A stretch of DNA of 64,000 bases, taken from the NCBI RefSeq assembly GCF_017876515.1, contig NZ_JAGIOC010000001.1:1922001-1986000 (forward strand). The letters run 5' to 3'. The notes under the pieces are model-generated. The model was not told where the DNA came from. It did no database searches and saw nothing but the letters and a program-made list of their open reading frames with translations. The first letter of the stretch is position 1. Each line of letters begins with the position of its first letter. Both the position numbers and the translations under genes were made by a program. The DNA comes from Brachybacterium fresconis (lineage in GTDB: Bacteria > Actinomycetota > Actinomycetes > Actinomycetales > Dermabacteraceae). This document shows, one piece after another, positions 1-64,000 of the stretch.

Positions 1-1
1 C

Positions 2-1861
2 AAGCTGCGCGAGGCGAAGCTGGCGATCTCCCTCGAGAAGCAGTGGAGCAAGGACGAGATCCTCAACGCCTACCTCAACGTCGCCCAGTTCGGGCCCTCG
101 CAGTACGGCGTAGAGACCGGGGCGCGCCATTACTTCTCCAAGCACGCCTCGGAGCTCAACCCCGGCGAGGCCGCCCTGCTGGCCGGCATCACCAACGGTC
201 CGAACCAGTACGACCCCGTCTCCCATCCGGAGGCGGGCGAGCAGCGCCGCAACGAGGTCCTGCGGGACATGCTGGGCCAGGACTTCATCACCCAGGAGGA
301 GTACGACAAGTACACCGAGCAGCCGGTCGAGGACATGCTCACCATCCAGAACGTCCGGGCCGGGTGCACCTCTGCCGGCGCGAACGGCTTCTTCTGCGAC
401 TTCGTCACGCGGTCCCTGCTGAACGATCCGGAGTTCGCCCCCACCTACGAGGAGCGGCGCGAGCTGCTGTACGGCGGGGGGCTGACGATCAAGACCACGC
501 TGGACCCGGAGAAGCAGAAGACCGCCACCGACATCCTCCAGCGCAAGGTGCCCGGCGACTCCGAGAGCGGATTCGGGCACTCGATCGTGACCGTCGAGCC
601 GGGCTCCGGCAACATCCTGGTGATGGCGGAGAACCGGGAGTTCAACCCCCACGCCGAGGTCGAGCCCGGCGAGACGGCGATCAACTACAACGTGCCCCAG
701 GCCCTGGGAGGCAGCAGCGGCTTCCCCGTCGGCTCGACCTTCAAGCCGTACGTGCTCCAGCAGTGGCTCAAGAGCGGCCGCAGCATCTACGACAAGGTCA
801 GCACCAGCCGTGAGCCGATGAAGACCTTCCCGGCCCAGTGCCTCCGCCGTGGACGCTGGTACGAGGAACCCGGGTACAACCCCGACAACGCCGTCTCGGT
901 GCCGATCTCCCCCATGGAGAGCGTCCTGAACGGCACGAAGTACTCCATCAACACCGCGTACGCGAACATGGCCCGCCAGCTGGACCTGTGCAAGATCGCC
1001 GAGGGCGCCCGCGAGATCGGCGTGGTGCCGGCGACCCACAATCCTTATGATCCGGCGACCTGGAACAACGACATCGCCGACGTCTACGGCACCGAGCTGG
1101 CCCCCGCCGTGGTGGTCCTCGGAGAGGTGCGCATCTCCGCCCTCGACATGGCGGGCGCCTACGCGACCTGGGCCGCCGGGGGCACCTACTGCACCCCGCA
1201 GGCCATCACCGCGGTCATCGACCGCAACGGCGAGGAGATGGAGACCACCGGCGCCGACTGCCACCAGGCGGTCGAGAAGGACATCGCCGACAAGATGGCC
1301 TGGACCCTCCAGCAGGACCTCGAGGACCCCGAGGCCACCGGCAAGGGCAAGGTCATCCCCGGCCATCCCGCGGGCGGCAAGACCGGCACCTCCGGATCGC
1401 AGTTCCACACCTGGTACGTCGGCTTCACCCGTCAGATGTCCACCGCCGTGTGGTTCGGCCACCCCAACGGCAACATCCGCCCCGGCGGCTTCGAGGTCGA
1501 CGGGAAGATGCTCCGCAGCGGTCGCGTCTGGGGCAACACGGTCTCCCTGCCCACCTGGCAGGAGTTCATGACCAAGGCGAGCGAGGGCATGCCCCGCGAG
1601 CCCTTCCCCGCGAAGCCCGAGAACAAGAAGGACAGCGCCGCGAACGAGGCCGTGCAGAAGGGGACGGTGCCGGACGTGTCCGGCATGGTGCTGTCCCAGG
1701 CCAAGGCGTCGCTCGAGGCGGCGGGGTACTCCTACGAGATCCGCAACGAGCCCTCGGACTCGGTCGGCAAGTGGTACGTGATCGGCACCGACCCGGGAGC
1801 GGGGACCAAGTTGCCCGAGGACGAGACCGTGGTCATCCGCCAGTCCTCCGGGAAGGGCTGA
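2..1861 (+). CDS. Class A penicillin-binding protein, C-terminal part (5' partial)
   Basis: Bifunctional peptidoglycan glycosyltransferase/DD-transpeptidase of the outer membrane face, cut by the left window edge. The reading frame is open from base 2. Its first residues are the end of the GT51 domain, including the typical stretch EKQWSKDEILNAYLN. The transpeptidase motifs are present in order: SxxK as STFK at 734-745, SxN as SIN at 944-952, and KTG as KTGTS at 1379-1393. A single PASTA domain (about 1660-1850, beginning VPDVSGM) ends the protein, as in many actinobacterial PBPs. The internal ATG at 269 would delete the glycosyltransferase end and is not the start. The metallophosphoesterase gene follows after 1 bp, so the two are probably cotranscribed. 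Confidence 0.95.
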   Translation, partial: KLREAKLAISLEKQWSKDEILNAYLNVAQFGPSQYGVETGARHYFSKHASELNPGEAALLAGITNGPNQYDPVSHPEAGEQRRNEVLRDMLGQDFITQEEYDKYTEQPVEDMLTIQNVRAGCTSAGANGFFCDFVTRSLLNDPEFAPTYEERRELLYGGGLTIKTTLDPEKQKTATDILQRKVPGDSESGFGHSIVTVEPGSGNILVMAENREFNPHAEVEPGETAINYNVPQALGGSSGFPVGSTFKPYVLQQWLKSGRSIYDKVSTSREPMKTFPAQCLRRGRWYEEPGYNPDNAVSVPISPMESVLNGTKYSINTAYANMARQLDLCKIAEGAREIGVVPATHNPYDPATWNNDIADVYGTELAPAVVVLGEVRISALDMAGAYATWAAGGTYCTPQAITAVIDRNGEEMETTGADCHQAVEKDIADKMAWTLQQDLEDPEATGKGKVIPGHPAGGKTGTSGSQFHTWYVGFTRQMSTAVWFGHPNGNIRPGGFEVDGKMLRSGRVWGNTVSLPTWQEFMTKASEGMPREPFPAKPENKKDSAANEAVQKGTVPDVSGMVLSQAKASLEAAGYSYEIRNEPSDSVGKWYVIGTDPGAGTKLPEDETVVIRQSSGKG

Positions 1862-1862
1862 G

Positions 1863-2801
1863 GTGCGCCCTCTCCTCGCGGCCTCGACGGCCGCGGGCCT
1901 GGCAGGGCTGGGCGCCGGAGCGGCGGCGCACGTCTGGTCCCGGCACGTCGAGATCCACCGCTACACCCTGCGGGAGACCGAACTGCGCATCCTGCCTCCG
2001 GGCGCGCGCACCCGCCGCCTGCTGCACATCAGCGACATCCACCTGATGCCCCAGCAGCACCGCAAGCTCGCCTTCCTCGAGTACCTCGCCGCGCTGCGCC
2101 CGCACCTGGTCATCGACACCGGGGACAACATCGCCTCGGCCGCCTCGGTCCCGGTGCTCGCCCAGGCCCTGGACCCCCTGCTGCGCCGTCCGGGCGCCTT
2201 CGTGATGGGGTCGAACGACATGTACGAGCCGGCGCCGAAGAACCCGGCCCGGTACCTGCTGCCCGACGCGCGCCCGGAGGGCCTCACCGAGCGCACCGAG
2301 CCGGACCTGCCCACCCAGGAGCTCGCACGCCGTCTGTCGGAGCACGGCTGGAAGGACCTCACCAACGCCCGGGCGAGCATCGAGCTGGGCGGGCTGGAGA
2401 TCCGACTCGTCGGGGTCGACGACCCGCACCTGGACCGCGACGAGATCCCTCCCGCGGCCGATCCCGCGCCTCCTGCTCCCGAGCACGGCAACGTGCTGCA
2501 CCTCGGGGTCGCCCATGCGCCCTACCGTCGCGTGCTGGACGGCTTCGTGGCGGACGGGGCCGATCTGATCCTGGCGGGCCACACCCATGGCGGACAGCTC
2601 CGCGTGCCCGGCGTCGGTGCGCTGGTGACCAACTGCGACCTCCCCCGACAGCAGGCACGAGGACTCTCGGACTGGCAGGGCGTGCCCCTGCATGTGAGCG
2701 CCGGACTGGGGGCGAGCCCCTACTCCGACTACCGCCTGTTCACGCCGCCCGAGGCGACCTTGCTCACTTTGCGTGCTCCGCGACCCGGACAGGGGTCCTG
2801 A
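1863..2801 (+). CDS. Metallophosphoesterase (YkuE-like, membrane anchored)
   Basis: Calcineurin-like metallophosphoesterase of 312 aa. The GTG start lies 1 bp after the PBP stop, the usual actinobacterial PBP-phosphoesterase pair. A hydrophobic N-terminus (residues about 5-24) suggests a signal anchor facing the cell exterior. The metal-binding blocks are in order: DIH (SDIHL), GDN (DTGDN), a GNH-equivalent block written GSND (Ser-Asn-Asp instead of the usual Asn-His), and GHTHGGQ near residue 240. The substrate is unknown; relatives act on phospholipid-like or UDP-sugar substrates. The altered GNH block is also seen in other members of this subfamily, so I do not treat it as inactivating. 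Confidence 0.9.
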   Translation: MRPLLAASTAAGLAGLGAGAAAHVWSRHVEIHRYTLRETELRILPPGARTRRLLHISDIHLMPQQHRKLAFLEYLAALRPHLVIDTGDNIASAASVPVLAQALDPLLRRPGAFVMGSNDMYEPAPKNPARYLLPDARPEGLTERTEPDLPTQELARRLSEHGWKDLTNARASIELGGLEIRLVGVDDPHLDRDEIPPAADPAPPAPEHGNVLHLGVAHAPYRRVLDGFVADGADLILAGHTHGGQLRVPGVGALVTNCDLPRQQARGLSDWQGVPLHVSAGLGASPYSDYRLFTPPEATLLTLRAPRPGQGS

Positions 2802-2857
2802 GCACTCCGAACCCCTGCTAAAGTTGCTCCTCGGTGCACCGCTTCGGTGGGCACCAC

Positions 2858-2934
<77 letters not shown>

Positions 2935-2960
2935 CCGGCGTCATGACGGCGCCACCGACG

Positions 2961-2988
2961 ACGGGTCGGAGCTTCGGCTCCGGCCCGT
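2961..2988 (+). terminator. Hairpin terminator after tRNA-Pro
   Basis: A 12-bp stem (ACGGGTCGGAGC with GCTCCGGCCCGT, one G-T wobble) around a stable TTCG loop, 27 nt after the tRNA 3' end and followed by a short pyrimidine run. Confidence 0.75.
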
Positions 2989-3548
2989 TCTCGCATTCCC
3001 GTCATGCCCGTCGGCCGCCGCCCCGCCGCGCTGGAGCCCCGCGATGCACCCGACCCCCGCGACGCATCCGCTTCCCGACCACGCGGCCGCACCCCACCGA
3101 CGCGCGGAGGTCACCCCGTCACACACCCGCGACGCCCCGAACCCGCGACGCCCGGCCAGGATTCGGACACCTCACCGCATCCGGAAGGGGCCGGGCCCGG
3201 CCGTATGATCACCCGGTGATCCTATTTGTCCGTTTTGAATTCGCAGAATCACATCCGCGTAATTAACACAGACATTTTCTGATTCTTGGGAACAACACGG
3301 TGGAATTGTCCGAATCTACGTAAAGCTTTGGCAAATTCCTGGGCTCTGATCGGTAAACCTCCCTAGGGGCTGCGCGTGACCTGCACATACAGTGACCAGC
3401 GGCGTCCCATGATCGGGGGCGCTGACCGTGTCGCCGCCTTCCCGTCACCGGCCCGGTTGCTTCCTCCTCTTCCCTGGGTGACGGGCGCTGGCCGTGCGCG
3501 CGCGTCGTGTTCGAGCTCGCGAGGCGACGGAGAAAGTGATCGCTTCAC
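2989..3548. other. Gene-free interval with AT-rich segment upstream of NlpC/P60 gene
   Basis: No convincing gene. A 15-bp perfect inverted repeat, GATCACC-C-GGTGATC, lies at 3207-3221. It is followed by a conspicuously AT-rich stretch (about 3222-3350), unlike the rest of the window, and then about 200 nt of GC-rich leader. The AT-rich segment is the likely promoter/regulatory region of the peptidoglycan hydrolase at 3549. I could not assign a riboswitch family. Confidence 0.5.
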
Positions 3549-4613
3549 ATGTTCCGCACAGCTCCTCGAGGCACACACCGGGCAGCCGGCCGTGCCGTGA
3601 TCGACTATCGGGGCCTCGCGGCTCCGGTCGGTCGAGGCGTGGGAGGAGTCGCCGCCATCGGCGCCGTCTCCGCCACCGCCGCTCTCACGGGCACCGCATC
3701 GGCCACGGCCCAGGGCCCGTCCCCGGCGACCAGTGGCACCGTCCGTTCCGCGGCTCCGGCCGTGGCGCCGTCGGTGGCTCCGGCCGCACCCCGATCCACG
3801 TACTCCGGCGTCAAGCTGCGCCTCGGTGCCCGCGGCGATGCCGTCCGGCACCTCCAGCGCGAGCTGAACGGCCACGGCGCCTCGCTCGCGGTCGACGGCG
3901 TGTTCGGGTCCAGGACCCTGGGGGCCGTGAAGGACCTGCAGTCCTCGGCCCGCATCGCCGTGGACGGCGTGGTCGGCCCGCACACCTGGAACGCCCTGGC
4001 CGGCAGCTCCTCGTCGTCCTCGCAGCCCACGCTGCGCGCGGGCGATCGAGGATCCGCTGTCAGGACCCTCCAGTCCCAGCTCAACGACAGCGGAGCCTCG
4101 CTCTCGGTCGACGGCGTCTTCGGCAGCAGGACCGTCCATGCGGTCCGTGCACTGCAGTCCGCCGCCGGCATCAGCGTGGACGCCGTCGTCGGGCCGAAGA
4201 CCTGGAACGCCGTCTACAGCGACGTCCGGATCTCCGGCGGCTCCGGGTCCGGGGCCTCGGTCAGCGGGCAGGCCATCATCAACCAGGCCCGCTCGCAGAT
4301 CGGCGTGCGGTACCAGTGGGGCGGGGAATCCCCCTCCACCGGCTTCGACTGCTCCGGTCTGGTGCACTACGCGTACAACCAGGCCGGCATCGACCTGCCG
4401 CGCAAGACCGCCAAGGGCTACGTCTTCGGCGGGAAGATCATCTCCCAGTCCCAGGCAGAGCCCGGCGACCTCGTGGCGTTCACCGGGAACGACTACGGGC
4501 ACATGGGCATCTATGTGGGCAACGGGAAGATCATCGACGCCTCCGGCTCCCGCCAGCAGGTCGTCGAGCGCTCGATCTGGAGCGCCCCGCACGTCTTCGT
4601 CACCTACCGCTGA
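3549..4613 (+). CDS. Secreted NlpC/P60 peptidoglycan endopeptidase with two PG-binding repeats
   Basis: Predicted secreted cell-wall hydrolase of 354 aa. The N-terminal signal region is residues 1-55, with a hydrophobic Ala/Gly-rich segment at about 23-55. Two PG_binding_1 modules follow (about 90-150 and 160-222), each with the VDGVFGSRT...VGPxTWNA pattern. The NlpC/P60 domain spans about 240-354. The catalytic Cys268 sits in FDCSGL and His318 in GHMGIY. The expected role is cleavage of stem peptides during growth or separation. The ATG has GGAGAAAG 12 nt upstream, a slightly long spacing. It stands alone between the AT-rich leader and a strong terminator. Confidence 0.93.
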   Translation: MFRTAPRGTHRAAGRAVIDYRGLAAPVGRGVGGVAAIGAVSATAALTGTASATAQGPSPATSGTVRSAAPAVAPSVAPAAPRSTYSGVKLRLGARGDAVRHLQRELNGHGASLAVDGVFGSRTLGAVKDLQSSARIAVDGVVGPHTWNALAGSSSSSSQPTLRAGDRGSAVRTLQSQLNDSGASLSVDGVFGSRTVHAVRALQSAAGISVDAVVGPKTWNAVYSDVRISGGSGSGASVSGQAIINQARSQIGVRYQWGGESPSTGFDCSGLVHYAYNQAGIDLPRKTAKGYVFGGKIISQSQAEPGDLVAFTGNDYGHMGIYVGNGKIIDASGSRQQVVERSIWSAPHVFVTYR

Positions 4614-4700
4614 TCCGCTGATCACCCTGTAGGGGACGTCCCCAGCCACGACGACCTGCTCGACGCGAGAGCGTCACCGGGAAGGAGCAGGACGCCGTGA

Positions 4701-4733
4701 AGGAGCCCGGTCGGCACCGCCGACCGGGCTCCT
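4701..4733 (+). terminator. Strong intrinsic hairpin after NlpC/P60 gene
   Basis: Perfect 15-bp stem (4701-4715 with 4719-4733) around an ACC triloop, 88 nt downstream of the hydrolase stop. Confidence 0.8.
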
Positions 4734-4888
4734 GTGCGCCCGGACCCCGACGGAGCGTCCGCTCCCGACCCCGACCGACCCGCTCCCGCCGCGACCGCAC
4801 GGTCCGCCCTGCTCGCTCGGCCCACCGGGACGCCCGGGCCGTGGCAAACTGGGTGAGACCCACGACATCCCCGTCCCAGGAGAAGTTG

Positions 4889-6298
4889 ATGCCCGACCCC
4901 ATCGCCCTCGTCCCGCTCCCTCAGTCCGTCATCTGGTCGGAGGGCGTCTGGGAGACCAGCGCACCCTGGGACGGTCTGTCCGTCGGCCTCACCGAGGAGC
5001 TCCCCCGCACGGAGTACGCGCTGTCGATCTCCCCGCAGGGGGCCAGCCTCACCGCCGGCAGCGAGGCCGCGCTGGCCGATGGGCGCAACACCTTCGCCCA
5101 GATCGTCACCGGGGCGGGCGAGGCGATCCCCTGCGTGACCATCAGCGACTATCCGAAGCACGCCTGGCGCGGCATGCACCTGGACGTCTCCCGCCATTTC
5201 CGCACCGTGGCCGAGGTCGAGACGCTGATCGACGCGATGGCGCTGCACCGGCTGAACGTCCTGCACCTGCATCTGACCGACGACCAGGGCTGGCGCGTCG
5301 AGATCAAGGGCTATCCGAAGCTCACCGAGATCGGGGCATGGCGCGAGCAGACCCTGGTCGGCCACATGGGCGAGGACGATCAGTCCTGGGAGTTCGACGG
5401 CACGGCGCACGGCGGCTCCTACACCCAGGACGAGCTGCGCTCCCTGGTCGAGTACGCCCGCCGACGGGGCATCATGATCGTGCCCGAGATCGATCTGCCC
5501 GGCCACATGCAGGCCGCCATCGCCGCGTACCCGAATCTCGGGAACTTCCCCGAGCAGCAGGTGGGCGTGCGCGAGGTCTGGGGCATCTCCGACCACGTCC
5601 TCGGAGTCTCCGACGAGGTCTTCGACTTCCTGCGGGACGTGCTCACCCAGGTCGCGGGGATCTTCCCGGCCCCCTACGTCCACATCGGCGGCGACGAATG
5701 CCCCCGCGTGGAATGGGAGCGCTCGCCCGAGGCACGCACCCGGATGAACGAATGGGGCCTGACCCGCGTCTCCGAGATCCAGGGCCGCTTCACCCAGTTC
5801 GCGGCCGACGTCCTCGCCGAGGCGGGCAAGCGCATCATCGCCTGGGACGAGGTGCTCGACAGCCACCTCCCCGATGACACCGTGATCATGAACTGGCGCC
5901 ACGGCAACGGCCTGAAGACCGCCACCTCGCGCGGATTCCAGACCATCATCGCGAACAACGAGCACACCTACTTCGACCACTACCAGGCCGATCCCACGCA
6001 GGAGCCGCTCGCCATCGGTGGTCTGACCACCGTCAAGGACGTCTACACGGCCACGTTCTCCCCGCACAAGCTCACCGATGAGCAGCGCTCGCTGCTGATC
6101 GGCGTCCAGGGCCAGCTGTGGTCGGAGTACACGCCCACCGCGGCGCAGGTCGAGTACATGGCCTTCCCCCGGATGTGCGCTCTCGCCGAGCGCGCCTGGG
6201 GATCGCCCGAGCAGAGCTGGGACGAGTTCGAGGAGCGGCTGCGCGGCCACCTGCCCCGCCTCGACGCCTTCGGCATCCGGTACCGCCCGCTGGACTGA
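4889..6298 (+). CDS. Beta-N-acetylhexosaminidase (GH20)
   Basis: Glycoside hydrolase family 20 enzyme of 469 aa that releases terminal GlcNAc/GalNAc. An N-terminal GH20b-like domain is followed by the TIM barrel starting at YPKHAWRGMHLDVSRHF. LHLTDDQGWR and the catalytic Asp269-Glu270 pair in HIGGDECPR are clear. The ATG at 4889 is chosen because AGGAG lies 6 nt upstream; the frame is open further upstream, but that part crosses the preceding terminator. No signal peptide is evident, so it is probably cytoplasmic, in aminosugar recycling. The next gene starts 1 bp after the stop. Confidence 0.93.
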   Translation: MPDPIALVPLPQSVIWSEGVWETSAPWDGLSVGLTEELPRTEYALSISPQGASLTAGSEAALADGRNTFAQIVTGAGEAIPCVTISDYPKHAWRGMHLDVSRHFRTVAEVETLIDAMALHRLNVLHLHLTDDQGWRVEIKGYPKLTEIGAWREQTLVGHMGEDDQSWEFDGTAHGGSYTQDELRSLVEYARRRGIMIVPEIDLPGHMQAAIAAYPNLGNFPEQQVGVREVWGISDHVLGVSDEVFDFLRDVLTQVAGIFPAPYVHIGGDECPRVEWERSPEARTRMNEWGLTRVSEIQGRFTQFAADVLAEAGKRIIAWDEVLDSHLPDDTVIMNWRHGNGLKTATSRGFQTIIANNEHTYFDHYQADPTQEPLAIGGLTTVKDVYTATFSPHKLTDEQRSLLIGVQGQLWSEYTPTAAQVEYMAFPRMCALAERAWGSPEQSWDEFEERLRGHLPRLDAFGIRYRPLD

Positions 6299-6299
6299 C

Positions 6300-6902
6300 A
6301 TGCCCTCCTCCCACCACGACGCCCATCCCTATGGGAGGTCGGCCGACGACGTCCGGCGCCGTGACCAGCGCGTGCGCCGGACACGACGCCTGCGCGCGAC
6401 GCAGCTGGCGTTCTTCTCGGTGCTCGCGATCGTCCTGGTCGGGATCGGCGCCTATGCCGTGAGGGAGTTCCGCGAGCCGGTCGCCGAGCCCGGGGTGATC
6501 GCCCCCAAGGGCGACGGCTCGGAGCCCAGCGAGCTGACCTGCCCCGAGCCCGGCACGCTCCCGCTGGACCCGGCCGAGGTCACCGTCACCGTCCTGAACG
6601 GCACCGGCCGCAGCGGGCTGGCCGGGCAGACCTCCGACCAGCTCGGCGAGCGCGGATACACCGTCGGGGATCCCGGCAACACCGACCGGTCCAGCGGTCC
6701 GGCCACCATCGTCTACGGGCCCTCGGGCTACGTGGCGGCCCAGTCGGTCCTGGCCCAGCTCCCGGAGGCGACGCTGAGCATGGATGACCGCGATGACGCC
6801 ACGGTGTCCCTGCTGCTCGGCAAGGGGTTCGACGGACTGGCGGAGGAATCCGATGCCGCCGCCGCCCTCGAGGAGCCGGTCGCCATGCCCGAGGGCTGCT
6901 AG
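6300..6902 (+). CDS. LytR_C-domain membrane protein
   Basis: 200-aa protein: a basic cytoplasmic N-terminus (about 35 aa), one transmembrane helix (ATQLAFFSVLAIVLVGIGAYAV), then an extracellular LytR C-terminal domain (VTVTVLNGTGRSGLAGQTSDQL...). Such proteins accompany actinobacterial LCP/cell-wall functions; the biochemical role is unknown. It follows the hexosaminidase by 1 bp, so the two are probably cotranscribed. Its last bases overlap by 4 bp the stop of the convergent surface-protein gene. Confidence 0.85.
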   Translation: MPSSHHDAHPYGRSADDVRRRDQRVRRTRRLRATQLAFFSVLAIVLVGIGAYAVREFREPVAEPGVIAPKGDGSEPSELTCPEPGTLPLDPAEVTVTVLNGTGRSGLAGQTSDQLGERGYTVGDPGNTDRSSGPATIVYGPSGYVAAQSVLAQLPEATLSMDDRDDATVSLLLGKGFDGLAEESDAAAALEEPVAMPEGC

Positions 6903-8866
6903 TCCTGCCAAGCGCGGCGGTCGGCCTCCATGCGGGTGCCGATCCACAGCGCGACGCCGCCGCCGAACAGCAGCAGCAGGGCGATGGTGCCGTAGACCAT
7001 CGCGGTGGCGGGCGCCGAGGGCATCAGCCCGGCCAGCAGGCTGTTGATCCCGCTGACCTCATGACCCGTGTCCCCGGCACCGGTGAGAGTGCGGTCCACC
7101 TCGACGACCAGAGAGGCGGTGGTGGGGATCCCCTCGCTGTCTCTGACGTGGTAGGTGATCGGAGTGGTCCGGCCGACGAACCCCTCGGCCGGGGTGAAGG
7201 TGACGGCCCCGTTGGCGCTGACCGTGTAGGTGCCCTCGGCCGGGATCACCAGGCGCTTGCCGCGCCCGTCCTCCAACTCGCTGAGGTTGGTGGCCTGCAG
7301 CGACGAGATCTCGACCGATTCCGGGACCAGGGGCTGGGACCCGCTGCCCGCGGTGTCGTTGCCGAGCACGTCCACGGTGGTCGCGGTCTGCGGTGCGGTG
7401 CGCTCCTCGTCATCGCGCATGGTCGCGATCACCGGGGAGATGGTGGCCTGGAAGGTCGCTTCGACCCGGTTGTCCGCGTAGACGCCCTGCGCCGTGATGC
7501 CCACCGGCGAGGAGGTGCCGGTGAAGGAGTCCTGGGGGGTCATGGTCACCGTGCGCGACTCGACGTCGATCCGCCACGTGCCCTCGCCCTCGACGACCGC
7601 CTCGGTGCCGTCCTCGGAGAGCTCGGCCCCCTCGGGCAGGGCCCCGGGGTCGAAACGCAGGGAATCGGTGCGCACGTCTCGGATCCCGGTGGTGGTCAGA
7701 TCGAAGTGGACCTCGCTGCCGGGGGTGGCGGCCACCGCCCGATCCATGAGGATCGGATAGGCGGTGCTGAGCAGCGCGGTCCCGGAGGTGTGGCCCTTCC
7801 CGTCCCCGCCGGCGATGCCCATCGGCGCGGTCACCCGCACCTCGGCGCTCTCCGGGGAGAAGCGCACGGTGGCACGGTCGCGGTCCAGCACCCACGTCCC
7901 CTGCCCGGGGACCTCGACCTCGGTGCCGTCCTCGGAGACGCTCACGCCCCCGTCCCCGGCCGCCGGCACCAGGTGGAGCGTCTCGGGGTCGACGTACTGC
8001 TGCCCCTCCCCCACCACGAACAGGATGTCCTCCCCGTACGGCGCCGACCAGTCCAGGTCGGAGATGATCGGGACGGTCAGCTCGACCTCGCCGGCGCGGA
8101 CGACGGTGCCCTCGGCGTCCTCGACCACGACCCGCACCGGATCCAGCTGGCGCCCGAGCCCCGGGGCCGCCGGGGCGTGGCGGAGCGTGCTGCCGTCGGC
8201 CGAGAGCTGCCAGATGCCCTGTTCCGGCACCGTAGCCCGGCTCCCGTCGGCCACCAGGGTGGAGCCGGCGGGCAGGCCGGCGAGCTCGAGGCGGACCGAT
8301 CCGCCCTCGGGGACCTGGTCGTCCAGGGCGATGTCCGTGGGCTCCCCGGCGGAGCCCCGCGCCGTGATCTGCTCCAGCTCCAGCACCTCGGGGGTGAACA
8401 CCTCCGGCAGGGAGCGGCTGCCGTGGATGCTGCCGACGGTCACGGCGACCGGGGTGGTGGGGCCGTCGACACCGCTGAGCGGGGTGAACACCAGATCGTC
8501 CCCGATCAGCGACCAGGTGCCCTCCCCGTCCACGGCGATGCTCCGGGCGTCCTCGCCGAGCGTCATCCGATCCGGGGCGCCCCCGTCGACCGCCTGCGGC
8601 ACGACCAGCCGCGCGGTGTCGAGCTCGAGCTGGTCCTCGACGTCGTCCTCGACCAGGGAGACCAGCGGCACCCTCGTGACGGCTCCGGGGACCATCGCGA
8701 GGCTCGATGCCTCGGCCGGGAAGGGGAAGGGGCCGTCCTCCCCCAGCGCCGCGGCGGGCAGGGTCAGCGTCACGGCGAGCGTCCCGGAGGCGATCAGCGC
8801 GGCGAACCGCGCGGCGACCCTTCTCAGGCCCGCGCGCGCACGGGGACGCGTCGTCTGCTCAGGCAC
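6899..8866 (-). CDS. Surface-anchored protein with CshA-type repeats
   Basis: About 655 aa. Signal peptide (n-region rich in Arg, then LIASGTLAVTLTLPAAALG). It is followed by four to five CshA/fibrillar-adhesin-like units recognised by repeated GxGTW...TFTP...GxTTPV or FVGRTTPITYHVRD patterns. The C-terminus has a transmembrane helix (AMVYGTIALLLLFGGGVALWI) and a short charged tail. No LPXTG is visible, so anchoring is by membrane rather than by a canonical sortase. The GTG at 8866 is preferred over the GTG at 8917: a TACCCT box lies exactly 6 nt upstream and the shorter form gives a normal signal peptide. Divergent from the maltokinase gene. Confidence 0.85.
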   Translation of the reverse strand: MPEQTTRPRARAGLRRVAARFAALIASGTLAVTLTLPAAALGEDGPFPFPAEASSLAMVPGAVTRVPLVSLVEDDVEDQLELDTARLVVPQAVDGGAPDRMTLGEDARSIAVDGEGTWSLIGDDLVFTPLSGVDGPTTPVAVTVGSIHGSRSLPEVFTPEVLELEQITARGSAGEPTDIALDDQVPEGGSVRLELAGLPAGSTLVADGSRATVPEQGIWQLSADGSTLRHAPAAPGLGRQLDPVRVVVEDAEGTVVRAGEVELTVPIISDLDWSAPYGEDILFVVGEGQQYVDPETLHLVPAAGDGGVSVSEDGTEVEVPGQGTWVLDRDRATVRFSPESAEVRVTAPMGIAGGDGKGHTSGTALLSTAYPILMDRAVAATPGSEVHFDLTTTGIRDVRTDSLRFDPGALPEGAELSEDGTEAVVEGEGTWRIDVESRTVTMTPQDSFTGTSSPVGITAQGVYADNRVEATFQATISPVIATMRDDEERTAPQTATTVDVLGNDTAGSGSQPLVPESVEISSLQATNLSELEDGRGKRLVIPAEGTYTVSANGAVTFTPAEGFVGRTTPITYHVRDSEGIPTTASLVVEVDRTLTGAGDTGHEVSGINSLLAGLMPSAPATAMVYGTIALLLLFGGGVALWIGTRMEADRRAWQD

Positions 8867-8872
8867 CCGGTC

Positions 8873-8878
8873 AGGGTA
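8873..8878 (-). promoter_or_regulatory. -10 box TACCCT, leaderless start of CshA-type gene
   Basis: TACCCT followed by 6 nt and the GTG start at 8866. No clear -35 seen. Confidence 0.5.
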
Positions 8879-8939
8879 GCAAGGGGAGCTCCGTCCGAGC
8901 CGGACGGTCGGTTCCACCGCCGCCCGAGCCGGGGCCCTC

Positions 8940-8945
8940 TACAGT
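8940..8945 (+). promoter_or_regulatory. -10 box TACAGT, leaderless maltokinase
   Basis: TACAGT, 6-nt gap, then the ATG at 8952. Transcription would begin at or next to the start codon; no Shine-Dalgarno is present. Confidence 0.6.
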
Positions 8946-8951
8946 GAGGTC

Positions 8952-10475
8952 ATGGACGAGCCGAGCTCACCGGTCCCCTCCGCCTCCGCCTCCGACGCCC
9001 CGACGATCGACACCGCTGCGATCGACACTGCTGAGATCGACGCTGCCGCGATCGACGTCACCGCGCTGCCGCCCCTGCCGGAGCTGCTCGACGCGCTCAC
9101 CGACCAGCTGGCGGCATGGATGCCCGCTCAGCGCTGGTACGCCCGCAAGGGCACCGGGACCCCCGACGTCTCGATCCGGGGATGGGCGCCGCTGCGGGTG
9201 GCCGACGACCATCTCACCGTCCTCGTCGTCCTCGCCGCGGCCGTCCCGGGATCCGACCCCGAGGACGCCTCCGCCCGCACGCTCTACCAGGTGCCGCTGG
9301 TGCTGCGCCGCCCGGACGAGTCCGTGGGACGGCGCGAGGAGGGCTCGGAGGTGGGCGTGCTGGCGGTCCCGGGCGGCCCCCTGCGCGTGGACGATGCCAC
9401 CCTCGACGCCGACGGGAGGGCGGCGCTGATCGCGACCCTGGTCTCCGGGGACGGGGCGCTCGGTCCGTCGCTGGCCCTGGCCTCCCACCGGACCGTCCCG
9501 GACGGCCCGCTCCCGCTGGGCCGGGCGATGCGCAGCCGCCCGCTGTCCGGTGAGCAGTCGAACTCCTCGATGATCATCGAGACCGAGGGCGCTTCGCCGC
9601 TGATCCTGAAGCTGTTCCGCGTGCTCCAGCACGGGCAGAACCCCGACGTCGTGCTGCAGGGCGCGCTCACCGCCGCGGGCAGCACCCGGGTCGCTCCGCT
9701 GGTCGGCTCGGCGACCATCCGGGTCGGCGGGGTGCGCACCCAGTCGCTGCTGGCCCAGGAGTTCCTGCCCGATGTCGAGGACGCCTGGCGCACCGCGCTG
9801 CGTCTCGCCCTCGCCGGCGAGGACTTCACCGGGCCCGCCCAGGAGCTCGGCGCCGCCGTCGCCGAGGTCCACCGCGATCTCGCCGCCGCCCTGGGGACCG
9901 TCCCGGCCGAGGGCGCCGCGGTCGCCGAGATGGTCAAGCAGATGCGGAGCCGTCTGATGGAGGTCGCGGCGGAGGTTCCCCGGCTCTCCGCGCACCGGCC
10001 GACGATCGAGGCGCTGTACGCGGCCGCCGCCGAGGTGCGGTGGCCGCCCCTGCAGCGCATCCATGGGGATCTGCACCTCGGGCAGGTGCTGCGGGCCCCG
10101 GACCGCGGCTGGGTGCTGCTGGACTTCGAGGGCGAGCCGCTGCGTCCTCTCGCCCAGCGGTCCCGTCCGGACTGCCCGCTGCGGGACGTCGCCGGCATGC
10201 TGCGCAGCCTGGACTACGTCTCCGGCGCGGTCGCCCATGAGCATGCCCGGGATGCCGCGGCGTGGACCGCCGCCTCCCGCTCGGCCTTCCTGGCCGGCTA
10301 CGGAGCGCAGAGCGGGCAGGCGCCCGATCCGCGGGTGCTCGCCGCCTTCGAGGCCGACAAGGCCGTCTACGAGGCGCTGTACGAGGCGCGCAACCGGCCG
10401 GACTGGCTGCCGATCCCGCTGGCCGCGCTGGAGCGGATCAGCGCAGCCGCCGCGGAGGCGGGGTCAGCGGGCTGA
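8952..10475 (+). CDS. mak: Maltokinase (Pep2/Mak-like)
   Basis: 507-aa kinase of the aminoglycoside-phosphotransferase-like fold. The family makes maltose-1-phosphate from maltose and ATP for GlgE-type alpha-glucan synthesis. A disordered Ser/Asp/Ala-rich N-terminus (about 40 aa) precedes the maltokinase cap beginning WMPAQRWYARKG. The catalytic loop HGDLHLGQVL (His371, Asp373) and the DFEGEP metal-binding motif, followed by LAQRSRPDCPLRDVAGMLRS, are diagnostic. No treS, glgE or glgB lies nearby, so the partners must be elsewhere. The 3' end overlaps the convergent next gene by 38 bp. Confidence 0.88.
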   Translation: MDEPSSPVPSASASDAPTIDTAAIDTAEIDAAAIDVTALPPLPELLDALTDQLAAWMPAQRWYARKGTGTPDVSIRGWAPLRVADDHLTVLVVLAAAVPGSDPEDASARTLYQVPLVLRRPDESVGRREEGSEVGVLAVPGGPLRVDDATLDADGRAALIATLVSGDGALGPSLALASHRTVPDGPLPLGRAMRSRPLSGEQSNSSMIIETEGASPLILKLFRVLQHGQNPDVVLQGALTAAGSTRVAPLVGSATIRVGGVRTQSLLAQEFLPDVEDAWRTALRLALAGEDFTGPAQELGAAVAEVHRDLAAALGTVPAEGAAVAEMVKQMRSRLMEVAAEVPRLSAHRPTIEALYAAAAEVRWPPLQRIHGDLHLGQVLRAPDRGWVLLDFEGEPLRPLAQRSRPDCPLRDVAGMLRSLDYVSGAVAHEHARDAAAWTAASRSAFLAGYGAQSGQAPDPRVLAAFEADKAVYEALYEARNRPDWLPIPLAALERISAAAAEAGSAG

Positions 10476-10947
10476 TCGGCGAGGGCGGGCTGGTCGATCC
10501 CACCGGGCGCAGCGATCCCGGCAGGAAGGGAGCGCTGACCGCGCGGACCGCGACCCGCACCCCCACGATCACGTCGAGCAGGTCACCGGTGGCGTCGGTC
10601 CAGGTGGCGCCGCAGATCCCGTGGGCATCGCTCTCGGAGCGGCGCCGCATCCCGAACGCCGTGGCGACCGCGTCGGCGGCCCCGAGCAGACGGGCGGCGC
10701 CCGCGTCGGCCCGGCCGGGTGCCCCCGAGCTGGCCAGCAGCGCGCTGACGTGGCAGAAGGTCTCCATGCCGCGCCAGGACACGCCGGAGGACCGGTCGCG
10801 CTGGGGCCGATGGTCCTCGAAGCCGAGCAGACCGGACTGCTCCTCGAGCAGGGCGGCGGTGGCAGCGCTGAGCAGGGCGTGGATGCGGGCGTGGGTCTCG
10901 TCCTGACCGGCGATCTGCGGCGGCGGCCCGGTGGGCAGAGCTGACAT
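10438..10947 (-). CDS. Hypothetical protein (169 aa)
   Basis: Unrecognised. The ATG at 10947 is preceded by GAGGTGG at good spacing, which supports a real gene. Predicted features: helical N-terminal half (THARIHALLSAATAALLEEQSGLLGFED), a small Ala-rich central segment, and a hydrophobic C-terminal strand (DLLDVIVGVRVAVRAV) with a Pro-rich tail. It lies downstream of jetC on the same strand, where jetD would be expected, but it is far too short and has no Toprim-like motif. It overlaps the end of the maltokinase gene by 38 bp. Confidence 0.6.
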   Translation of the reverse strand: MSALPTGPPPQIAGQDETHARIHALLSAATAALLEEQSGLLGFEDHRPQRDRSSGVSWRGMETFCHVSALLASSGAPGRADAGAARLLGAADAVATAFGMRRRSESDAHGICGATWTDATGDLLDVIVGVRVAVRAVSAPFLPGSLRPVGSTSPPSPISPLTPPPRRLR

Positions 10948-11090
10948 CGCTGTCCACCTCACGCGTCTCGCACTGTCCGGCCCGACGGCGTCGTGCCGGC
11001 TCCGCCCGACCCGGGCGAATCCGGATCAGGGTATCGGCCCGTCGCGGACCTGCCGATGGGGAGAACTCCCCATCCACGCGCCCGGCCCCA

Positions 11091-11214
11091 CCCCTCCGCG
11101 AGTCGAGCTCTGCGTTCCCGGCCCCTCCGCGGGTCGAGCTCTGCGTTCCCGGCCCCTCCGCGGGTCGAGCTCTGCGTTCCCGGCCCCTCCGCGGGTCGAG
11201 CTCTGCGTTCCCGG
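11091..11214. repeat. Four tandem 31-bp direct repeats
   Basis: Units at 11091-11121, 11122-11152, 11153-11183 and 11184-11214. All contain TCGAGCTCTGCGTTCCCGG; the first differs at one base (GAGTCG for GGGTCG). No spacers are present. They lie in the 467-bp gene-free gap between jetC and the hypothetical gene at 10438. Confidence 0.9.
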
Positions 11215-11239
11215 TGCCATGACGCGCAGAAGGAACGAC

Positions 11240-11350
11240 ACCGCAGAGCTCGCCCAAAGGGACACCCAGAACCCGCCCAAAGGGACACCCAGAACCCACC
11301 CAAAGGGACACCGCAGAGCTCGCCCAAAGGAACACCCGGGGCCCACCCGG
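11240..11350. repeat. Five degenerate 23-24-bp tandem repeats
   Basis: Copies of a unit built on CCCAAAGGGACACC with cores starting at 11253, 11276, 11299 and 11323, plus a diverged fifth copy. Two copies contain CGCAGAGCTC, the reverse complement of GAGCTCTGCG in the neighbouring 31-bp array, so the two arrays face each other as a large inverted arrangement. Confidence 0.8.
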
Positions 11351-11380
11351 AGGGAAGGGGCGGTCGGGCCCGCGACGGCC

Positions 11381-11406
11381 GGACCGGCTCCTGTCCGGCC
11401 CGGTCC
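11381..11406 (-). terminator. Possible hairpin downstream of jetC
   Basis: GGACCGG (11381-11387) can pair with CCGGTCC (11400-11406), 8 bp beyond the jetC stop. It is a short stem with a 12-nt loop, so confidence is modest. Confidence 0.35.
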
Positions 11407-11414
11407 GGTCCCTC

Positions 11415-14400
11415 TCACTCCTCCGTCGGGACGAATTCCACCGGGGCGACCGAGGAGTACCGGTCCTGCCGGATGGAGACCACGCCGACGCCCCCGATGA
11501 ACGGGGCCAGGGCCTGCGGGTTCTTGCCGGGGTTGGCCAGGATCACCTGGAACCCGAAGTGACGGAAGGACTCCATGGCAGCGGTGATGAACTTGCCGGC
11601 GCCCTTGGAGAAGGCCTCGTCGATGATGATCGGGGCGTAGCGGGGCACCTCGGCACCGGTGCCCGCCAGCTGGTAGCGCAGGGCCGCCGCCAGGCAGAAC
11701 GTGGCCAGGCGCTCGTTCTGGCCGCCGGAGAGCGGGCCGCCGGACTCATGGGCGTGGACCACCGTGCCCTCGGCGTCGATCTCCTCGGCGTGGAAGTGCA
11801 CGTGGCGGCGAACGTCGAGGATCACTCGGGAGACCTGGTCCTCGCGGGTGCGGGCCGCGCTGATCATGTCCATCAGGTGACGCAGGGACAGGAAGCGCTC
11901 CTCCGCCAGATCCCGGTCCCGGCTGATGTCGTTCAGCGCGGTGTCCGCGACGGCGTCCTCGAGCGCCCGCTTGAACTCGTCCAGCGCCGCCAGGTGCACC
12001 GGCCGCATGGACAGCTGCAGGTAGCGGCCGGAGTGGAACTCGACCTGGGCGAGCAGGGCGTTGATGCGCTGGAGGCGCTTGCGGATCTCCGCCGGTTCGC
12101 GGGCGATGGCGGTGGCCAGGGCCTGCACGTCGCCGAGGGTGTTGCCGGTGAAGAACTCGAAGAAGCGGTCCTCGACCTCCGGAAGCTTCTCCTCCTCGAT
12201 CCGCTGCAGGATCGCCAGGAAGTCCTCGACCCCTTCGAGGGTCGGGGCGGTGTCCCCGGCCTGCGCGGGCCAGCGGCGGGAGAACTCCCGCATGGCGGTG
12301 CGCATGTCCTCCTCCGCGCGGGAGGTGCGGCGGGTCAGCGCCATCAGCTCGGCGTCCAGCGTGGCCGAGGCGTCCTTGGTGACCTGGTCGATGTTGCCGA
12401 TCACCAGGGACGGGGCGATCGCTCGGAAGCGCTCGGCGAGCTCGGCCTCGACCTCCGGGTCCAGGCTGGACTCGGCGACCCGCTCGCGGGCCGCGGCCAG
12501 GCGCTCCTCGGCCCGCTCGGTCTGCTCGCCGAGCTTGCCGGCCGTGCGCACCACCTCCAGCAGCTCCTCGTCGGAGTCGGCGATGGAGCGCTCGACCTCG
12601 TCGATCTGCCGGGCCAGCTCGCTGAGGGCGGCGGAGCCGTCCTCGGCGGCGCGCACCATGTCGCCCAGGTTCGCGATCCGTCGCGCGACCGAGGCGGCGT
12701 CGATGTCGTCCCACTCGACGGCGCTGATCGACTGCAGGGCGTAGAGCCGTTCCCGGCGCTGCTCGCGCTCGGTCTCGACGTCCTTGCGGCGCGCCTGCGC
12801 CTCGAACAGCTCCTGCTCGGCGCGGGTGCGCTCGGCCTCGAACACGGCGCGCTTGGCCCGGTTGTCGAAGCCCAGGACCCACTGCGAGCGGTCGTTGATG
12901 CGGCGGTCGGCGTTCTTCTCGTGGCGGCTGGCGGAGTGCTTGATCTGACCGGAGCGCAGCACGGCCCGGTTCAGTCGCGTGAACTCCTCGAGGGACTCCG
13001 CACAGGTGTAGTCCATGCGGGAGGCGATCTCGTGGCTGAGCCAGACGTGGAACTCGCCGTCCTTGACGTCCAGCTTGGCGGCCAGGGTCCGCTCGTCGAT
13101 CGCCTTCGCGGGGCGGCGCAGGTCGGTGTTGACCCGGTTGTAGGAGATGCGTCGACGCAGCTTGGTGCGGTCGATGACCGCGGCGACCTCGCGGTAGACG
13201 CGGTCGGGCACCAGGATCGAGCGGGCCAGGCCGCGCAGCGCCTGCTCGGCGGCGGCGGTCCATTCCTCCTCGCCGGTGCGCACCTGGAGCAGCTCGGCGG
13301 CGAAGGGCAGCTCGGTGGGGGCGATGCCCACCTCGGAGGCGATGTGGTCGCGCAGGGCGACGTCCTCGGAGTGCAGGTTCGAGGCGCGGGAGGTGAGCGA
13401 GGCCAGCTCCTCCCGGGTGCTCTCGACGGTGGCGGACAGCTCGCGGACCCGCGCCTCCGCCTCCCAGCGGGCGGAGTCCGCCCCCTTCTCCTCGGTCTCG
13501 AGGGACTCGCGCAGGGTCTCGACCTCGCGCTGCAGGGCGAGGAAGAGGTCCTCCCCGGCGGGAGTGCGCAGATCGACCGTGGCCAGCTGCGCCGCGAACT
13601 CGGTGCCGCGCTCGCGGCGGCGGTCGCGCTCGACCTCGAGGCCGGCGATCTGCTGCTTCCAGTCGTCGATCTCACCGCCGCCGGCGCGCTTGCGCTGCTC
13701 CTTGAGCTGGGTGAGGTCCGAGCGGGCCTCGGCGACGTCCTGGGTCAGACGGCGCTGCTGGGCGCCGAGGCTGTCGCGCTCCAGCTGGAGACGCTCGGTC
13801 TCCTCCCCCAGCAGGCGCACCAGGTGCTGGGCGGCGTACACGTCGATGTCGGCCCGACGGTCCACCAGCTCCCCGCCGCGCTCGCGCATCGCGGTCCAGT
13901 CCTCATGGTTGCCGCGCAGGCCGCGCAGCAGATCGCGCTGCTCGCGGGCGGTGACCAGCGCCTCGTACACCTCCGAGAGGTTCTGGAAGTTCGCCAGCGC
14001 CTGATCGGCGAGCTCGAAGGTGCGCGGCGCATCGAGCATGTAGTCGCGCAGCAGGGCGTTGACGTCGCCGAGCTCCTTGGCGGACTGGATCTTGTGCAGC
14101 AGACCCAGCGCCTTCTCGTCCGGGATGCCCAGCAGCTGGCAGAAGGCGGCCCGGTACTCGCGGAACTGCCGGAAGGTGTCGGTGCCGGGGTGGGCGGCCT
14201 CGAGCGCCTTGCCCTCGATCTGGGAGGAGACGAACTGGCGCAGGTCGGTGACGTCCAGCGGCGTGCGGGAGATGACGTACAGGCTCTTGACGTCGGAGTC
14301 GGAGCTGTGGCCCGCGTGCAGCAGGAGCAGCCTCGAGAGCTGGACGGTGCCGCCCATCCCGTCGCCGTAGCGCAGGGTGAGCACCGACAGGGTGGTCTTC

Positions 14401-14813
14401 TCCCGCAGCACCTCCTGGCTGAACTCGCCGGTGGCCTGGTCGTAGTGCATCGCCCAGGCACCCCGCACGTAGCTGGCCACGGTGCGGCGGTACTTCGAAC
14501 GGGCCGGGCCCGCGTCGGAGGCCGCAGCGTTGAACTGCAGCGAGCGCGGCGGGGTCAGCAGAGCGCTGATGGCGTCCAGCAGGGTCGACTTGCCGGTGCC
14601 GGGCCCGCCGGTGAGGAAGTAGCCCTTGGTCGAGATCGGCAGATCGTGGGTGCCGTGGAAGGTTCCCCAGTTCGAGACCTGCACCGCGGTCAGGCGCCAC
14701 TGCCCCGGATGCGGATGGTCGGGATCGCGCGCGATGCTCTGCGCGGTCTCATCGGCCTCGGGCATGCCCGGCAGGTCGAGGCCGTCCTGGGCGGTATCGG
14801 TCGCGGAAGTCAC
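11415..14813 (-). CDS. jetC: SMC-like ATPase, JetC/MksB family
   Basis: 1132-aa SbcC/MukB-type ATPase of the JetABCD (Wadjet)/MksBEF condensin-like systems, which extrude DNA loops with JetA and JetB. Walker A GPGTGKST lies at residues 70-77, within the typical ...VSNWGTFHGTHDLPI... N-terminus. Long Glu/Arg-rich coiled coils flank a central hinge (about 480-620). The signature LSGGQ lies at 1028-1032 and Walker B IIIDEAF at about 1062-1068. All ATPase motifs are intact and the length is normal for the family. The GTG start has TAGTCT exactly 6 nt upstream, consistent with a leaderless transcript of its own. Its usual operon partners lie at 31.2-31.9 and 37.0-38.6 kb; no jetD follows it. Confidence 0.9.
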   Translation of the reverse strand: MTSATDTAQDGLDLPGMPEADETAQSIARDPDHPHPGQWRLTAVQVSNWGTFHGTHDLPISTKGYFLTGGPGTGKSTLLDAISALLTPPRSLQFNAAASDAGPARSKYRRTVASYVRGAWAMHYDQATGEFSQEVLREKTTLSVLTLRYGDGMGGTVQLSRLLLLHAGHSSDSDVKSLYVISRTPLDVTDLRQFVSSQIEGKALEAAHPGTDTFRQFREYRAAFCQLLGIPDEKALGLLHKIQSAKELGDVNALLRDYMLDAPRTFELADQALANFQNLSEVYEALVTAREQRDLLRGLRGNHEDWTAMRERGGELVDRRADIDVYAAQHLVRLLGEETERLQLERDSLGAQQRRLTQDVAEARSDLTQLKEQRKRAGGGEIDDWKQQIAGLEVERDRRRERGTEFAAQLATVDLRTPAGEDLFLALQREVETLRESLETEEKGADSARWEAEARVRELSATVESTREELASLTSRASNLHSEDVALRDHIASEVGIAPTELPFAAELLQVRTGEEEWTAAAEQALRGLARSILVPDRVYREVAAVIDRTKLRRRISYNRVNTDLRRPAKAIDERTLAAKLDVKDGEFHVWLSHEIASRMDYTCAESLEEFTRLNRAVLRSGQIKHSASRHEKNADRRINDRSQWVLGFDNRAKRAVFEAERTRAEQELFEAQARRKDVETEREQRRERLYALQSISAVEWDDIDAASVARRIANLGDMVRAAEDGSAALSELARQIDEVERSIADSDEELLEVVRTAGKLGEQTERAEERLAAARERVAESSLDPEVEAELAERFRAIAPSLVIGNIDQVTKDASATLDAELMALTRRTSRAEEDMRTAMREFSRRWPAQAGDTAPTLEGVEDFLAILQRIEEEKLPEVEDRFFEFFTGNTLGDVQALATAIAREPAEIRKRLQRINALLAQVEFHSGRYLQLSMRPVHLAALDEFKRALEDAVADTALNDISRDRDLAEERFLSLRHLMDMISAARTREDQVSRVILDVRRHVHFHAEEIDAEGTVVHAHESGGPLSGGQNERLATFCLAAALRYQLAGTGAEVPRYAPIIIDEAFSKGAGKFITAAMESFRHFGFQVILANPGKNPQALAPFIGGVGVVSIRQDRYSSVAPVEFVPTEE

Positions 14814-14819
14814 CCGGCA

Positions 14820-14825
14820 AGACTA
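14820..14825 (-). promoter_or_regulatory. -10 box TAGTCT, leaderless jetC
   Basis: TAGTCT, 6-nt gap, GTG at 14813 on the minus strand. It suggests jetC has its own promoter although jet genes are normally cotranscribed. Confidence 0.55.
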
Positions 14826-14902
14826 CTAAGGAGCGCGGTGTGCGCGGGCCGGGTCGGGGTCGGCGTGGCCCGGATCGCGGTCGGCGCCGGCCGAATGCGC
14901 AC

Positions 14903-17002
14903 TCAGCCCTCCGGTCGGCCCTGGCGCCAGTACCCCATGAAGGAGACCTGGCGGCGGTCGATGCCGAGCTCGGAGACGAGATGGCGGCGCAGCATCTTGA
15001 TGGTGCCCGCCTCTCCCGCGAGCCAGGCGTAGAAGGTGCCGTGGCCGGTGGTGGTCTCCCACAGGATGCTGGAGTCGATGTCGATGTCCTCGAGCTCGGC
15101 GCGCCCGGCGCTGCCGCCGAGGCCGTCGGCGTCGAGACCGGCCTCGATCCGGAAGGCCTGGGCGTCCTCGCACATCAGCCGCTGGACCTCCGCGGCCATC
15201 AGCTCCCCGTGGGGCCGCTCGCCGCGGACGAGCCAGGTGACCTGGACCCCCGAGCGGGTGAGGACCTGCTGCTGGTCGGAGGCGTCGGGCACCTCGATCA
15301 CGGCGTGGCCGGCGATCGCCTCGGGCAGAGCCTCCAGGATCGAGCAGATCGCGGGAGCCGCGGTCTCGTCGCCGACCAGCAGCACGGTGCGGGCCGCGCC
15401 GGGACGGAACTCGATGCCTCCGTAGTCGGGGCCGACGACGTGCCGGTTCGGGCCGAGCATCGAGATGGTGTCGCCCACGCGGGCGTCGCGGGCCCAGCGC
15501 GCGGCGACGCCGCTGCCGGGGATCTCCTCCGCATCGAGGTGGAGGACCACGTCGATGTCGATCTCGGGATGCGCGGTCAGGTTGCCGGGATGGCCGGCTC
15601 CGCGCTGCGCCCGCACCGTGTAGGTGCGCATCCACCCGCGGTCGACGGGGTCGATCTGCAGCCACGTGCGGTACCACTCGGCGTGGGTGGCGGGGTCGAG
15701 CAGTGCGCCCGGGCGCACGGTGGCGAAGTGGTCGGCCGACGCCTCCGGGCCCCGGATGATCAGCTTGATCCGCATGTCCAGCGGATGCCCGCCGGCGCCG
15801 AAGTGCACCAGGTCCGGGGAGGTGAGGGTGAACCGCAGGAGGTTCTTCCCGATCGGCGTGATGGCTCCGACGCTCAGCTCGAAGGCGAGCTGGGAGCTCG
15901 CCTCGAGGGCCGGGGCCAGGGCGGGCACGGCGGTGGTGTCGGTCGCCGCCGCCTGTGCGCGGGCAGCGGTCGCGGTCGCGGCGCTGTGGGCGGCGGCCGC
16001 GGCGGCCTGGGTGGTCGTCGTCAAGGCGTCCTCCTGGGAATCGGCGGGGGCGGAGCGGCCATCTGCCGCGCTGTCGTCGTCGGCGGTGCGGGGCTCGGGG
16101 GCGTCGGCGGTGCGGGGCTCGGGGGCGTCGGAGGCGTCGGAGGCGTCGAGGCTGTCGCGGCCCAGCGGGAGCACCATCGGGCTCGCGGTGACGGGGTCGG
16201 GCACCACCAGGGCGTCGAGGTCGAAGACCTCGCGGACCATCTGCGCGGTGATCACGTCGGCGGGGGCGCCCTCGGAGTGGATCTCGCCGGAGAGCACCGC
16301 GACCAGGTGATCCGCATAGCGCGCGGCGAGGCCGAGGTCGTGCAGGACGATGCCGACGGTGGTGCCGCGGCGACGGTTGAGCTCCCGCACCACATCGAGC
16401 ACCTCGAGCTGGTGGGTGACGTCGAGGTAGGTGGTGGGCTCGTCCAGCAGCAGCACCTCGGTCTCCTGGGCCAGCGCCATCGCGATCCAGACCCGCTGGC
16501 GCTGACCGCCGGAGAGCTCGGCGACGGGACGGTCGGCCAGCTCCTCGCTGCGGGTGGCGGTCAGGGCCTCCTGGACGGCCCGCTCGTCGTCCTCGCTCCA
16601 TCGCGGGACCAGCCCCTGATGGGGGAAGCGCCCGCGGGAGACGAGCTCGCGCACGGTGACGCCGTCGGGCGCCTGCGGAGCCTGCGGCAGCAGGCCCAGC
16701 CGTCGGGCCAGGCTCTTGCCGCCCAGGGAGTGGATGTCGGTGCCGTCCAGCAGGACGCTGCCGCGGCGCGGCGTCATCAGGCGCGACAGTCCGCGCAGCA
16801 CGGTGGACTTCCCGCTGCCGTTCGCGCCGACGATGATCGTGATGCGGCCCTCGGGCAGGGCCAGGCTGAGGTCGTGGACGACCTCGCGCCGGTCGTAGGC
16901 CAGGTGGAGATGGCGGGCCTCCAGGAGAGGCCGGGGCGGAGCATCCTGGCCGCCCGGGCGTGCGGGGAGGGGGTCACGGGTGCGCGTCATGTCGAGCGTC
17001 AC
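14903..17002 (-). CDS. Fusion: siderophore ABC-transporter ATPase + siderophore-interacting FAD protein
   Basis: One 699-aa frame carries two iron-uptake proteins. Residues about 25-270 are a FepC/FecE-type ATPase: Walker A GANGSGKST 59-67, LSGGQRQR 163-170, Walker B LLLDEPTTYLD, H-loop His221. An Ala-rich linker (about 280-370) contains a duplicated APEPRTAD. Residues about 372-699 are a ViuB/SIP flavoprotein that reduces ferric siderophore (FAD motif RTYTVR; C-terminal FYAWLAGEAGTIK). The GTG at 17002 has GGGAGGA at good spacing. Inside the linker, AGGAGG plus 5 nt precedes an in-frame TTG at 16024, which could give free SIP. A DtxR-like box sits upstream. Confidence 0.88.
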   Translation of the reverse strand: MTLDMTRTRDPLPARPGGQDAPPRPLLEARHLHLAYDRREVVHDLSLALPEGRITIIVGANGSGKSTVLRGLSRLMTPRRGSVLLDGTDIHSLGGKSLARRLGLLPQAPQAPDGVTVRELVSRGRFPHQGLVPRWSEDDERAVQEALTATRSEELADRPVAELSGGQRQRVWIAMALAQETEVLLLDEPTTYLDVTHQLEVLDVVRELNRRRGTTVGIVLHDLGLAARYADHLVAVLSGEIHSEGAPADVITAQMVREVFDLDALVVPDPVTASPMVLPLGRDSLDASDASDAPEPRTADAPEPRTADDDSAADGRSAPADSQEDALTTTTQAAAAAAHSAATATAARAQAAATDTTAVPALAPALEASSQLAFELSVGAITPIGKNLLRFTLTSPDLVHFGAGGHPLDMRIKLIIRGPEASADHFATVRPGALLDPATHAEWYRTWLQIDPVDRGWMRTYTVRAQRGAGHPGNLTAHPEIDIDVVLHLDAEEIPGSGVAARWARDARVGDTISMLGPNRHVVGPDYGGIEFRPGAARTVLLVGDETAAPAICSILEALPEAIAGHAVIEVPDASDQQQVLTRSGVQVTWLVRGERPHGELMAAEVQRLMCEDAQAFRIEAGLDADGLGGSAGRAELEDIDIDSSILWETTTGHGTFYAWLAGEAGTIKMLRRHLVSELGIDRRQVSFMGYWRQGRPEG
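16022..16035 (-). promoter_or_regulatory. Internal Shine-Dalgarno and TTG start for free SIP domain
   Basis: AGGAGG (16035-16030 on the minus strand), 5-nt spacer, TTG at 16024-16022, in frame at residue 327 of the fusion and just before the SIP domain. This is probably a remnant or active start of a once-separate SIP gene. Confidence 0.55.
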
Positions 17003-17037
17003 GGCAGATCCTCCCGGGGTTGCACCACCGGATCGAC

Positions 17038-17056
17038 GATGGTGAGGCAAACCTGA
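17038..17056 (-). promoter_or_regulatory. DtxR/IdeR-type iron box
   Basis: The 19-bp site matches the consensus TTAGGTTAGGCTAACCTAA at 13 of 19 positions, including the core GGT-AGGC-AACCT. It is centred about 45 bp upstream of the fusion gene start. It fits iron-dependent repression of siderophore utilisation. Confidence 0.7.
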
Positions 17057-17418
17057 CCTTATTCCGCAAGCCGTGCGGTGCGCAATTGTCTCTCGCGCTT
17101 CCGGCCCGGCCGCACCCCATCGATGCACGCCGCAGAAGGGCGGGCGGCCCCGGATGCGACAGGCATCACGTCCCGCATGTCGACGAGCAGGCCGCCCGGC
17201 CCCATCCCGAGATCCTGCGGACGGGGCCTCACCGGCGGAAATCCCCCTGGGGGGCGCGCGGCAGGGTCCCGTCCCCCCGTGGCCCACGTTGGTATAGTCC
17301 CGGCACCGATGAGGTGATGCTGTCGCCACCGCGGCGATCGGCCCTGCTCGACCGCCTCCCCGTCCGCCGTGCACGGCGGACGGGTGCGGAACCTGTCCGA
17401 CGACGGTGAGGAGTATCG
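17057..17418. other. Divergent intergenic region with 26-bp palindrome
   Basis: No gene seen. It carries a TATAGT -10-like box at 17293-17298 for the plus strand. It also carries a perfect 26-bp palindrome at 17359-17384 (half-site CCCGTCCGCCGTG), 34 bp before the GlfT2-like start, which may fold in the leader RNA or be an operator. Confidence 0.5.
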
Positions 17419-19224
17419 ATGCAGGACGCGCGGAGCGGTTCGCGTCGGCCGGAGCGGCCCGGCCGCGACCGCGGCGCCGACCCGTCGGCCGACGGGACCC
17501 CGCTGACCCTGCAGGCCTCCCCCACGGTCTCCTCGACCTCGCAGGACCCGTCGACCTCCCTGTGGGACCGGGCCTTCCCCGCCGCCTGGTGGCGGCCGGT
17601 CCTGGCCGGGAGACCGGTGACGGTGCGCGTCGAGGGCGGCGCCGCCTCCCTGCGGGGCGCCCGGAACGGCCGCGCCCTGCGACTGGGACCGATCCCGGAG
17701 GGCCGCCGTGAGCTGACCGCCGACGACCTCGAGGCCGACTGGCTCTGGATCGAGGGGGACGCGACGGCGGTGACCTGGAGCATCGCAGCCGAGGCCACCC
17801 TGCCGCCGGTGACGGTGGTGGTCCCCACCTACCGCCGCGAGGCGGATGCGAGGCGGCAGGCCGACCGCTTCGCCCGGATGGACGTCGTGACCACCGTGGT
17901 GGTGATCGACCAGGGCGGGACCCTGGCCGAGGACGCCGCGTTCACCCGGCTGTGCGCCGCCTCCGACGCGATCCGCCTGGTGTCCCAGGAGAACCTGGGG
18001 GGCTCGGGCGGATACGCCCGCGGCATGCTCGAGGCCGCCGACGACCCCGGCGCCGCCGTGCTCTTCTCCGACGACGACGCCGTCCTCAGCGAGGAATCGC
18101 TGCGACGGATGCTCACCTATCAGGCGCTGGCGGAGCGACCCACGATCCTCGGCACGCCCCTGTTCTCCTCCGTCACCCCCAGCTACCTGGTCGCCCACGC
18201 CGAGTCCGTGCGCACCGGCATCTTCCAGTGGAAGCCCGCCGACAGCCTGGGTGACGGCGTCGACCTGGCCGGGACCACCCCGGAGCAGTGGACCTTCCTC
18301 TCCCCCGCGTCCGCGGTGAACTACACCGGCTGGTGGGGCACCCTCTTCCCGCCCGGCACCGTCGCCGACCTGGGCCTGCCCGCGCCGCTGTTCCTGAAGT
18401 GGGATGACGCCGAGTACGGTCTGCGCGCCACCGCGCACGGCTACGCGCATGCGGTCCTGCCCGGGACCTCCGTGCACCATCCGCCGTGGAACGCCTACCG
18501 CACCCAGATGACGTGGACCGCGCGCGTGCTGCACCGCAACCGCCTCGCGATCGCCGCCGCCTACGGGGCCGGACGCGGCGTGATCGGCTCCTCGCTGCTG
18601 CACCAGACCAAGCACATCCTGGCCGGCCACCTGCTGACCGCCGAGCTCTGGCAGGAGGGCATCACCGCCTTCCGGGCGGGCCCCGACGCCTGGCTGGGCA
18701 GCGACCTGCGCCGCGCCCGGGCCGAGGGGGCGCAGGTCGCGGAGACCTGGCACACCGAGCACGACGTCGACGAGACCGCGACCCCGACCCGCACCACGCC
18801 ACTGCCCCTGCTGCCGGCGGTGGGGCGCGCTCTGGTGCGGATGCTGCGGCCCGATCAGCCGCCGCGGGTGGTGCTGGCCGTCGATGCCGACGCCGTGCAC
18901 TGGCGCACCACGATGGGGGCCGACACCGTGATCATCACCGAGGACGGTCGGCCGCTGACCGCGTTCACGGTGCGCGGCTCCGACGCCCGGCGCGCCCTCG
19001 TGCGCACTGCGAGCTCCCACCTCGACCTCGCCGTGAACTGGGGGCGGCTGCGCCGCCGATACCATCGGACCCTCCCGCGGCACACCACCGCCGACTCCTG
19101 GGCCGCCCTGATCGGCACGGACCGCGCCACGGGGGCGAGAACCCCGGACGACCCGATCGACCCCCCTCGCCCGATCCCCCCGACCGATCCCACCGACCCG
19201 ACCACCCCGACCAGGAGGCCGTGA
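17419..19224 (+). CDS. GlfT2-like glycosyltransferase family 2
   Basis: 601-aa enzyme resembling actinobacterial galactofuranosyltransferase GlfT2. It has an N-terminal beta-sandwich-like region (about 45-120), then a GT-A domain starting VTVVVPTYRRE. The metal-binding FSDDDA (Asp218-220) and the WDD motif in LKWDDAEYGLR are present. A helical C-terminal part follows. It probably adds galactofuranose or a related sugar to a cell-surface polymer; the acceptor is unknown. GGTGAGGAG precedes the ATG. The stop lies 2 bp before the next start, so the two form an operon that opens the teichoic acid locus. The last 30 residues are Pro/Thr/Asp-rich. Confidence 0.85.
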   Translation: MQDARSGSRRPERPGRDRGADPSADGTPLTLQASPTVSSTSQDPSTSLWDRAFPAAWWRPVLAGRPVTVRVEGGAASLRGARNGRALRLGPIPEGRRELTADDLEADWLWIEGDATAVTWSIAAEATLPPVTVVVPTYRREADARRQADRFARMDVVTTVVVIDQGGTLAEDAAFTRLCAASDAIRLVSQENLGGSGGYARGMLEAADDPGAAVLFSDDDAVLSEESLRRMLTYQALAERPTILGTPLFSSVTPSYLVAHAESVRTGIFQWKPADSLGDGVDLAGTTPEQWTFLSPASAVNYTGWWGTLFPPGTVADLGLPAPLFLKWDDAEYGLRATAHGYAHAVLPGTSVHHPPWNAYRTQMTWTARVLHRNRLAIAAAYGAGRGVIGSSLLHQTKHILAGHLLTAELWQEGITAFRAGPDAWLGSDLRRARAEGAQVAETWHTEHDVDETATPTRTTPLPLLPAVGRALVRMLRPDQPPRVVLAVDADAVHWRTTMGADTVIITEDGRPLTAFTVRGSDARRALVRTASSHLDLAVNWGRLRRRYHRTLPRHTTADSWAALIGTDRATGARTPDDPIDPPRPIPPTDPTDPTTPTRRP

Positions 19225-19226
19225 AC

Positions 19227-20477
19227 ATGCCGGCACGCGGGAACGCCCTCCGCCGCAGGGTGCGCAGCCTCGGCGGCAAGCTGCTGCGCCGCTACCGCCT
19301 GCTGCCCGGCGGGATGCCGGACGGCCTCGGGGACGACGAGGCCCTGCGCGGAGCGAGTCTGGACGGCGAGGTGGTCGTGTACTTCCCCGACACGGTCGAC
19401 AGCCTCTACCAGCTGCGCAGCTGGTACGGGCCGCTGCGCGAGCTGCACGCCGCCCAGGGCGTGACCGTCGTGTGCATGGACTCCCGCACCGCCGCGACGA
19501 TCCGCGAGGAGAGCGCGCTGCCGACGGTGACCATCGCCCTGGACGCCACGCTGGATGCGATCATCCTGCGCAGCGGCACGAAGCTGGTGCTGTACGTGAA
19601 CTTCAACCCGCTGAACACGGCGGCCCTGCGCTCCCGCTCGGCGATCCACATCTCGCTGCTGCACGGGGACTCCGACAAGGCGGTCTCGGTCTCCAACCAG
19701 GTCAAGGCCTACGACTACTCCTTCGTCGCCGGGCAGGCCGCGATCGACCGGTTGGAGCGGTACACCTCCCTGTTCGACGCGTCCGCCCGCTGCATCCCGA
19801 TCGGTCGCCCTTCGCTGGACACCGACTCGGTGCCCCGCAGCCCCGGCTCCCCCGATCGCCCGGTGGTGCTCTATGCGCCGACCTGGGAGGGCGGCCAGGC
19901 CTCCGTCGGGTACTGCTCCCTGCTCACCCACGCGGAGCCGACGGTGGCCTCGCTGGTCCGGGCCGGCCTCGCCGTCATCTACCGCCCCCACCCGCTCACC
20001 GGGGTGCGGGTGCCCGAGTACGGGGAGGCCGACGCCGCCCTGCGCGCACAGGTGGAGGCCGCCGGCTCCCTGGTGAGCACGGACCGCCCCCTGCAGCAGG
20101 ACTTCGCCGACGCGGATCTGCTGCTGTGCGACGTCTCCGCCGTGGCGAACGACTGGCTGCCCACGGGCCGGCCGCTGATCATCACCCGCTCCACCGATCC
20201 GCAGGCGCACGACGCCGGCACCGAGCTGCTCGGCGTGGTGCCGCGCCTGGCCGCAGCGGACGCGGACGACGCCGGAGCGACAGCGCGGGCGCTGATCGAG
20301 CACGACCCGCTGCTGGAGAAGCGGATCGAGCTGACCGAGTACTACCTCGGGGACACCACCCCCGGGGCCTCCCTGCAGCGGTTCCTGGACGCCTGCCGCC
20401 ACCTGGCCGCCCGCCGGGACGAGCTGTGGAGCCGGATCCAGGAGAACGAGGGGATCACCTCCCCCGATCCGAGCTGA
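19227..20477 (+). CDS. CDP-glycerol glycerophosphotransferase family (TagF/TagB-like)
   Basis: 416-aa peripheral membrane polymerase-type enzyme that transfers polyol-phosphate from CDP-glycerol or CDP-ribitol to a teichoic acid chain. A strongly basic N-terminus fits membrane attachment. Family motifs: LLHGDSDKAVS, YAPTWEGG, YRPHPLTG with the catalytic His-Pro, and CDVSAVANDWL. The ATG at 19227 has AGGAGG 8 nt upstream; the in-frame GTG at 19221 is too close to the SD. With a TarI-like enzyme directly downstream, ribitol-phosphate is a plausible substrate, but this is inference. Confidence 0.85.
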   Translation: MPARGNALRRRVRSLGGKLLRRYRLLPGGMPDGLGDDEALRGASLDGEVVVYFPDTVDSLYQLRSWYGPLRELHAAQGVTVVCMDSRTAATIREESALPTVTIALDATLDAIILRSGTKLVLYVNFNPLNTAALRSRSAIHISLLHGDSDKAVSVSNQVKAYDYSFVAGQAAIDRLERYTSLFDASARCIPIGRPSLDTDSVPRSPGSPDRPVVLYAPTWEGGQASVGYCSLLTHAEPTVASLVRAGLAVIYRPHPLTGVRVPEYGEADAALRAQVEAAGSLVSTDRPLQQDFADADLLLCDVSAVANDWLPTGRPLIITRSTDPQAHDAGTELLGVVPRLAAADADDAGATARALIEHDPLLEKRIELTEYYLGDTTPGASLQRFLDACRHLAARRDELWSRIQENEGITSPDPS

Positions 20478-20545
20478 GCCGGCCGCCGGCGGTGAGGGAT
20501 GACTCGCGCTCCCGCGTGCCGACCGGAAAACCCACCGCGGGCTTG

Positions 20546-20551
20546 TACAGT
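20546..20551 (+). promoter_or_regulatory. -10 box TACAGT upstream of tarI-like gene
   Basis: TACAGT about 113 nt before the tarI-like ATG. The leader contains a CACGGG...CCCGTG inverted repeat. Confidence 0.4.
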
Positions 20552-20663
20552 GAACGCCACGGGCCGTCCCGGTGACAGCCCCGTGAACTCGACGGATGCG
20601 GGCCTGTGACCAGGCGACTCGTCGCCTGTGGGCAGACCCGCCAGCCCGCACGAAGGAACCCAT

Positions 20664-21350
20664 ATGTACTCACTCATCCTCCTCAACGGTGGGATAGGCG
20701 CTCGCACCGGTGCGAGTCAGCCGAAACAGCTCCTCAAGCTCCGAGGGATACCGATCCTGGTGTACGCGCTCGTCACCGCAGATCGGGTCGAGCAGATCTC
20801 GCAGATCGTGGTGAACTACCCGCCCGATTGGCGCGATCAGGTCGAGGAGGTCCTCGAGGCCTACGCGATCTCGACCCCGGTCACGCTGGTGGAGGCCGGA
20901 GATTCCCGGCACTCCTCGGTCGCCGCGATGCTTCCGCACTGCACCAACGACGACGTGATCATCCACGAGTCGGCTCGCCCCCTGGTGCGGACCTCCGACT
21001 TCCAGCGGCTGATCGACTCGCAGCACCGCAACGTCTCGCTGATGTCCGAGATCTCCTTCACGGTCGCTCCCGTGGACCCGGAGACCTCCGCGGTCACCGG
21101 CTCCCTCGAGCGCGACCGGCTGCGCAACGTGCAGCTGCCGCAGAAGTTCTCGAAGTCCGATCTGCAGGACGCGCACTCGCGGGCCCTGGAGCAGAGGACC
21201 GAATACACCGAGGACGCCACGCTGGTCGCCGACAGCGGGTTCCCCGTCCACTTCGTGGATGGATCGGACCGCAACTTCAAGGTCACCACCAGCACCGATC
21301 TGAAGATGGCAGGATTCCTCCTGCGACCCGAGGAGGACGACGATGAGTAA
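20664..21350 (+). CDS. tarI: D-ribitol-5-phosphate cytidylyltransferase (TarI/IspD family)
   Basis: 228-aa IspD-like nucleotidyltransferase. The N-terminal signature GGIGARTGASQPKQ binds CTP, and the domain runs to the end of the protein. Actinobacterial isoprenoid IspD is possible, but the context points to teichoic acid: a TagF-like gene upstream and an overlapping SDR downstream, the same two domains that make CDP-ribitol in Haemophilus Bcs1/Acs1. The ATG has AAGGAA upstream at normal distance. It overlaps the SDR start by 8 bp, indicating translational coupling. Confidence 0.85.
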   Translation: MYSLILLNGGIGARTGASQPKQLLKLRGIPILVYALVTADRVEQISQIVVNYPPDWRDQVEEVLEAYAISTPVTLVEAGDSRHSSVAAMLPHCTNDDVIIHESARPLVRTSDFQRLIDSQHRNVSLMSEISFTVAPVDPETSAVTGSLERDRLRNVQLPQKFSKSDLQDAHSRALEQRTEYTEDATLVADSGFPVHFVDGSDRNFKVTTSTDLKMAGFLLRPEEDDDE

Positions 21351-22050
21351 GACCGCGCTCGTCACCGGAGCATCGCGAGGCATCGGCCTCGAGACCACCC
21401 GTCGCTTCATCCTCAACAACGACGACATCACCACCGTGGTGATGTGCGCGCGTGACTCCGAGGACTTCGACCACAACGTCGCCGAGCTCGAGAAGGAGCT
21501 GCCCATCGGGCGCCGGATCGTGCCGATCAAGGTCGACGTGGGCGACCGCCCGGCCCTGAAGGCGGCGATCGAGCAGGCCCACGACACGGTCGGCAACATA
21601 GACGTGCTGGTCAACAACGCCGGATACACCAATCCGGTGCCGCTGCAGCAGGTCGACATGGACGACTTCGAGAAGACGATCAACGTGAACCTCTACGGTC
21701 CGTTCACGATCGTCCAGACACTGCTGAACCGGGGCAACACCTTCGGCCTCATCGTCAACATCGCCTCGACCGCGGGCATCAACGGCCGCTCCGGCTGGCT
21801 CACGTACTCGGCCTCGAAGGCCGCCGTGATCAACATGAGCCAGGTGATGCGCGAGGAGCTGTCGATCTACGGCACGCGCGTCGTGTGCCTCTCCCCCGGA
21901 CGCACGGCGACGGATCTGCGCAAGACCCTCGCCCCGGACGAGGATCCGAGCACGATCATGCAGCCCGAGCACGTCGCCCAGGTCATCAACACGATGTCCT
22001 CCCCGGTGGGTCGCTTCATCGATTCGGAGAACATCGTCGTGCGTCAATGA
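21343..22050 (+). CDS. Short-chain dehydrogenase, probable ribulose-5-phosphate reductase partner of TarI
   Basis: 235-aa classical SDR: TGASRGIG cofactor motif at 8-15, NNAG, a catalytic Ser in ASTAG, and the YSASK active site. Coupled by an 8-bp overlap to the TarI-like gene, with GAGGAGG just upstream. In Haemophilus the Bcs1/Acs1 fusion joins IspD and SDR domains to reduce ribulose-5-phosphate and make CDP-ribitol. This pair looks like the unfused version. Substrate assignment is by context only. Confidence 0.82.
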   Translation: MSKTALVTGASRGIGLETTRRFILNNDDITTVVMCARDSEDFDHNVAELEKELPIGRRIVPIKVDVGDRPALKAAIEQAHDTVGNIDVLVNNAGYTNPVPLQQVDMDDFEKTINVNLYGPFTIVQTLLNRGNTFGLIVNIASTAGINGRSGWLTYSASKAAVINMSQVMREELSIYGTRVVCLSPGRTATDLRKTLAPDEDPSTIMQPEHVAQVINTMSSPVGRFIDSENIVVRQ

Positions 22051-22072
22051 CTCCGACGCGTTCCTGATGACA

Positions 22073-22107
22073 GCAGGGCCCGTGCACCGGTGGTGCACGG
22101 GCCCTGC
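22073..22107. terminator. Bidirectional terminator between teichoic acid half-operons
   Basis: Perfect 16-bp stem (22073-22088 with 22092-22107) and a 3-nt loop, lying between the convergent SDR and TagH-like genes. Confidence 0.85.
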
Positions 22108-22151
22108 TGCCGTCCGGGCTGCTGTCCGGAGGTCACATCGGCCGCGGAGCC

Positions 22152-23039
22152 TCAGCCCACCTTCTTGGCCGCCGCGGCGCTCTTCTTCCGCTGCGCGTTC
22201 CGTGCGTGGACGTACTCCTTGTACGCCTGGCACACCTCCCGCGAGCCGCCGTCCATCACGAGCCGGCCCTCATGGACCCACAGCACGCGCGTGCACATGC
22301 TCTGGACCGTCGCGAGCGAGTGGCTGACCAGGAACACGGTGCCGGCGGACTGCCGGATCTCGTCCATCCGGGCCTTGCTCTTGGCGCGGAAGTGGGCATC
22401 GCCGGTGGCCAGCGCCTCGTCGATCATGAGGATGTCCGGGACCGCCGAGGCGGAGATGGCGAAGCGCAGCCGCGCACCCATGCCGGAGGAATAGGACTTC
22501 ATCGGCAGGTTCACGAAGTCGCCGATCTCCGCGAAGTCGACGATCTCCTGATACTTCTCCCGGGTCTCCTCGAGGGTCAGTCCGTTGGCGAGCGCGCCGA
22601 TCATGATGTTGCGCTCCCCGGTGAGGTCCTTCATGAGCACCGCGTTCACGCCGAGCAGCGACGGGTTGCTGGCCACGTGCACCGTTCCCGCCGCCGGCGG
22701 CACGAGCCCGGCGATGGCCCGCAGCAGGGTCGACTTGCCCGAGCCGTTCACCCCGATGATGCCGATGGCCTCACCGTGGCGGGCGGCGAAGGAGACCCCC
22801 TTGATCGCCTTGACCTCGCGAACGGGCGGATCCGCGGCCCCCCGGCGCGCCAGGCGTCCCAGCAGGCCGGACTTCCGCCCCGGTCCGTGCCCGACCTTCT
22901 TCGCGCCGAAGACGCGATAGGACACGTGCAGGTCGTTGACCAGCAGGGAGAGCTGGTCCGAGGGGATCTCCTCGGGCGGAGTCGCGTCGAGGTCCTCCGG
23001 ATCGATCTCGAAGTCGATCTCGTCATGGGTATCAGTCAC
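22152..23039 (-). CDS. tagH: Teichoic acid/polysaccharide export ABC ATPase (TagH-like)
   Basis: 295-aa ATPase of the wall teichoic acid/O-antigen exporter family. An acidic N-terminus precedes the domain. Walker A is GVNGSGKST, the signature is the exporter-type YSSGMGARL instead of LSGGQ, and Walker B is ILMIDEALATGD. The C-terminus is Lys/Ala-rich. The start overlaps the end of the permease gene by 8 bp, as in tagGH. Together they flip the lipid-linked polymer across the membrane. Confidence 0.92.
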   Translation of the reverse strand: MTDTHDEIDFEIDPEDLDATPPEEIPSDQLSLLVNDLHVSYRVFGAKKVGHGPGRKSGLLGRLARRGAADPPVREVKAIKGVSFAARHGEAIGIIGVNGSGKSTLLRAIAGLVPPAAGTVHVASNPSLLGVNAVLMKDLTGERNIMIGALANGLTLEETREKYQEIVDFAEIGDFVNLPMKSYSSGMGARLRFAISASAVPDILMIDEALATGDAHFRAKSKARMDEIRQSAGTVFLVSHSLATVQSMCTRVLWVHEGRLVMDGGSREVCQAYKEYVHARNAQRKKSAAAAKKVG

Positions 23040-23979
23040 GTCCGTATCGCTCCTCTCCGCTCCAGAACACCAGGAATCCGATGACGCTGAACAGCACGGC
23101 CCAGATCACCCCGAACAGCCACATCGTGGCGTCGGGCGTGTAGGCCGGCTCATTCAGCAACGAGGATCGCACCAGGTAGAGGTACACGGCCACGGGTTGG
23201 TACTCCAGGATCCACCCCCAGCTGAAGACGCCCACGACCCTCTCCATCGAGAAGATCACGCCGGAGGCGTACATCAGGATCCGCATGAAGTGCGGCAGCA
23301 GGTTGTCGAGGTCCGGCGTCATGGCGACCCACCGGGCCACCATGAACGCGCAGCCCGTCGAGAAGATCCACATCAGGATGACCGCCGGGAACAGCAGCAG
23401 CCAGTACCAGTCGATCGTGACCTTCCCTGCGATGGGCAGGAACCCGGAGAGGTACGAGATCACGCACATGACCACCAGGGCCGGACCGAGGACGGTGAGC
23501 TCTGCGAGCACGCCGGCGATCGGGAGCACCGCGCGGGGGAACTGCACCGAGCGCACCAGGTTCAGGTTCTTGTTCAGCGAATGGGCGCCGGCCATGACCG
23601 AGCGCTCGAAGAAGCGGAACATGAACACCCCGACCACGATGAACGCGATCGTGTTCTCGATGCCCTGCCGGCCGATCTGCAGGAGGAACCCGAAGATCAG
23701 CACGTAGACCGAGGCGTTGATGATCGGGGAGATCAGCGTCCAGACCTGGCCCAGATAGGTGCCCTGGTTCTCGGAGTACGCCTTGGAGACGGCCATCACG
23801 CGGATGAACGAGCGGCGCTCCCACAGCTCCCGGAAGTACGCGCCCAGACGGGGGCGGACGCCGATCGCCTCGAGCCCGTTGTCCCGGACGGCGGTCTCCA
23901 CCGCGGCCGGCGCGAAGGTGCGCTCCAGCGGGGGCGGCACCGTCGGTGTCGCCTCGAGCTCTGGCTCGACGTTCGTCAA
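23032..23979 (-). CDS. tagG: Teichoic acid export ABC permease (TagG-like)
   Basis: About 315-aa ABC-2 type permease with about six transmembrane segments and the N-terminal amphipathic region RLGAYFRELWERRSFIRVMAVSKAYSENQ typical of this family. The TTG at 23979 is preferred because GGGAG lies 7 nt upstream and a TATCAT -10 box lies at 24044-24049. Longer options (ATG at 24045) add a stretch that does not look coding. Coupled to tagH. Confidence 0.88.
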   Translation of the reverse strand: MTNVEPELEATPTVPPPLERTFAPAAVETAVRDNGLEAIGVRPRLGAYFRELWERRSFIRVMAVSKAYSENQGTYLGQVWTLISPIINASVYVLIFGFLLQIGRQGIENTIAFIVVGVFMFRFFERSVMAGAHSLNKNLNLVRSVQFPRAVLPIAGVLAELTVLGPALVVMCVISYLSGFLPIAGKVTIDWYWLLLFPAVILMWIFSTGCAFMVARWVAMTPDLDNLLPHFMRILMYASGVIFSMERVVGVFSWGWILEYQPVAVYLYLVRSSLLNEPAYTPDATMWLFGVIWAVLFSVIGFLVFWSGEERYGRD

Positions 23980-24043
23980 GACGCTGCTCCCATCTCGCCG
24001 AGGGCAATTGCTTCGCGGCCGTACGGTCCTCGGGCTGTCGTTC

Positions 24044-24049
24044 ATGATA
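24044..24049 (-). promoter_or_regulatory. -10 box TATCAT for tagGH
   Basis: TATCAT on the minus strand would give a leader of about 60 nt before the TTG start with its SD. Confidence 0.4.
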
Positions 24050-24178
24050 GCGACGGGGGAGGTCCACGTCCGGGACCCCCGCCGTTCACGAGGACCCACT
24101 GTACGGCGATGCACCCTCACGGCACAGACGCGGTGACGCACGCCCCCTGACCACGGTCCGGCCGGCACAGCGACACCT

Positions 24179-24985
24179 TCAGATGTCCCGCAGCGCCCGC
24201 GTCAGACCCTCCTGCAGGTCGTACAGGCCGACGGGCTCGGCGTAGCCGTCGATCACGGCGTCGACGACCGCGCGCAGGGACTGCGGGCCCCCGGTCGGCA
24301 CCGTGTACTCGCGGTAGCGATCCGCGACCGGGTAGGCCGAGTAGTAGTCGTGGAACTTGTACAGCCCGCCCTTGAGTCGGTCGCCGAGGCGGATGTGCGC
24401 GTTCGGCACGCCCAGGGCATCCGAGAAGATCAGCCCGTGCAGGCTCGAGGAGATCACGGCGTCGCAGGCGGCGATCTCCCGGGCGACCTCCTGCGGGGTC
24501 CACGCCACATCGATCACTCGGACGCCGGAGCCCAGCGCTCGCATCTGCTCGATCACCGGCGAGGAGACGTCGTGGTAGTGCGGGATCACCCCGAGGCTGT
24601 AGCGCTTCTTCACGGCACCGTCCACCAGCAGCGGGGCCAGGATCCCGGGGTCCCCCAGGGCGATCTCACGGGGGGAGAGGTTCTCCACCCGGGCGAGGGT
24701 CGACCGGCCCCGCACCGCGAGCGCGTCGAGACGGGCGGGCTCTTCCTCGTCCGCCGCGGCCCGGATGAATCCGCTGCCCCAGATGCGGGGCTGGTTCTGC
24801 TTCTGGCGGCGCAGGATCATCTGCACCACCGAGCCGGCGCCGACCAGGTCGCACGACTCCGGTGCTGACCAGGTGACCCGCCGACCTGTGAGGCGCTCGA
24901 CCAGCGGCGGGGTGAGCTCGTCACCGAAGTTCAGCCGGTGAGGGTACTTCCAGCGCCACCAGAAGGTCTTGATCGGGGCGCTCAT
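24179..24985 (-). CDS. Polysaccharide pyruvyl transferase family protein
   Basis: 268-aa protein of the polysaccharide pyruvyltransferase fold. Diagnostic blocks: NFGDELTPPLVERLTGR near the N-terminus, IWGSGFIR, VRGRSTLARV, LGDPGILAPLLV and the C-terminal SSSLHGLIFSDALGVPN. The family adds pyruvyl ketals (from PEP) to surface sugars. The exact acceptor is unknown, probably a sugar of the locally made glycopolymer. The ATG overlaps the stop of the upstream GT2 gene (ATGA), so it is in that operon. Confidence 0.85.
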   Translation of the reverse strand: MSAPIKTFWWRWKYPHRLNFGDELTPPLVERLTGRRVTWSAPESCDLVGAGSVVQMILRRQKQNQPRIWGSGFIRAAADEEEPARLDALAVRGRSTLARVENLSPREIALGDPGILAPLLVDGAVKKRYSLGVIPHYHDVSSPVIEQMRALGSGVRVIDVAWTPQEVAREIAACDAVISSSLHGLIFSDALGVPNAHIRLGDRLKGGLYKFHDYYSAYPVADRYREYTVPTGGPQSLRAVVDAVIDGYAEPVGLYDLQEGLTRALRDI

Positions 24986-27003
24986 GAGCGCCGGTCCCGA
25001 AGACGACGAGCGGCGCGGACCAGCGCGGGACCGAGGACGGGGACCGCGCCGACCTTCGACGCTGCCCGCTCCCGCACCGCCCACAGCCGCTCGGAGCGGG
25101 TCCGCGGGTCAAACGTCGGCAGGGGCATCCGGTTGCGGCCGCTGTCGCCCGGGGCGGTGACGCGTAGTGCGCCATCCTCGTCGAGCGACAGACCGAACCC
25201 GGCGGCACGGGCGGGCCAGAACTCGGTGCCGCTGGCCCGCAGGGGTGTCTTCGCGTCGCCGAGCACGGCGCTGACGGCAACCGTTGCGCCGACCATCTGC
25301 GCGGTCAAGGGCAGGCGCAGCCCGATCAGACGCTCGCCGAGGCGAACTGCCGGGAGGAGCTGCCGACCGCCATGCTGGTGCACGCCCTCCAGGTGGCCGA
25401 AGTACTCGTCCTGAGGGGTCGGCTCGCTGGTGGTCTCCACGAGCATCACCGCCCGGCCGTTCTCGTCGAGCGTGAATCCGACCGCTCGGGCTCCTGCCAG
25501 CTTGCGGTGCATCACGCCGCCCTGGTCGATGGACAGGTTCCCGTGCCCCTGCGTGAAGTAGGCGATCACGCGGTCCTGAGGGGTGGGATCATCGGCGAGG
25601 TTGGTCTCGCCTTCGGGCTCGATCGTGCGCGCCCGGTCGGAGCCGAGGCGGATCGTCTTCTCGAACTCGCCGAACCGGACCGCGACGACGACGTCCCACA
25701 CCCCACGATCCAGGCCGTCGTGCTCGGCGCCGACGGCGAACGTCGACGCGCCCGGCGTGAGGTCCTCGGAGACGATCCGGAAATCTGCGATCTCCTCGTC
25801 GTTGCGTTTGCGGGCCCGCAGCATGATCGAGTCCGGGGCGCCGTCGAGATCGGGGATGCGGACAGTCGCGGCGATCATTACCCGCCGACCATCGATCCTC
25901 ACGTCCTCAAGCCTGCAGAGCATCCTGGGCGCGTCGACGACGAGCTCATCGGGCGGGACCAGATGAGCGACGCTCTCCGGCAGGTGACGCCGGAATGCAC
26001 CGTCGCTATAGGTGAGCCGGCGGGTCGGCTTCCCGGCGAGGTAGGAGGAGTAGGCCTGCAGACCGTCGAGGTCACCCGCCATCAGCAGATCCATCTCGGA
26101 ACGGATGTCGTCCTCGATGACGCGGCGCACGCCCTCGGTGTAGAGGTGACCCACCCGGGAGCGGAATAGCTCGCCAAGCCGCTCCTGCTCCGCACGCTCC
26201 ACGCCCTGCCAGCGGGAGTCGAGCGCACGCTTCATGGTCCAACCCATCGGACGTTTTAGCAGCGCATCGCGGCTCTCGCCCGGCTCCGTGTACTGCTCGA
26301 TGACCTCGCTCAGCCGCACGGCGATCATAAACTGGGACTCGGAGCTCTGCTTCACGAGCGTCAGATTGCTGCCGTCGGTCCGGTGTCGGATGACGTAGTA
26401 GTCCATGTCGGCGAGGATCGAGATCTTCCTCGCGTTCAGATAGACGGCTGCCATGAACGGCTGGTCCTCGCCGACCTTCTGATCCTCCGGGAAGCGCAGA
26501 TCGTGGCTCTCGATGACCTCGCGACGGATCAGCTTCGTAGGCCCGAGGGTGTTGAAGACCTTGTGCTCGACCAGATCGGCATCCAGGATGGTTCGACGGA
26601 ACATGGTGCTCGGGGCCTGGCGCCTGTCGGTGCTGGTCATCTTGCCGAGTACGACGTCGGAGCCCTCGGTGCGAGCGACCTCGACCATGCGGCGCAGTGC
26701 ATCGGGGGTGAGCCGATCGTCGGAGTCGAGGAAGAAGAGGAAATCTCCCCGCGCCCGGCCGATCGCGGGATTGCGTCCGCCGCCCGGGGTGCCCGAGTTC
26801 TCCTGGGTGATCACGGTGATCCGGAGATCCTCGGCCGCCAGCTCAGCAAGAACGGCGTCGCTGCCGTCGGTCGAGCCGTCGTCGACGGCCAGGATCTCCA
26901 CGGCATCACGGTCGATGGTCTGCTCGCGCACTGACTGGATCGCCTCGCGCACATAGTCCACGGAGTTGTACACCGGGATGATCACGGAGACCTGGGGAGT
27001 CAT
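24982..27003 (-). CDS. Glycosyltransferase family 2 with long C-terminal region (TarS/TarP-like)
   Basis: 673 aa. The N-terminal GT-A domain starts VSVIIPVYNSVDYV, with VDDGSTDGS and the metal-binding LDSDD motif. A helical middle (about 220-320) and two beta-rich C-terminal segments follow, the arrangement of teichoic acid glycosyltransferases such as TarS. It is paralogous to the gene at 29070, with the same order of motifs through the GEDQP/GSDQP block. GAGG lies about 6 nt before the ATG. It probably glycosylates polyol-phosphate units; the sugar is unknown. Confidence 0.85.
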   Translation of the reverse strand: MTPQVSVIIPVYNSVDYVREAIQSVREQTIDRDAVEILAVDDGSTDGSDAVLAELAAEDLRITVITQENSGTPGGGRNPAIGRARGDFLFFLDSDDRLTPDALRRMVEVARTEGSDVVLGKMTSTDRRQAPSTMFRRTILDADLVEHKVFNTLGPTKLIRREVIESHDLRFPEDQKVGEDQPFMAAVYLNARKISILADMDYYVIRHRTDGSNLTLVKQSSESQFMIAVRLSEVIEQYTEPGESRDALLKRPMGWTMKRALDSRWQGVERAEQERLGELFRSRVGHLYTEGVRRVIEDDIRSEMDLLMAGDLDGLQAYSSYLAGKPTRRLTYSDGAFRRHLPESVAHLVPPDELVVDAPRMLCRLEDVRIDGRRVMIAATVRIPDLDGAPDSIMLRARKRNDEEIADFRIVSEDLTPGASTFAVGAEHDGLDRGVWDVVVAVRFGEFEKTIRLGSDRARTIEPEGETNLADDPTPQDRVIAYFTQGHGNLSIDQGGVMHRKLAGARAVGFTLDENGRAVMLVETTSEPTPQDEYFGHLEGVHQHGGRQLLPAVRLGERLIGLRLPLTAQMVGATVAVSAVLGDAKTPLRASGTEFWPARAAGFGLSLDEDGALRVTAPGDSGRNRMPLPTFDPRTRSERLWAVRERAASKVGAVPVLGPALVRAARRLRDRRS

Positions 27004-27237
27004 GGGACCTCATCTCTCGGGGGGTCTGGGGCTCGCGTCGGCCGAGCGGAATGCAGCGCCCGCTCCGCGCCCCGACCGCCGGGGCTGTCGCTGGCGGGAA
27101 GCGTAGCACCAGCTTCTTCGCAGGTCAGGACCGGGACGTGCCGGACTCGTGCGACCCGGGCACGAGAACCACGCCAGGTCACAGCGCCATCACGACACCG
27201 GATCCGAGCTCAGGAAGGACCTCTCGGGACCGGATGC

Positions 27238-28971
27238 TCAGGGCGTGAGTTCCGCCTCATCGGCCCCTGCGAGGCCGAGCTCCTCGCGGGCGACCTCGAC
27301 GAATCGGTCCGCATAGTTCTCGCGCGCGATGTCTCCGAGATAGTAGGTCGCCCACGCCTTCCGCTCGGCCTCGTGCGGATCGGCACCGGTCAGGTCGTCG
27401 AGCACCTCGTGGAGGTTCTGCGGGTCGGCGCCCTCGGAGACCAGCACGTAGGCGGCGCGGGCCATCGGGAACTCCCGGGCGAACTCCTCGGCCCCCGTGC
27501 GCGGGGAGACCATGGCCAGCGGCTTGCCCGAGTGCAGGAAGTCCCCGACCACGGCGGAGACGTCGGAGATCATCGCGTCACTGGCGTTGAAGCAGTCCAC
27601 GACGCTCATGTCGTTCTCCGCGAGGTCGCCGTAGAGGTGCTCCCGGCCGCTGGCCGCGGCATCGGAGGCGAGCATCTCGCGGATCTGCCGGCAGGCTTCC
27701 TGCAGCTCCGGCGAGCGGTTGCTGTAAGGGTGGGGACGGAAGACCACGCGGCAGCCGCGCTCGAGCAGGGCCCGCACGATCGCGGGCCCGATCGGCAACG
27801 AGGAGTAGTTCGTCTCGGCCTGGTAGCCCAGCCAGGTGGGCGCATAGAGGACGGAGCGGTCCTCGAGCTCGCCGATCGGCCCGCGCGCCTGCTCGACGTC
27901 CTCGACCTGGGGGCGGCCGACGATCCGGAAGATCTCCGGTCGCATCGTGACGCCGAACGTGTCGAAGCGGTCGATGGCCGCCTGCCCGGCCACGAAGTCC
28001 CGGTCGTACATGCGGATGACCGGGGTGGCGCTGGAGGCCTTGTCGGACTCCCCGTGCAGGAGCTGGATGTGCGTCAGACCGGCGTAGCGCACCATGTGGT
28101 TGTTGCGCATGGCGTTGTTCACGTAGAACACGCCGCGGGCCGAGGGCACGATCAGATCGTCGAGATCCGTCAGGGAACGCCGCAGCAGCACCGGGTGCTC
28201 CGTGGCGTTCGCGAGCTGGCGGAAGTTGGGGACGGTGCGCACCACCAGCACGAACGGGACACCGAGCCGCTCGAGATAAGGCAGCCACATGGTGACCTGG
28301 AAGGCGGAGCGGGGCGGGGCGTGCCAGTAGACGTAGAAGCCCGGCTCCAGCGCCTCGAGGGTCTCGGGCAGCCGGGCCTGGAAGCGTCGGCGCTCCCGGA
28401 TGCGGCCGACGCAGTCCGACAGGGCGATCAGCGACATCACGAGCGAGGCGAGCGAGATCAGCGAGATCACCGGCAGCAGCACGCCGGGTGCGAGAGTGGC
28501 GAGCGCGAGCGCGAGCAGCCCCAGCAGGTTCAGCGGGAAGATCCAGCCGTAGCGGAACGATGCCCGGTTCCGCCCTTCGTGGCCGGGGAAGTTCTCGGCG
28601 TACGGCGCGGCGACCCCGTTCAGGGAGCGCAGCATCGGCTCGACCGCGAGCGCCCCGACGGCCAGGACGGCGCCGACGAGCTCCAGCACCCGGACCTCGC
28701 CGACCGTGTACAGCAGCACGGCGGCCGCGGCGATCAGGAGATATCGGGCGGTCAGGTACCGGCCGATCCCGCCGATGCCCCGCGGTCCTCGTGTGAAGGC
28801 GCGCCGCTGGCGCCACAGGATGATCACCAGCGGGACGAGCGGGGCGATCACGGCGAGCCGCTGATCGCCCAGGCCGACGACCACGACGATCGACAGCACC
28901 GCGAGGGTGTTCACGACGACCGACCACAGGGACAGCATGTCCGCAGCCTTCTGGACACTGATCGCCTTCAC
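27238..28971 (-). CDS. Membrane-anchored CDP-glycerol glycerophosphotransferase family protein
   Basis: 577 aa. The N-terminal half (about 1-190) has five to six hydrophobic segments. The C-terminal catalytic domain of the TagF family carries LLHGESDKASS, YAPTWLGYQ, FRPHPYSNRSPE and SDVSAVVGDFL. The GTG at 28971 has GAGAGGTG upstream. It differs from the soluble paralogue at 19227 by its membrane domain, so it may act as a primase or polymerase on lipid-linked acceptor. Same strand as its neighbours, with 98 bp to the upstream GT2 gene. Confidence 0.87.
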   Translation of the reverse strand: MKAISVQKAADMLSLWSVVVNTLAVLSIVVVVGLGDQRLAVIAPLVPLVIILWRQRRAFTRGPRGIGGIGRYLTARYLLIAAAAVLLYTVGEVRVLELVGAVLAVGALAVEPMLRSLNGVAAPYAENFPGHEGRNRASFRYGWIFPLNLLGLLALALATLAPGVLLPVISLISLASLVMSLIALSDCVGRIRERRRFQARLPETLEALEPGFYVYWHAPPRSAFQVTMWLPYLERLGVPFVLVVRTVPNFRQLANATEHPVLLRRSLTDLDDLIVPSARGVFYVNNAMRNNHMVRYAGLTHIQLLHGESDKASSATPVIRMYDRDFVAGQAAIDRFDTFGVTMRPEIFRIVGRPQVEDVEQARGPIGELEDRSVLYAPTWLGYQAETNYSSLPIGPAIVRALLERGCRVVFRPHPYSNRSPELQEACRQIREMLASDAAASGREHLYGDLAENDMSVVDCFNASDAMISDVSAVVGDFLHSGKPLAMVSPRTGAEEFAREFPMARAAYVLVSEGADPQNLHEVLDDLTGADPHEAERKAWATYYLGDIARENYADRFVEVAREELGLAGADEAELTP

Positions 28972-29069
28972 GCGTGGCACCTCTCGTTCCGGGGCAGGAG
29001 GACGCCCCGTCTCGCGCGGGGCACCGCACGATCTTGCCATGCGCGGAGCGCCCGGCGTGCGCGCTGGGG

Positions 29070-31028
29070 TCAGCGCGCCCGCCGGCGCGGACGGCGCAGT
29101 CCCACCCGGCGGGCGAGGTCCCGGGCCGTTCGTGCCACGTCCTCGACGGCCGCCACCGCGCCGTCCGGGATGCTGGGCCCCGACGGATCGACGGTGGGGA
29201 ACACCACCGGATCGGGCAGACGCACGATCACGGCCCCGTCGGCATCGGCCACCCGGATCCTCCGATCCGAGCCGCGGACCGTGGAGGGCAGGGCCGCGGC
29301 GAGCAGCCCGTCTCGCAGGGAGACCGTCGGGATCTCCTCGCCGGGGCGGTCCTGGTCGATGCCGCGGAGCGTGGAGATCCGCAGGGACGCCGGACGCTGG
29401 ACCCGCAGCAGGGCGACGTGGCGGCCCGGCGCGGTCTCCAGCACCGAGAGCATCTCGGCCAGGGGGCCGGCCCGGGTGATGCGGACGTACCCGATGTCCA
29501 CGGAGAGGTTCCCGAAATCCCGGGTGAAGTAGGCCGTCCCCACCTCCCGGCCGTCCGCGTCGGTCACCAGGCGACGCTCCGAGGTGATGTGGGGGCTCCG
29601 GCGACCGCCGAGCCGGTTCTGGATCTCCTGGTCCCCGTAGCGCTGGACGACATGCACGTCCCAGACCGCTCTCTCCAGCCCGGAGACCTCGACCTCGGCA
29701 CGGAAGCGCACCGCGTCCCCGGAGCTCCCGGAGGGCCCTCCCTCCCCCGCGAGCTCCACGTCGTGGGCCGGCACCTCGAAGCTCTCCTCCGTCCCGCGCC
29801 GGCGGACGCGCAGCACGACGCCGTCCGGAGGGGTCGTGCTGCGCCGGACCTGAGCCCGGGCACCGATCCGGAGGCGCCCGTCCTCCACGACGAGCTCCTC
29901 GAGAGCGACCATCCCGACCACCTTCACGTCGCGGAGCTCCTCCTGGCCGATCGACTCCACCAGATCCGCCGGCAGGTCGAAGCGGAAGGCCCCGTCCTCG
30001 ACGACCAGGGACTCCTCACCCCCGTCCTTCTCCCACCGGATCAGCTCGCGCAGGAGGTCGGTGAGCCCCGCGAGAGCGAGCCTCACCTTCAGCCGGTACA
30101 GGGGCTCGAGATGTCCCCAGACGCGTTCCGTCAGGTAGGGACCGATCGCCTCCTGGATATCGGTGACCACGGACTCCTGCTCCGCCTCGGACAGGCTCAG
30201 GAATCGCGAGCGAACCGATTTGCGCAGCGCTCCGCGCACCGGACGCCGCAGGAGACCGTCGCGAAGCTCTCCCGGCTCGGTCCCGTCGATGATGACGTCG
30301 ACCGTCGCAGCCAGCAGCGCCGTGTAGTCCAGCGAGGTCCGGGAATCGGAGGTGACGTTGTCCCCGCCCTCCCTCGTGCGGATCAGCACGTAGGCGCGGT
30401 CGGCGCGGATGCTGATCTTCCGCGCTGCCAGGTAGCAGGTCAGCGTGAACGGCTGGTCCGAGCCGACCCGCAGATGGGTCGGGTTGTGCGCGCCCGTCCT
30501 GCGCACCAGATCCGTCCGGAACAGCTTGATCGCCGTCAGCGAGTTGAAGAGGCTGTCCTGGACCAGGTCGGCCTCGGCCTTCGAATGCGTGAACATCGAC
30601 CCCGGGGCGTGGCGTCCGTTCAGGCCCACCATCCGCGCCAGGACGATGTCGGAGCCCTCCTCCTCCGCGTAGGCCACCAGCTCGCCGAGCGCTCCCTCGG
30701 TGAGCACGTCGTCGGAGCCGAGGACGAAGAAGTATTTCCCGCGCGCAGCCGCGATCCCCTTGTTGCAGGGATCGGCGGGGCCGCCGGAGTTGGGCTGATC
30801 CAGGACCCGGTAGTTGGGGTATCGCTCGGCGTACTCGGCCAGGACCTTCTCGGAACCGTCGTCGGAGCCGTCGTTGACCAGGATGACCTCGAGCTCGGCG
30901 GGACCGAGCCGTTGCTCGGGGATCGCATCGAGCGTCTCCAGCAGGTACGGCATCGAGTTGTACACCGGGATGACGAGCGATACGAGCGGTCGATCGCTCC
31001 CCCGCCGACTGCTGCTGCCCTGACTCAT
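29070..31028 (-). CDS. Glycosyltransferase family 2 with long C-terminal region
   Basis: 652 aa, paralogue of the GT2 at 24982. GT-A domain: VSLVIPVYNSMPYL, VNDGSDDGS and LGSDDVLT, with Gly-Ser-Asp-Asp in place of LDSDD. C-terminal helical and beta-rich regions continue to residue 650. GAGGAGG precedes the ATG by about 8 nt. It is the first gene of the minus-strand teichoic acid half-operon, about 200 bp from jetB. Probably a second teichoic acid-decorating enzyme; the donor sugar is not readable from sequence. Confidence 0.84.
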   Translation of the reverse strand: MSQGSSSRRGSDRPLVSLVIPVYNSMPYLLETLDAIPEQRLGPAELEVILVNDGSDDGSEKVLAEYAERYPNYRVLDQPNSGGPADPCNKGIAAARGKYFFVLGSDDVLTEGALGELVAYAEEEGSDIVLARMVGLNGRHAPGSMFTHSKAEADLVQDSLFNSLTAIKLFRTDLVRRTGAHNPTHLRVGSDQPFTLTCYLAARKISIRADRAYVLIRTREGGDNVTSDSRTSLDYTALLAATVDVIIDGTEPGELRDGLLRRPVRGALRKSVRSRFLSLSEAEQESVVTDIQEAIGPYLTERVWGHLEPLYRLKVRLALAGLTDLLRELIRWEKDGGEESLVVEDGAFRFDLPADLVESIGQEELRDVKVVGMVALEELVVEDGRLRIGARAQVRRSTTPPDGVVLRVRRRGTEESFEVPAHDVELAGEGGPSGSSGDAVRFRAEVEVSGLERAVWDVHVVQRYGDQEIQNRLGGRRSPHITSERRLVTDADGREVGTAYFTRDFGNLSVDIGYVRITRAGPLAEMLSVLETAPGRHVALLRVQRPASLRISTLRGIDQDRPGEEIPTVSLRDGLLAAALPSTVRGSDRRIRVADADGAVIVRLPDPVVFPTVDPSGPSIPDGAVAAVEDVARTARDLARRVGLRRPRRRAR

Positions 31029-31229
31029 GACGAGAACCTCCTCGGATCCGTGGCCCCCTCGGCATGCACGGATCGCGCGGCGTCACTCCTGCTGGACACC
31101 CCATGGAGGAATGGCCTCACATCGTGAGCATTCCGGCAATCTCATTCCGGCAGTGCCGATCTCCGACCGCAGGTGGGCGTGTGAACCCCGGGCATGCCCT
31201 ACCGTCCGGTCGGGAATCGGGACGCTCCC

Positions 31230-31928
31230 TCAGCCGCTCTCGGCGGCCGCATCCTCGGCTCCGCCCTCGGTCTCCTCGGCGTCGTCCGCCGGATCCTCGA
31301 GACCGCCGACGCCGGCCTGTCGGTACAGCGCGATGAACTCACGGGCGGTATCCGGTCCGATCATCAGGCGCAGCACCGGGGAGACCTCGTAGTCATCCCC
31401 CTGCTCGTCGAGCAGACCGGCTCGCTGGATCTTGGCGATCGCGGCGCGGACCTCCTTGGCGAAGCCGGCCTCGTCGGTCGAGGTGGTGCGGCGGTAGGCG
31501 GCCAGCGCCTGCTGGATCTCGGCCTCGGAGACCACGGTGCGCTGACCGCGGGAGGACTGGGTCAGCAGCATCTGGCGCAGCACCAGCAGCAGCACGGAAT
31601 CCAGACGGTTCAGGCCGGTCAGGCGGCGCAGCAGCTTGGGCGCATCGGGGTCGGACTCGCTCTGGCGCACGAAGGCGACCTGGGCATCGTCGTCGACCAC
31701 GAGCTCGAGGAAGAGATCCGCCAGGCGGGCCTCGATCCCGGCGCGATCGCGCAGCAGCTGGGCATAGCGCGCGGGGTCGCGCCGACCGTCCAGGAACGGA
31801 CCCTGCAGCAGGTGCACGAGGACCCGCCGGGAGTCCTCGACGAGGGCGGTGCCGGGAAGCGACGTCGCGTCCTCGACACCGGCATCCCGGGCGTCATCGG
31901 CTTCGGTACGGGGCACAGAGCTGGTCAC
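31230..31928 (-). CDS. jetB: JetB/MksE (DUF4194) condensin-like subunit
   Basis: About 232-aa winged-helix kleisin-associated subunit of JetABCD/MksBEF complexes. It shows the DUF4194 pattern: VLVHLLQGPFLDGRRDPARYAQLL, an ELVVDDDAQVAFVRQ block, LTGLNRLDSVLLLVLRQML, a VVSEAEIQQAL helix and a C-terminal winged helix (IQRAGLLDEQGDDYEVSPVLR). The acidic tail is Glu/Asp/Ala-rich. The GTG at 31928 is chosen because TACAGT lies 8 nt upstream; an in-frame GTG at 31934 is only 2 nt from that box. It is isolated between the teichoic acid cluster and a divergent membrane protein instead of lying between jetA and jetC. Confidence 0.85.
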   Translation of the reverse strand: MTSSVPRTEADDARDAGVEDATSLPGTALVEDSRRVLVHLLQGPFLDGRRDPARYAQLLRDRAGIEARLADLFLELVVDDDAQVAFVRQSESDPDAPKLLRRLTGLNRLDSVLLLVLRQMLLTQSSRGQRTVVSEAEIQQALAAYRRTTSTDEAGFAKEVRAAIAKIQRAGLLDEQGDDYEVSPVLRLMIGPDTAREFIALYRQAGVGGLEDPADDAEETEGGAEDAAAESG

Positions 31929-31936
31929 GGGCACAC

Positions 31937-31942
31937 ACTGTA
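31937..31942 (-). promoter_or_regulatory. -10 box TACAGT, leaderless jetB
   Basis: TACAGT with an 8-nt gap to the GTG at 31928 on the minus strand. Confidence 0.5.
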
Positions 31943-32117
31943 CCGGCGCCGCCGCTGCCGCTCAGGGAGCGTGCCCGCACCGTCGCCGAGGACCCGTCCG
32001 AATGGTCGATCGTTGCGGAAATGACACCATCGGGGCCTTGCATCTGGTGGAATCACCATCAAGCGCCGGATCACATCCGGCCCGTCAGGTCCCCCGCCCC
32101 CGTGCAAGGAGTCGACC

Positions 32118-33923
32118 ATGAACGACCTTCCGATCTCCACCCCCGTCCTCGTCGTGATCATCGTGGCGATCCTTCTGATCCTGCTCATCCTGCTCGCGGT
32201 GGGGATGTCGGCGTCGAGACGGCGCAAAGCCCGCCAGCAGGCGGAGGACCGCCGACGTGCCGCCGAGCTGCGCGAGCAGGCCGAGAAGGAGGAAAGATCC
32301 GTCCAGCAGCGCGACCTGACGGCCAAGGAGCGCGAGCTCGAGGCCGAACGCGCCGGGCTGGAGGCGGATCGCAAGGCCACCGAGGCCGAGCAGGAGCAGA
32401 TCGTCGCCGAGCGCCGACGCGTCGAGGCCGAGGAGGAGCGCTCCGCCGTCGAGCGGGAGCGCAGCGCGGTGGACCAGCGTCGCACGGAAGCCGATCGCCT
32501 CGATCCCGAGACCCCGGACGACGGACGCGGTCCGGTGGGCACCGCGGATGATGACCGGACCGCCCCGGCCCCGCGCGAGGACCGCGAGGACCGGGACGGC
32601 CTCGAGAAGGACCGGCCCGCGAAGGACGGCGACGAGAAGGACGGCCCGGGGGCAGGTGCCGCGACCGCGGGAGTCGCCGGAGCTGCCACCGCCCCGGAGC
32701 CCGCCGCCGAGGATCCGACGGGAACACAGGACCCGCAGACCCCGGCCGACGCCCGCTCCGCGACCGACGCGACGGCCCCCACGCATCGCGCGGCGGGCAC
32801 GGACGTGCCCCAGGACCAGACGGCTCGACAGGAGCCGACCGCACCACATCCGGACGCCTCCGCGGACGCTCGCGGCGAAACGCCGGGAGCGCACCGTGAG
32901 GATCCGACGGCTTCTCCGCAGCACGAGCGCGCTCCGCACGGGGACGAGCAGAACGCTCACCGGCAGGACACCCGCGGCCAGGAGGTCCGCGATCGGGAGG
33001 CCCGCCACGAGGGCGAGGACTCCGGTCCCGGCGCCGGTGCTGCGACGGCCGGTGTCGCCGGTGCAGCCGGAGTCGGCGCGGGAGCTGCCGCCGCTTCGGC
33101 GCACGGACGCGACGAGGACCCTCGCGTCGAAGACCCCGAGCCCGCTCAGCACGACTCCCGTGAGGGAACCGACGCCGCGACATCGAGCCGCGCCGAGGCT
33201 GGTGCGGGTGCCGAGGCCGGCGCCGGGGCCGGTGCCGCGACCCCGACCGAGCAGGGCTCGGGTCTCGAGCAGCCACTCGATGAGCAGACGCTCAGCGACC
33301 GGGTCGCCCACGGGGACGACGAGGCCGCCCACGACCCGCGGGTCCATGACACCGGTCGTCCGGTGCGGCACACCGCCCAGCCGGATCCCGCAGCCGGGCG
33401 GCCCCGACCGGAGGACGGGCAGCCCGCGGCCGGCCGGCCCGACCTGGAGGACGGACGGTCCGCCGCCCCGATCCAGCCGTTCGACGCCCCGGACCAGGAG
33501 GGCGGGAACCGACCCGTCCAGGACGAGCCCGCTCGACCTCTCCCGGACGAGCCCCGTCGACCGATCCAGGACGACTCCGTCCGCTCGACGGCTCACAGCA
33601 CGTACAACCGCCCGGCGCCGGCCGATGCGGCAGGGCCGGCCCCGGCAGAGCCCGCCCATCGCTCCGAGGAGATCCCCCCGCTCAGCGGTCGGCCCGCCGC
33701 GTCGCCCTACGGCGAGGGTCAGTACGGGGCAGAGCCCGCCGAGTTCCAGCAGGTCGACGACGAGGAGCGCCTGCGCTCCTCGCGGGACGGGCAGGTCGAT
33801 CCCGAGCAGCCGCTGACGGACGAGCACGGATCCCCCGCACCGCGGGCGCCTGAGTTCCGGCCTCCCGAGGACGGTGCGCCGGAGGGACGCCGGCCGCAGG
33901 ACGGCTCCGGCCCGCGCGACTGA
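32118..33923 (+). CDS. Membrane-anchored coiled-coil/disordered protein
   Basis: 601 aa, family not recognised. The N-terminus has one transmembrane helix (VLVVIIVAILLILLILLAVGM). A Glu/Arg/Ala-rich coiled coil (about 35-130) and a very long hydrophilic disordered tail rich in Asp, Pro, Arg and Gly follow. A 15-residue motif, GPGAGAATAGVAGAA, occurs twice (residues 176-190 and 303-317), with 10 of 15 codons differing synonymously between copies. AAGGAG lies 7 nt before the ATG. The topology suggests a cytoplasmic coil tethered to the membrane, perhaps a scaffold. The gene is followed by a strong terminator. Confidence 0.8.
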   Translation: MNDLPISTPVLVVIIVAILLILLILLAVGMSASRRRKARQQAEDRRRAAELREQAEKEERSVQQRDLTAKERELEAERAGLEADRKATEAEQEQIVAERRRVEAEEERSAVERERSAVDQRRTEADRLDPETPDDGRGPVGTADDDRTAPAPREDREDRDGLEKDRPAKDGDEKDGPGAGAATAGVAGAATAPEPAAEDPTGTQDPQTPADARSATDATAPTHRAAGTDVPQDQTARQEPTAPHPDASADARGETPGAHREDPTASPQHERAPHGDEQNAHRQDTRGQEVRDREARHEGEDSGPGAGAATAGVAGAAGVGAGAAAASAHGRDEDPRVEDPEPAQHDSREGTDAATSSRAEAGAGAEAGAGAGAATPTEQGSGLEQPLDEQTLSDRVAHGDDEAAHDPRVHDTGRPVRHTAQPDPAAGRPRPEDGQPAAGRPDLEDGRSAAPIQPFDAPDQEGGNRPVQDEPARPLPDEPRRPIQDDSVRSTAHSTYNRPAPADAAGPAPAEPAHRSEEIPPLSGRPAASPYGEGQYGAEPAEFQQVDDEERLRSSRDGQVDPEQPLTDEHGSPAPRAPEFRPPEDGAPEGRRPQDGSGPRD

Positions 33924-33933
33924 CCTCGACCGG

Positions 33934-33985
33934 ACATGACGCCGGCCCGGGAACCCCTCGAAGGGTTCCCGGGCCGGCGTCATGT
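33934..33985. terminator. 23-bp stem bidirectional terminator
   Basis: Left arm 33934-33956, loop CTCGAA 33957-33962, right arm 33963-33985, all paired. It lies between the convergent coiled-coil gene and the TusA-like gene. Confidence 0.9.
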
Positions 33986-34006
33986 CGAGGTGGCGTCGTG
34001 CGGCGC

Positions 34007-34237
34007 TCAGGCACCCTTGCGCACGGTGATGGACCAGCCGGCGTCGCCGACGCGGTCGAAGGCGACCACGTCATGGCCGTCCTCGGCGGCCCACTGAGGC
34101 AGCGAATCGGTGGCCTGGGTGCAATCGAAGCCGATGATCAGGTCGTCACCGGAGCTCAGCTGCTCCATCGCGCTCTTCGCATCGATCAGGGGGAAGGGGC
34201 AGACGGCCCCGTTGGTCTCCAGGGTGTAGGCGGTCAT
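34007..34237 (-). CDS. TusA/YeeD-family sulfurtransferase-like protein
   Basis: 76-aa SirA/TusA-fold protein. The conserved Cys-Pro motif in AVCPFPLIDAK carries the persulfide, and the C-terminal GWSITVRKG strand is typical. AAGGAG precedes the ATG. It lies 63 bp downstream of the YeeE-type permease on the same strand. YeeE-YeeD pairs take up thiosulfate and hand its sulfur to cell metabolism, and that is the likely role here. Confidence 0.88.
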   Translation of the reverse strand: MTAYTLETNGAVCPFPLIDAKSAMEQLSSGDDLIIGFDCTQATDSLPQWAAEDGHDVVAFDRVGDAGWSITVRKGA

Positions 34238-34300
34238 GAGAACTCCTTGTCACATCGTGGTCCGGGATGTCGGTCGTGGTCCGGGAAGCCGGGAGCGGCT

Positions 34301-35368
34301 TCAGGCGGCAGGGGTGAGCACCGGGGCAGGGCGGCTCGCGGCGGCCGCCTTCTGCGGCCGCACCAGGAAGATCCAGGCGGCGCCCCAGGTGCCGAGCATG
34401 ATCGCGAGGAACGAGACCCAGCCCTGGTAGCTGAACAGGCTGGTCTCGACGAGGGAGTTGCCGATGGTGCAGCCGCCGGCGAGGGAGGCTCCGATGCCCA
34501 TCGCCACGCCGCCTCCGCCGCTGCGCAGCATGGTGGAGGCGTCCGGCACCCGCCAGCGGAACTCGCCCGAGGCCTTGGCGGCGATGAAGGAGCCCACCAG
34601 GATGCCCAGGACCAGCATCACCGACCAGTCGACGAGGGTGACGTCGCCCGTGGTGAGGAAGGTGACGATCTTCGCGGAGGGGGTGGTGATGCCCAGGCCG
34701 CCGTTGCGTCCGGCCGCGGTGGACAGCGGCCAGGCGATGATCGCGATCAGGCCCAGCAGCACGCCGCCCGCCCACGGGTTCCAGACGACGTCGGCGAGGT
34801 AGCGGCCCAGGCCCGTGCGGCGGGCGGGCAGCTTCGCGGTCCGGTGCCGGGCATTGATGCGGATCTGCCGGACGACGAGCACGGCGACGATCGCACTGAA
34901 GACGACGACGGGCACCCAGACGCTGACCCCGAGGGTCTCCTGGATGGTGGTGTCCCCGACCGTGCGGGCGCGGGCGGCGTCGTTGAAGCCGGCCAGCGGC
35001 CCGTACTTCATGACCGCGGCGAACAGCGCGTAGAAGATCAGGGCCACCCAGGAGCCGAGCAGGCCCTCCCCGGCGCGGTAGTAGGTGCCGGTGGCGCAGC
35101 CGCCGGCCATGACGATGCCGATGCCGAACAGGAAGCCGCCGCCGACCACGGCCAGCGGGGCGAAGCTCGCGGGCTCGGGGGCGATCACGCCGATGCCGGT
35201 CAGGGCGGCGACGCCGATCGCCTGGATCGCGATGGCCAGGAGGAAGGGGACGAAGTAGCGCGAGGAGCGCGCCATGTAGAGGTCACGGAAGGCGCCGGTG
35301 ACGCAGAAGCGCGAGCGCTGCAGCACGTAGCCGAGCGCGGCGCCGAGGAGGAGGCCGGTGAGGATCAT
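34301..35368 (-). CDS. YeeE/YedE-family thiosulfate/sulfur transporter
   Basis: 355-aa integral membrane protein with about 9-10 hydrophobic helices and two pseudo-repeats. The three conserved cysteine sites that pass thiosulfate in TsuA/YeeE are present: RSRFCVTGAF, GGCATGTYYR and GGCTIGNSL. The ATG at 35368 sits at a TAGCGT box with a 6-nt gap, so the transcript is probably leaderless and continues into the TusA-like gene. Confidence 0.9.
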   Translation of the reverse strand: MILTGLLLGAALGYVLQRSRFCVTGAFRDLYMARSSRYFVPFLLAIAIQAIGVAALTGIGVIAPEPASFAPLAVVGGGFLFGIGIVMAGGCATGTYYRAGEGLLGSWVALIFYALFAAVMKYGPLAGFNDAARARTVGDTTIQETLGVSVWVPVVVFSAIVAVLVVRQIRINARHRTAKLPARRTGLGRYLADVVWNPWAGGVLLGLIAIIAWPLSTAAGRNGGLGITTPSAKIVTFLTTGDVTLVDWSVMLVLGILVGSFIAAKASGEFRWRVPDASTMLRSGGGGVAMGIGASLAGGCTIGNSLVETSLFSYQGWVSFLAIMLGTWGAAWIFLVRPQKAAAASRPAPVLTPAA

Positions 35369-35374
35369 CCCGAC

Positions 35375-35380
35375 ACGCTA
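35375..35380 (-). promoter_or_regulatory. -10 box TAGCGT, leaderless YeeE-type gene
   Basis: TAGCGT, 6-nt gap, ATG at 35368 on the minus strand. Confidence 0.5.
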
Positions 35381-35500
35381 ACTAATGAGCGCCATAAGCG
35401 AAACCCTGTGTCACGGGATGACGGGACCGCCCCACGAACACCTTCGACAACTCCGGCCGACTGCGCTCCCCGGGCATCATCGGTCGGCGGTGCCTGCCGG

Positions 35501-35506
35501 TAATGT
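35501..35506 (+). promoter_or_regulatory. -10 box TAATGT, leaderless SGNH gene
   Basis: TAATGT, 6-nt gap, ATG at 35513; no Shine-Dalgarno. Confidence 0.55.
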
Positions 35507-35512
35507 TTTTCC

Positions 35513-36583
<1,071 letters not shown>

Positions 36584-36626
36584 CGCGCGACGGTGCGGAG
36601 ACTCCGCGCCGTCGTCCCCCGGGTGC

Positions 36627-36632
36627 CAGACT
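36627..36632 (+). promoter_or_regulatory. -10-like box CAGACT before alkyltransferase-like gene
   Basis: CAGACT, 6-nt gap, ATG at 36639; a variant of the leaderless pattern seen elsewhere in the window. Confidence 0.35.
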
Positions 36633-36638
36633 GGCTCC

Positions 36639-37058
36639 ATGCCCACGAACCGCCCCCGCACCCGGATGGACGACCTCACGGTCGAACGGGTGCTGCGCGT
36701 GGTCGAGGCGATCCCACCGGGGCGGGTGGCCGCCTACGGCGAGGTGGGCGCCGTCGTCGGCGTCGGACCCCGCCTGGTGGGACGGATCCTGCGCACCTGG
36801 GGCTCCGGGGTGCCGTGGTGGCGGGTCACCAACGCCTCCGGGGACCATCCTCTGCTGGGCCGCGCCCTCCCCCACTGGGAGGCCGAGGGCATCATCGTCA
36901 AGCGCAACGGCCTCGGCTGCCGGATGGCGGAGTTCGGCGCCGACCTGGAGCAGCTGCGAAAGGAGTCGGCCCCATCGCTCGCGGACCTCGAGCGCCTCGA
37001 CGCCGGTGACAGCGCCGACGACCGCGCTCACTCCACCGGCACGTCGTCCAGGAAGTAG
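36639..37058 (+). CDS. MGMT-family alkyltransferase-like protein (ATL)
   Basis: 139 aa; the DNA-binding domain of O6-alkylguanine-DNA alkyltransferase without its N-terminal domain. GRVAAYGEV and the wing region are conserved. The active-site PCHRV is replaced by PWWRV (GVPWWRVTNASG), so the alkyl-accepting Cys is missing. ATL proteins bind alkylated guanine and flag it for nucleotide excision repair. The usual ATL form is PWHRV; here the His is also changed to Trp. The 3' end overlaps jetA convergently by 31 bp. Confidence 0.88.
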   Translation: MPTNRPRTRMDDLTVERVLRVVEAIPPGRVAAYGEVGAVVGVGPRLVGRILRTWGSGVPWWRVTNASGDHPLLGRALPHWEAEGIIVKRNGLGCRMAEFGADLEQLRKESAPSLADLERLDAGDSADDRAHSTGTSSRK

Positions 37059-38572
37059 AACGAGGGGATCTTCGCGGCGTAGAGGTTCCCGTCCAGCTCC
37101 TGCCAGGTGACGACCTCGGTGGACCCCTCGCGCTCCTGCGCATGGGAGGTGGCCAGGAACATGAGGCCGATGACGCTCGCGAGTCCCTGCTGGGCGGGCT
37201 GCTCCCGCAGCACGTCGCCGATCGAGGCCTGCCCGGAGCGGCCTCGCACGTCGTTGACGTGGCCGGTCAGCCCCACCAGGTCGATGTCGTTGGCGCGCAC
37301 CAGGTCCGCCAGCACCTCGACGCTGAGCGCCGTGGCGTCGTGGACCTCGGCCTCGGCAGGCGCCCCGGGATCGGTGGGGTCCTTGAGCCGATGCTGGGAC
37401 ACCGAGGAGAGCTGGACCCGCGAGAGGTCCAGGTCGAGCGGGAAGGGGGTGCGGGTGACGACCTCGTCCTTCTGCGCGAGGGCCACGCCCTGCGCCTCCT
37501 GGAGCGCCTCCAGCAGCACGCGGTGCTGGCGGAAGTCCTGGGAGCGCACGAAGCGCGCCAGCGAGCGGTACAGCTCGGTCTTGACGTCCAGCACCTCCTG
37601 GGCCGGGTCGTAGAGGTCGCTGAACACGTTGGCCAGGCGCTCGCGCTCGTCCCGGCTGAGGCTGCGGGCGAAGTCGCGCTCGAGGAGACGGTCCACGAGC
37701 TCCTGGGCGGTGCGGGTCTGACCCGGGTCGTTGAGCATCCGGAAGAACGCGGTGAAGGTGCGGCCGACGCTGGACTGGCCCAGCAGGTCGTCCCCGGCCA
37801 GCAGCTGCTCGAGGATCTCGCCGCGAGAGGTCTCCGGGGAGAGGATCTGCTCGCGCAGATGCAGATCGACCGCACGCAGGTCCTCGCGATACTGGAGGAA
37901 GTCGCCGGAGAGCTCGGAGGCGATCTGCAGGATGTCGCGCAGCCGGTCGGTGGAGGCTTCCTCGCTGGGCAGCATGAGCTCACCCTCGGCGAGCTCGCGG
38001 ATCTGCGCCTCGACGCTCTCGCGCTGACGCTGCAGGTCCGCCAGGCGCACGTCGCGGTCGGTCTCGGTCTCGTGCGCCAGGCGCTCGAACTGCTGGACCA
38101 CCAGGGTCAGGCGCGACTCGGTGGTGGTGGGCCGGTGCTCCTCGAGGGAGGCGATGAACTGGATCGCGTCGATCGTGGCGGGCGAGGGCTCGAAGGTGGT
38201 CTCGGTGCGCTGCGGGTCGTCGCGACGGGTCAGATAGCCCTCGCGCACCCAGCCGTCCACGTATTCGGCGGCGCTGCGGCCGCTGCGACCCTCCGTGCTC
38301 TCGTCATCGTCGTCGACGACATCCGCGGAGGCGGGATCCTCGTCGTGCAGCAGCGATAGATGGGCCCCCACGCGGGCGACGAGCTCGCTGCGCGGCAGGC
38401 GTCGATCGCCGGCGGGGAAGACGGACTGCAGGATCGCCAGGACGGCAGGGGCCTTGGTCGCGGCGAGCAGGCGCCAGGTGCTGGCCCGGCGCAGCTGCTC
38501 GTAGGCCTCCTTGCGCGCGGACACGGCGTCGCTGCGGCGGTCGGTCCACCGGTTCGGCTCGGTCGTGGTCAC
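37028..38572 (-). CDS. jetA: JetA/MksF (DUF3375) condensin-like kleisin subunit
   Basis: About 514-aa DUF3375 protein, the kleisin of JetABCD/MksBEF. Family pattern: N-terminal YEQLRRASTWRLLAATKAPAVLAILQSVF, winged-helix region with EYVDGWVREGYLTR, FIASLEEHRPTTTESRL, the long coiled coil ETDRDVRLADLQRQRESVEAQI, and the C-terminal winged helix. The GTG at 38572 is chosen because TAGACT lies 8 nt upstream. Alternatives (ATG at 38599, GTG at 38644) have no SD and add non-family residues. Separated from jetB by about 5 kb of unrelated genes. Confidence 0.87.
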   Translation of the reverse strand: MTTTEPNRWTDRRSDAVSARKEAYEQLRRASTWRLLAATKAPAVLAILQSVFPAGDRRLPRSELVARVGAHLSLLHDEDPASADVVDDDDESTEGRSGRSAAEYVDGWVREGYLTRRDDPQRTETTFEPSPATIDAIQFIASLEEHRPTTTESRLTLVVQQFERLAHETETDRDVRLADLQRQRESVEAQIRELAEGELMLPSEEASTDRLRDILQIASELSGDFLQYREDLRAVDLHLREQILSPETSRGEILEQLLAGDDLLGQSSVGRTFTAFFRMLNDPGQTRTAQELVDRLLERDFARSLSRDERERLANVFSDLYDPAQEVLDVKTELYRSLARFVRSQDFRQHRVLLEALQEAQGVALAQKDEVVTRTPFPLDLDLSRVQLSSVSQHRLKDPTDPGAPAEAEVHDATALSVEVLADLVRANDIDLVGLTGHVNDVRGRSGQASIGDVLREQPAQQGLASVIGLMFLATSHAQEREGSTEVVTWQELDGNLYAAKIPSFYFLDDVPVE

Positions 38573-38580
38573 GACGAGGG

Positions 38581-38586
38581 AGTCTA
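38581..38586 (-). promoter_or_regulatory. -10 box TAGACT, leaderless jetA
   Basis: TAGACT with an 8-nt gap to the GTG at 38572 on the minus strand. Confidence 0.5.
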
Positions 38587-38821
38587 CCGGCGCAGCCATG
38601 GCCCGGGGGACGAACAGAGCGCCTGAAGGGACCAACCTCGGCACGCCTGTTCACAACGCATGCCGCACCGATGACACACGAGAGTCGGAGCGTCGACGTG
38701 CCCGTTCCTCCACCACGCCATGTCAGTCGTCTGACACGAGAGTGCATTGACCTGAGGAGTGAGGAGCCGGGCCATACCAGAGCCACGACATGCAGGAAAG
38801 GCGATGATTTCGCCCGGCCGG

Positions 38822-39184
38822 TCACTGCCCGTCGACGTGCCGGAACCTCTCCCAGGCAGATTGGCGGGTCACACCGAGACCCTCGCCGATGGACCCCCAT
38901 GACGTCCCGCGCGAGCGCATATAGGTCACGAGGTCGCGCTGGAATCTTTCGAGCTGCGGGCGCTGCCCGGTGACGCCGCGGAGCATTCGCACCAGTTCTT
39001 CCTCGGTGTGCGCCTCGAAGGCGGCCGTGGCCGTCTCGGTGCCCTCGTCGAAGGAGCGTGCTGCCTCGCGGGCGCAGTCACCGCAGATCATCACGCCGAG
39101 CCCGCCGAGGAGCGGGCGACCCTTGACGCCCGGGAGACCGCAGAAGCCGCAACGCATCTCGGAGATCCCGTTCGGTCCGTGCAT
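38822..39184 (-). CDS. ClpX-type C4 zinc finger / HTH protein
   Basis: 120 aa. The N-terminal C4 zinc finger (CGFCG...ICGDC, Cys pairs at about 12/15 and 34/37) resembles that of ClpX but without the AAA+ ATPase. The C-terminal helix-turn-helix-like segment is TSWGSIGEGLGVTRQSAWERFRH. It is probably a small DNA-binding regulator. The ATG has TAGACT exactly 6 nt upstream (39191-39196). It is divergent from the MFS gene, whose promoter carries two similar operators, so it may be the regulator of that gene. Confidence 0.8.
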   Translation of the reverse strand: MHGPNGISEMRCGFCGLPGVKGRPLLGGLGVMICGDCAREAARSFDEGTETATAAFEAHTEEELVRMLRGVTGQRPQLERFQRDLVTYMRSRGTSWGSIGEGLGVTRQSAWERFRHVDGQ

Positions 39185-39190
39185 GCTCCG

Positions 39191-39196
39191 AGTCTA
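39191..39196 (-). promoter_or_regulatory. -10 box TAGACT, leaderless zinc-finger/HTH gene
   Basis: TAGACT, 6-nt gap, ATG at 39184 on the minus strand. Confidence 0.55.
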
Positions 39197-39265
39197 GGGG
39201 TGCCCCCAAGGCCCCGCTCCCGACGAACCCGCTCGCGCCGCGACGACTGTTCGACACCTCCCATC

Positions 39266-39283
39266 TGTCAGGGTATCCTGACA
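39266..39283. promoter_or_regulatory. Operator 1, TGTCAGG inverted repeat
   Basis: TGTCAGG-GTAT-CCTGACA, a perfect 7-bp inverted repeat. It overlaps a possible -10 TATCCT (39274-39279) that has TTCGAC 18 nt upstream. Confidence 0.7.
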
Positions 39284-39290
39284 CCTGAGA

Positions 39291-39308
39291 TGTCAAGGCA
39301 CCCTGACG
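39291..39308. promoter_or_regulatory. Operator 2, second TGTCA-TGAC site
   Basis: TGTCAAGGCACCCTGACG matches operator 1 at 14 of 18 positions. The centre-to-centre distance is 25 bp. Confidence 0.6.
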
Positions 39309-39361
39309 CAGGCCTGGGGGCGGGCGGCCGAGGTCGACCCGCCCCCACCCCGGAAGCGACG

Positions 39362-40594
39362 GTGACCATGCGCAGGATCCTGATCGCCACGGTCGGCGAA
39401 TCCACGGGCGACGACGCCGTCCGAACCCTGCTGCCGCTGATCGCGGTCACCATCCTCGGGGTCGGGGGTGGGCTCCTAGGTCTGCTGAATGCTCTGCCCT
39501 TCCTCTGGTACCTGTGCGCCCATCGCCAGATCGGCGCGTCGGTCGACGCGCTCGGGCACCGGCGCGCGATCATGCTCGGCAACGGCCTGCGAATCCTCAC
39601 CGTGGGGGCTCTGATCCTCCTGCTGGCCGTCGGCCACCTCTCGGCGCCGGTGCTGCTCGTCGTCGCCGCGCTGCTCGGGCTGGGCGATGCGCTGTTCACC
39701 ACCGGGCATAGCGCCATGGTCCCCGCGATCGTCGGCCGCGAACGCACCGCGGATTGCTATCAGCGGATCGAGGCCGTCAGCGCCATCGCGCGGGTCTCCG
39801 GGCCGGCGGCGGTCTCGGCACTGCTGCGCGTCGCCGCCCCCGCCGCCGCCCTGGCGCTCGGGGTCGTGGCCTACCTGCTCAGCCTGTCAACCCTCGCAAC
39901 CCTGCCACGACCGGAGGCAGCGGGCCCCGCCCCTGCCGCCGCGTCCGCTTCTGCTCCGACCCCCGAGCTCACGGAGTGGACGGTGCGCAGGGTGCTGACC
40001 ACCCGCGGGCTCGGTCACCTCACCCTGGCCACCACGCTCCTGAATGCGGCGGCGATGATCTCGGGCACTGCGCTGGTGCTCTTCGCACTCGAGACCCTGG
40101 GGCTGCCCCCGGCGATGGTCGCGCTGTTCGCGGCAGCCGGGGCGCTCGGCGCGCTCCTCGGCGCGGCCGGGTCCCGGCCACTGCGCACGCACCTTCCCAC
40201 CGGCGCCGCGAAGCTGCTGGCCACGACCGGCGTAGCACTCTCCAGTCTGCTCGCCCCGGCCGCGCTGCTGGTACCCACCGGACAGTCGGTTCTGATCGGG
40301 GTCGGCGAGCTGATGGTCGCCCTGTGCGCGACCATCTCGATGATCATCGGCTCCGACGTGCCCGCGCGCTTGGTCCCGCAGAGCCACCTCGGCCGGGCGT
40401 TCGCGGCGATCCGGCTGCTCACGATCGGGGTGATGCCGCTGGCCAGCGTCCTCGGCGGCCTAATCATCGCGGCCACGTCCCCCCTCGCGGCCCTGCTCGT
40501 CGCGGCGGGAGTGGCGGCACTGGCCTGCCTGCCGCTGGCGCGGGTCCGGCACTGGTCTCCCCCGGGCCCCGCCGACGCCGCACCCGGGACTTGA
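39362..40594 (+). CDS. MFS transporter
   Basis: About 410-aa major facilitator with about 12 transmembrane segments, of the macrolide-efflux/enterobactin-exporter-like type (RILIATVGESTGDDAVRTLLPLIAVTILG; loop SVDALGHRRAIMLGNGLRI). The GTG at 39362 is close to a CGGAAG SD-like sequence; ATGs at 39368 and 39290 are alternatives. It is controlled by the paired TGTCAGG-type operators upstream, consistent with an inducible efflux pump. The substrate is unknown. Confidence 0.85.
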   Translation: MTMRRILIATVGESTGDDAVRTLLPLIAVTILGVGGGLLGLLNALPFLWYLCAHRQIGASVDALGHRRAIMLGNGLRILTVGALILLLAVGHLSAPVLLVVAALLGLGDALFTTGHSAMVPAIVGRERTADCYQRIEAVSAIARVSGPAAVSALLRVAAPAAALALGVVAYLLSLSTLATLPRPEAAGPAPAAASASAPTPELTEWTVRRVLTTRGLGHLTLATTLLNAAAMISGTALVLFALETLGLPPAMVALFAAAGALGALLGAAGSRPLRTHLPTGAAKLLATTGVALSSLLAPAALLVPTGQSVLIGVGELMVALCATISMIIGSDVPARLVPQSHLGRAFAAIRLLTIGVMPLASVLGGLIIAATSPLAALLVAAGVAALACLPLARVRHWSPPGPADAAPGT

Positions 40595-40631
40595 GACCCC
40601 GACAGCGCCGAGAGCCCCGCTCCCTGGCTGA

Positions 40632-43697
<3,066 letters not shown>

Positions 43698-43730
43698 GGT
43701 CGCACTCCCCCGCCGCGCGGCATTCCGGGT

Positions 43731-43754
43731 CGGTACGCTGGTCCGGGGTGCCGC
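43731..43754 (+). repeat. Duplicated leader segment, copy 1
   Basis: 24-bp segment matching 44456-44479 at 22 of 24 positions. It contains a TACGCT -10-like box and lies 34 bp before the first of two paralogous membrane-protein genes. Confidence 0.7.
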
Positions 43755-43788
43755 ACGGCGCCGATCCGCAGCACGGGGGAGACGACGG

Positions 43789-44400
43789 ATGACGCAGGGG
43801 AAGGGGCCGCACGAGGAGCCACCGGCCTGGTCACGGACCACCGCGGCCCGCACGGGGCCCGGGCCGACGGATGGCGGCTTCGCGTTCGCCCCGGTCGACA
43901 CGCGACGCTCCTCCACGATGGTGACGCTGACCACGTGGATGCTGATCACCGTGATCATCGTGATCGTGGTGCGTCTGCTGGACGCGGCGATCGGCGTCGC
44001 CGCCGCGATCGCTGCCCCGGCGATGATCAGCAGCGGCACGTTCGACGACGGGGTGGTCCTCGTCGCCGGCGGCGCCATCATGAACCTCCTGTTCCAAACG
44101 GTCAACGGGCTGCTGTCCGGGGCTCTGCTGGTGCTCGCGATCTGGACCACCGTCAAGGCTGCGGGCCGTGGCCGTATCGGGGCGATCATCCTCGTCGTCG
44201 CGCTGGTGCTCTCGCCGCTGCTGTACCTGATCGGCTCCGTGATCTCCACCCTCGTCACGGGCGATGCCGGAGACCCCGCGTTCTACGGCGACTCGTCCCT
44301 CGCCCATGCGATCTTCGAGGTGCTCCGCACCCTCCTCGTCGTCGCCGCGCTGATCGTCGGCGCCGTGATGGTACGTCGGTGGGCGACAGCCCAGGGGTGA
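43789..44400 (+). CDS. Small multi-pass membrane protein, paralogue 1
   Basis: 203 aa, function unknown. A hydrophilic N-terminus (about 40 aa, starting MTQGKGPHE) is followed by four hydrophobic helices and the conserved loop WTTVKAAGRGRIGAII. The C-terminus is VRRWATAQG. It is paralogous to the next gene, which has the same MTQG start, the same KAAGRGRxGAI loop and the same MxRRW end. GGGGGAG precedes the ATG. The pair looks like a recent tandem duplication that included the leader. Confidence 0.75.
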   Translation: MTQGKGPHEEPPAWSRTTAARTGPGPTDGGFAFAPVDTRRSSTMVTLTTWMLITVIIVIVVRLLDAAIGVAAAIAAPAMISSGTFDDGVVLVAGGAIMNLLFQTVNGLLSGALLVLAIWTTVKAAGRGRIGAIILVVALVLSPLLYLIGSVISTLVTGDAGDPAFYGDSSLAHAIFEVLRTLLVVAALIVGAVMVRRWATAQG

Positions 44401-44455
44401 GCGGACGATCGCTCGGCCACGGCCAGGACCCCACCCGAGGTGCGGCACGTCGGAC

Positions 44456-44479
44456 CGGTAGCCTGGTCCGGGGTGCCGC
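44456..44479 (+). repeat. Duplicated leader segment, copy 2
   Basis: Second copy of the 24-bp leader (-10-like TAGCCT), 34 bp before the ATG at 44514. The position relative to the gene is the same as for copy 1. Confidence 0.7.
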
Positions 44480-44513
44480 GCGGCACCTCGCGACGCAGGG
44501 CAGAGGGAGACTC

Positions 44514-45305
44514 ATGACGCAGGGGTACGGACCGCACGACGGACAGCAGGGGCAGTGGGGCCAGGGCGACCCGAACGCGCAGCCCCCGTGGGGCCAGAGC
44601 CCGCAGGACGAACAGCCCGCGGCGCCGCAGTGGGGCGCCAGCCCGCAGCAGAGCGCACCACAGCCGCAGTCCCCCTCGCAGTGGGGACAGGCCAGCCCGG
44701 CCCCCGCCTCGCCGTGGGGCCAGTCCTCCCCGGCACCGGGCGCCGGCTACCCCGGTGATCCAGCGGCGGGGGCTTTCTCCTCGCCTCCGGTGAGCCCCGT
44801 CTCGCGGAAGACGGCGGCCGCCGGCCTGGTGAAGTGGATGTTCATCGGCGCGATCGCCGTCGTGGCGCTCCGCGGCGTCTACCTGTTGAGCAATGTCATC
44901 GTCTCGGTCTTCATCGTCGGTCTCGCCGATTCGGTCACCGATCCGGATGCCCTCGCTGCGACGGCCGGGATCAGCATGCTCGCGCTCCTGCTCTTCCTGG
45001 GACTGGTCACCCTCGTATCTCTGGCACTGCTCGTCCTCGCGATCATCGCGGCCGTGAAAGCGGCGGGCCGAGGCCGAGTCGGAGCGATCGTCGTCGGGTC
45101 GACGGTCGTGCTCTCCTTCGCGATCTACCTGGTCGCCCGCGTCATCGGTCTGATCGCCCAGAACGGCGCGCAGTTCGACAGTGACGCCCTCATGACCATC
45201 GCCATCATCGAATACGTCGTGATGGCCCTGCACTGGCTCGTCGTCTCAGCGGCACTCATCGTCGGATCCACCATGGCTCGCCGGTGGGTCAAACAGGCCG
45301 ACTGA
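44514..45305 (+). CDS. Small multi-pass membrane protein, paralogue 2
   Basis: 263 aa. Gln/Pro/Gly/Trp-rich N-terminal region of about 90 residues with repeated QWGQ and SPWGQ units, then four transmembrane helices and the loop AAVKAAGRGRVGAIV shared with paralogue 1. Cytoplasmic PQG-rich tails of this type are common in actinobacterial membrane proteins of unknown role. GAGGGAG precedes the ATG. Convergent with the beta-propeller gene, with a 12-bp gap. Confidence 0.77.
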   Translation: MTQGYGPHDGQQGQWGQGDPNAQPPWGQSPQDEQPAAPQWGASPQQSAPQPQSPSQWGQASPAPASPWGQSSPAPGAGYPGDPAAGAFSSPPVSPVSRKTAAAGLVKWMFIGAIAVVALRGVYLLSNVIVSVFIVGLADSVTDPDALAATAGISMLALLLFLGLVTLVSLALLVLAIIAAVKAAGRGRVGAIVVGSTVVLSFAIYLVARVIGLIAQNGAQFDSDALMTIAIIEYVVMALHWLVVSAALIVGSTMARRWVKQAD

Positions 45306-45317
45306 CCGGACCGTCGA

Positions 45318-46910
45318 TCAGCCCAGCAGCAGGGTCTGCTCGCCGACGGTGACCAGCGCTCGACCGTTCCCGGCCCCGTGGACGGACCGCACCGGATCGG
45401 TCACGACGGCATCGGCGGTGACCGTGCCGGTGGTGGCGTCGACGACGCGCAGTCGCTGTGCGCCGCGCGGCTGCAGGGAGCGGGTGCGCTCGGTGGGGTC
45501 GAGCACCACGGCGGTATCGCTCTCGAGGGTCCCGTGGACCGGGGCCTCGGGGGCCGACAGCGGCAGCGTCCAGATGTTCGTGCCGTCGGCGGTGTCGTAG
45601 GCGACCAGCTGTCCGGAGGTGTTGGCCCGAACCATCCGGGCCCCGTCGATCCCGAGCCGGACGGTGGCCTCGACGGCCTCGTCCAGCGCCCCCGCCCCGG
45701 GCTCGGTCCACGCCGCGCGGTGCTCGGACGCGACGATCTCGCCGCTGATCCCGGTGTCCTCCTCGGTGCCGGTGGCGAGCACCCGGCCGTGGTCGATGTG
45801 CACGGCCCACTGCCCGGCCGGCGACGGTTCGGAGGTCCACAGCACCTCCCCGCGGACGTGGGCGGTGGCGGTGAGGGCCCCGTCGGGGGCGGAGCAGACG
45901 GTGACCACGACGGGGGCGTCGGTGCGCGGGGTCGGACCGTTCACGCTCACACGGCAGGGCTGATCCGGGTCGGCCAGCACGCGGCCGACGGGGAATCCGG
46001 TCGCGGCGTCGAGCTGGATCCATCCTTGGGCGGGATCGAAGTGCAGCGGGACCGCGGGCAGCACGCCGGTGGCGCGCACGGCGTCGAGCAGGCCCGGGGC
46101 CGCATCCGGTCGGGCAGCCACCTCGACGCCGGCGGGGTCGATGCCCCGGGCTTCGTGGGTCCCGGGGGCGGAGAGCGTCCATCGCGGCTGGTCGCCGGCG
46201 GTGAGGTCGTAGCCGCTGAGGGTGCACGCTTCGGCGTCGGTCTCCTCGCACTCGCGCACGACCAGCAGGTCCTCGCTCAGGGCGAGCGGGATCCCCGTGA
46301 CGGCGGCGATCTCCTCCGGGCCGGATCCGGTGCGGCCCGAGCCGGTGAGGTCGGAGACGACGGTCCGCCCGCCGGTCACCTCGATGAGCCGGGTGCCGTC
46401 GGCGGAGAGGGCGAGCACGTCCGCCGCGCTCGCGTCGACCTCGTGCACGGTGCCCCGGTGCAGCAGCTGGGCGGTGCCGTCGCCGCGGCGCACGAGCACC
46501 GGGGCGTCGGCGGCGGGCACGGAGTGGACCGTGTCCCCCTCGGCGAGCGCCGGGATGCTCGCCGAGGCGGCCTCCCCGAGCGGCGGGACGCGGGTGGCCA
46601 TCACGGCGGGGACGGTCAGGGCCAGGGCGAGGGCGAGCGCGAGTGCGCCCGCGAGCAGGCGGCGCGATCCTCGGCGCCCGCGCGCGCCGAGCAGCACCAG
46701 CAGCACCGGACCCGCTCCGGCGCCGGCCAGGATCCCGGCGGCCAGGCGCAGCGCCCCGATCAGGAACTGACCGCCCACCAGCGCGGCGATCCCGGCCAGC
46801 GCCAGCAGCACGACGGCGAGCCCGATCGCCGTGGTGGTGTCCGGGCCCTCGGCTCCCGGCGCCGCGGAGGACGTCTCGGGGTCCGGCGTCGCGGCCGACG
46901 TCTCGCTCAT
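45318..46910 (-). CDS. Membrane-anchored beta-propeller (PQQ-like) protein
   Basis: 530 aa. The N-terminal 100 residues hold about three hydrophobic helices. The rest is extracellular and beta-rich with propeller-like blade sequences (for example VAYDTADGTNIWTLPLS, LRVVDATTGTVTADAV). A Cys pair (CEETDAEAC) and CRV...VC may form disulfides. Function unknown; the propeller probably binds a partner rather than PQQ. GGTGAG precedes the ATG. It lies 18 bp downstream of tgt and is probably cotranscribed with it. Confidence 0.75.
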   Translation of the reverse strand: MSETSAATPDPETSSAAPGAEGPDTTTAIGLAVVLLALAGIAALVGGQFLIGALRLAAGILAGAGAGPVLLVLLGARGRRGSRRLLAGALALALALALTVPAVMATRVPPLGEAASASIPALAEGDTVHSVPAADAPVLVRRGDGTAQLLHRGTVHEVDASAADVLALSADGTRLIEVTGGRTVVSDLTGSGRTGSGPEEIAAVTGIPLALSEDLLVVRECEETDAEACTLSGYDLTAGDQPRWTLSAPGTHEARGIDPAGVEVAARPDAAPGLLDAVRATGVLPAVPLHFDPAQGWIQLDAATGFPVGRVLADPDQPCRVSVNGPTPRTDAPVVVTVCSAPDGALTATAHVRGEVLWTSEPSPAGQWAVHIDHGRVLATGTEEDTGISGEIVASEHRAAWTEPGAGALDEAVEATVRLGIDGARMVRANTSGQLVAYDTADGTNIWTLPLSAPEAPVHGTLESDTAVVLDPTERTRSLQPRGAQRLRVVDATTGTVTADAVVTDPVRSVHGAGNGRALVTVGEQTLLLG

Positions 46911-46928
46911 CGCGTGCTCACCACGGGC

Positions 46929-48281
46929 TCACCGCGGGGAGCCGTAGTAGGCGCCGGTGGTCTCCTCCCGCAGCGCGTCGAAGTCGCCGCTGAGCAGGGA
47001 GGCGCGGATCCGGTCCACCAGGCGCACCACGAACCGTTCGTTGTGGATGGTGCATAAGGTCGCCGAGAGCATCTCCTTGGCGCGGAACAGGTGGTGGACG
47101 TAGGCGGCGGTGTAGTGGGTGCAGGTGTAGCAGTCGCAGGTCTCGTCGATCGGCGCGAACCGGCGGCGGTACCGCGAGCCGGTGAGGTTCACGCGCCCGG
47201 TGGCGGTGTAGACGGCGCTGTTGCGCGCCACCCGGGACGGGGAGACGCAGTCGAAGGTGTCGGCGCCGGCGGCGATCGCGACGAACAGGTCGTCGACCTC
47301 GCTGATGCCCAGCAGGTGGCGGGGTCGGTCCTCGGGCAGCTCCTCGGTGACCCAGCCGACGATGGCGGCGAGATTCTCCTTCTCCAGCGCCCCGCCGATG
47401 CCGAAGCCGTCGAAGACCTGCCCGCCCGAGTCCATCGCTGAGAGGTCACGGGCGGCCCGTCGGCGCAGGTCCTCGTACTGGGCGCCCTGGATGACGCCCC
47501 ACAGCTGCTGGTAGGGGCGGTGGGTGCGCTCCTCGGTCAGCCGGGCGTGCTCGGCCAGGCAGCGGATCGCCCAGCGTCGGGTGCGCTCGAGCGCCTGCTC
47601 CTGGTAGCCGCGGGAGTTCATCAGCGTGGTCAGCTCGTCGAAGGCGAACATGATGTCCGCCCCCAGCCCGTGCTGGATCTGCATCGAGACCTCGGGCGTG
47701 AAGCGGTGCACGTCGCCGTTGAGGAAGGAGCGGAAGGTGACGCCGTCGTCGTCCACGTGCGCCAGGCGCTCCTTGCCCTCGGCGACCGCGTCGTCCTCCC
47801 CGGAGGAGGTGCGGGCCTTCTCGCCTCCGGAGAACTCGCTGGACAGCACCTTCTTGAAGCCCGCACCGAGGCTCATCACCTGGAAGCCGCCGGAGTCGGT
47901 GAAGGTGGGGCCGGGCCAGTTCATGAAGGCGCCGAGCCCGCCGGCCGCGTCGATCAGCTCGTGCCCCGGCTGGAGATACAGGTGATAGGCGTTGGCCAGC
48001 AGCGCCTGCGCTCCCAGCTCGCTCATCGACTCCGGCAGCACCGCCTTGACGGTGGCCTTGGTGCCCACGGGCACGAAGGCGGGCGTGGCGATCTGTCCGT
48101 GCGGGGTGGAGATCACGCCGGCGCGGGCCGAGCGGCCATGGCGGGCGGAGATCTCGAAGCCCGCTCCCGAGGGGGCCGGCCGGGGGTCGACAGGATCGAC
48201 GGGGTCGGCAGGGCGGGCGGGATCGGCACTCTGAGCGGTCACCGGGACATGGTCCCACGGTCCCGCTCGAGACCTCCGCAT
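46929..48281 (-). CDS. tgt: Queuine tRNA-ribosyltransferase
   Basis: 450-aa tRNA-guanine transglycosylase, inserting a queuine precursor at wobble position 34. Substrate-binding FTDSGGFQVMSL, nucleophile region DTFDCVSPSRVARN, and a zinc site CDCYTC...HHLF are present. The insert SSEFSGGEKARTSSGEDDAVAEG is typical of actinobacterial Tgt. The N-terminus has a Pro/Asp-rich extension of about 40 aa. The start is uncertain: ATG at 48281 lies very close to AGGTGG, and GTG at 48242 is an alternative. Confidence 0.95.
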   Translation of the reverse strand: MRRSRAGPWDHVPVTAQSADPARPADPVDPVDPRPAPSGAGFEISARHGRSARAGVISTPHGQIATPAFVPVGTKATVKAVLPESMSELGAQALLANAYHLYLQPGHELIDAAGGLGAFMNWPGPTFTDSGGFQVMSLGAGFKKVLSSEFSGGEKARTSSGEDDAVAEGKERLAHVDDDGVTFRSFLNGDVHRFTPEVSMQIQHGLGADIMFAFDELTTLMNSRGYQEQALERTRRWAIRCLAEHARLTEERTHRPYQQLWGVIQGAQYEDLRRRAARDLSAMDSGGQVFDGFGIGGALEKENLAAIVGWVTEELPEDRPRHLLGISEVDDLFVAIAAGADTFDCVSPSRVARNSAVYTATGRVNLTGSRYRRRFAPIDETCDCYTCTHYTAAYVHHLFRAKEMLSATLCTIHNERFVVRLVDRIRASLLSGDFDALREETTGAYYGSPR

Positions 48282-48373
48282 CCACCTCGATCCACTAGGA
48301 TCCAGCGCAGCGCCGGGAGGATTCCACGAGACCGTTCCCTCGGCGGCAGGGCCGACATCGACGGGAGGGGACC

Positions 48374-50968
48374 ACGATCAGCTCGCCCGGTGATCCCCCC
48401 GACCCGCACTCCGGCCGCTCCCCCGCCCGCGGCGCCGACGCGCCCCGCGCGGGCCGTCGCGCACGTCCGCTGAGCGAGGAGGAGCTGGCCCGTCAGCGCG
48501 CCCTGGAGCGCGCCCTCGCGCCCGACGCCTCGCCCTGGGAGCAGCCGGCCGCACCGCTCGCCGACGATCTCGAGGACTGGACCCAGGACCCGGAGCCCGA
48601 CCTCGCCTCCGAATCATCGGCGCACCCGTCCGCGCCCCCGGCCCGCTCCGGCCTGGCCGCGTGGACCGCCGGTCCCCTGCCCTCGACCGCCTCCTCCCTC
48701 GACGACTGGCTGCAGGGGCCGCGGGAGGCCCACGCCGAGCGGGAGGCCGAGGACGCCTGGTCCACCGCCGACTCCGTCTCCGGCACCTGGCGACCCGTCC
48801 GCGATGCGGGCCCGGGGACCTCCGCTGCCGCCGGCTCGGAGTCCGCGGCGCCCGGCGCCCCGGAATCCGCGCCGGCACCGCCGCGGACCCGTCCCGTCTT
48901 CCGCCACGAGCTGCACGGCCTGCGCGCCGTGGCCCTGGGCCTGGTGGCGATCTACCACATCTGGCTCGGCCGGGTCTCCGGCGGCGTCGACGTCTTCCTG
49001 TTCCTCTCCGCCTTCTTCCTCACCGGCACCTTCGTGCGCCGTCTGGACAGCGGACGTCCTCTCGGGGTGCCGCGCTACTGGCTGCACACCTTCAAGCGCC
49101 TGATGCCGCCCGCGGCGGTGACGATCCTGCTGACCCTCGCCGGGTCCGCCGCCTTCCTGCCCTCCTCGCTGTGGCCCACGGTGATGCAGGAGGCCGTGGC
49201 CTCGGCCGCCTACGTGCAGAACGCCCTGCTGGTGTTCCTGCAGGTCGATTACCACGCCCGCGACGCCGGCGGCGCCTCGCCGCTGCAGCACTTCTGGTCC
49301 CTCAGCGTGCAGGGCCAGGCCTTCGTGGTGTGGCCGCTGCTGTTCCTGCTCGTGGTGCGCCGGGCGCGTCGTGGCCGCAGCGTGCGCCGCCCGCTGATCG
49401 CCCTGCTGCTCGTGATCGGTGCGGCGTCGCTGACCTGGTCGATCATCACCACCCAGACCCATCAGCAGGTGGCCTACTTCGACACCGCCGCCCGGCTGTG
49501 GGAGTTCGCGGCCGGGTCCCTGCTCGCCCTCGCGCTGCCGACGATCGACCGCCTCACCGGTGCCCGTCGGCCCGAGGAGGGGCAGGCGCCACGGCTGCGC
49601 ACCGGGCGCGCCCTGCTCGGCTGGGCGGGCATCGCCGCCCTGCTGGCCTGCGGCATCGTGCTGGACGTCTCGACCATGTTCCCCGGCTGGATCGCCATCG
49701 TGCCGCTGGCCGCCGCCGGGGCCGTGGTGGTCGCCGGGCACTCCGGGCGTCGCTGGGGCGTGGACGCCCTGCTCTCGACCAGACCGGCCGCCTTCGTCGG
49801 GGACATCTCCTACGCCCTGTACCTGGTGCACTGGCCGGTGCTGGTGATGTGGCTGCACCGCAGCGGACAGCAGCGCGCCGGGCTGCTGGACGGGCTCGCG
49901 GTGCTGGCCGGCTCGGTGCTGCTGGCCTGGCTGATCACCCGTGCGGTCGACGCGCCGGTGCGCCGCTCGGTCTGGCTCGAGGCCCGGCCCCGTCGGGCGC
50001 TGACCGCGGTCGCGGCGAGCTTCGCGCTGGTGGCCGTCGCCGCCGGCGGCTGGTGGATCGGGCTGAACCGCGCCGAACCGTCGACGCCGGTGGCCGCCGC
50101 GCAGGACCTGCCCTCCACCGAGGCCGCGACCGAGGTCGCCACCGAGGCCCCGCCCGAGATCCTCCCCCACGGCTGGCAGCTCGGCGCGCAGTGGCCCGAC
50201 CTGCCCGAGCGCTGCGGCGGGCCCTGGGCCCCGGCGGAGGACTTCCACAACGTCAACTGCCAGCAGCTGCTGCCCGCCGACGCCTCCGCCGACGGCACGA
50301 TCGTGGTCGTCGGCAGCTCCCACGCCCGACAGTTCATCCCCGCTCTGATCCCGTACGCGACCGAGCACGACCTGCAGATCGTGAACCTCTCCATGGACGC
50401 CTGCGGATTCACCACCGAGGTGGAGCACAGCCCGTACTGCCAGGGCTATGACCAGTACGTCCTGGACTACGTCGAGGCCCACTCCCCCGAGCTCGTGCTG
50501 ACCACCGTCACCCGGACCGGGCTCGGGGACGGCGGCGGCGAGAGCGACGAGAGGATGCCCGAGGGCACCGCGCCCGCGGTCCGGGCCCTGCTGGAGCGGG
50601 AGGTGCGCGTGATCGGCGTGCGCGACACCCCGCGCTGGGAGCAGGACCAGTTCGCCTGCGCGGAGGCGGTGATCGAGGAGGGCGGCGCTCCCTCCGATGC
50701 CGACGCCGCCTGCGGGGCCGACGCCGCGGACAAGCTGGCCCCGACGAACCCCGCCGCCGCCCTCGCCGAGCTCCCCGGGGCCGAGGATCGTCTCGCCCTG
50801 GTCGACCTCGGCGCGTCGATCTGCCCGCAGGGTCGGTGCTCCCCGATCCTGGGCGAGTCCTATGTCTACATGGACGACGACCACCTCACCCGCACCTTCG
50901 TCGAGAGCGTCCTCGTCACCCCCGTGACCGAGCAGCTCACCGAGAGTTTTCCCGCCCCCGCCGCATGA
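48374..50968 (+). CDS. OatA-like acyltransferase with SGNH domain, possible ACG start
   Basis: About 864 aa. A disordered acidic N-terminal region (about 180 aa) is followed by an acyltransferase-3 membrane domain (RHELHGLRAVALGLVAIYH; FWSLSVQGQAF; LYLVHWP) and a C-terminal SGNH domain (GSSHARQF; DDDHLT). OatA-type enzymes O-acylate peptidoglycan or glycopolymers. No ATG, GTG or TTG occurs in frame between the stop at 48296 and the GTG at 48929, which lies inside the first helix after the conserved HGLR motif. The best candidate is ACG at 48374, with GGGAGGGG 5-6 nt upstream; a sequence error is the alternative. Paralogue of 54390. Confidence 0.82.
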   Translation, partial: TISSPGDPPDPHSGRSPARGADAPRAGRRARPLSEEELARQRALERALAPDASPWEQPAAPLADDLEDWTQDPEPDLASESSAHPSAPPARSGLAAWTAGPLPSTASSLDDWLQGPREAHAEREAEDAWSTADSVSGTWRPVRDAGPGTSAAAGSESAAPGAPESAPAPPRTRPVFRHELHGLRAVALGLVAIYHIWLGRVSGGVDVFLFLSAFFLTGTFVRRLDSGRPLGVPRYWLHTFKRLMPPAAVTILLTLAGSAAFLPSSLWPTVMQEAVASAAYVQNALLVFLQVDYHARDAGGASPLQHFWSLSVQGQAFVVWPLLFLLVVRRARRGRSVRRPLIALLLVIGAASLTWSIITTQTHQQVAYFDTAARLWEFAAGSLLALALPTIDRLTGARRPEEGQAPRLRTGRALLGWAGIAALLACGIVLDVSTMFPGWIAIVPLAAAGAVVVAGHSGRRWGVDALLSTRPAAFVGDISYALYLVHWPVLVMWLHRSGQQRAGLLDGLAVLAGSVLLAWLITRAVDAPVRRSVWLEARPRRALTAVAASFALVAVAAGGWWIGLNRAEPSTPVAAAQDLPSTEAATEVATEAPPEILPHGWQLGAQWPDLPERCGGPWAPAEDFHNVNCQQLLPADASADGTIVVVGSSHARQFIPALIPYATEHDLQIVNLSMDACGFTTEVEHSPYCQGYDQYVLDYVEAHSPELVLTTVTRTGLGDGGGESDERMPEGTAPAVRALLEREVRVIGVRDTPRWEQDQFACAEAVIEEGGAPSDADAACGADAADKLAPTNPAAALAELPGAEDRLALVDLGASICPQGRCSPILGESYVYMDDDHLTRTFVESVLVTPVTEQLTESFPAPAA

Positions 50969-50982
50969 CAGGATGAGCAGAT

Positions 50983-53019
50983 ATGTGGACCGACGTGATC
51001 CCCGGGGTGCTCGTCGCCGTCGCGCTGCTGGTGGCACCCGGGGCAGCGGCCCTGCTGTGCTGCCGCGTCTCGTGGCCGACGGCGCTGGTCGCCGCCCCGC
51101 CCGTGTCGCTGGCGCTGCTGGCGATCTCGACCCTGCTGGCCGCCGTGGTCGACTCCTCCTGGGGTCCACTGTGGATGCTGGCGACCACCGTGCTCGGTGC
51201 CGGGGTCTGCGCGGTGTGGTCCTTCGCGACCCCCTGGGGCCGGCGGACCGCGCGCTGGTCGCCGCTGTCCGCGGCGGCGGCAGGGCAGTATCTGATCGGC
51301 CAGGTCATCGCCCTGCTCTTCCTGGTGCCGCTGTTCCTGACGGCCTTCGTCGCGCCGACCACGATCGCCCAGCGGTACGACAACGCCTTCCACCTCAACG
51401 CCATCGAGTCGATCGTCCGCACCGGTGAGGCGACCCCCTTCGACACCGGGCAGCTGCTGCGCGGTGCCGTGTACCCCAACAGCTGGCACACCGCCGCCGC
51501 GCTGGTCCAGGAGCTCAGCGGGCTCGGGCTCGCCCAGACCGTCCACGCCCTGACCCTGGTGACGGTGCTCGGCGTCTGGCCGCTGTCGGTGTGGCTGCTC
51601 ATCGAGGTGCTCGTGCGCCCCGGGATCGTGGCCCGTCTGGTCACCGGTCCGCTGTCCCTCGCCTTCGCCGGCTTCCCCCTGGTGCTGCTGGACTGGGGGC
51701 TGGTGTACCCGACGATCCTCGGCCTCGCCGCCGCGCCCGCCCTGGCGGCGGTCCTGATCCATCTCGCCCTCGACCGCTCGCTGCTGGCCTCCCCCGTGCG
51801 GATCGCGGCGATCATCGCGGTGATGGGCATCGGCGTGGGCATCGCCCACCCGGGCGCGGCGCTGGCCGGGCTGATCATCGCGCTGCCGATCACGGTCCTC
51901 GCCCTGGTCCGGCAGCTTCGGGGCCCGGTGCTGGACTCCCTGCGCCGACCCGCCGGCTCGAGATCGCGCCACGCCTCCCGCGGCTGGTCCCTGCGGACCG
52001 TCCCCGCCATGGACCTGGGCCGGGCCGCCGTGCTGATGGTGGTGGCGGTCGGCATCATGGCCGTGTGGGCGACGATGGCCCCGAGCACCGACACCGCCCC
52101 CTGGACGGCGTTCCAGTCCACCCCGCAGGCCCTCGGCGAGGCCTTCCTCGGCGGGGCGATGGAGCGCTTCACGCTTCCGCTGATCGTGGTGCTCAGCACC
52201 CTGGGGCTGCTCGGCGCCCTGCTCGGACGGGGCCGCGATTCCCTGGTGCTGCCGGCGATGCTGGGCCCGGTGGCCGTCTACTGGGCCTCCTCGGCGGCAC
52301 AGGACGTCTTCTGGCGCAACCTGCTGTCCGGCTTCCTGTACCGCGACAACTTCCGCACCTCCGCGGTCGTGACCCTGGTGGCCGTGCCGCTGGTCGTGGC
52401 GGGTGTCGAGACGCTGCTGCGGGGGCTGCGTCGCCTGGTCACGGCCCGGCGGGCGCGTCGGACCGAGGGGGAGAGCACCCCGACGGCGCTTCCCACCGCG
52501 GCCGCCCTGGTGGTCGGGGTGCTGGCCTCGACCGCGCTGTCCTGGCACGTCTCGAGCGACCCGCACGTCCAGGCGCGCTTCGAGACCGTCTCGGATGCCT
52601 ACCGCACCTGGGAGTTCGCCGATCTGGTCTCCGGGCCCGAGTTCGCCATGTTCGAGGACCTGTCGGAGCACGTGCCCGAGGACGGCTATGTCATCACCGA
52701 CCCCTGGGAGGGCGGCGGTCTGGCCTACGCCTTCGGCGACCGCGAGGTCTCCCGCATCTACATGACCGTCAAGCGCACCCCCGAGGAGAAGTACGTCGAC
52801 GCGCACTTCCAGGACATCGCCTCCGACCCCCGGGTCTGCGCGGCCCTGCCCGCGGACCAGCCGCTGTACTACCTGGACCTCGAGGAGCACCGCCTCGGCG
52901 GCAACAAGATCGAGGACTCCGGCTACCTGGGCTTCGAGGGCATCACCGAGGACACCCCCGGCTTCGACCTCGTCCACCGGGTCGGTGACGTGCGCCTGTA
53001 CGAGATCGACACCTGCTGA
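50983..53019 (+). CDS. DUF6541-like polytopic membrane protein
   Basis: 678 aa with about 13 hydrophobic segments, resembling actinobacterial DUF6541/GT-C-like membrane proteins. A conserved-looking extracytoplasmic motif is QRYDNAFHLNAIESIVRTGEA in the first large loop. The C-terminal domain (about 540-678, TDPWEGGGLAYAFGDREV...) is soluble and extracytoplasmic. It probably acts in surface polysaccharide synthesis. It lies 14 bp after the acyltransferase stop. Confidence 0.8.
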   Translation: MWTDVIPGVLVAVALLVAPGAAALLCCRVSWPTALVAAPPVSLALLAISTLLAAVVDSSWGPLWMLATTVLGAGVCAVWSFATPWGRRTARWSPLSAAAAGQYLIGQVIALLFLVPLFLTAFVAPTTIAQRYDNAFHLNAIESIVRTGEATPFDTGQLLRGAVYPNSWHTAAALVQELSGLGLAQTVHALTLVTVLGVWPLSVWLLIEVLVRPGIVARLVTGPLSLAFAGFPLVLLDWGLVYPTILGLAAAPALAAVLIHLALDRSLLASPVRIAAIIAVMGIGVGIAHPGAALAGLIIALPITVLALVRQLRGPVLDSLRRPAGSRSRHASRGWSLRTVPAMDLGRAAVLMVVAVGIMAVWATMAPSTDTAPWTAFQSTPQALGEAFLGGAMERFTLPLIVVLSTLGLLGALLGRGRDSLVLPAMLGPVAVYWASSAAQDVFWRNLLSGFLYRDNFRTSAVVTLVAVPLVVAGVETLLRGLRRLVTARRARRTEGESTPTALPTAAALVVGVLASTALSWHVSSDPHVQARFETVSDAYRTWEFADLVSGPEFAMFEDLSEHVPEDGYVITDPWEGGGLAYAFGDREVSRIYMTVKRTPEEKYVDAHFQDIASDPRVCAALPADQPLYYLDLEEHRLGGNKIEDSGYLGFEGITEDTPGFDLVHRVGDVRLYEIDTC

Positions 53020-53036
53020 GAGCGCTGCGGTGATGG

Positions 53037-53042
53037 TTCAAT
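53037..53042 (+). promoter_or_regulatory. -10-like box TTCAAT, leaderless M18 gene
   Basis: TTCAAT, 6-nt gap, GTG at 53049. Confidence 0.4.
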
Positions 53043-53048
53043 GAACGC

Positions 53049-54374
53049 GTGACTCCGTTCTCCGCCGCCGCGCCCTCACCCCGTGCCCGCACCACCGCCG
53101 CAGACCTCGGGGACTTCGTCACCGCCTCTCCCTCGAGCTTCCACGCCGTCCGCGAGAGCGTCCGGCGGCTCGGGCAGGCCGGCTTCACCGCGCTGGAGGA
53201 GACCGCCCCCTGGTCCGCGGCCGACGTCGCCGGGGACCGCTACGTGGTCCGTGACGGCTCCCTGATCGCCTGGTCGACCCCGACCTCCGCCGATGCCACC
53301 ACCCCCTGGCGGATCGTCGGCTCCCACACCGACTCCCCCGCCCTGAAGCTGAAGCCGAACCCGGAGCTGGGCGCCGAGGGTCTGGCCCAGGTGGGCGTCG
53401 AGATCTACGGCGGCCCGCTGCTGAACTCCTGGCTGGACCGCGAGCTGCGCCTGGCCGGGCGGCTCGCCCTGGCCGACGGCACCACGACCCTGGTGGCCAC
53501 GCCCGGGATCCTGCGCGTCCCCCAGCTCGCCGTGCACCTGGACCGTGCCGTGAACCAGGAGGGGCTGCGCCTGGATCCGCAGCGCCACCTGCAGCCGATC
53601 CTCGCCCTCGGCGAGGCCGATGTGATGGAGCTGCTGGCCGCGGAGGCCGGCGTCCGCGCCGCGGACATCGTCGGCTTCGACATCGTCACGGTCGACTCCC
53701 AGGCCCCGGCGCTGTTCGGCGCTCACGAGGAGTTCCTGGCCTCCGGCCGGCTCGACAACCTCACCTCCGTCCACGCCGGGCTGCAGGCGCTGATCGCCGT
53801 CGCCGCCGGCGACGGGACCACCTCGGCGACGTCCCCGGGACCGGCGCCGATCGCGCTGATGGTGGCCAACGACCACGAGGAGGTCGGCTCCTCCTCCCGC
53901 TCCGGCGCCGGCGGCCCCTTCCTCGAGGACGTGCTGGTGCGGATGCACGCGGCCCTCGGCGGCGACGAGGCCTCCCGCCGCCAGGTGCTCGCCTCCTCGA
54001 TGGTGCTCTCGGCCGACGCCGGCCACGCCGCCCACCCCAACTATCCCGAGCGCCACGACCCCGTCACGCGGCCGCGCCTCGGTGAGGGGCCGATGCTGAA
54101 GATCAACGCCCAGCAGCGCTATGCCACCGACGCCGTGGGGATCGCGGCCTTCGTCGCCGCCTGCGGGAGCGCTGGGGTGCCCCACCAGACCTTCGTGTCG
54201 AACAACGCGATGCCCTGCGGATCCACCATCGGACCGATCACCGCGACCCGGCTGGGTATGACCACCATCGACGTCGGCCTCGCCCTGCTGTCGATGCATT
54301 CGGCCCGAGAGATGTGCGCGACGGCCGACCCGCTGCTGCTGCAGCAGGCGGCCGCCGCGTTCCTGCGCGGCTGA
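53049..54374 (+). CDS. M18 family aminopeptidase
   Basis: 441-aa cytoplasmic zinc aminopeptidase of the aspartyl-aminopeptidase family. Metal-binding blocks: GSHTDSPALKLKPNP, SGRLDNL, NDHEEVGSSSRSGAGG and the C-terminal MHSAREM. Length is normal. The GTG start has a TTCAAT box 6 nt upstream. It releases N-terminal residues from peptides. It sits between two acyltransferase genes without obvious functional link. Confidence 0.93.
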   Translation: MTPFSAAAPSPRARTTAADLGDFVTASPSSFHAVRESVRRLGQAGFTALEETAPWSAADVAGDRYVVRDGSLIAWSTPTSADATTPWRIVGSHTDSPALKLKPNPELGAEGLAQVGVEIYGGPLLNSWLDRELRLAGRLALADGTTTLVATPGILRVPQLAVHLDRAVNQEGLRLDPQRHLQPILALGEADVMELLAAEAGVRAADIVGFDIVTVDSQAPALFGAHEEFLASGRLDNLTSVHAGLQALIAVAAGDGTTSATSPGPAPIALMVANDHEEVGSSSRSGAGGPFLEDVLVRMHAALGGDEASRRQVLASSMVLSADAGHAAHPNYPERHDPVTRPRLGEGPMLKINAQQRYATDAVGIAAFVAACGSAGVPHQTFVSNNAMPCGSTIGPITATRLGMTTIDVGLALLSMHSAREMCATADPLLLQQAAAAFLRG

Positions 54375-54389
54375 CCGGCCCGCGCCCTG

Positions 54390-56498
54390 ATGAGTCCCGA
54401 CGTCCCGGGCACCGCCGCGACCCACGCCGGACGATTCCGGCCGGAGCTGCACGGGCTGCGCGGCCTGGCGATCGGCCTGGTCGTGCTGTACCACGTGTGG
54501 TTCGACCGGGTCTCCGGCGGGGTCGACGTGTTCCTGTTCATCTCCTCGTTCCTGCTGGTCGGAACGTTCCTGCGGGTCATCGACCGGGGCGGGGCGACGA
54601 GACCGCTCGCCTACTGGGCACGCACCTTCAAGCGGCTGCTGCCGCCGACGGCGGTGGTCTCGCTGGCGACCCTGGCCGGGGTCTGGCTGATCCTGCCGCC
54701 GCAGCGCTGGATGCCCGCCCTGACCGATGCGGCCGGATCCCTGCTGCACGTGCAGAACTGGGTGCTGATCCGACGCGGGGTGGACTACTACGCGGCCGAC
54801 GCGGCCGGCCCCTCCCCCTTCCAGCACTTCTGGTCGCTGTCCATCCAGGGGCAGGTGTTCCTGGCCTGGCCGCTGCTGATCGCCCTGGCCGTGGTGGTGG
54901 CGCGGCTGCTGCGCCGCCCTGTGCGGCCGGTGCTGGCCGTGGCGTTCGCAGCGGTGCTGGTGGCCTCCTTCGCCTGGTCGGTGCACTCGACCGCCACCCA
55001 GCAGCAGATCGCGTACTTCGACACCTTCACCCGGCTGTGGGAGTTCGCCGCCGGCAGCCTGCTGGGCCTGCTGCTGCCCTGGTGGGAGTCCCGCAGCGCC
55101 GCCCGACGAGACCGACGATACCGACGGGGCCGACGCCGCGCGAGAACCGGTGCGGCTGTGGCACCGCGCGTGGTGGCGGGCTGGCTGGGGATCGCCGGTC
55201 TGGTCTCCTGCGGGCTGCTGATCGACGTCCAGGGGGCCTTCCCCGGGTGGATCGCCGCCTGGCCCCTGGCCGCCGCGGCCCTGGTGCTCATCGTCGGCAC
55301 CACGGGGCATCGGCTGTCCGTGGACCATCTGCTGGCCACCGGCCCCGCGAAGGTGCTCGGGGACATCTCCTACGCCCTGTACCTGGTGCACTGGCCGCTG
55401 CTGACCCTGTACCTGGCCCACACCGGGAAGCCGCGCGCCGGACTGCTCGACGGCCTGGTGCTGATCCTGGTCTCGCTCGCGATCGCGTGGCTGCTGACGT
55501 CCCTGGTGGACACCCCGATCCGACGCTGGCCCTGGGCGGGCGCCCGCGCCCGACGCTCCGGACTCGTCGCCATGGCCACCCTGGTGATCGGCCTCGCCCC
55601 GGTGATCGGCGCCCAGCAGTACCTGCTGGCCGGGCAGCGCGCCGCGGAGACGCAGGCGGTGGCGGACAACCCCGGCGCCCGGGTGCTGGAGACGGACTAC
55701 GAGCCCGCACCCGGAGCGGACCCGTCGGCCGCCGTGATCCCCACGGCCGCCCTGGTCGGCGAGGACTGGGTCAGCGGCGAGGAGGAGTGCTCCGGGCAGC
55801 TGGCGCCCCGTGGGTCGGAGACCGAGCAGCTCGGTGCCCTGTGCCGCGTCGTGCCCGGGGCGAGCGCGGACGCCCCGGTGATCGTCAGCGTCGGTGATTC
55901 CCGCATGGAGCAGTTCTCCGCCTCCTTGATCGAGCTCGCGCAGCGGGAGGGCTGGACCCTGGTGACGCTGTGGAAGGGCGGCTGCACCTTCGCGCCGGAC
56001 GCCGAGATCAGCCCCGACTGCGACGCCTTCTCCCGGGCCGCCGCCGACTACCTCGACCGCGTGGACCCCGACACCGTGGCCCTGGCCACCACCACCTTCG
56101 GCCACGACGGGGCCGAGACGCTCACCCCGGGGATGGATACGACCCTGCCCACGATCACCGGGCGCGGGACCACCGTGCTGGCCGTGCGCGCCCTGCCGCG
56201 CTTCGAGGACGATCCCGCCGGGTGCGCGGCCGAGCACGGCGCCGACGCCGCCTCCTGCGAGGTCCCGCTGCCCGCGCCGCTGACCGAGTCCCGGCCCGAC
56301 GCCGAGCTGCTGAGCACGGTCGGTGAGGCGGCGGTGCCGGTCGATCCGGTCCCCCTGGTCTGTCCGAACGGGACCTGCTCCCCGGTCATCGGGAAGGTGA
56401 TGGTCTTCCTCGACGGCGACCACCTCACCGGCACCTACGCCGCCACGATGCAGGACGGCGTCGATGCCCAGCTGGCCGCGGGCGGCTTCACCTGGTGA
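54390..56498 (+). CDS. OatA-like acyltransferase with SGNH domain
   Basis: 702 aa. Acyltransferase-3 domain (about 15-400): RPELHGLRGLAIGLVVLYHVWFD, FQHFWSLSIQGQVF, LGDISYALYLVHWPLL. C-terminal SGNH esterase-like domain with GDSRMEQF and FLDGDHLT. Predicted to O-acetylate peptidoglycan or a surface glycan at the outer face. It shares domain order and many blocks with the protein at 48374 but lacks its long acidic N-terminus. The ATG follows the M18 stop by 15 bp; no clear SD. Confidence 0.88.
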   Translation: MSPDVPGTAATHAGRFRPELHGLRGLAIGLVVLYHVWFDRVSGGVDVFLFISSFLLVGTFLRVIDRGGATRPLAYWARTFKRLLPPTAVVSLATLAGVWLILPPQRWMPALTDAAGSLLHVQNWVLIRRGVDYYAADAAGPSPFQHFWSLSIQGQVFLAWPLLIALAVVVARLLRRPVRPVLAVAFAAVLVASFAWSVHSTATQQQIAYFDTFTRLWEFAAGSLLGLLLPWWESRSAARRDRRYRRGRRRARTGAAVAPRVVAGWLGIAGLVSCGLLIDVQGAFPGWIAAWPLAAAALVLIVGTTGHRLSVDHLLATGPAKVLGDISYALYLVHWPLLTLYLAHTGKPRAGLLDGLVLILVSLAIAWLLTSLVDTPIRRWPWAGARARRSGLVAMATLVIGLAPVIGAQQYLLAGQRAAETQAVADNPGARVLETDYEPAPGADPSAAVIPTAALVGEDWVSGEEECSGQLAPRGSETEQLGALCRVVPGASADAPVIVSVGDSRMEQFSASLIELAQREGWTLVTLWKGGCTFAPDAEISPDCDAFSRAAADYLDRVDPDTVALATTTFGHDGAETLTPGMDTTLPTITGRGTTVLAVRALPRFEDDPAGCAAEHGADAASCEVPLPAPLTESRPDAELLSTVGEAAVPVDPVPLVCPNGTCSPVIGKVMVFLDGDHLTGTYAATMQDGVDAQLAAGGFTW

Positions 56499-56529
56499 AC
56501 CGCACCGGACCGAGCACGGGGACGGCGGG

Positions 56530-56808
56530 TCAGGATCCCTCGACGCTGCGCCGCGCGATCTCCTCGACCGCGGCCACGGCGGCGCGGGCCCGGGTGACGG
56601 TCCCGTGGTCGGGCCCGTGCTCCCGCTGGGCGTCCTTCAGCAGCTCGTCGACCTGGTAGAAGGCGTCCTCGAGGTGCCCCGCCTCGGCGGTCGCCTCGCC
56701 GAGCTCGGCCCGCAGCTCGACCGCCTCCGGGGAGAGGGACTCGCCGGATTCGAGCAGGTCTAGCAGGCGACGGGTGGCCGCGTGGATGCGCTGCTGCGGG
56801 GTGCTCAC
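56530..56808 (-). CDS. Small helical TPR-like protein
   Basis: 92 aa, all-helical. The helix pairs STPQQRIHAATRRLLDLLESGE and EAVELRAELGEATAEAGHLEDAFYQVDELLKDAQREHG look like two TPR-type units. The GTG at 56808 is chosen because upstream sequence is IS110 left end. The insertion lies about 10 bp from this start and has probably removed the native promoter/leader. Function unknown. Confidence 0.65.
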   Translation of the reverse strand: MSTPQQRIHAATRRLLDLLESGESLSPEAVELRAELGEATAEAGHLEDAFYQVDELLKDAQREHGPDHGTVTRARAAVAAVEEIARRSVEGS

Positions 56809-56820
56809 TGGTGCACCATC

Positions 56821-57041
56821 CTTAGTGCGGCCTTGTTCGGTAGGGTCGTGGCCACTCGGTCCCGGTGGGTGCACGGCCAAGAGTGCGAGCCGTTCGACGG
56901 CCGCGATGAGTTCTGCCGGCCCCGCCGGGCCGAGGCCATCTGATCGGCGTCAGGAACATGCCCCTTCGAGGGCCGAGCAGTGAGCTTCCGGCAGGTGGCC
57001 TCCACCGAGCGGTGCTCCTTCGAGAGTTCTGGAGTACGCGC
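56821..57041 (+). ncRNA. Candidate IS110 bridge RNA region
   Basis: Non-coding left end upstream of the transposase, the place where IS110-group elements encode their bridge RNA. It contains a hairpin GCCGT-TCG-ACGGC (56889-56901). Directly 3' of it is CGATGAGTTC (56904-56913), the exact reverse complement of GAACTCATCG at the right junction (58276-58285). This is a possible donor-guide loop. The precise RNA ends are unknown. Confidence 0.5.
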
Positions 57042-58262
57042 ATGTATGTCGGATGGGACTGGGGCAACACCACCCACGCGGTCGCCGTCATCGATGATCA
57101 GGGCCACATGATCGATCGCTGGCCCTGCCAGCACACCGAGGAAGGTTTTCGAGCCACCTTCGCCCGCCTGGCCACCCACGACACGCCCAGCGAGCTGCCG
57201 GTCGCGATTGAGACCACCCGCGGACTGACCGTCGACCGGCTCCTGGGCGCCGGGCACCCGGTCGTCCCGGTCCACCCCAATGCGTTCAACGCGGTCCGGC
57301 CCCGCTGGGGCGCGGCCCGCGCGAAGGACGATCCCGGCGACGCGTTCAAGCTCGCCGACTACCTCCGCACCGACGGGCACCGCTTGCGGACCCTGCGCCC
57401 GATCGAGCAGGCGACGCTTGAACTGCAGGCGCTGGTGCGCGCCCGCGAGGATCAAGTCACCGCCCGCGTCGCGGCGACCAACCAGCTCGACGCCCTGCTG
57501 GCCGAGCACTGGCCCGGCGCCGGCGCGGTGTTCTCCAGCCTGGACTCCGACATCGCGCTGGCTTTCTGCGACCGATTCCCCACCCCCTCCAGGGCCCGGC
57601 ACCTGGCGCCGGCGAGGATGCGGGACTGGCTGGCCCGACAGCACTACTCGGGACGGGTCGATCCCACTGACCTGGTGGCCAGACTCCGCGGGGCACCCGC
57701 GCCCGCCTCGCGGCTCGGCGAGGAGACGATCGCCGCGCTGGTGCAGGCACAGGTCGCGGTCATCCGTGCCCTCAAGACCGCTATCGACGACCTCGAGACC
57801 CAGATCGACACCGCTCTGGCCGCCCACCCCTGGGCAGCGTTGATCGAGGCCCTGCCCCGAGTGGGGACCGTCAACCTCGCCCAGATCATCGGCGAGGTCG
57901 GCCCGCTGCTCGAGCACGCCGCCAGCGCGGACCAGCTCGCCGCCGAGGCCGGCGTCGTGCCCGTCACCCGCGCCTCGGGCAAGTCCCGCGCGGTCGTGTT
58001 CCGCTACGCCACCAACCGTCGCGCGCGGCAAGCCCTGGTCCGCTGGGCCGACAACTCCCGACACGACTCGCCCTGGGCGAGAAACATCTACGACACCGCC
58101 CGCGAACAGAACAAACGACACCCCCACGCCGTGCGGATCCTCGCCCGCTCCTGGCTGCGGATCATCTACGCCTGCTGGCGCGACGGTGCCTGCTACGACC
58201 CCCTCACCCACGAGACCCGCAGAACGGACAGAACACACCAAACCACCGACCTCGCGGCATAG
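57042..58262 (+). CDS. IS110-family transposase (DEDD recombinase)
   Basis: 406 aa. The N-terminal RuvC-like DEDD domain has Asp in VGWDWGN, Glu in AIETTRG, and Asp pairs in AKDDPGDAFKLADYLR. A coiled-coil region follows. The C-terminal transposase_20 domain has IEALPRVGTVNLAQIIGEVG and the catalytic-serine region TRASGKSRAVVFRYA. The ATG at 57042 has GGAG 7 nt upstream. The frame is uninterrupted, so the element may be active. Confidence 0.95.
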   Translation: MYVGWDWGNTTHAVAVIDDQGHMIDRWPCQHTEEGFRATFARLATHDTPSELPVAIETTRGLTVDRLLGAGHPVVPVHPNAFNAVRPRWGAARAKDDPGDAFKLADYLRTDGHRLRTLRPIEQATLELQALVRAREDQVTARVAATNQLDALLAEHWPGAGAVFSSLDSDIALAFCDRFPTPSRARHLAPARMRDWLARQHYSGRVDPTDLVARLRGAPAPASRLGEETIAALVQAQVAVIRALKTAIDDLETQIDTALAAHPWAALIEALPRVGTVNLAQIIGEVGPLLEHAASADQLAAEAGVVPVTRASGKSRAVVFRYATNRRARQALVRWADNSRHDSPWARNIYDTAREQNKRHPHAVRILARSWLRIIYACWRDGACYDPLTHETRRTDRTHQTTDLAA

Positions 58263-58354
58263 AGGTTGACTCAGGGAACTCATCGGGGCTCCTGCGGGGA
58301 CGGGGAGGAGGGGACGGACCTGATCCTACGGGCCGCTCCTGCGCCCACGGGCAG

Positions 58355-58360
58355 TAGTCT
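58355..58360 (+). promoter_or_regulatory. -10 box TAGTCT upstream of small Cys-rich gene
   Basis: TAGTCT with a 9-nt gap to the ATG at 58370; a short or absent leader. Confidence 0.4.
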
Positions 58361-58369
58361 GGGCAGGCC

Positions 58370-58780
58370 ATGGAGATCAATCCCTACGAGTCGCGTCTGC
58401 GCATGCTGCAGCAGTTCGACGGCGTGCAGATACAACGCGAGGCGACCCCGGACGAGGAGACCGCCGGCTGCCCGGGATGCCCGTACTTCTGGACCTGCCC
58501 GGTCCCGCATCGCGGGGAGGAGGTCTCCGCCCCGGAAGAGATCGAGCCGGCGGACGTCGAGGGCGTCCTCGGCCCGCGCCGCCGCTACCGCCCGCGCGAC
58601 GAGTCCGACGTCGGCTGGACCGACGACTGGGTGGACGAGGACGGGCTGCGGATCGAGATCGACGAGCACGAGGCCGAGGCCGAGGCCGAGCCGTCACCGG
58701 GGACCGCACCCCTGGAGCGCACCCGCCGCACCGAGCAGGACCGACCCCCGCGTCGGGGCCTGTTCAGGCGTCGGGACTGA
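58370..58780 (+). CDS. Small hypothetical protein with Cys cluster
   Basis: 136 aa, unrecognised. Near the N-terminus lies the pattern CPGCPYFWTCPVPH (Cys-x2-Cys-x5-Cys-x3-His), suggestive of a metal site. The C-terminal half is strongly acidic, then basic (RRGLFRRRD). The DNA on both sides of the IS element probably once joined this gene's promoter to that of the TPR-like gene. It overlaps hemA convergently by 17 bp. Confidence 0.65.
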   Translation: MEINPYESRLRMLQQFDGVQIQREATPDEETAGCPGCPYFWTCPVPHRGEEVSAPEEIEPADVEGVLGPRRRYRPRDESDVGWTDDWVDEDGLRIEIDEHEAEAEAEPSPGTAPLERTRRTEQDRPPRRGLFRRRD

Positions 58781-60314
58781 CGCGCCCGCCGGTGCCGGGA
58801 TCGGCGTCGCCCGGGCCGAACCCGGCCGGGCAGTGCCCCTCGCGCAGCGCGAGGCGGGCGAGGGTCGCGACGGGGACCGTCGCCGGAGCCTGCGCGCGCA
58901 GATCATCGATCCGCGGGGCATCCGTCCCCAGCTCCTGGCCGGTCAGCTGCGGCGGAACCGTGCGGTCCACCCGCATCCACCCGGCCGGGACGACGCCGTC
59001 GGGCCCGCTCGTGCCGTCGGGCCCGCTGGTGCCGACGGGCCCGCTGGTGCCGTCGCCCGTGGCCCCGGAGGAGATGTCGATCCCGAAGATGGTGTGGAAG
59101 GCCTCGACGTAGGCATCGGCGAAGCCGGCCTCGGCCAGGTGCCGGGCTCGCTCGGCCGGGTGGTGCATGACCTTGGCGAGGATCCTGCGCACGCTGCGGT
59201 CGAGCACGTCGGCGGTCTCTCCCGCGACGTCGCGGCGCAGCCGGTCGATCTCCTCGTCGGCGGCGTCGGCCACCTCGCGGCGCATGGCGGCCATCGCGGG
59301 ATCGATGCGGCGCACCTCCTGCTGGGCGCGGAAGGCCTCTGCGGTCTCCTCGACGATCTCGCGCGCCGCGGTCAGCGCCGGGTCGTCGCCGGCCCCGATC
59401 CCGACCGCGAGATCGCCGAGCCCCAGCACGGTCACGCCCTTGAGGTGGCTGACCAGGGGGTGGAGGTCGGAGTGCAGGGCGAGGTCCAGCACGATGGTGC
59501 GTCCGGCGCCGAGGAACTGCTCGGGGAACAGCGAGGTGCCGCGGCCGGAGCAGGCCAGCACCAGGTCCGCCTCGCGCAGCGCCCGATCCAGGCCGTCCGC
59601 GGCGACGACCTCGGCGCCATGGCGCTCGGCGAAGCCGGCGGCGCGCCCCGAGGGGGAGTACACCCGCAGATCCGTGACGCCGCGCCGGGCCAGCTCGGCC
59701 AGCCCCAGACGGGCGTAGGCCCCGGTGCCGACGATCAGCACGGTGCGGGACTCGAAGCCGCCGAGCTCGACACCGGCCCGCTGCACCGCGACCGCCGCGC
59801 CGGAGCGTCCGGCGGCGCCGACGGGAGCCTGGGTCGCGACCCGCTTCGCGCAGCGGAAACCGTGCTGGAAGAGGTCGTGGAGCATCGAGGTGGTGCGGCC
59901 GTCGCGACGGGCGGCCTCGTAGGACTGGCGCACCTGACCGGCGATCTCGGCCTCGCCGAGCACCAGGGAGCGCAGTCCGGAGGTGACCTCGTACAGGTGC
60001 TGGGGGACGGGGGCGTCCATCGCGGCGTCGAAGCACAGCGAGACCACGTCGCGCTCGAGCCCGCTGGTGCGGGCGATCGCGTCGATCACGAGATCGATGC
60101 CCTCGTGGAAGCGGTCCACGTCGAGGTAGACCTCGAGGCGGTTGCAGGTGCTGACCACCACCTGGCCGGCCACCACCGGGGCGGCGCCGCTCGCCTCCGC
60201 CCGCTCGGTCTGGAGCTGCTCGATGACCGCCGGAAGGGTGCCTGCATCCCGGGTCAGGGCGTCGAGCACCTCGAGATCGAGATGCTCATGGGTGGCACGG
60301 AGAGCGGCGAGCAT
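58764..60314 (-). CDS. hemA: Glutamyl-tRNA reductase
   Basis: 516 aa, first enzyme of C5-pathway heme synthesis, converting glutamyl-tRNA to glutamate-1-semialdehyde. The catalytic Cys57 is in VVSTCNRLEVY. The NADPH domain (VLIVGTGAYARLGLAELARRG) and the dimerisation helices are present. Near residue 420 a three-unit repeat of a GTSGPD-type hexapeptide (DNA 58998-59051) is inserted between the core and the C-terminal tail. The ATG has TAGACT 6 nt upstream. Divergent from hemE. Confidence 0.95.
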   Translation of the reverse strand: MLAALRATHEHLDLEVLDALTRDAGTLPAVIEQLQTERAEASGAAPVVAGQVVVSTCNRLEVYLDVDRFHEGIDLVIDAIARTSGLERDVVSLCFDAAMDAPVPQHLYEVTSGLRSLVLGEAEIAGQVRQSYEAARRDGRTTSMLHDLFQHGFRCAKRVATQAPVGAAGRSGAAVAVQRAGVELGGFESRTVLIVGTGAYARLGLAELARRGVTDLRVYSPSGRAAGFAERHGAEVVAADGLDRALREADLVLACSGRGTSLFPEQFLGAGRTIVLDLALHSDLHPLVSHLKGVTVLGLGDLAVGIGAGDDPALTAAREIVEETAEAFRAQQEVRRIDPAMAAMRREVADAADEEIDRLRRDVAGETADVLDRSVRRILAKVMHHPAERARHLAEAGFADAYVEAFHTIFGIDISSGATGDGTSGPVGTSGPDGTSGPDGVVPAGWMRVDRTVPPQLTGQELGTDAPRIDDLRAQAPATVPVATLARLALREGHCPAGFGPGDADPGTGGRVSPDA

Positions 60315-60320
60315 GATCGC

Positions 60321-60326
60321 AGTCTA
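60321..60326 (-). promoter_or_regulatory. -10 box TAGACT, leaderless hemA
   Basis: TAGACT, 6-nt gap, ATG at 60314 on the minus strand. Confidence 0.55.
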
Positions 60327-60380
60327 GGCCCGCCCGCCGCAGCGCCGAAGGGGCCGGCTCGACCTCTCGGGAAGCATGTG

Positions 60381-60386
60381 CACAAT
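60381..60386 (+). promoter_or_regulatory. -10-like box CACAAT before hemE
   Basis: CACAAT with a 9-nt gap to the hemE ATG at 60396. It would leave hemE almost leaderless and drive the hemEYQH operon. Confidence 0.35.
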
Positions 60387-60395
60387 GGGTGCGTC

Positions 60396-61652
60396 ATGAC
60401 ACAGAACAGCACGTCAGAGCCACCTTTTGCCGACATTGCGTCAGATAGTTCGCGACGCGTGTCAGAACCCGGGATCGCCGCAGGCCCACGCGGTGGCAGC
60501 ACTCCTGACGACTCCGCAGCGGCCGCCTCCTCGACCCTCGATGCAGCCCCCGACGGCGCCTCCGCGCTGCCTCCCGGGCACCCCGCCGCGCGACCCGTCG
60601 GCGAGGGCGGTGTGGCCGACGCCTCGCTCCTGCGAGAGCTCAGAGGTGACCGAGCAGACACCCCCAGCGTGTGGTTCATGCGACAGGCCGGTCGCTCCCT
60701 GCCGGAGTACCGGGCCCTGCGGGAGGGCACCACGATGCTGGATTCCTGCGTGCGCCCCGAGATGGCCTCGGAGATCACCCTCCAGCCCGTGCGCCGCCAT
60801 CGCGTCGACGCCGGCATCTTCTTCTCCGACATCGTGGTCCCCGCCCGTCAGGCGGGCCTCGGCGTCGAGATCACGCCCGGTGTCGGCCCCGTCTTCGACC
60901 ACCCGATCCGCACCGAGGCCGACGTCGACGCCCTGCCCCCGCTCGACGACGCCTACGAGGCGGCGCTCGACCCGATCCGGGAGGCCGTGCGGCTGACGGT
61001 CGCCGAGCTCGGCACCACGCCGCTGATCGGCTTCGCCGGTGCTCCCTTCACCGTGGCCAGCTACATGGTCGAGGGCGGTCCCAGCCGAGACCACCTGCGC
61101 ACCCGCGCCCTGATGCGCTCGCGGCCCGAGGTGTGGGAGCGCCTGGCGCGCTGGGTCTCCGAGCTCTCGGGCCGCTTCCTGCGCGCCCAGGTGCTGGCCG
61201 GGGCCTCCGCGGTGCAGCTGTTCGACTCCTGGGTGGGCGCGCTCGGCGCCGACATGTACACCGCTCACGTCCAGCCGCATTCGGCCGCGGCCCTCGCCCG
61301 CGTCGCCGATCTGCCGGTGCCGCGCATCCACTTCGGGGTGGGCGCCGCGCATCTGCTGCCCCAGATGTGGGAGGCCGGGGCGACCGTGATGGGCGTGGAC
61401 CATCGTCTGCGTCTGGACCAGGCGCTCGACGTCCTCCCCGCGGGGGCCCCGATCCAGGGCAACATCGACCCCGCCGTGCTGTTCACCTCCGAGCAGGCCC
61501 GCTTCGACGAGGCCCGCTCCGTGCTGGCGGCCGGCTCCCGGGCGAGCGGCCACGTGGTCAACCTCGGCCACGGCGTCCCGCCGGACACCGATCCGCAGGT
61601 CCTGACCGACCTGGTGAGCTTCCTGCACGAGCAGGACGCGCACCGGGCATGA
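60396..61652 (+). CDS. hemE: Uroporphyrinogen decarboxylase
   Basis: 418 aa; makes coproporphyrinogen III. The core starts ASLLRELRGDRADTPSVWFMRQAGRSLPEYR, with catalytic FFSDIVVP and GFAGAPFTVASYMVEG. Compared with E. coli HemE there is an N-terminal extension of about 70 disordered Ser/Pro/Ala-rich residues. A GTG at 60612 would give a normal-length protein, but the ATG at 60396 is next to a -10-like box. Its stop overlaps the hemY start (ATGA). Confidence 0.94.
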   Translation: MTQNSTSEPPFADIASDSSRRVSEPGIAAGPRGGSTPDDSAAAASSTLDAAPDGASALPPGHPAARPVGEGGVADASLLRELRGDRADTPSVWFMRQAGRSLPEYRALREGTTMLDSCVRPEMASEITLQPVRRHRVDAGIFFSDIVVPARQAGLGVEITPGVGPVFDHPIRTEADVDALPPLDDAYEAALDPIREAVRLTVAELGTTPLIGFAGAPFTVASYMVEGGPSRDHLRTRALMRSRPEVWERLARWVSELSGRFLRAQVLAGASAVQLFDSWVGALGADMYTAHVQPHSAAALARVADLPVPRIHFGVGAAHLLPQMWEAGATVMGVDHRLRLDQALDVLPAGAPIQGNIDPAVLFTSEQARFDEARSVLAAGSRASGHVVNLGHGVPPDTDPQVLTDLVSFLHEQDAHRA

Positions 61653-63118
61653 GCGAGCGCACCCTCGTCGTCGGCGGCGGCCTCGCGGGGCTGCTCGCCG
61701 CGCGTCGTCATCAGCGCGCCGGGCACCGGGTGGTGCTGCTCGAGGCCACCGGCACCATCGGCGGCGCGATCGCACCGGTCGAGCTCCCGGGCGAGGACGC
61801 CGCCGCGGACCTCGCGCTGAACGCGGGTGCGGAGGCGTACGCGACCGGCTCCGGAGCGGTCGACGCCCTGGTGGCGGAGCTGGGCCTGGCCGAGCTCGTC
61901 GTCGCCCCGCGGGAGGGCCTGGGCAGCCGCGTGGTCTCCGACGCCGGGGTGCACCCCGCCCCGGGCGGATCGGTCCTCGGCATCCCGGGCGATCCGCTGG
62001 CCACCGACGTCCGGGCCGTGCTCGGCACCCGGGCCGCCCTGCGCGCGAGCCTGGAGCGGTTCCTGCCCGCCTCCATCGGCGCCCGGCCCGGTGCGACCGT
62101 CGCCGAGGTGGTCGCCCGGCGGCTCGGGCCCGCGGTGCTCGAGCGCCTGGTCGCCCCGATCGTCGGCGGGGTGCACTCCTCCGATCCCGCGCGTCTCGAG
62201 TTCGCCGCCGCGTCCCCTCCGCTCAGCGCGGGTCTGGCCGAGCACGGCTCGCTGACCGCGGCCGTGCGCCGCCTGCGCGGCGGCAGCACCGCGAGCGCCG
62301 GCACCCGCGTCCACTCCCTCGCCCCCACCCTCGCCGCCCTGCCCGAGGCGCTGCGGGAGCAGATCCTCGCAGCCGGCGGCATCGTCCGCACCTCCGTCAC
62401 GGCACGCGCCGTGGAGCGTTCGGAGGCCGGCTGGGTGGTGCGCACCGATCGCGACGAGAGCCTCACGGCGGACCGCCTGGTCCTCGCCTGCCCGCCCGAT
62501 ACCGCCCATGACCTGCTGGCGCCCGCCGGCGGAGACCTCCGGGCGATCGCCGAGGCGATCCCGCAGGCCCCGTCGGCCGCCGTGCGACTGGCCGTGCTGG
62601 TGCTCGACGCCCCGGCGCTGGACGCCTTCCCCTCCGGCACCGGCGCCCTGGTCGCGCCGGGCACCGCGGGGATCCGGGCGAAGGCCCTGACCCACGCGAG
62701 CGCCAAGTGGACCCACGTCCAGCGCCTGGCCCGAACGGCTCTGCCGTCGGCCGCGAGCCCGCACGTGGTGCGGCTGTCCTACGGTCGACCCGGGGAGGAG
62801 CTGCCCCCGCGCGAGGAGATCGTCGACCTCGCCCTCGCCGACGCCTCCCGGATCCTCGGCACCGAGCTGGGTCCCGAGCAGCTGCGCGCCGCGCGTGTGA
62901 TCGACTGGGACCGGGCGATGCGCCAGGCCCGGCCCGGCCATCGCGCCGCCCTCGAGACCCTCGGCGAGCTGCTCACCGCGCTCCCGTCCGCCCGCACCCT
63001 AGAACTCGTCGGCTCCTGGCGGGCCGGCACCGGCATCGACGCGATCGTCCGCGCCGACTCCGCCGCCATCGACCCATCCGCTCCGGACTCATCCACCACG
63101 GAAGGACCCCGCTCATGA
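61649..63118 (+). CDS. hemY: Coproporphyrinogen III oxidase (HemY/CgoX type)
   Basis: 489-aa FAD amine-oxidase-fold enzyme. The N-terminal Rossmann motif GGGLAGLLAARRHQRAGHRVVLLEA is clear. PIVGGVHSSDP and the C-terminal WRAGTGIDAIV are typical of the Gram-positive HemY class, which acts on coproporphyrinogen III. Translation is coupled by ATGA overlaps to hemE upstream and hemQ downstream. Confidence 0.93.
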   Translation: MSERTLVVGGGLAGLLAARRHQRAGHRVVLLEATGTIGGAIAPVELPGEDAAADLALNAGAEAYATGSGAVDALVAELGLAELVVAPREGLGSRVVSDAGVHPAPGGSVLGIPGDPLATDVRAVLGTRAALRASLERFLPASIGARPGATVAEVVARRLGPAVLERLVAPIVGGVHSSDPARLEFAAASPPLSAGLAEHGSLTAAVRRLRGGSTASAGTRVHSLAPTLAALPEALREQILAAGGIVRTSVTARAVERSEAGWVVRTDRDESLTADRLVLACPPDTAHDLLAPAGGDLRAIAEAIPQAPSAAVRLAVLVLDAPALDAFPSGTGALVAPGTAGIRAKALTHASAKWTHVQRLARTALPSAASPHVVRLSYGRPGEELPPREEIVDLALADASRILGTELGPEQLRAARVIDWDRAMRQARPGHRAALETLGELLTALPSARTLELVGSWRAGTGIDAIVRADSAAIDPSAPDSSTTEGPRS

Positions 63119-63816
63119 CCTCCCCCGAAGAGCTCGCGACGACCACCCGCTACACCAGCTACACCGTCTTCCGCCGGATCTCCGGCCTGACCGAGGACGG
63201 CGAGGTCACCGCCGCGCAGATCACCGCCGCCCTCGGCGACGTCACCGGACTGATGGACGCGGAGGGGGCCGAGATCCTGGGCTTCTACGACGTCTCCGGC
63301 TTCCGGGCCGAGGCCGATCTGATGCTCTGGCTCGCCGCCGACGAGCCGGCCGCCCTGCAGTCCGCGCTGCGCGAGTTCGAGCGGTCCCTGCCGGGCACCT
63401 GGCTGCATCGCGAGTGGGCCGGCGTCGGCGTGCACCGGATGGCGGAGTTCGCCCGCGGCCACGTGCCCTCCTACATGGTGCCGGGCAGCGAGCGGAAGCA
63501 GTGGATCACCGTCTACCCCTTCGTGCGCAGCTACGACTGGTACCTCCTGCCCGACGACGAGCGCCATCGCATGCTGCGCGAGCACGGGATGCTGGGCCGT
63601 GAGTACCCGCAGGTCAACGCCAACACGGTGGCGGCCTTCGCCCTCGGCGACTACGAGTGGCTGCTCTCCTTCGAGGCGGATGACCTCCACGACCTGGTCG
63701 ACATGATGCGCCACCTGCGCTACTCCGACGCCCGTCTGCACGTGCGCGACGAGCTGCCTTTCCACACCGGACGCCGGCTCGGGAGCCACGAGGACGTCGC
63801 CGAGCTGCTCGCCTGA
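63115..63816 (+). CDS. hemQ: Coproheme decarboxylase (ChdC)
   Basis: 233-aa actinobacterial HemQ/ChdC, making heme b from coproheme. The catalytic Tyr lies in [15 protein letters not shown] and the proximal heme His in [13 protein letters not shown]. The ATG overlaps the hemY stop, giving an operon. Its presence with HemY and HemH shows the coproporphyrin-dependent route. Confidence 0.95.
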
Positions 63817-63874
63817 ACCTCTGCTCGCCCGAGCCCCCTGCCGCCACCCACCCGTTCCCGGAGGAACACCACCG

Positions 63875-64000
63875 ATGACCATCCCCCCGCTCGATACGAC
63901 CCAGTACGACGCGATCCTCTTCGCCTCCTTCGGCGGCCCCGAGGGGCAGGACGACGTGATCCCGTTCCTGCGCAACGTCACCGCCGGCCGCGGCGTGCCC
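63875..64000 (+). CDS. hemH: Coproporphyrin ferrochelatase, N-terminus (3' partial)
   Basis: The first 42 codons only: [27 protein letters not shown]..., with the ferrochelatase opening [18 protein letters not shown] lies 10 nt before the ATG. It continues beyond the right edge. Position after hemQ supports CpfC/HemH, inserting iron into coproporphyrin III. Confidence 0.92.

What the first reader, a model, noticed from the sequence alone, without database searches (positions are those of the whole stretch)
11415..38572. Condensin-like JetABC (Wadjet/Mks) subunits scattered but colinear
Seen: intact DUF3375 (JetA/MksF, 37028-38572), DUF4194 (JetB/MksE, 31230-31928) and SMC ATPase (JetC/MksB, 11415-14813), all on the minus strand and in canonical A-B-C order. 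They are separated by about 5 kb and 16 kb of teichoic acid, iron and sulfur genes. Each has its own -10 box 6-8 nt before a GTG start. Known: jet/mks genes normally form one tight operon with jetD (Toprim-like nuclease). Inference: an ancestral operon was split by insertion of other clusters, yet all three parts kept intact motifs and gained their own promoters. No jetD is seen, so the complex may be a chromosome condensin or may use a distant nuclease.
Basis: partly seen in the sequence, partly recalled or inferred. Interest (0 to 1): 0.8.

Follow-up and report, generated by a model that had tools for sequence, protein, structure and literature searches.

The report
Wadjet-derived condensin likely replaced Smc-ScpAB
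In the Brachybacterium and Dermabacter relatives examined, the motor of a plasmid-destroying defence machine is kept without its DNA-cutting part, its genes scattered, while the usual chromosome-folding machine cannot be found, so it has probably taken over the job of folding the chromosome.

Summary
The three genes are real and intact: JetA/DUF3375, JetB/DUF4194 and JetC, on one strand, 5.1 and 16.4 kb apart. The host is a Brachybacterium (Dermabacteraceae); its genome has no JetD and one JetA. JetA, B and C occur in all 47 family genomes. Setting aside outlier G044, ScpA is missing in 46 of 46 and the Smc hinge in 45 of 46, the one hit lying in a LacI regulator. G044 and 32 of 33 tested genomes of other families in the order keep Smc. 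The 33 core JetC read form one clade beside Wadjet JetABCD, with intact ATPase motifs and purifying selection. A JetB N-terminal motif present in 14 of 15 JetD-linked JetB is absent in 33 of 33 core JetB. A tight A-B-C locus was opened by in-place insertions; jetC has its own leaderless promoter only where cut off from jetB (26 of 26 versus 0 of 7). Best reading: a Wadjet core became the sole chromosomal condensin, parallel to MukBEF. Function is inferred. Against: IS21 cuts core jetA in one strain.

The parts
37028..38572 (-). jetA/mksF (DUF3375 kleisin), 514 aa, GTG start
   Evidence: DUF3375 8e-134; PADLOC JetA1 2e-148; solved Wadjet JetA chains
38581..38586 (-). -10 box TAGACT, 8 nt before the jetA GTG (leaderless promoter)
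   Evidence: TAnnnT at 5-9 nt in 31 of 32 core jetA; background 0.57%
31230..31928 (-). jetB/mksE (DUF4194 KITE subunit), 232 aa, GTG start; lacks the L[WF]xxDxGxL N-terminal motif
   Evidence: (DUF4194 1.7e-42), (motif 0 of 33 core rows)
31937..31942 (-). -10 box TACAGT, 8 nt before the jetB GTG
   Evidence: 31 of 33 core jetB
11415..14813 (-). jetC/mksB (SMC-like ATPase), 1132 aa, GTG start; Walker A GGPGTGKS, signature LSGGQ, Walker B IIIDEA
   Evidence: (motifs in 33 of 33 core JetC)
14820..14825 (-). -10 box TAGTCT, 6 nt before the jetC GTG
   Evidence: box in 26 of 26 genomes with split B-C, 0 of 7 with tight B-C
36639..37058 (+). alkyltransferase-like DNA repair gene (MGMT DNA-binding domain; PWWRV where PCHR is usual, recalled), found between A and B in all 25 Brachybacterium laid out
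   Evidence: (PF01035 1.6e-10)
34007..35368 (-). sulphur cargo: Sulf_transp transporter (34301-35368) and a 76-aa neighbour
   Evidence: PF04143 3e-104; cluster of 34301 in only 8 genomes
14903..30965 (.). cargo between B and C: siderophore ABC/SIP fusion (14903-17002, -), teichoic-acid type cluster (17419-30965, both strands)
   Evidence: (gained, lost or reordered between relatives)
46929..48116 (-). tgt, upstream landmark of the locus
   Evidence: TGT 1e-116; seen upstream in 15 of 32 core genomes laid out, next to jetA in G038-G041, one gene away in G045 and G046
3639..10475 (.). downstream landmarks: maltokinase-like (8952-10475, +), CshA-type surface protein (6899-8773, -), genes at 4889 and 3639
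   Evidence: found in 21, 18, 20 and 14 of 32 core genomes laid out

Best explanation
The scattered genes encode one complex: JetA (kleisin), JetB (KITE) and JetC (SMC ATPase), a Wadjet (JetABCD/MksBEFG) core that lost its nuclease JetD in the ancestor of Dermabacteraceae other than genus g5 (G044) and became the housekeeping condensin when Smc-ScpAB was lost. It should bind the chromosome as a dimer of JetABC motors and extrude DNA loops using ATP (known mechanism of the family, inferred here) without cutting. Once permanent, the genes no longer needed to travel as a cassette: cargo inserted between them in place, and each gene ended up under its own leaderless promoter. Living genomes show the stages: no gap open (g6), only A-B open (g2, g4), both open (g3 and Brachybacterium); on the JetC tree the B-C joint seems to have opened more than once. 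Shown: presence, intact motifs, failure to find the Smc hinge, ScpA and (in 39 of 46 genomes) JetD, the in-place splitting, and the promoter boxes. Inferred: assembly of the complex, loop extrusion on the chromosome, and that the replacement was functional.
For: JetA, B and C each in 47 of 47 family genomes, including 1.9-2.0 Mb genomes G045 and G046; the core type is confirmed by tree in 33 of the 46, the others stand on model scores. ScpA in 0 of 46 family genomes outside G044, with G044 and 9 of 14 control genomes positive. SMC_hinge absent in 45 of 46; the one marginal hit (3e-4, G019) lies in a LacI-type regulator. The same search finds Smc in G044 and in 32 of 33 genomes of other families, 29 of them chosen because they have JetA but no JetD. 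A weak JetC-like hit elsewhere in the genome is nearest to SbcC. Core JetC: 33 rows, one clade, SH-aLRT 100, long stem (2.26) then short branches; beside Wadjet JetABCD (97); the Brachybacterium second copies with JetD form another clade, 32-34% identical to the window JetC. dN/dS 0.02-0.27 in 10 pairs for each of three genes. JetB motif: core 0 of 33; JetD-linked 14 of 15. Shared flanking genes. Outside the family JetC follows JetA 664-1117 bp away in 73 of 73 copies, so loss of linkage is specific to this family in that sample. The only solved structures matched by sequence are Wadjet JetC and JetA.
Against: No experiment. In G016 (single contig, 99% complete) an IS21 element cuts core jetA; that strain also has a JetABCD, so the core may be dispensable there. 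G027 has frameshifts in core B and C, but most of its neighbouring genes are frameshifted too, so assembly error is likelier. The emptied smc and scpAB sites were looked for and not found; ScpB was not searched. The JetB motif is also kept in 10 of 10 JetB from copies without an adjacent JetD in other families, and is missing in G044, which has JetD, so it is not a clean JetD marker. The tree is quick, with long branches flagged, so the sister placement is unsure.
Confidence: 0.72

Rival explanations
1. Smc-ScpAB was lost because it is dispensable in this lineage (Corynebacterium glutamicum grows without smc), and JetABC does some other conserved job, such as DNA repair or replication-linked DNA handling, not global folding.
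For: C. glutamicum lacking smc shows no growth phenotype and its MksB does not affect chromosome contacts (PMC7083940 passages). An alkyltransferase-like repair gene sits between A and B in 25 Brachybacterium genomes. ParA-ParB and parS arrays are kept in G041 and G008 and could carry segregation alone.
Against: Loss of Smc and ScpA and fixation of a JetD-less SMC complex coincide in the same 46 genomes. C. glutamicum MksBEF still has its nuclease; this one does not.
Confidence: 0.15
2. It is still an anti-plasmid defence that uses an unrecognised nuclease encoded elsewhere.
For: JetABC outside the family also occurs without any JetD in the genome (29 of 66 genomes with JetA). A conserved 169-aa protein of unknown family (10438-10947) follows jetC in 21 of 25 Brachybacterium laid out.
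Against: Defence systems are patchy and mobile; this set is in 46 of 46 genomes and no longer linked. When these bacteria acquire Wadjet they acquire a separate complete jetABCD (5 genomes). The 169-aa protein is not next to jetC in the 7 genomes of other genera laid out.
Confidence: 0.08
3. Smc and ScpA are present but too diverged for the models, so JetABC is only an accessory condensin, as MksBEF is in Pseudomonas aeruginosa.
For: Absence rests on two Pfam models; the empty syntenic sites were not located.
Against: Two independent subunits are negative in the same 46 genomes while the ScpA search rings in G044 and the hinge search rings in G044 and 32 of 33 genomes of other families. The other SMC-type hit, read in eight fetched regions, looks like SbcC (family search on two of the eight).
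Confidence: 0.05

Closest known systems
Wadjet type I (JetABCD; MksBEFG/EptABCD)
   Same: All three core subunits match at full length; the only solved structures matched are Wadjet JetC and JetA; tree places the core beside JetABCD
   Different: No JetD in the genome; JetB N-terminal motif gone; genes dispersed with separate promoter boxes; present in every family genome searched rather than patchy; Smc and ScpA not found
MksBEF of Pseudomonas aeruginosa
   Same: Nuclease-less Jet-like complex acting on the chromosome; [quoted passage not shown]
   Different: P. aeruginosa has SMC as well (PMC7485682, abstract as listed); here Smc and ScpA are not found
MukBEF of enterobacteria
   Same: A Muk/Jet-type complex as the main condensin after replacing Smc-ScpAB (PMC10586767 passages)
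   Different: Different phylum and sequence (no MukB chain among the four solved-structure matches); dispersed genes here; ParA-ParB and parS arrays kept in the two genomes where the origin could be read
JetABC without JetD elsewhere in the order
   Same: No JetD in 29 of 66 genomes with JetA outside the family
   Different: Tight JetA-JetC spacing; JetB motif kept in 10 of 10 copies without adjacent JetD that were read (two of them from genomes with a JetD elsewhere); Smc hinge found in 28 of the 29 genomes

Membership tests
Wadjet/JetABC core (MksBEF) | DUF3375 + DUF4194 + JetC/MksB proteins | tested here: met
Wadjet defence system (JetABCD) | JetD nuclease (DUF3322 + JetD_C) | tested here: not met
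   0 matches in the whole genome; control genome positive
Wadjet defence system (JetABCD) | compact four-gene operon | tested here: not met
   gaps 5.1 and 16.4 kb; JetA and JetC 664-1117 bp apart in 73 of 73 copies outside the family
Wadjet defence system (JetABCD) | restricts small circular plasmids | not testable with these tools
   needs a transformation assay
[quoted passage not shown]
   ScpA and SMC_hinge absent in the own genome; ScpB and MukB models not searched genome-wide, empty sites not seen
[quoted passage not shown]
   Walker A, LSGGQ, Walker B in 33 of 33 core JetC; dN/dS 0.02-0.27
[quoted passage not shown]
   present in 46 of 46; jetA interrupted by IS21 in G016
[quoted passage not shown]
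   needs deletion, Hi-C, imaging
MukBEF | MukB/MukE/MukF sequence family | tested here: not met
   no Muk family in Pfam hits; solved-structure hits are all JetC or JetA; the MksE model matches JetB above its cut-off but far below DUF4194

The most novel reading that the evidence does not exclude
A second, independent takeover of chromosome organisation by a defence-type SMC complex: a Wadjet core shed its nuclease, displaced Smc-ScpAB across an actinobacterial family, and kept the ParA-ParB-parS system, so that ParB at origin-proximal parS arrays may now load JetABC in place of Smc.
Probability: 0.3. Interest if true: 0.92.

Novelty: new variant of a known kind. Interest (0 to 1): 0.8.

Why it matters
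A 2023 review speculates that MukBEF and MksBEF arose from Wadjet-type defence systems, and describes one replacement of Smc-ScpAB, by MukBEF in enterobacteria and relatives (PMC10586767 passages). An actinobacterial family in which a nuclease-less Wadjet core appears to be the only condensin would be an independent replicate with stages still visible: JetABCD plus Smc in G044, tight JetABC without Smc in G045 and G046, partly then fully split genes in the other genera. It makes the question 'can a defence SMC take over chromosome folding, and what must change?' testable in culturable bacteria.

Tried and rejected
Tried without result: smc and scpAB syntenic sites. Proteins around smc and scpA of G044 had no counterpart of ftsY, ffh or the scp block in G000 1.722-2.078 Mb, in the other fetched loci, in G019 1.97-2.17 Mb or the contig ends of five genomes, or downstream of pyrG-NUDIX in G000, where a sugar transporter follows instead of the xerD-parA-scpAB block that I expected from recall (gene names there are my reading of the sequences). 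So absence of Smc and ScpA rests on the family models, not on empty sites.

Considered and rejected: (1) JetD hidden just after jetC: ORFs 10583-11335 and 11026-11418 match nothing in Pfam or PADLOC; 10438-10947 matches nothing in Pfam or NCBIfam. (2) The weak second JetC hit as Smc: best models are SbcC, below their cut-offs. (3) The G019 hinge hit as Smc: it lies in a 348-aa LacI-family regulator. (4) Frameshifts in G027 core B and C as loss of the system: most neighbours are frameshifted as well. (5) The JetB motif as a pure JetD marker: see evidence against. A first, stricter pattern found it in 5 of 9 order JetABCD rows; the looser pattern [LT][WF]xxDxGx[LF] gave 9 of 9 with core still 0 of 33. 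Rows dropped: G042 gave only four gene calls and was left out of the neighbourhood table, which covers 32 genomes; G153 JetB was not in the motif count; searches use 33 core JetC, 33 JetB and 32 JetA (30 JetA, 32 JetB, 32 JetC in the seed models), not all 46 genomes, because only those regions were fetched.
Full report
What was checked. JetA (37028-38572, minus) matches DUF3375 at 8e-134, JetB (31230-31928, minus) matches DUF4194 at 1.7e-42, and JetC (11415-14813, minus) matches the PADLOC JetC1 model over nearly its whole length. By sequence the only solved structures matched are JetC and JetA chains of Wadjet complexes (8dk2, 8as8 and others); JetB has no match there. Between them lie an alkyltransferase-like gene, a sulphur transporter, a teichoic-acid type cluster and a siderophore gene.

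Genome. The window lies at 1,922,001-1,986,000 of the larger contig of a 4.63 Mb, two-contig genome. The genome has no DUF3322 and no JetD_C and a single DUF3375 gene.

Family. All 47 genomes held for the family, in six genera, have JetA, JetB and JetC (G029's JetA is only a contig-edge piece). JetD_C is found in 8 of 47. In G006, G016, G018, G027 and G035 it follows a second, tight jetABC whose JetC is only 32-34% identical to the window's; in G044 it belongs to that genome's only jetABC, which is not the core type (26% JetC identity); in G023 it stands alone; in G002 it is a fragment. It adjoins no core gene. In G035 the whole second jetABCD lies inside the core B-C gap on the other strand.

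No Smc, no ScpA. The ScpA model finds 1 of 47 family genomes, G044. The Smc hinge model was run over 80 genomes: the 47 of the family plus 33 of other families in the order, 29 of them chosen for JetA without JetD and 4 without JetA. In the family it finds G044 and one marginal hit in G019 that lies in a LacI-family regulator. Outside it finds 32 of 33; the miss is G153. The two models ring in 9 and 10 of 14 control genomes. A weak JetC-model hit 110 kb beyond jetA in the own genome, read in eight genomes, looks like SbcC; the two put to a family search match SbcC-type models. The emptied smc and scpAB sites were looked for and not found, and ScpB was not searched.

Phylogeny and selection. 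In a JetC tree of 59 rows the 33 core rows form one clade (SH-aLRT 100) on a long stem, beside the Wadjet JetABCD rows (97); the Brachybacterium second copies form their own clade among JetABCD (100). It is a quick tree with long branches flagged. Within the core, branches are short, dN/dS is 0.02-0.27 in ten close pairs for each gene (first 60 codons left out), and Walker A, LSGGQ and Walker B are present in 33 of 33.

A lost contact site? JetD is reported to touch an N-terminal motif of JetB (IFDR; PMC10586767, passages), though in C. glutamicum MksF is the link to MksG (PMC10123090, passages). Just before the first conserved helix, JetB of the nine JetD-linked loci of other families and of the five second copies carries L-W-x-x-D-x-G-x-L; the core has it in 0 of 33. 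But ten copies without an adjacent JetD in other families keep a similar motif, and G044 lacks it despite its JetD. That this motif is the JetD contact is my inference. I treat it as supporting, not decisive.

How the operon came apart. In 73 of 73 JetA copies outside the family JetC follows on the same strand 664-1117 bp away (sample of 182 genomes, 66 with JetA). In the family the core order and strand are A-B-C in all 36 genomes that hold the three on one contig (the other 10 of 46 are split over contigs), but gaps between matched stretches run from 153 bp to 73 kb (A-B) and from 125 bp to 37 kb (B-C). G045 and G046 keep A-B-C tight, one gene after tgt; g2 and g4 genomes keep B-C tight; Brachybacterium and G042 have both joints open. 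Of 32 core genomes laid out, tgt is seen upstream in 15 and the maltokinase, CshA, 4889 and 3639 genes downstream in 21, 18, 20 and 14 (the fetched stretches are short, so misses are not absences). Cargo differs: the siderophore and teichoic-acid clusters come, go and swap places, and in G033 the latter lies in the A-B gap. So the genes most likely stayed put and other genes moved in.

Promoters. A TAnnnT box 5-9 nt before a possible start is found for jetA in 31 of 32, jetB in 31 of 33 and jetC in 26 of 33 genomes, against 398 of 70,417 (0.57%) start-like codons in the same DNA. For jetC it is there in 26 of 26 genomes where B and C are apart and in 0 of 7 where they touch. jetB has a box even in tight G045 and G046. 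Leaderless starts of this type are common in actinobacteria (recalled).

Mechanism. Most likely JetABC works on the chromosome as Wadjet and MukBEF cores do, extruding loops with ATP, but with no nuclease attached. Of five genomes whose contig ends were fetched, two showed dnaA, and both keep ParA and ParB beside a parS-like cluster: G041 (11 sites with 0-3 mismatches) and G008 (7 sites with 2-3 mismatches); the ten other stretches scanned gave no such site. Loading by ParB is therefore possible but untested.

Against. Core jetA of G016 is cut by an IS21 element. This strain has a JetABCD too, but the case says the core may be dispensable. G027's frameshifts in B and C are shared by most of its neighbouring genes and are probably assembly error. 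Nothing here shows function.

Literature. A 2023 review says MukBEF replaced Smc-ScpAB in enterobacteria and relatives, that P. [quoted passage not shown] C. glutamicum has both SMC-ScpAB and MksBEFG and its MksB does not shape the chromosome (PMC7083940, passages). A survey of 100 actinobacterial genomes, B. faecium among them, says Smc, ScpA and ScpB are in nearly all (PMC4255298, passages). A 2013 review says MksBEF is widely distributed and often found with SMC-ScpAB or MukBEF (PMC4255302, passages). The B. faecium and B. equifaecis genome papers do not mention SMC or condensin in their main text (PMC3035206 and PMC10581053, term searches). The listings show no paper on loss of Smc in this family; only titles and starts of abstracts were seen, the lists (25 of 219; 15 of 17; 20 of 168) are cut, and most subscription papers are not held. 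Petrushenko 2011, which defined MksBEF, was not read.

Noticed in passing
window 11086-11355: Two short tandem arrays directly after jetC: about four copies of a 31-bp unit (11086-11240) and about four of a 23-bp unit (11237-11355).
   Followed up: no
window 36417-36530: A CGAACA hexamer array in the 3' part of the ORF at 35513-36583, beside the alkyltransferase-like gene.
   Followed up: no
window 10438-10947: A 169-aa protein without Pfam or NCBIfam match, in 21 of 25 Brachybacterium laid out just after jetC on the same strand, not there in the 7 genomes of other genera.
   Followed up: partly
L186 7306-11367 (G016): Core jetA interrupted by an IS21-type element (transposase 8048-9526, IstB 9523-10269); another copy of the element lies near that genome's jetABCD.
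   Followed up: partly
G035:C1:2861613-2868400 (L215): A complete second jetABCD (with JetD) has landed as cargo inside the gap between core jetB and core jetC, on the opposite strand.
   Followed up: partly
L242 (G153, another family of the order): Tight JetABC without JetD in a genome where the Smc hinge model also finds nothing: a possible second case of Smc loss.
   Followed up: partly
G051, G066, G199, G227 (another family of the order): Genomes with two jetABC sets, one next to JetD and one not; the two JetD-less sets read (G066, G227) fall together with other JetD-less sets of that family in the tree.
   Followed up: no
L246 12535-13731 (G041) and L252 11428-12566 (G008): parS-like clusters beside parB at the origin, kept although Smc is not found.
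   Followed up: partly
G033 A-B gap (L212, L213): The teichoic-acid type cluster sits between A and B instead of between B and C, so the gaps act as interchangeable landing sites for cargo.
   Followed up: partly
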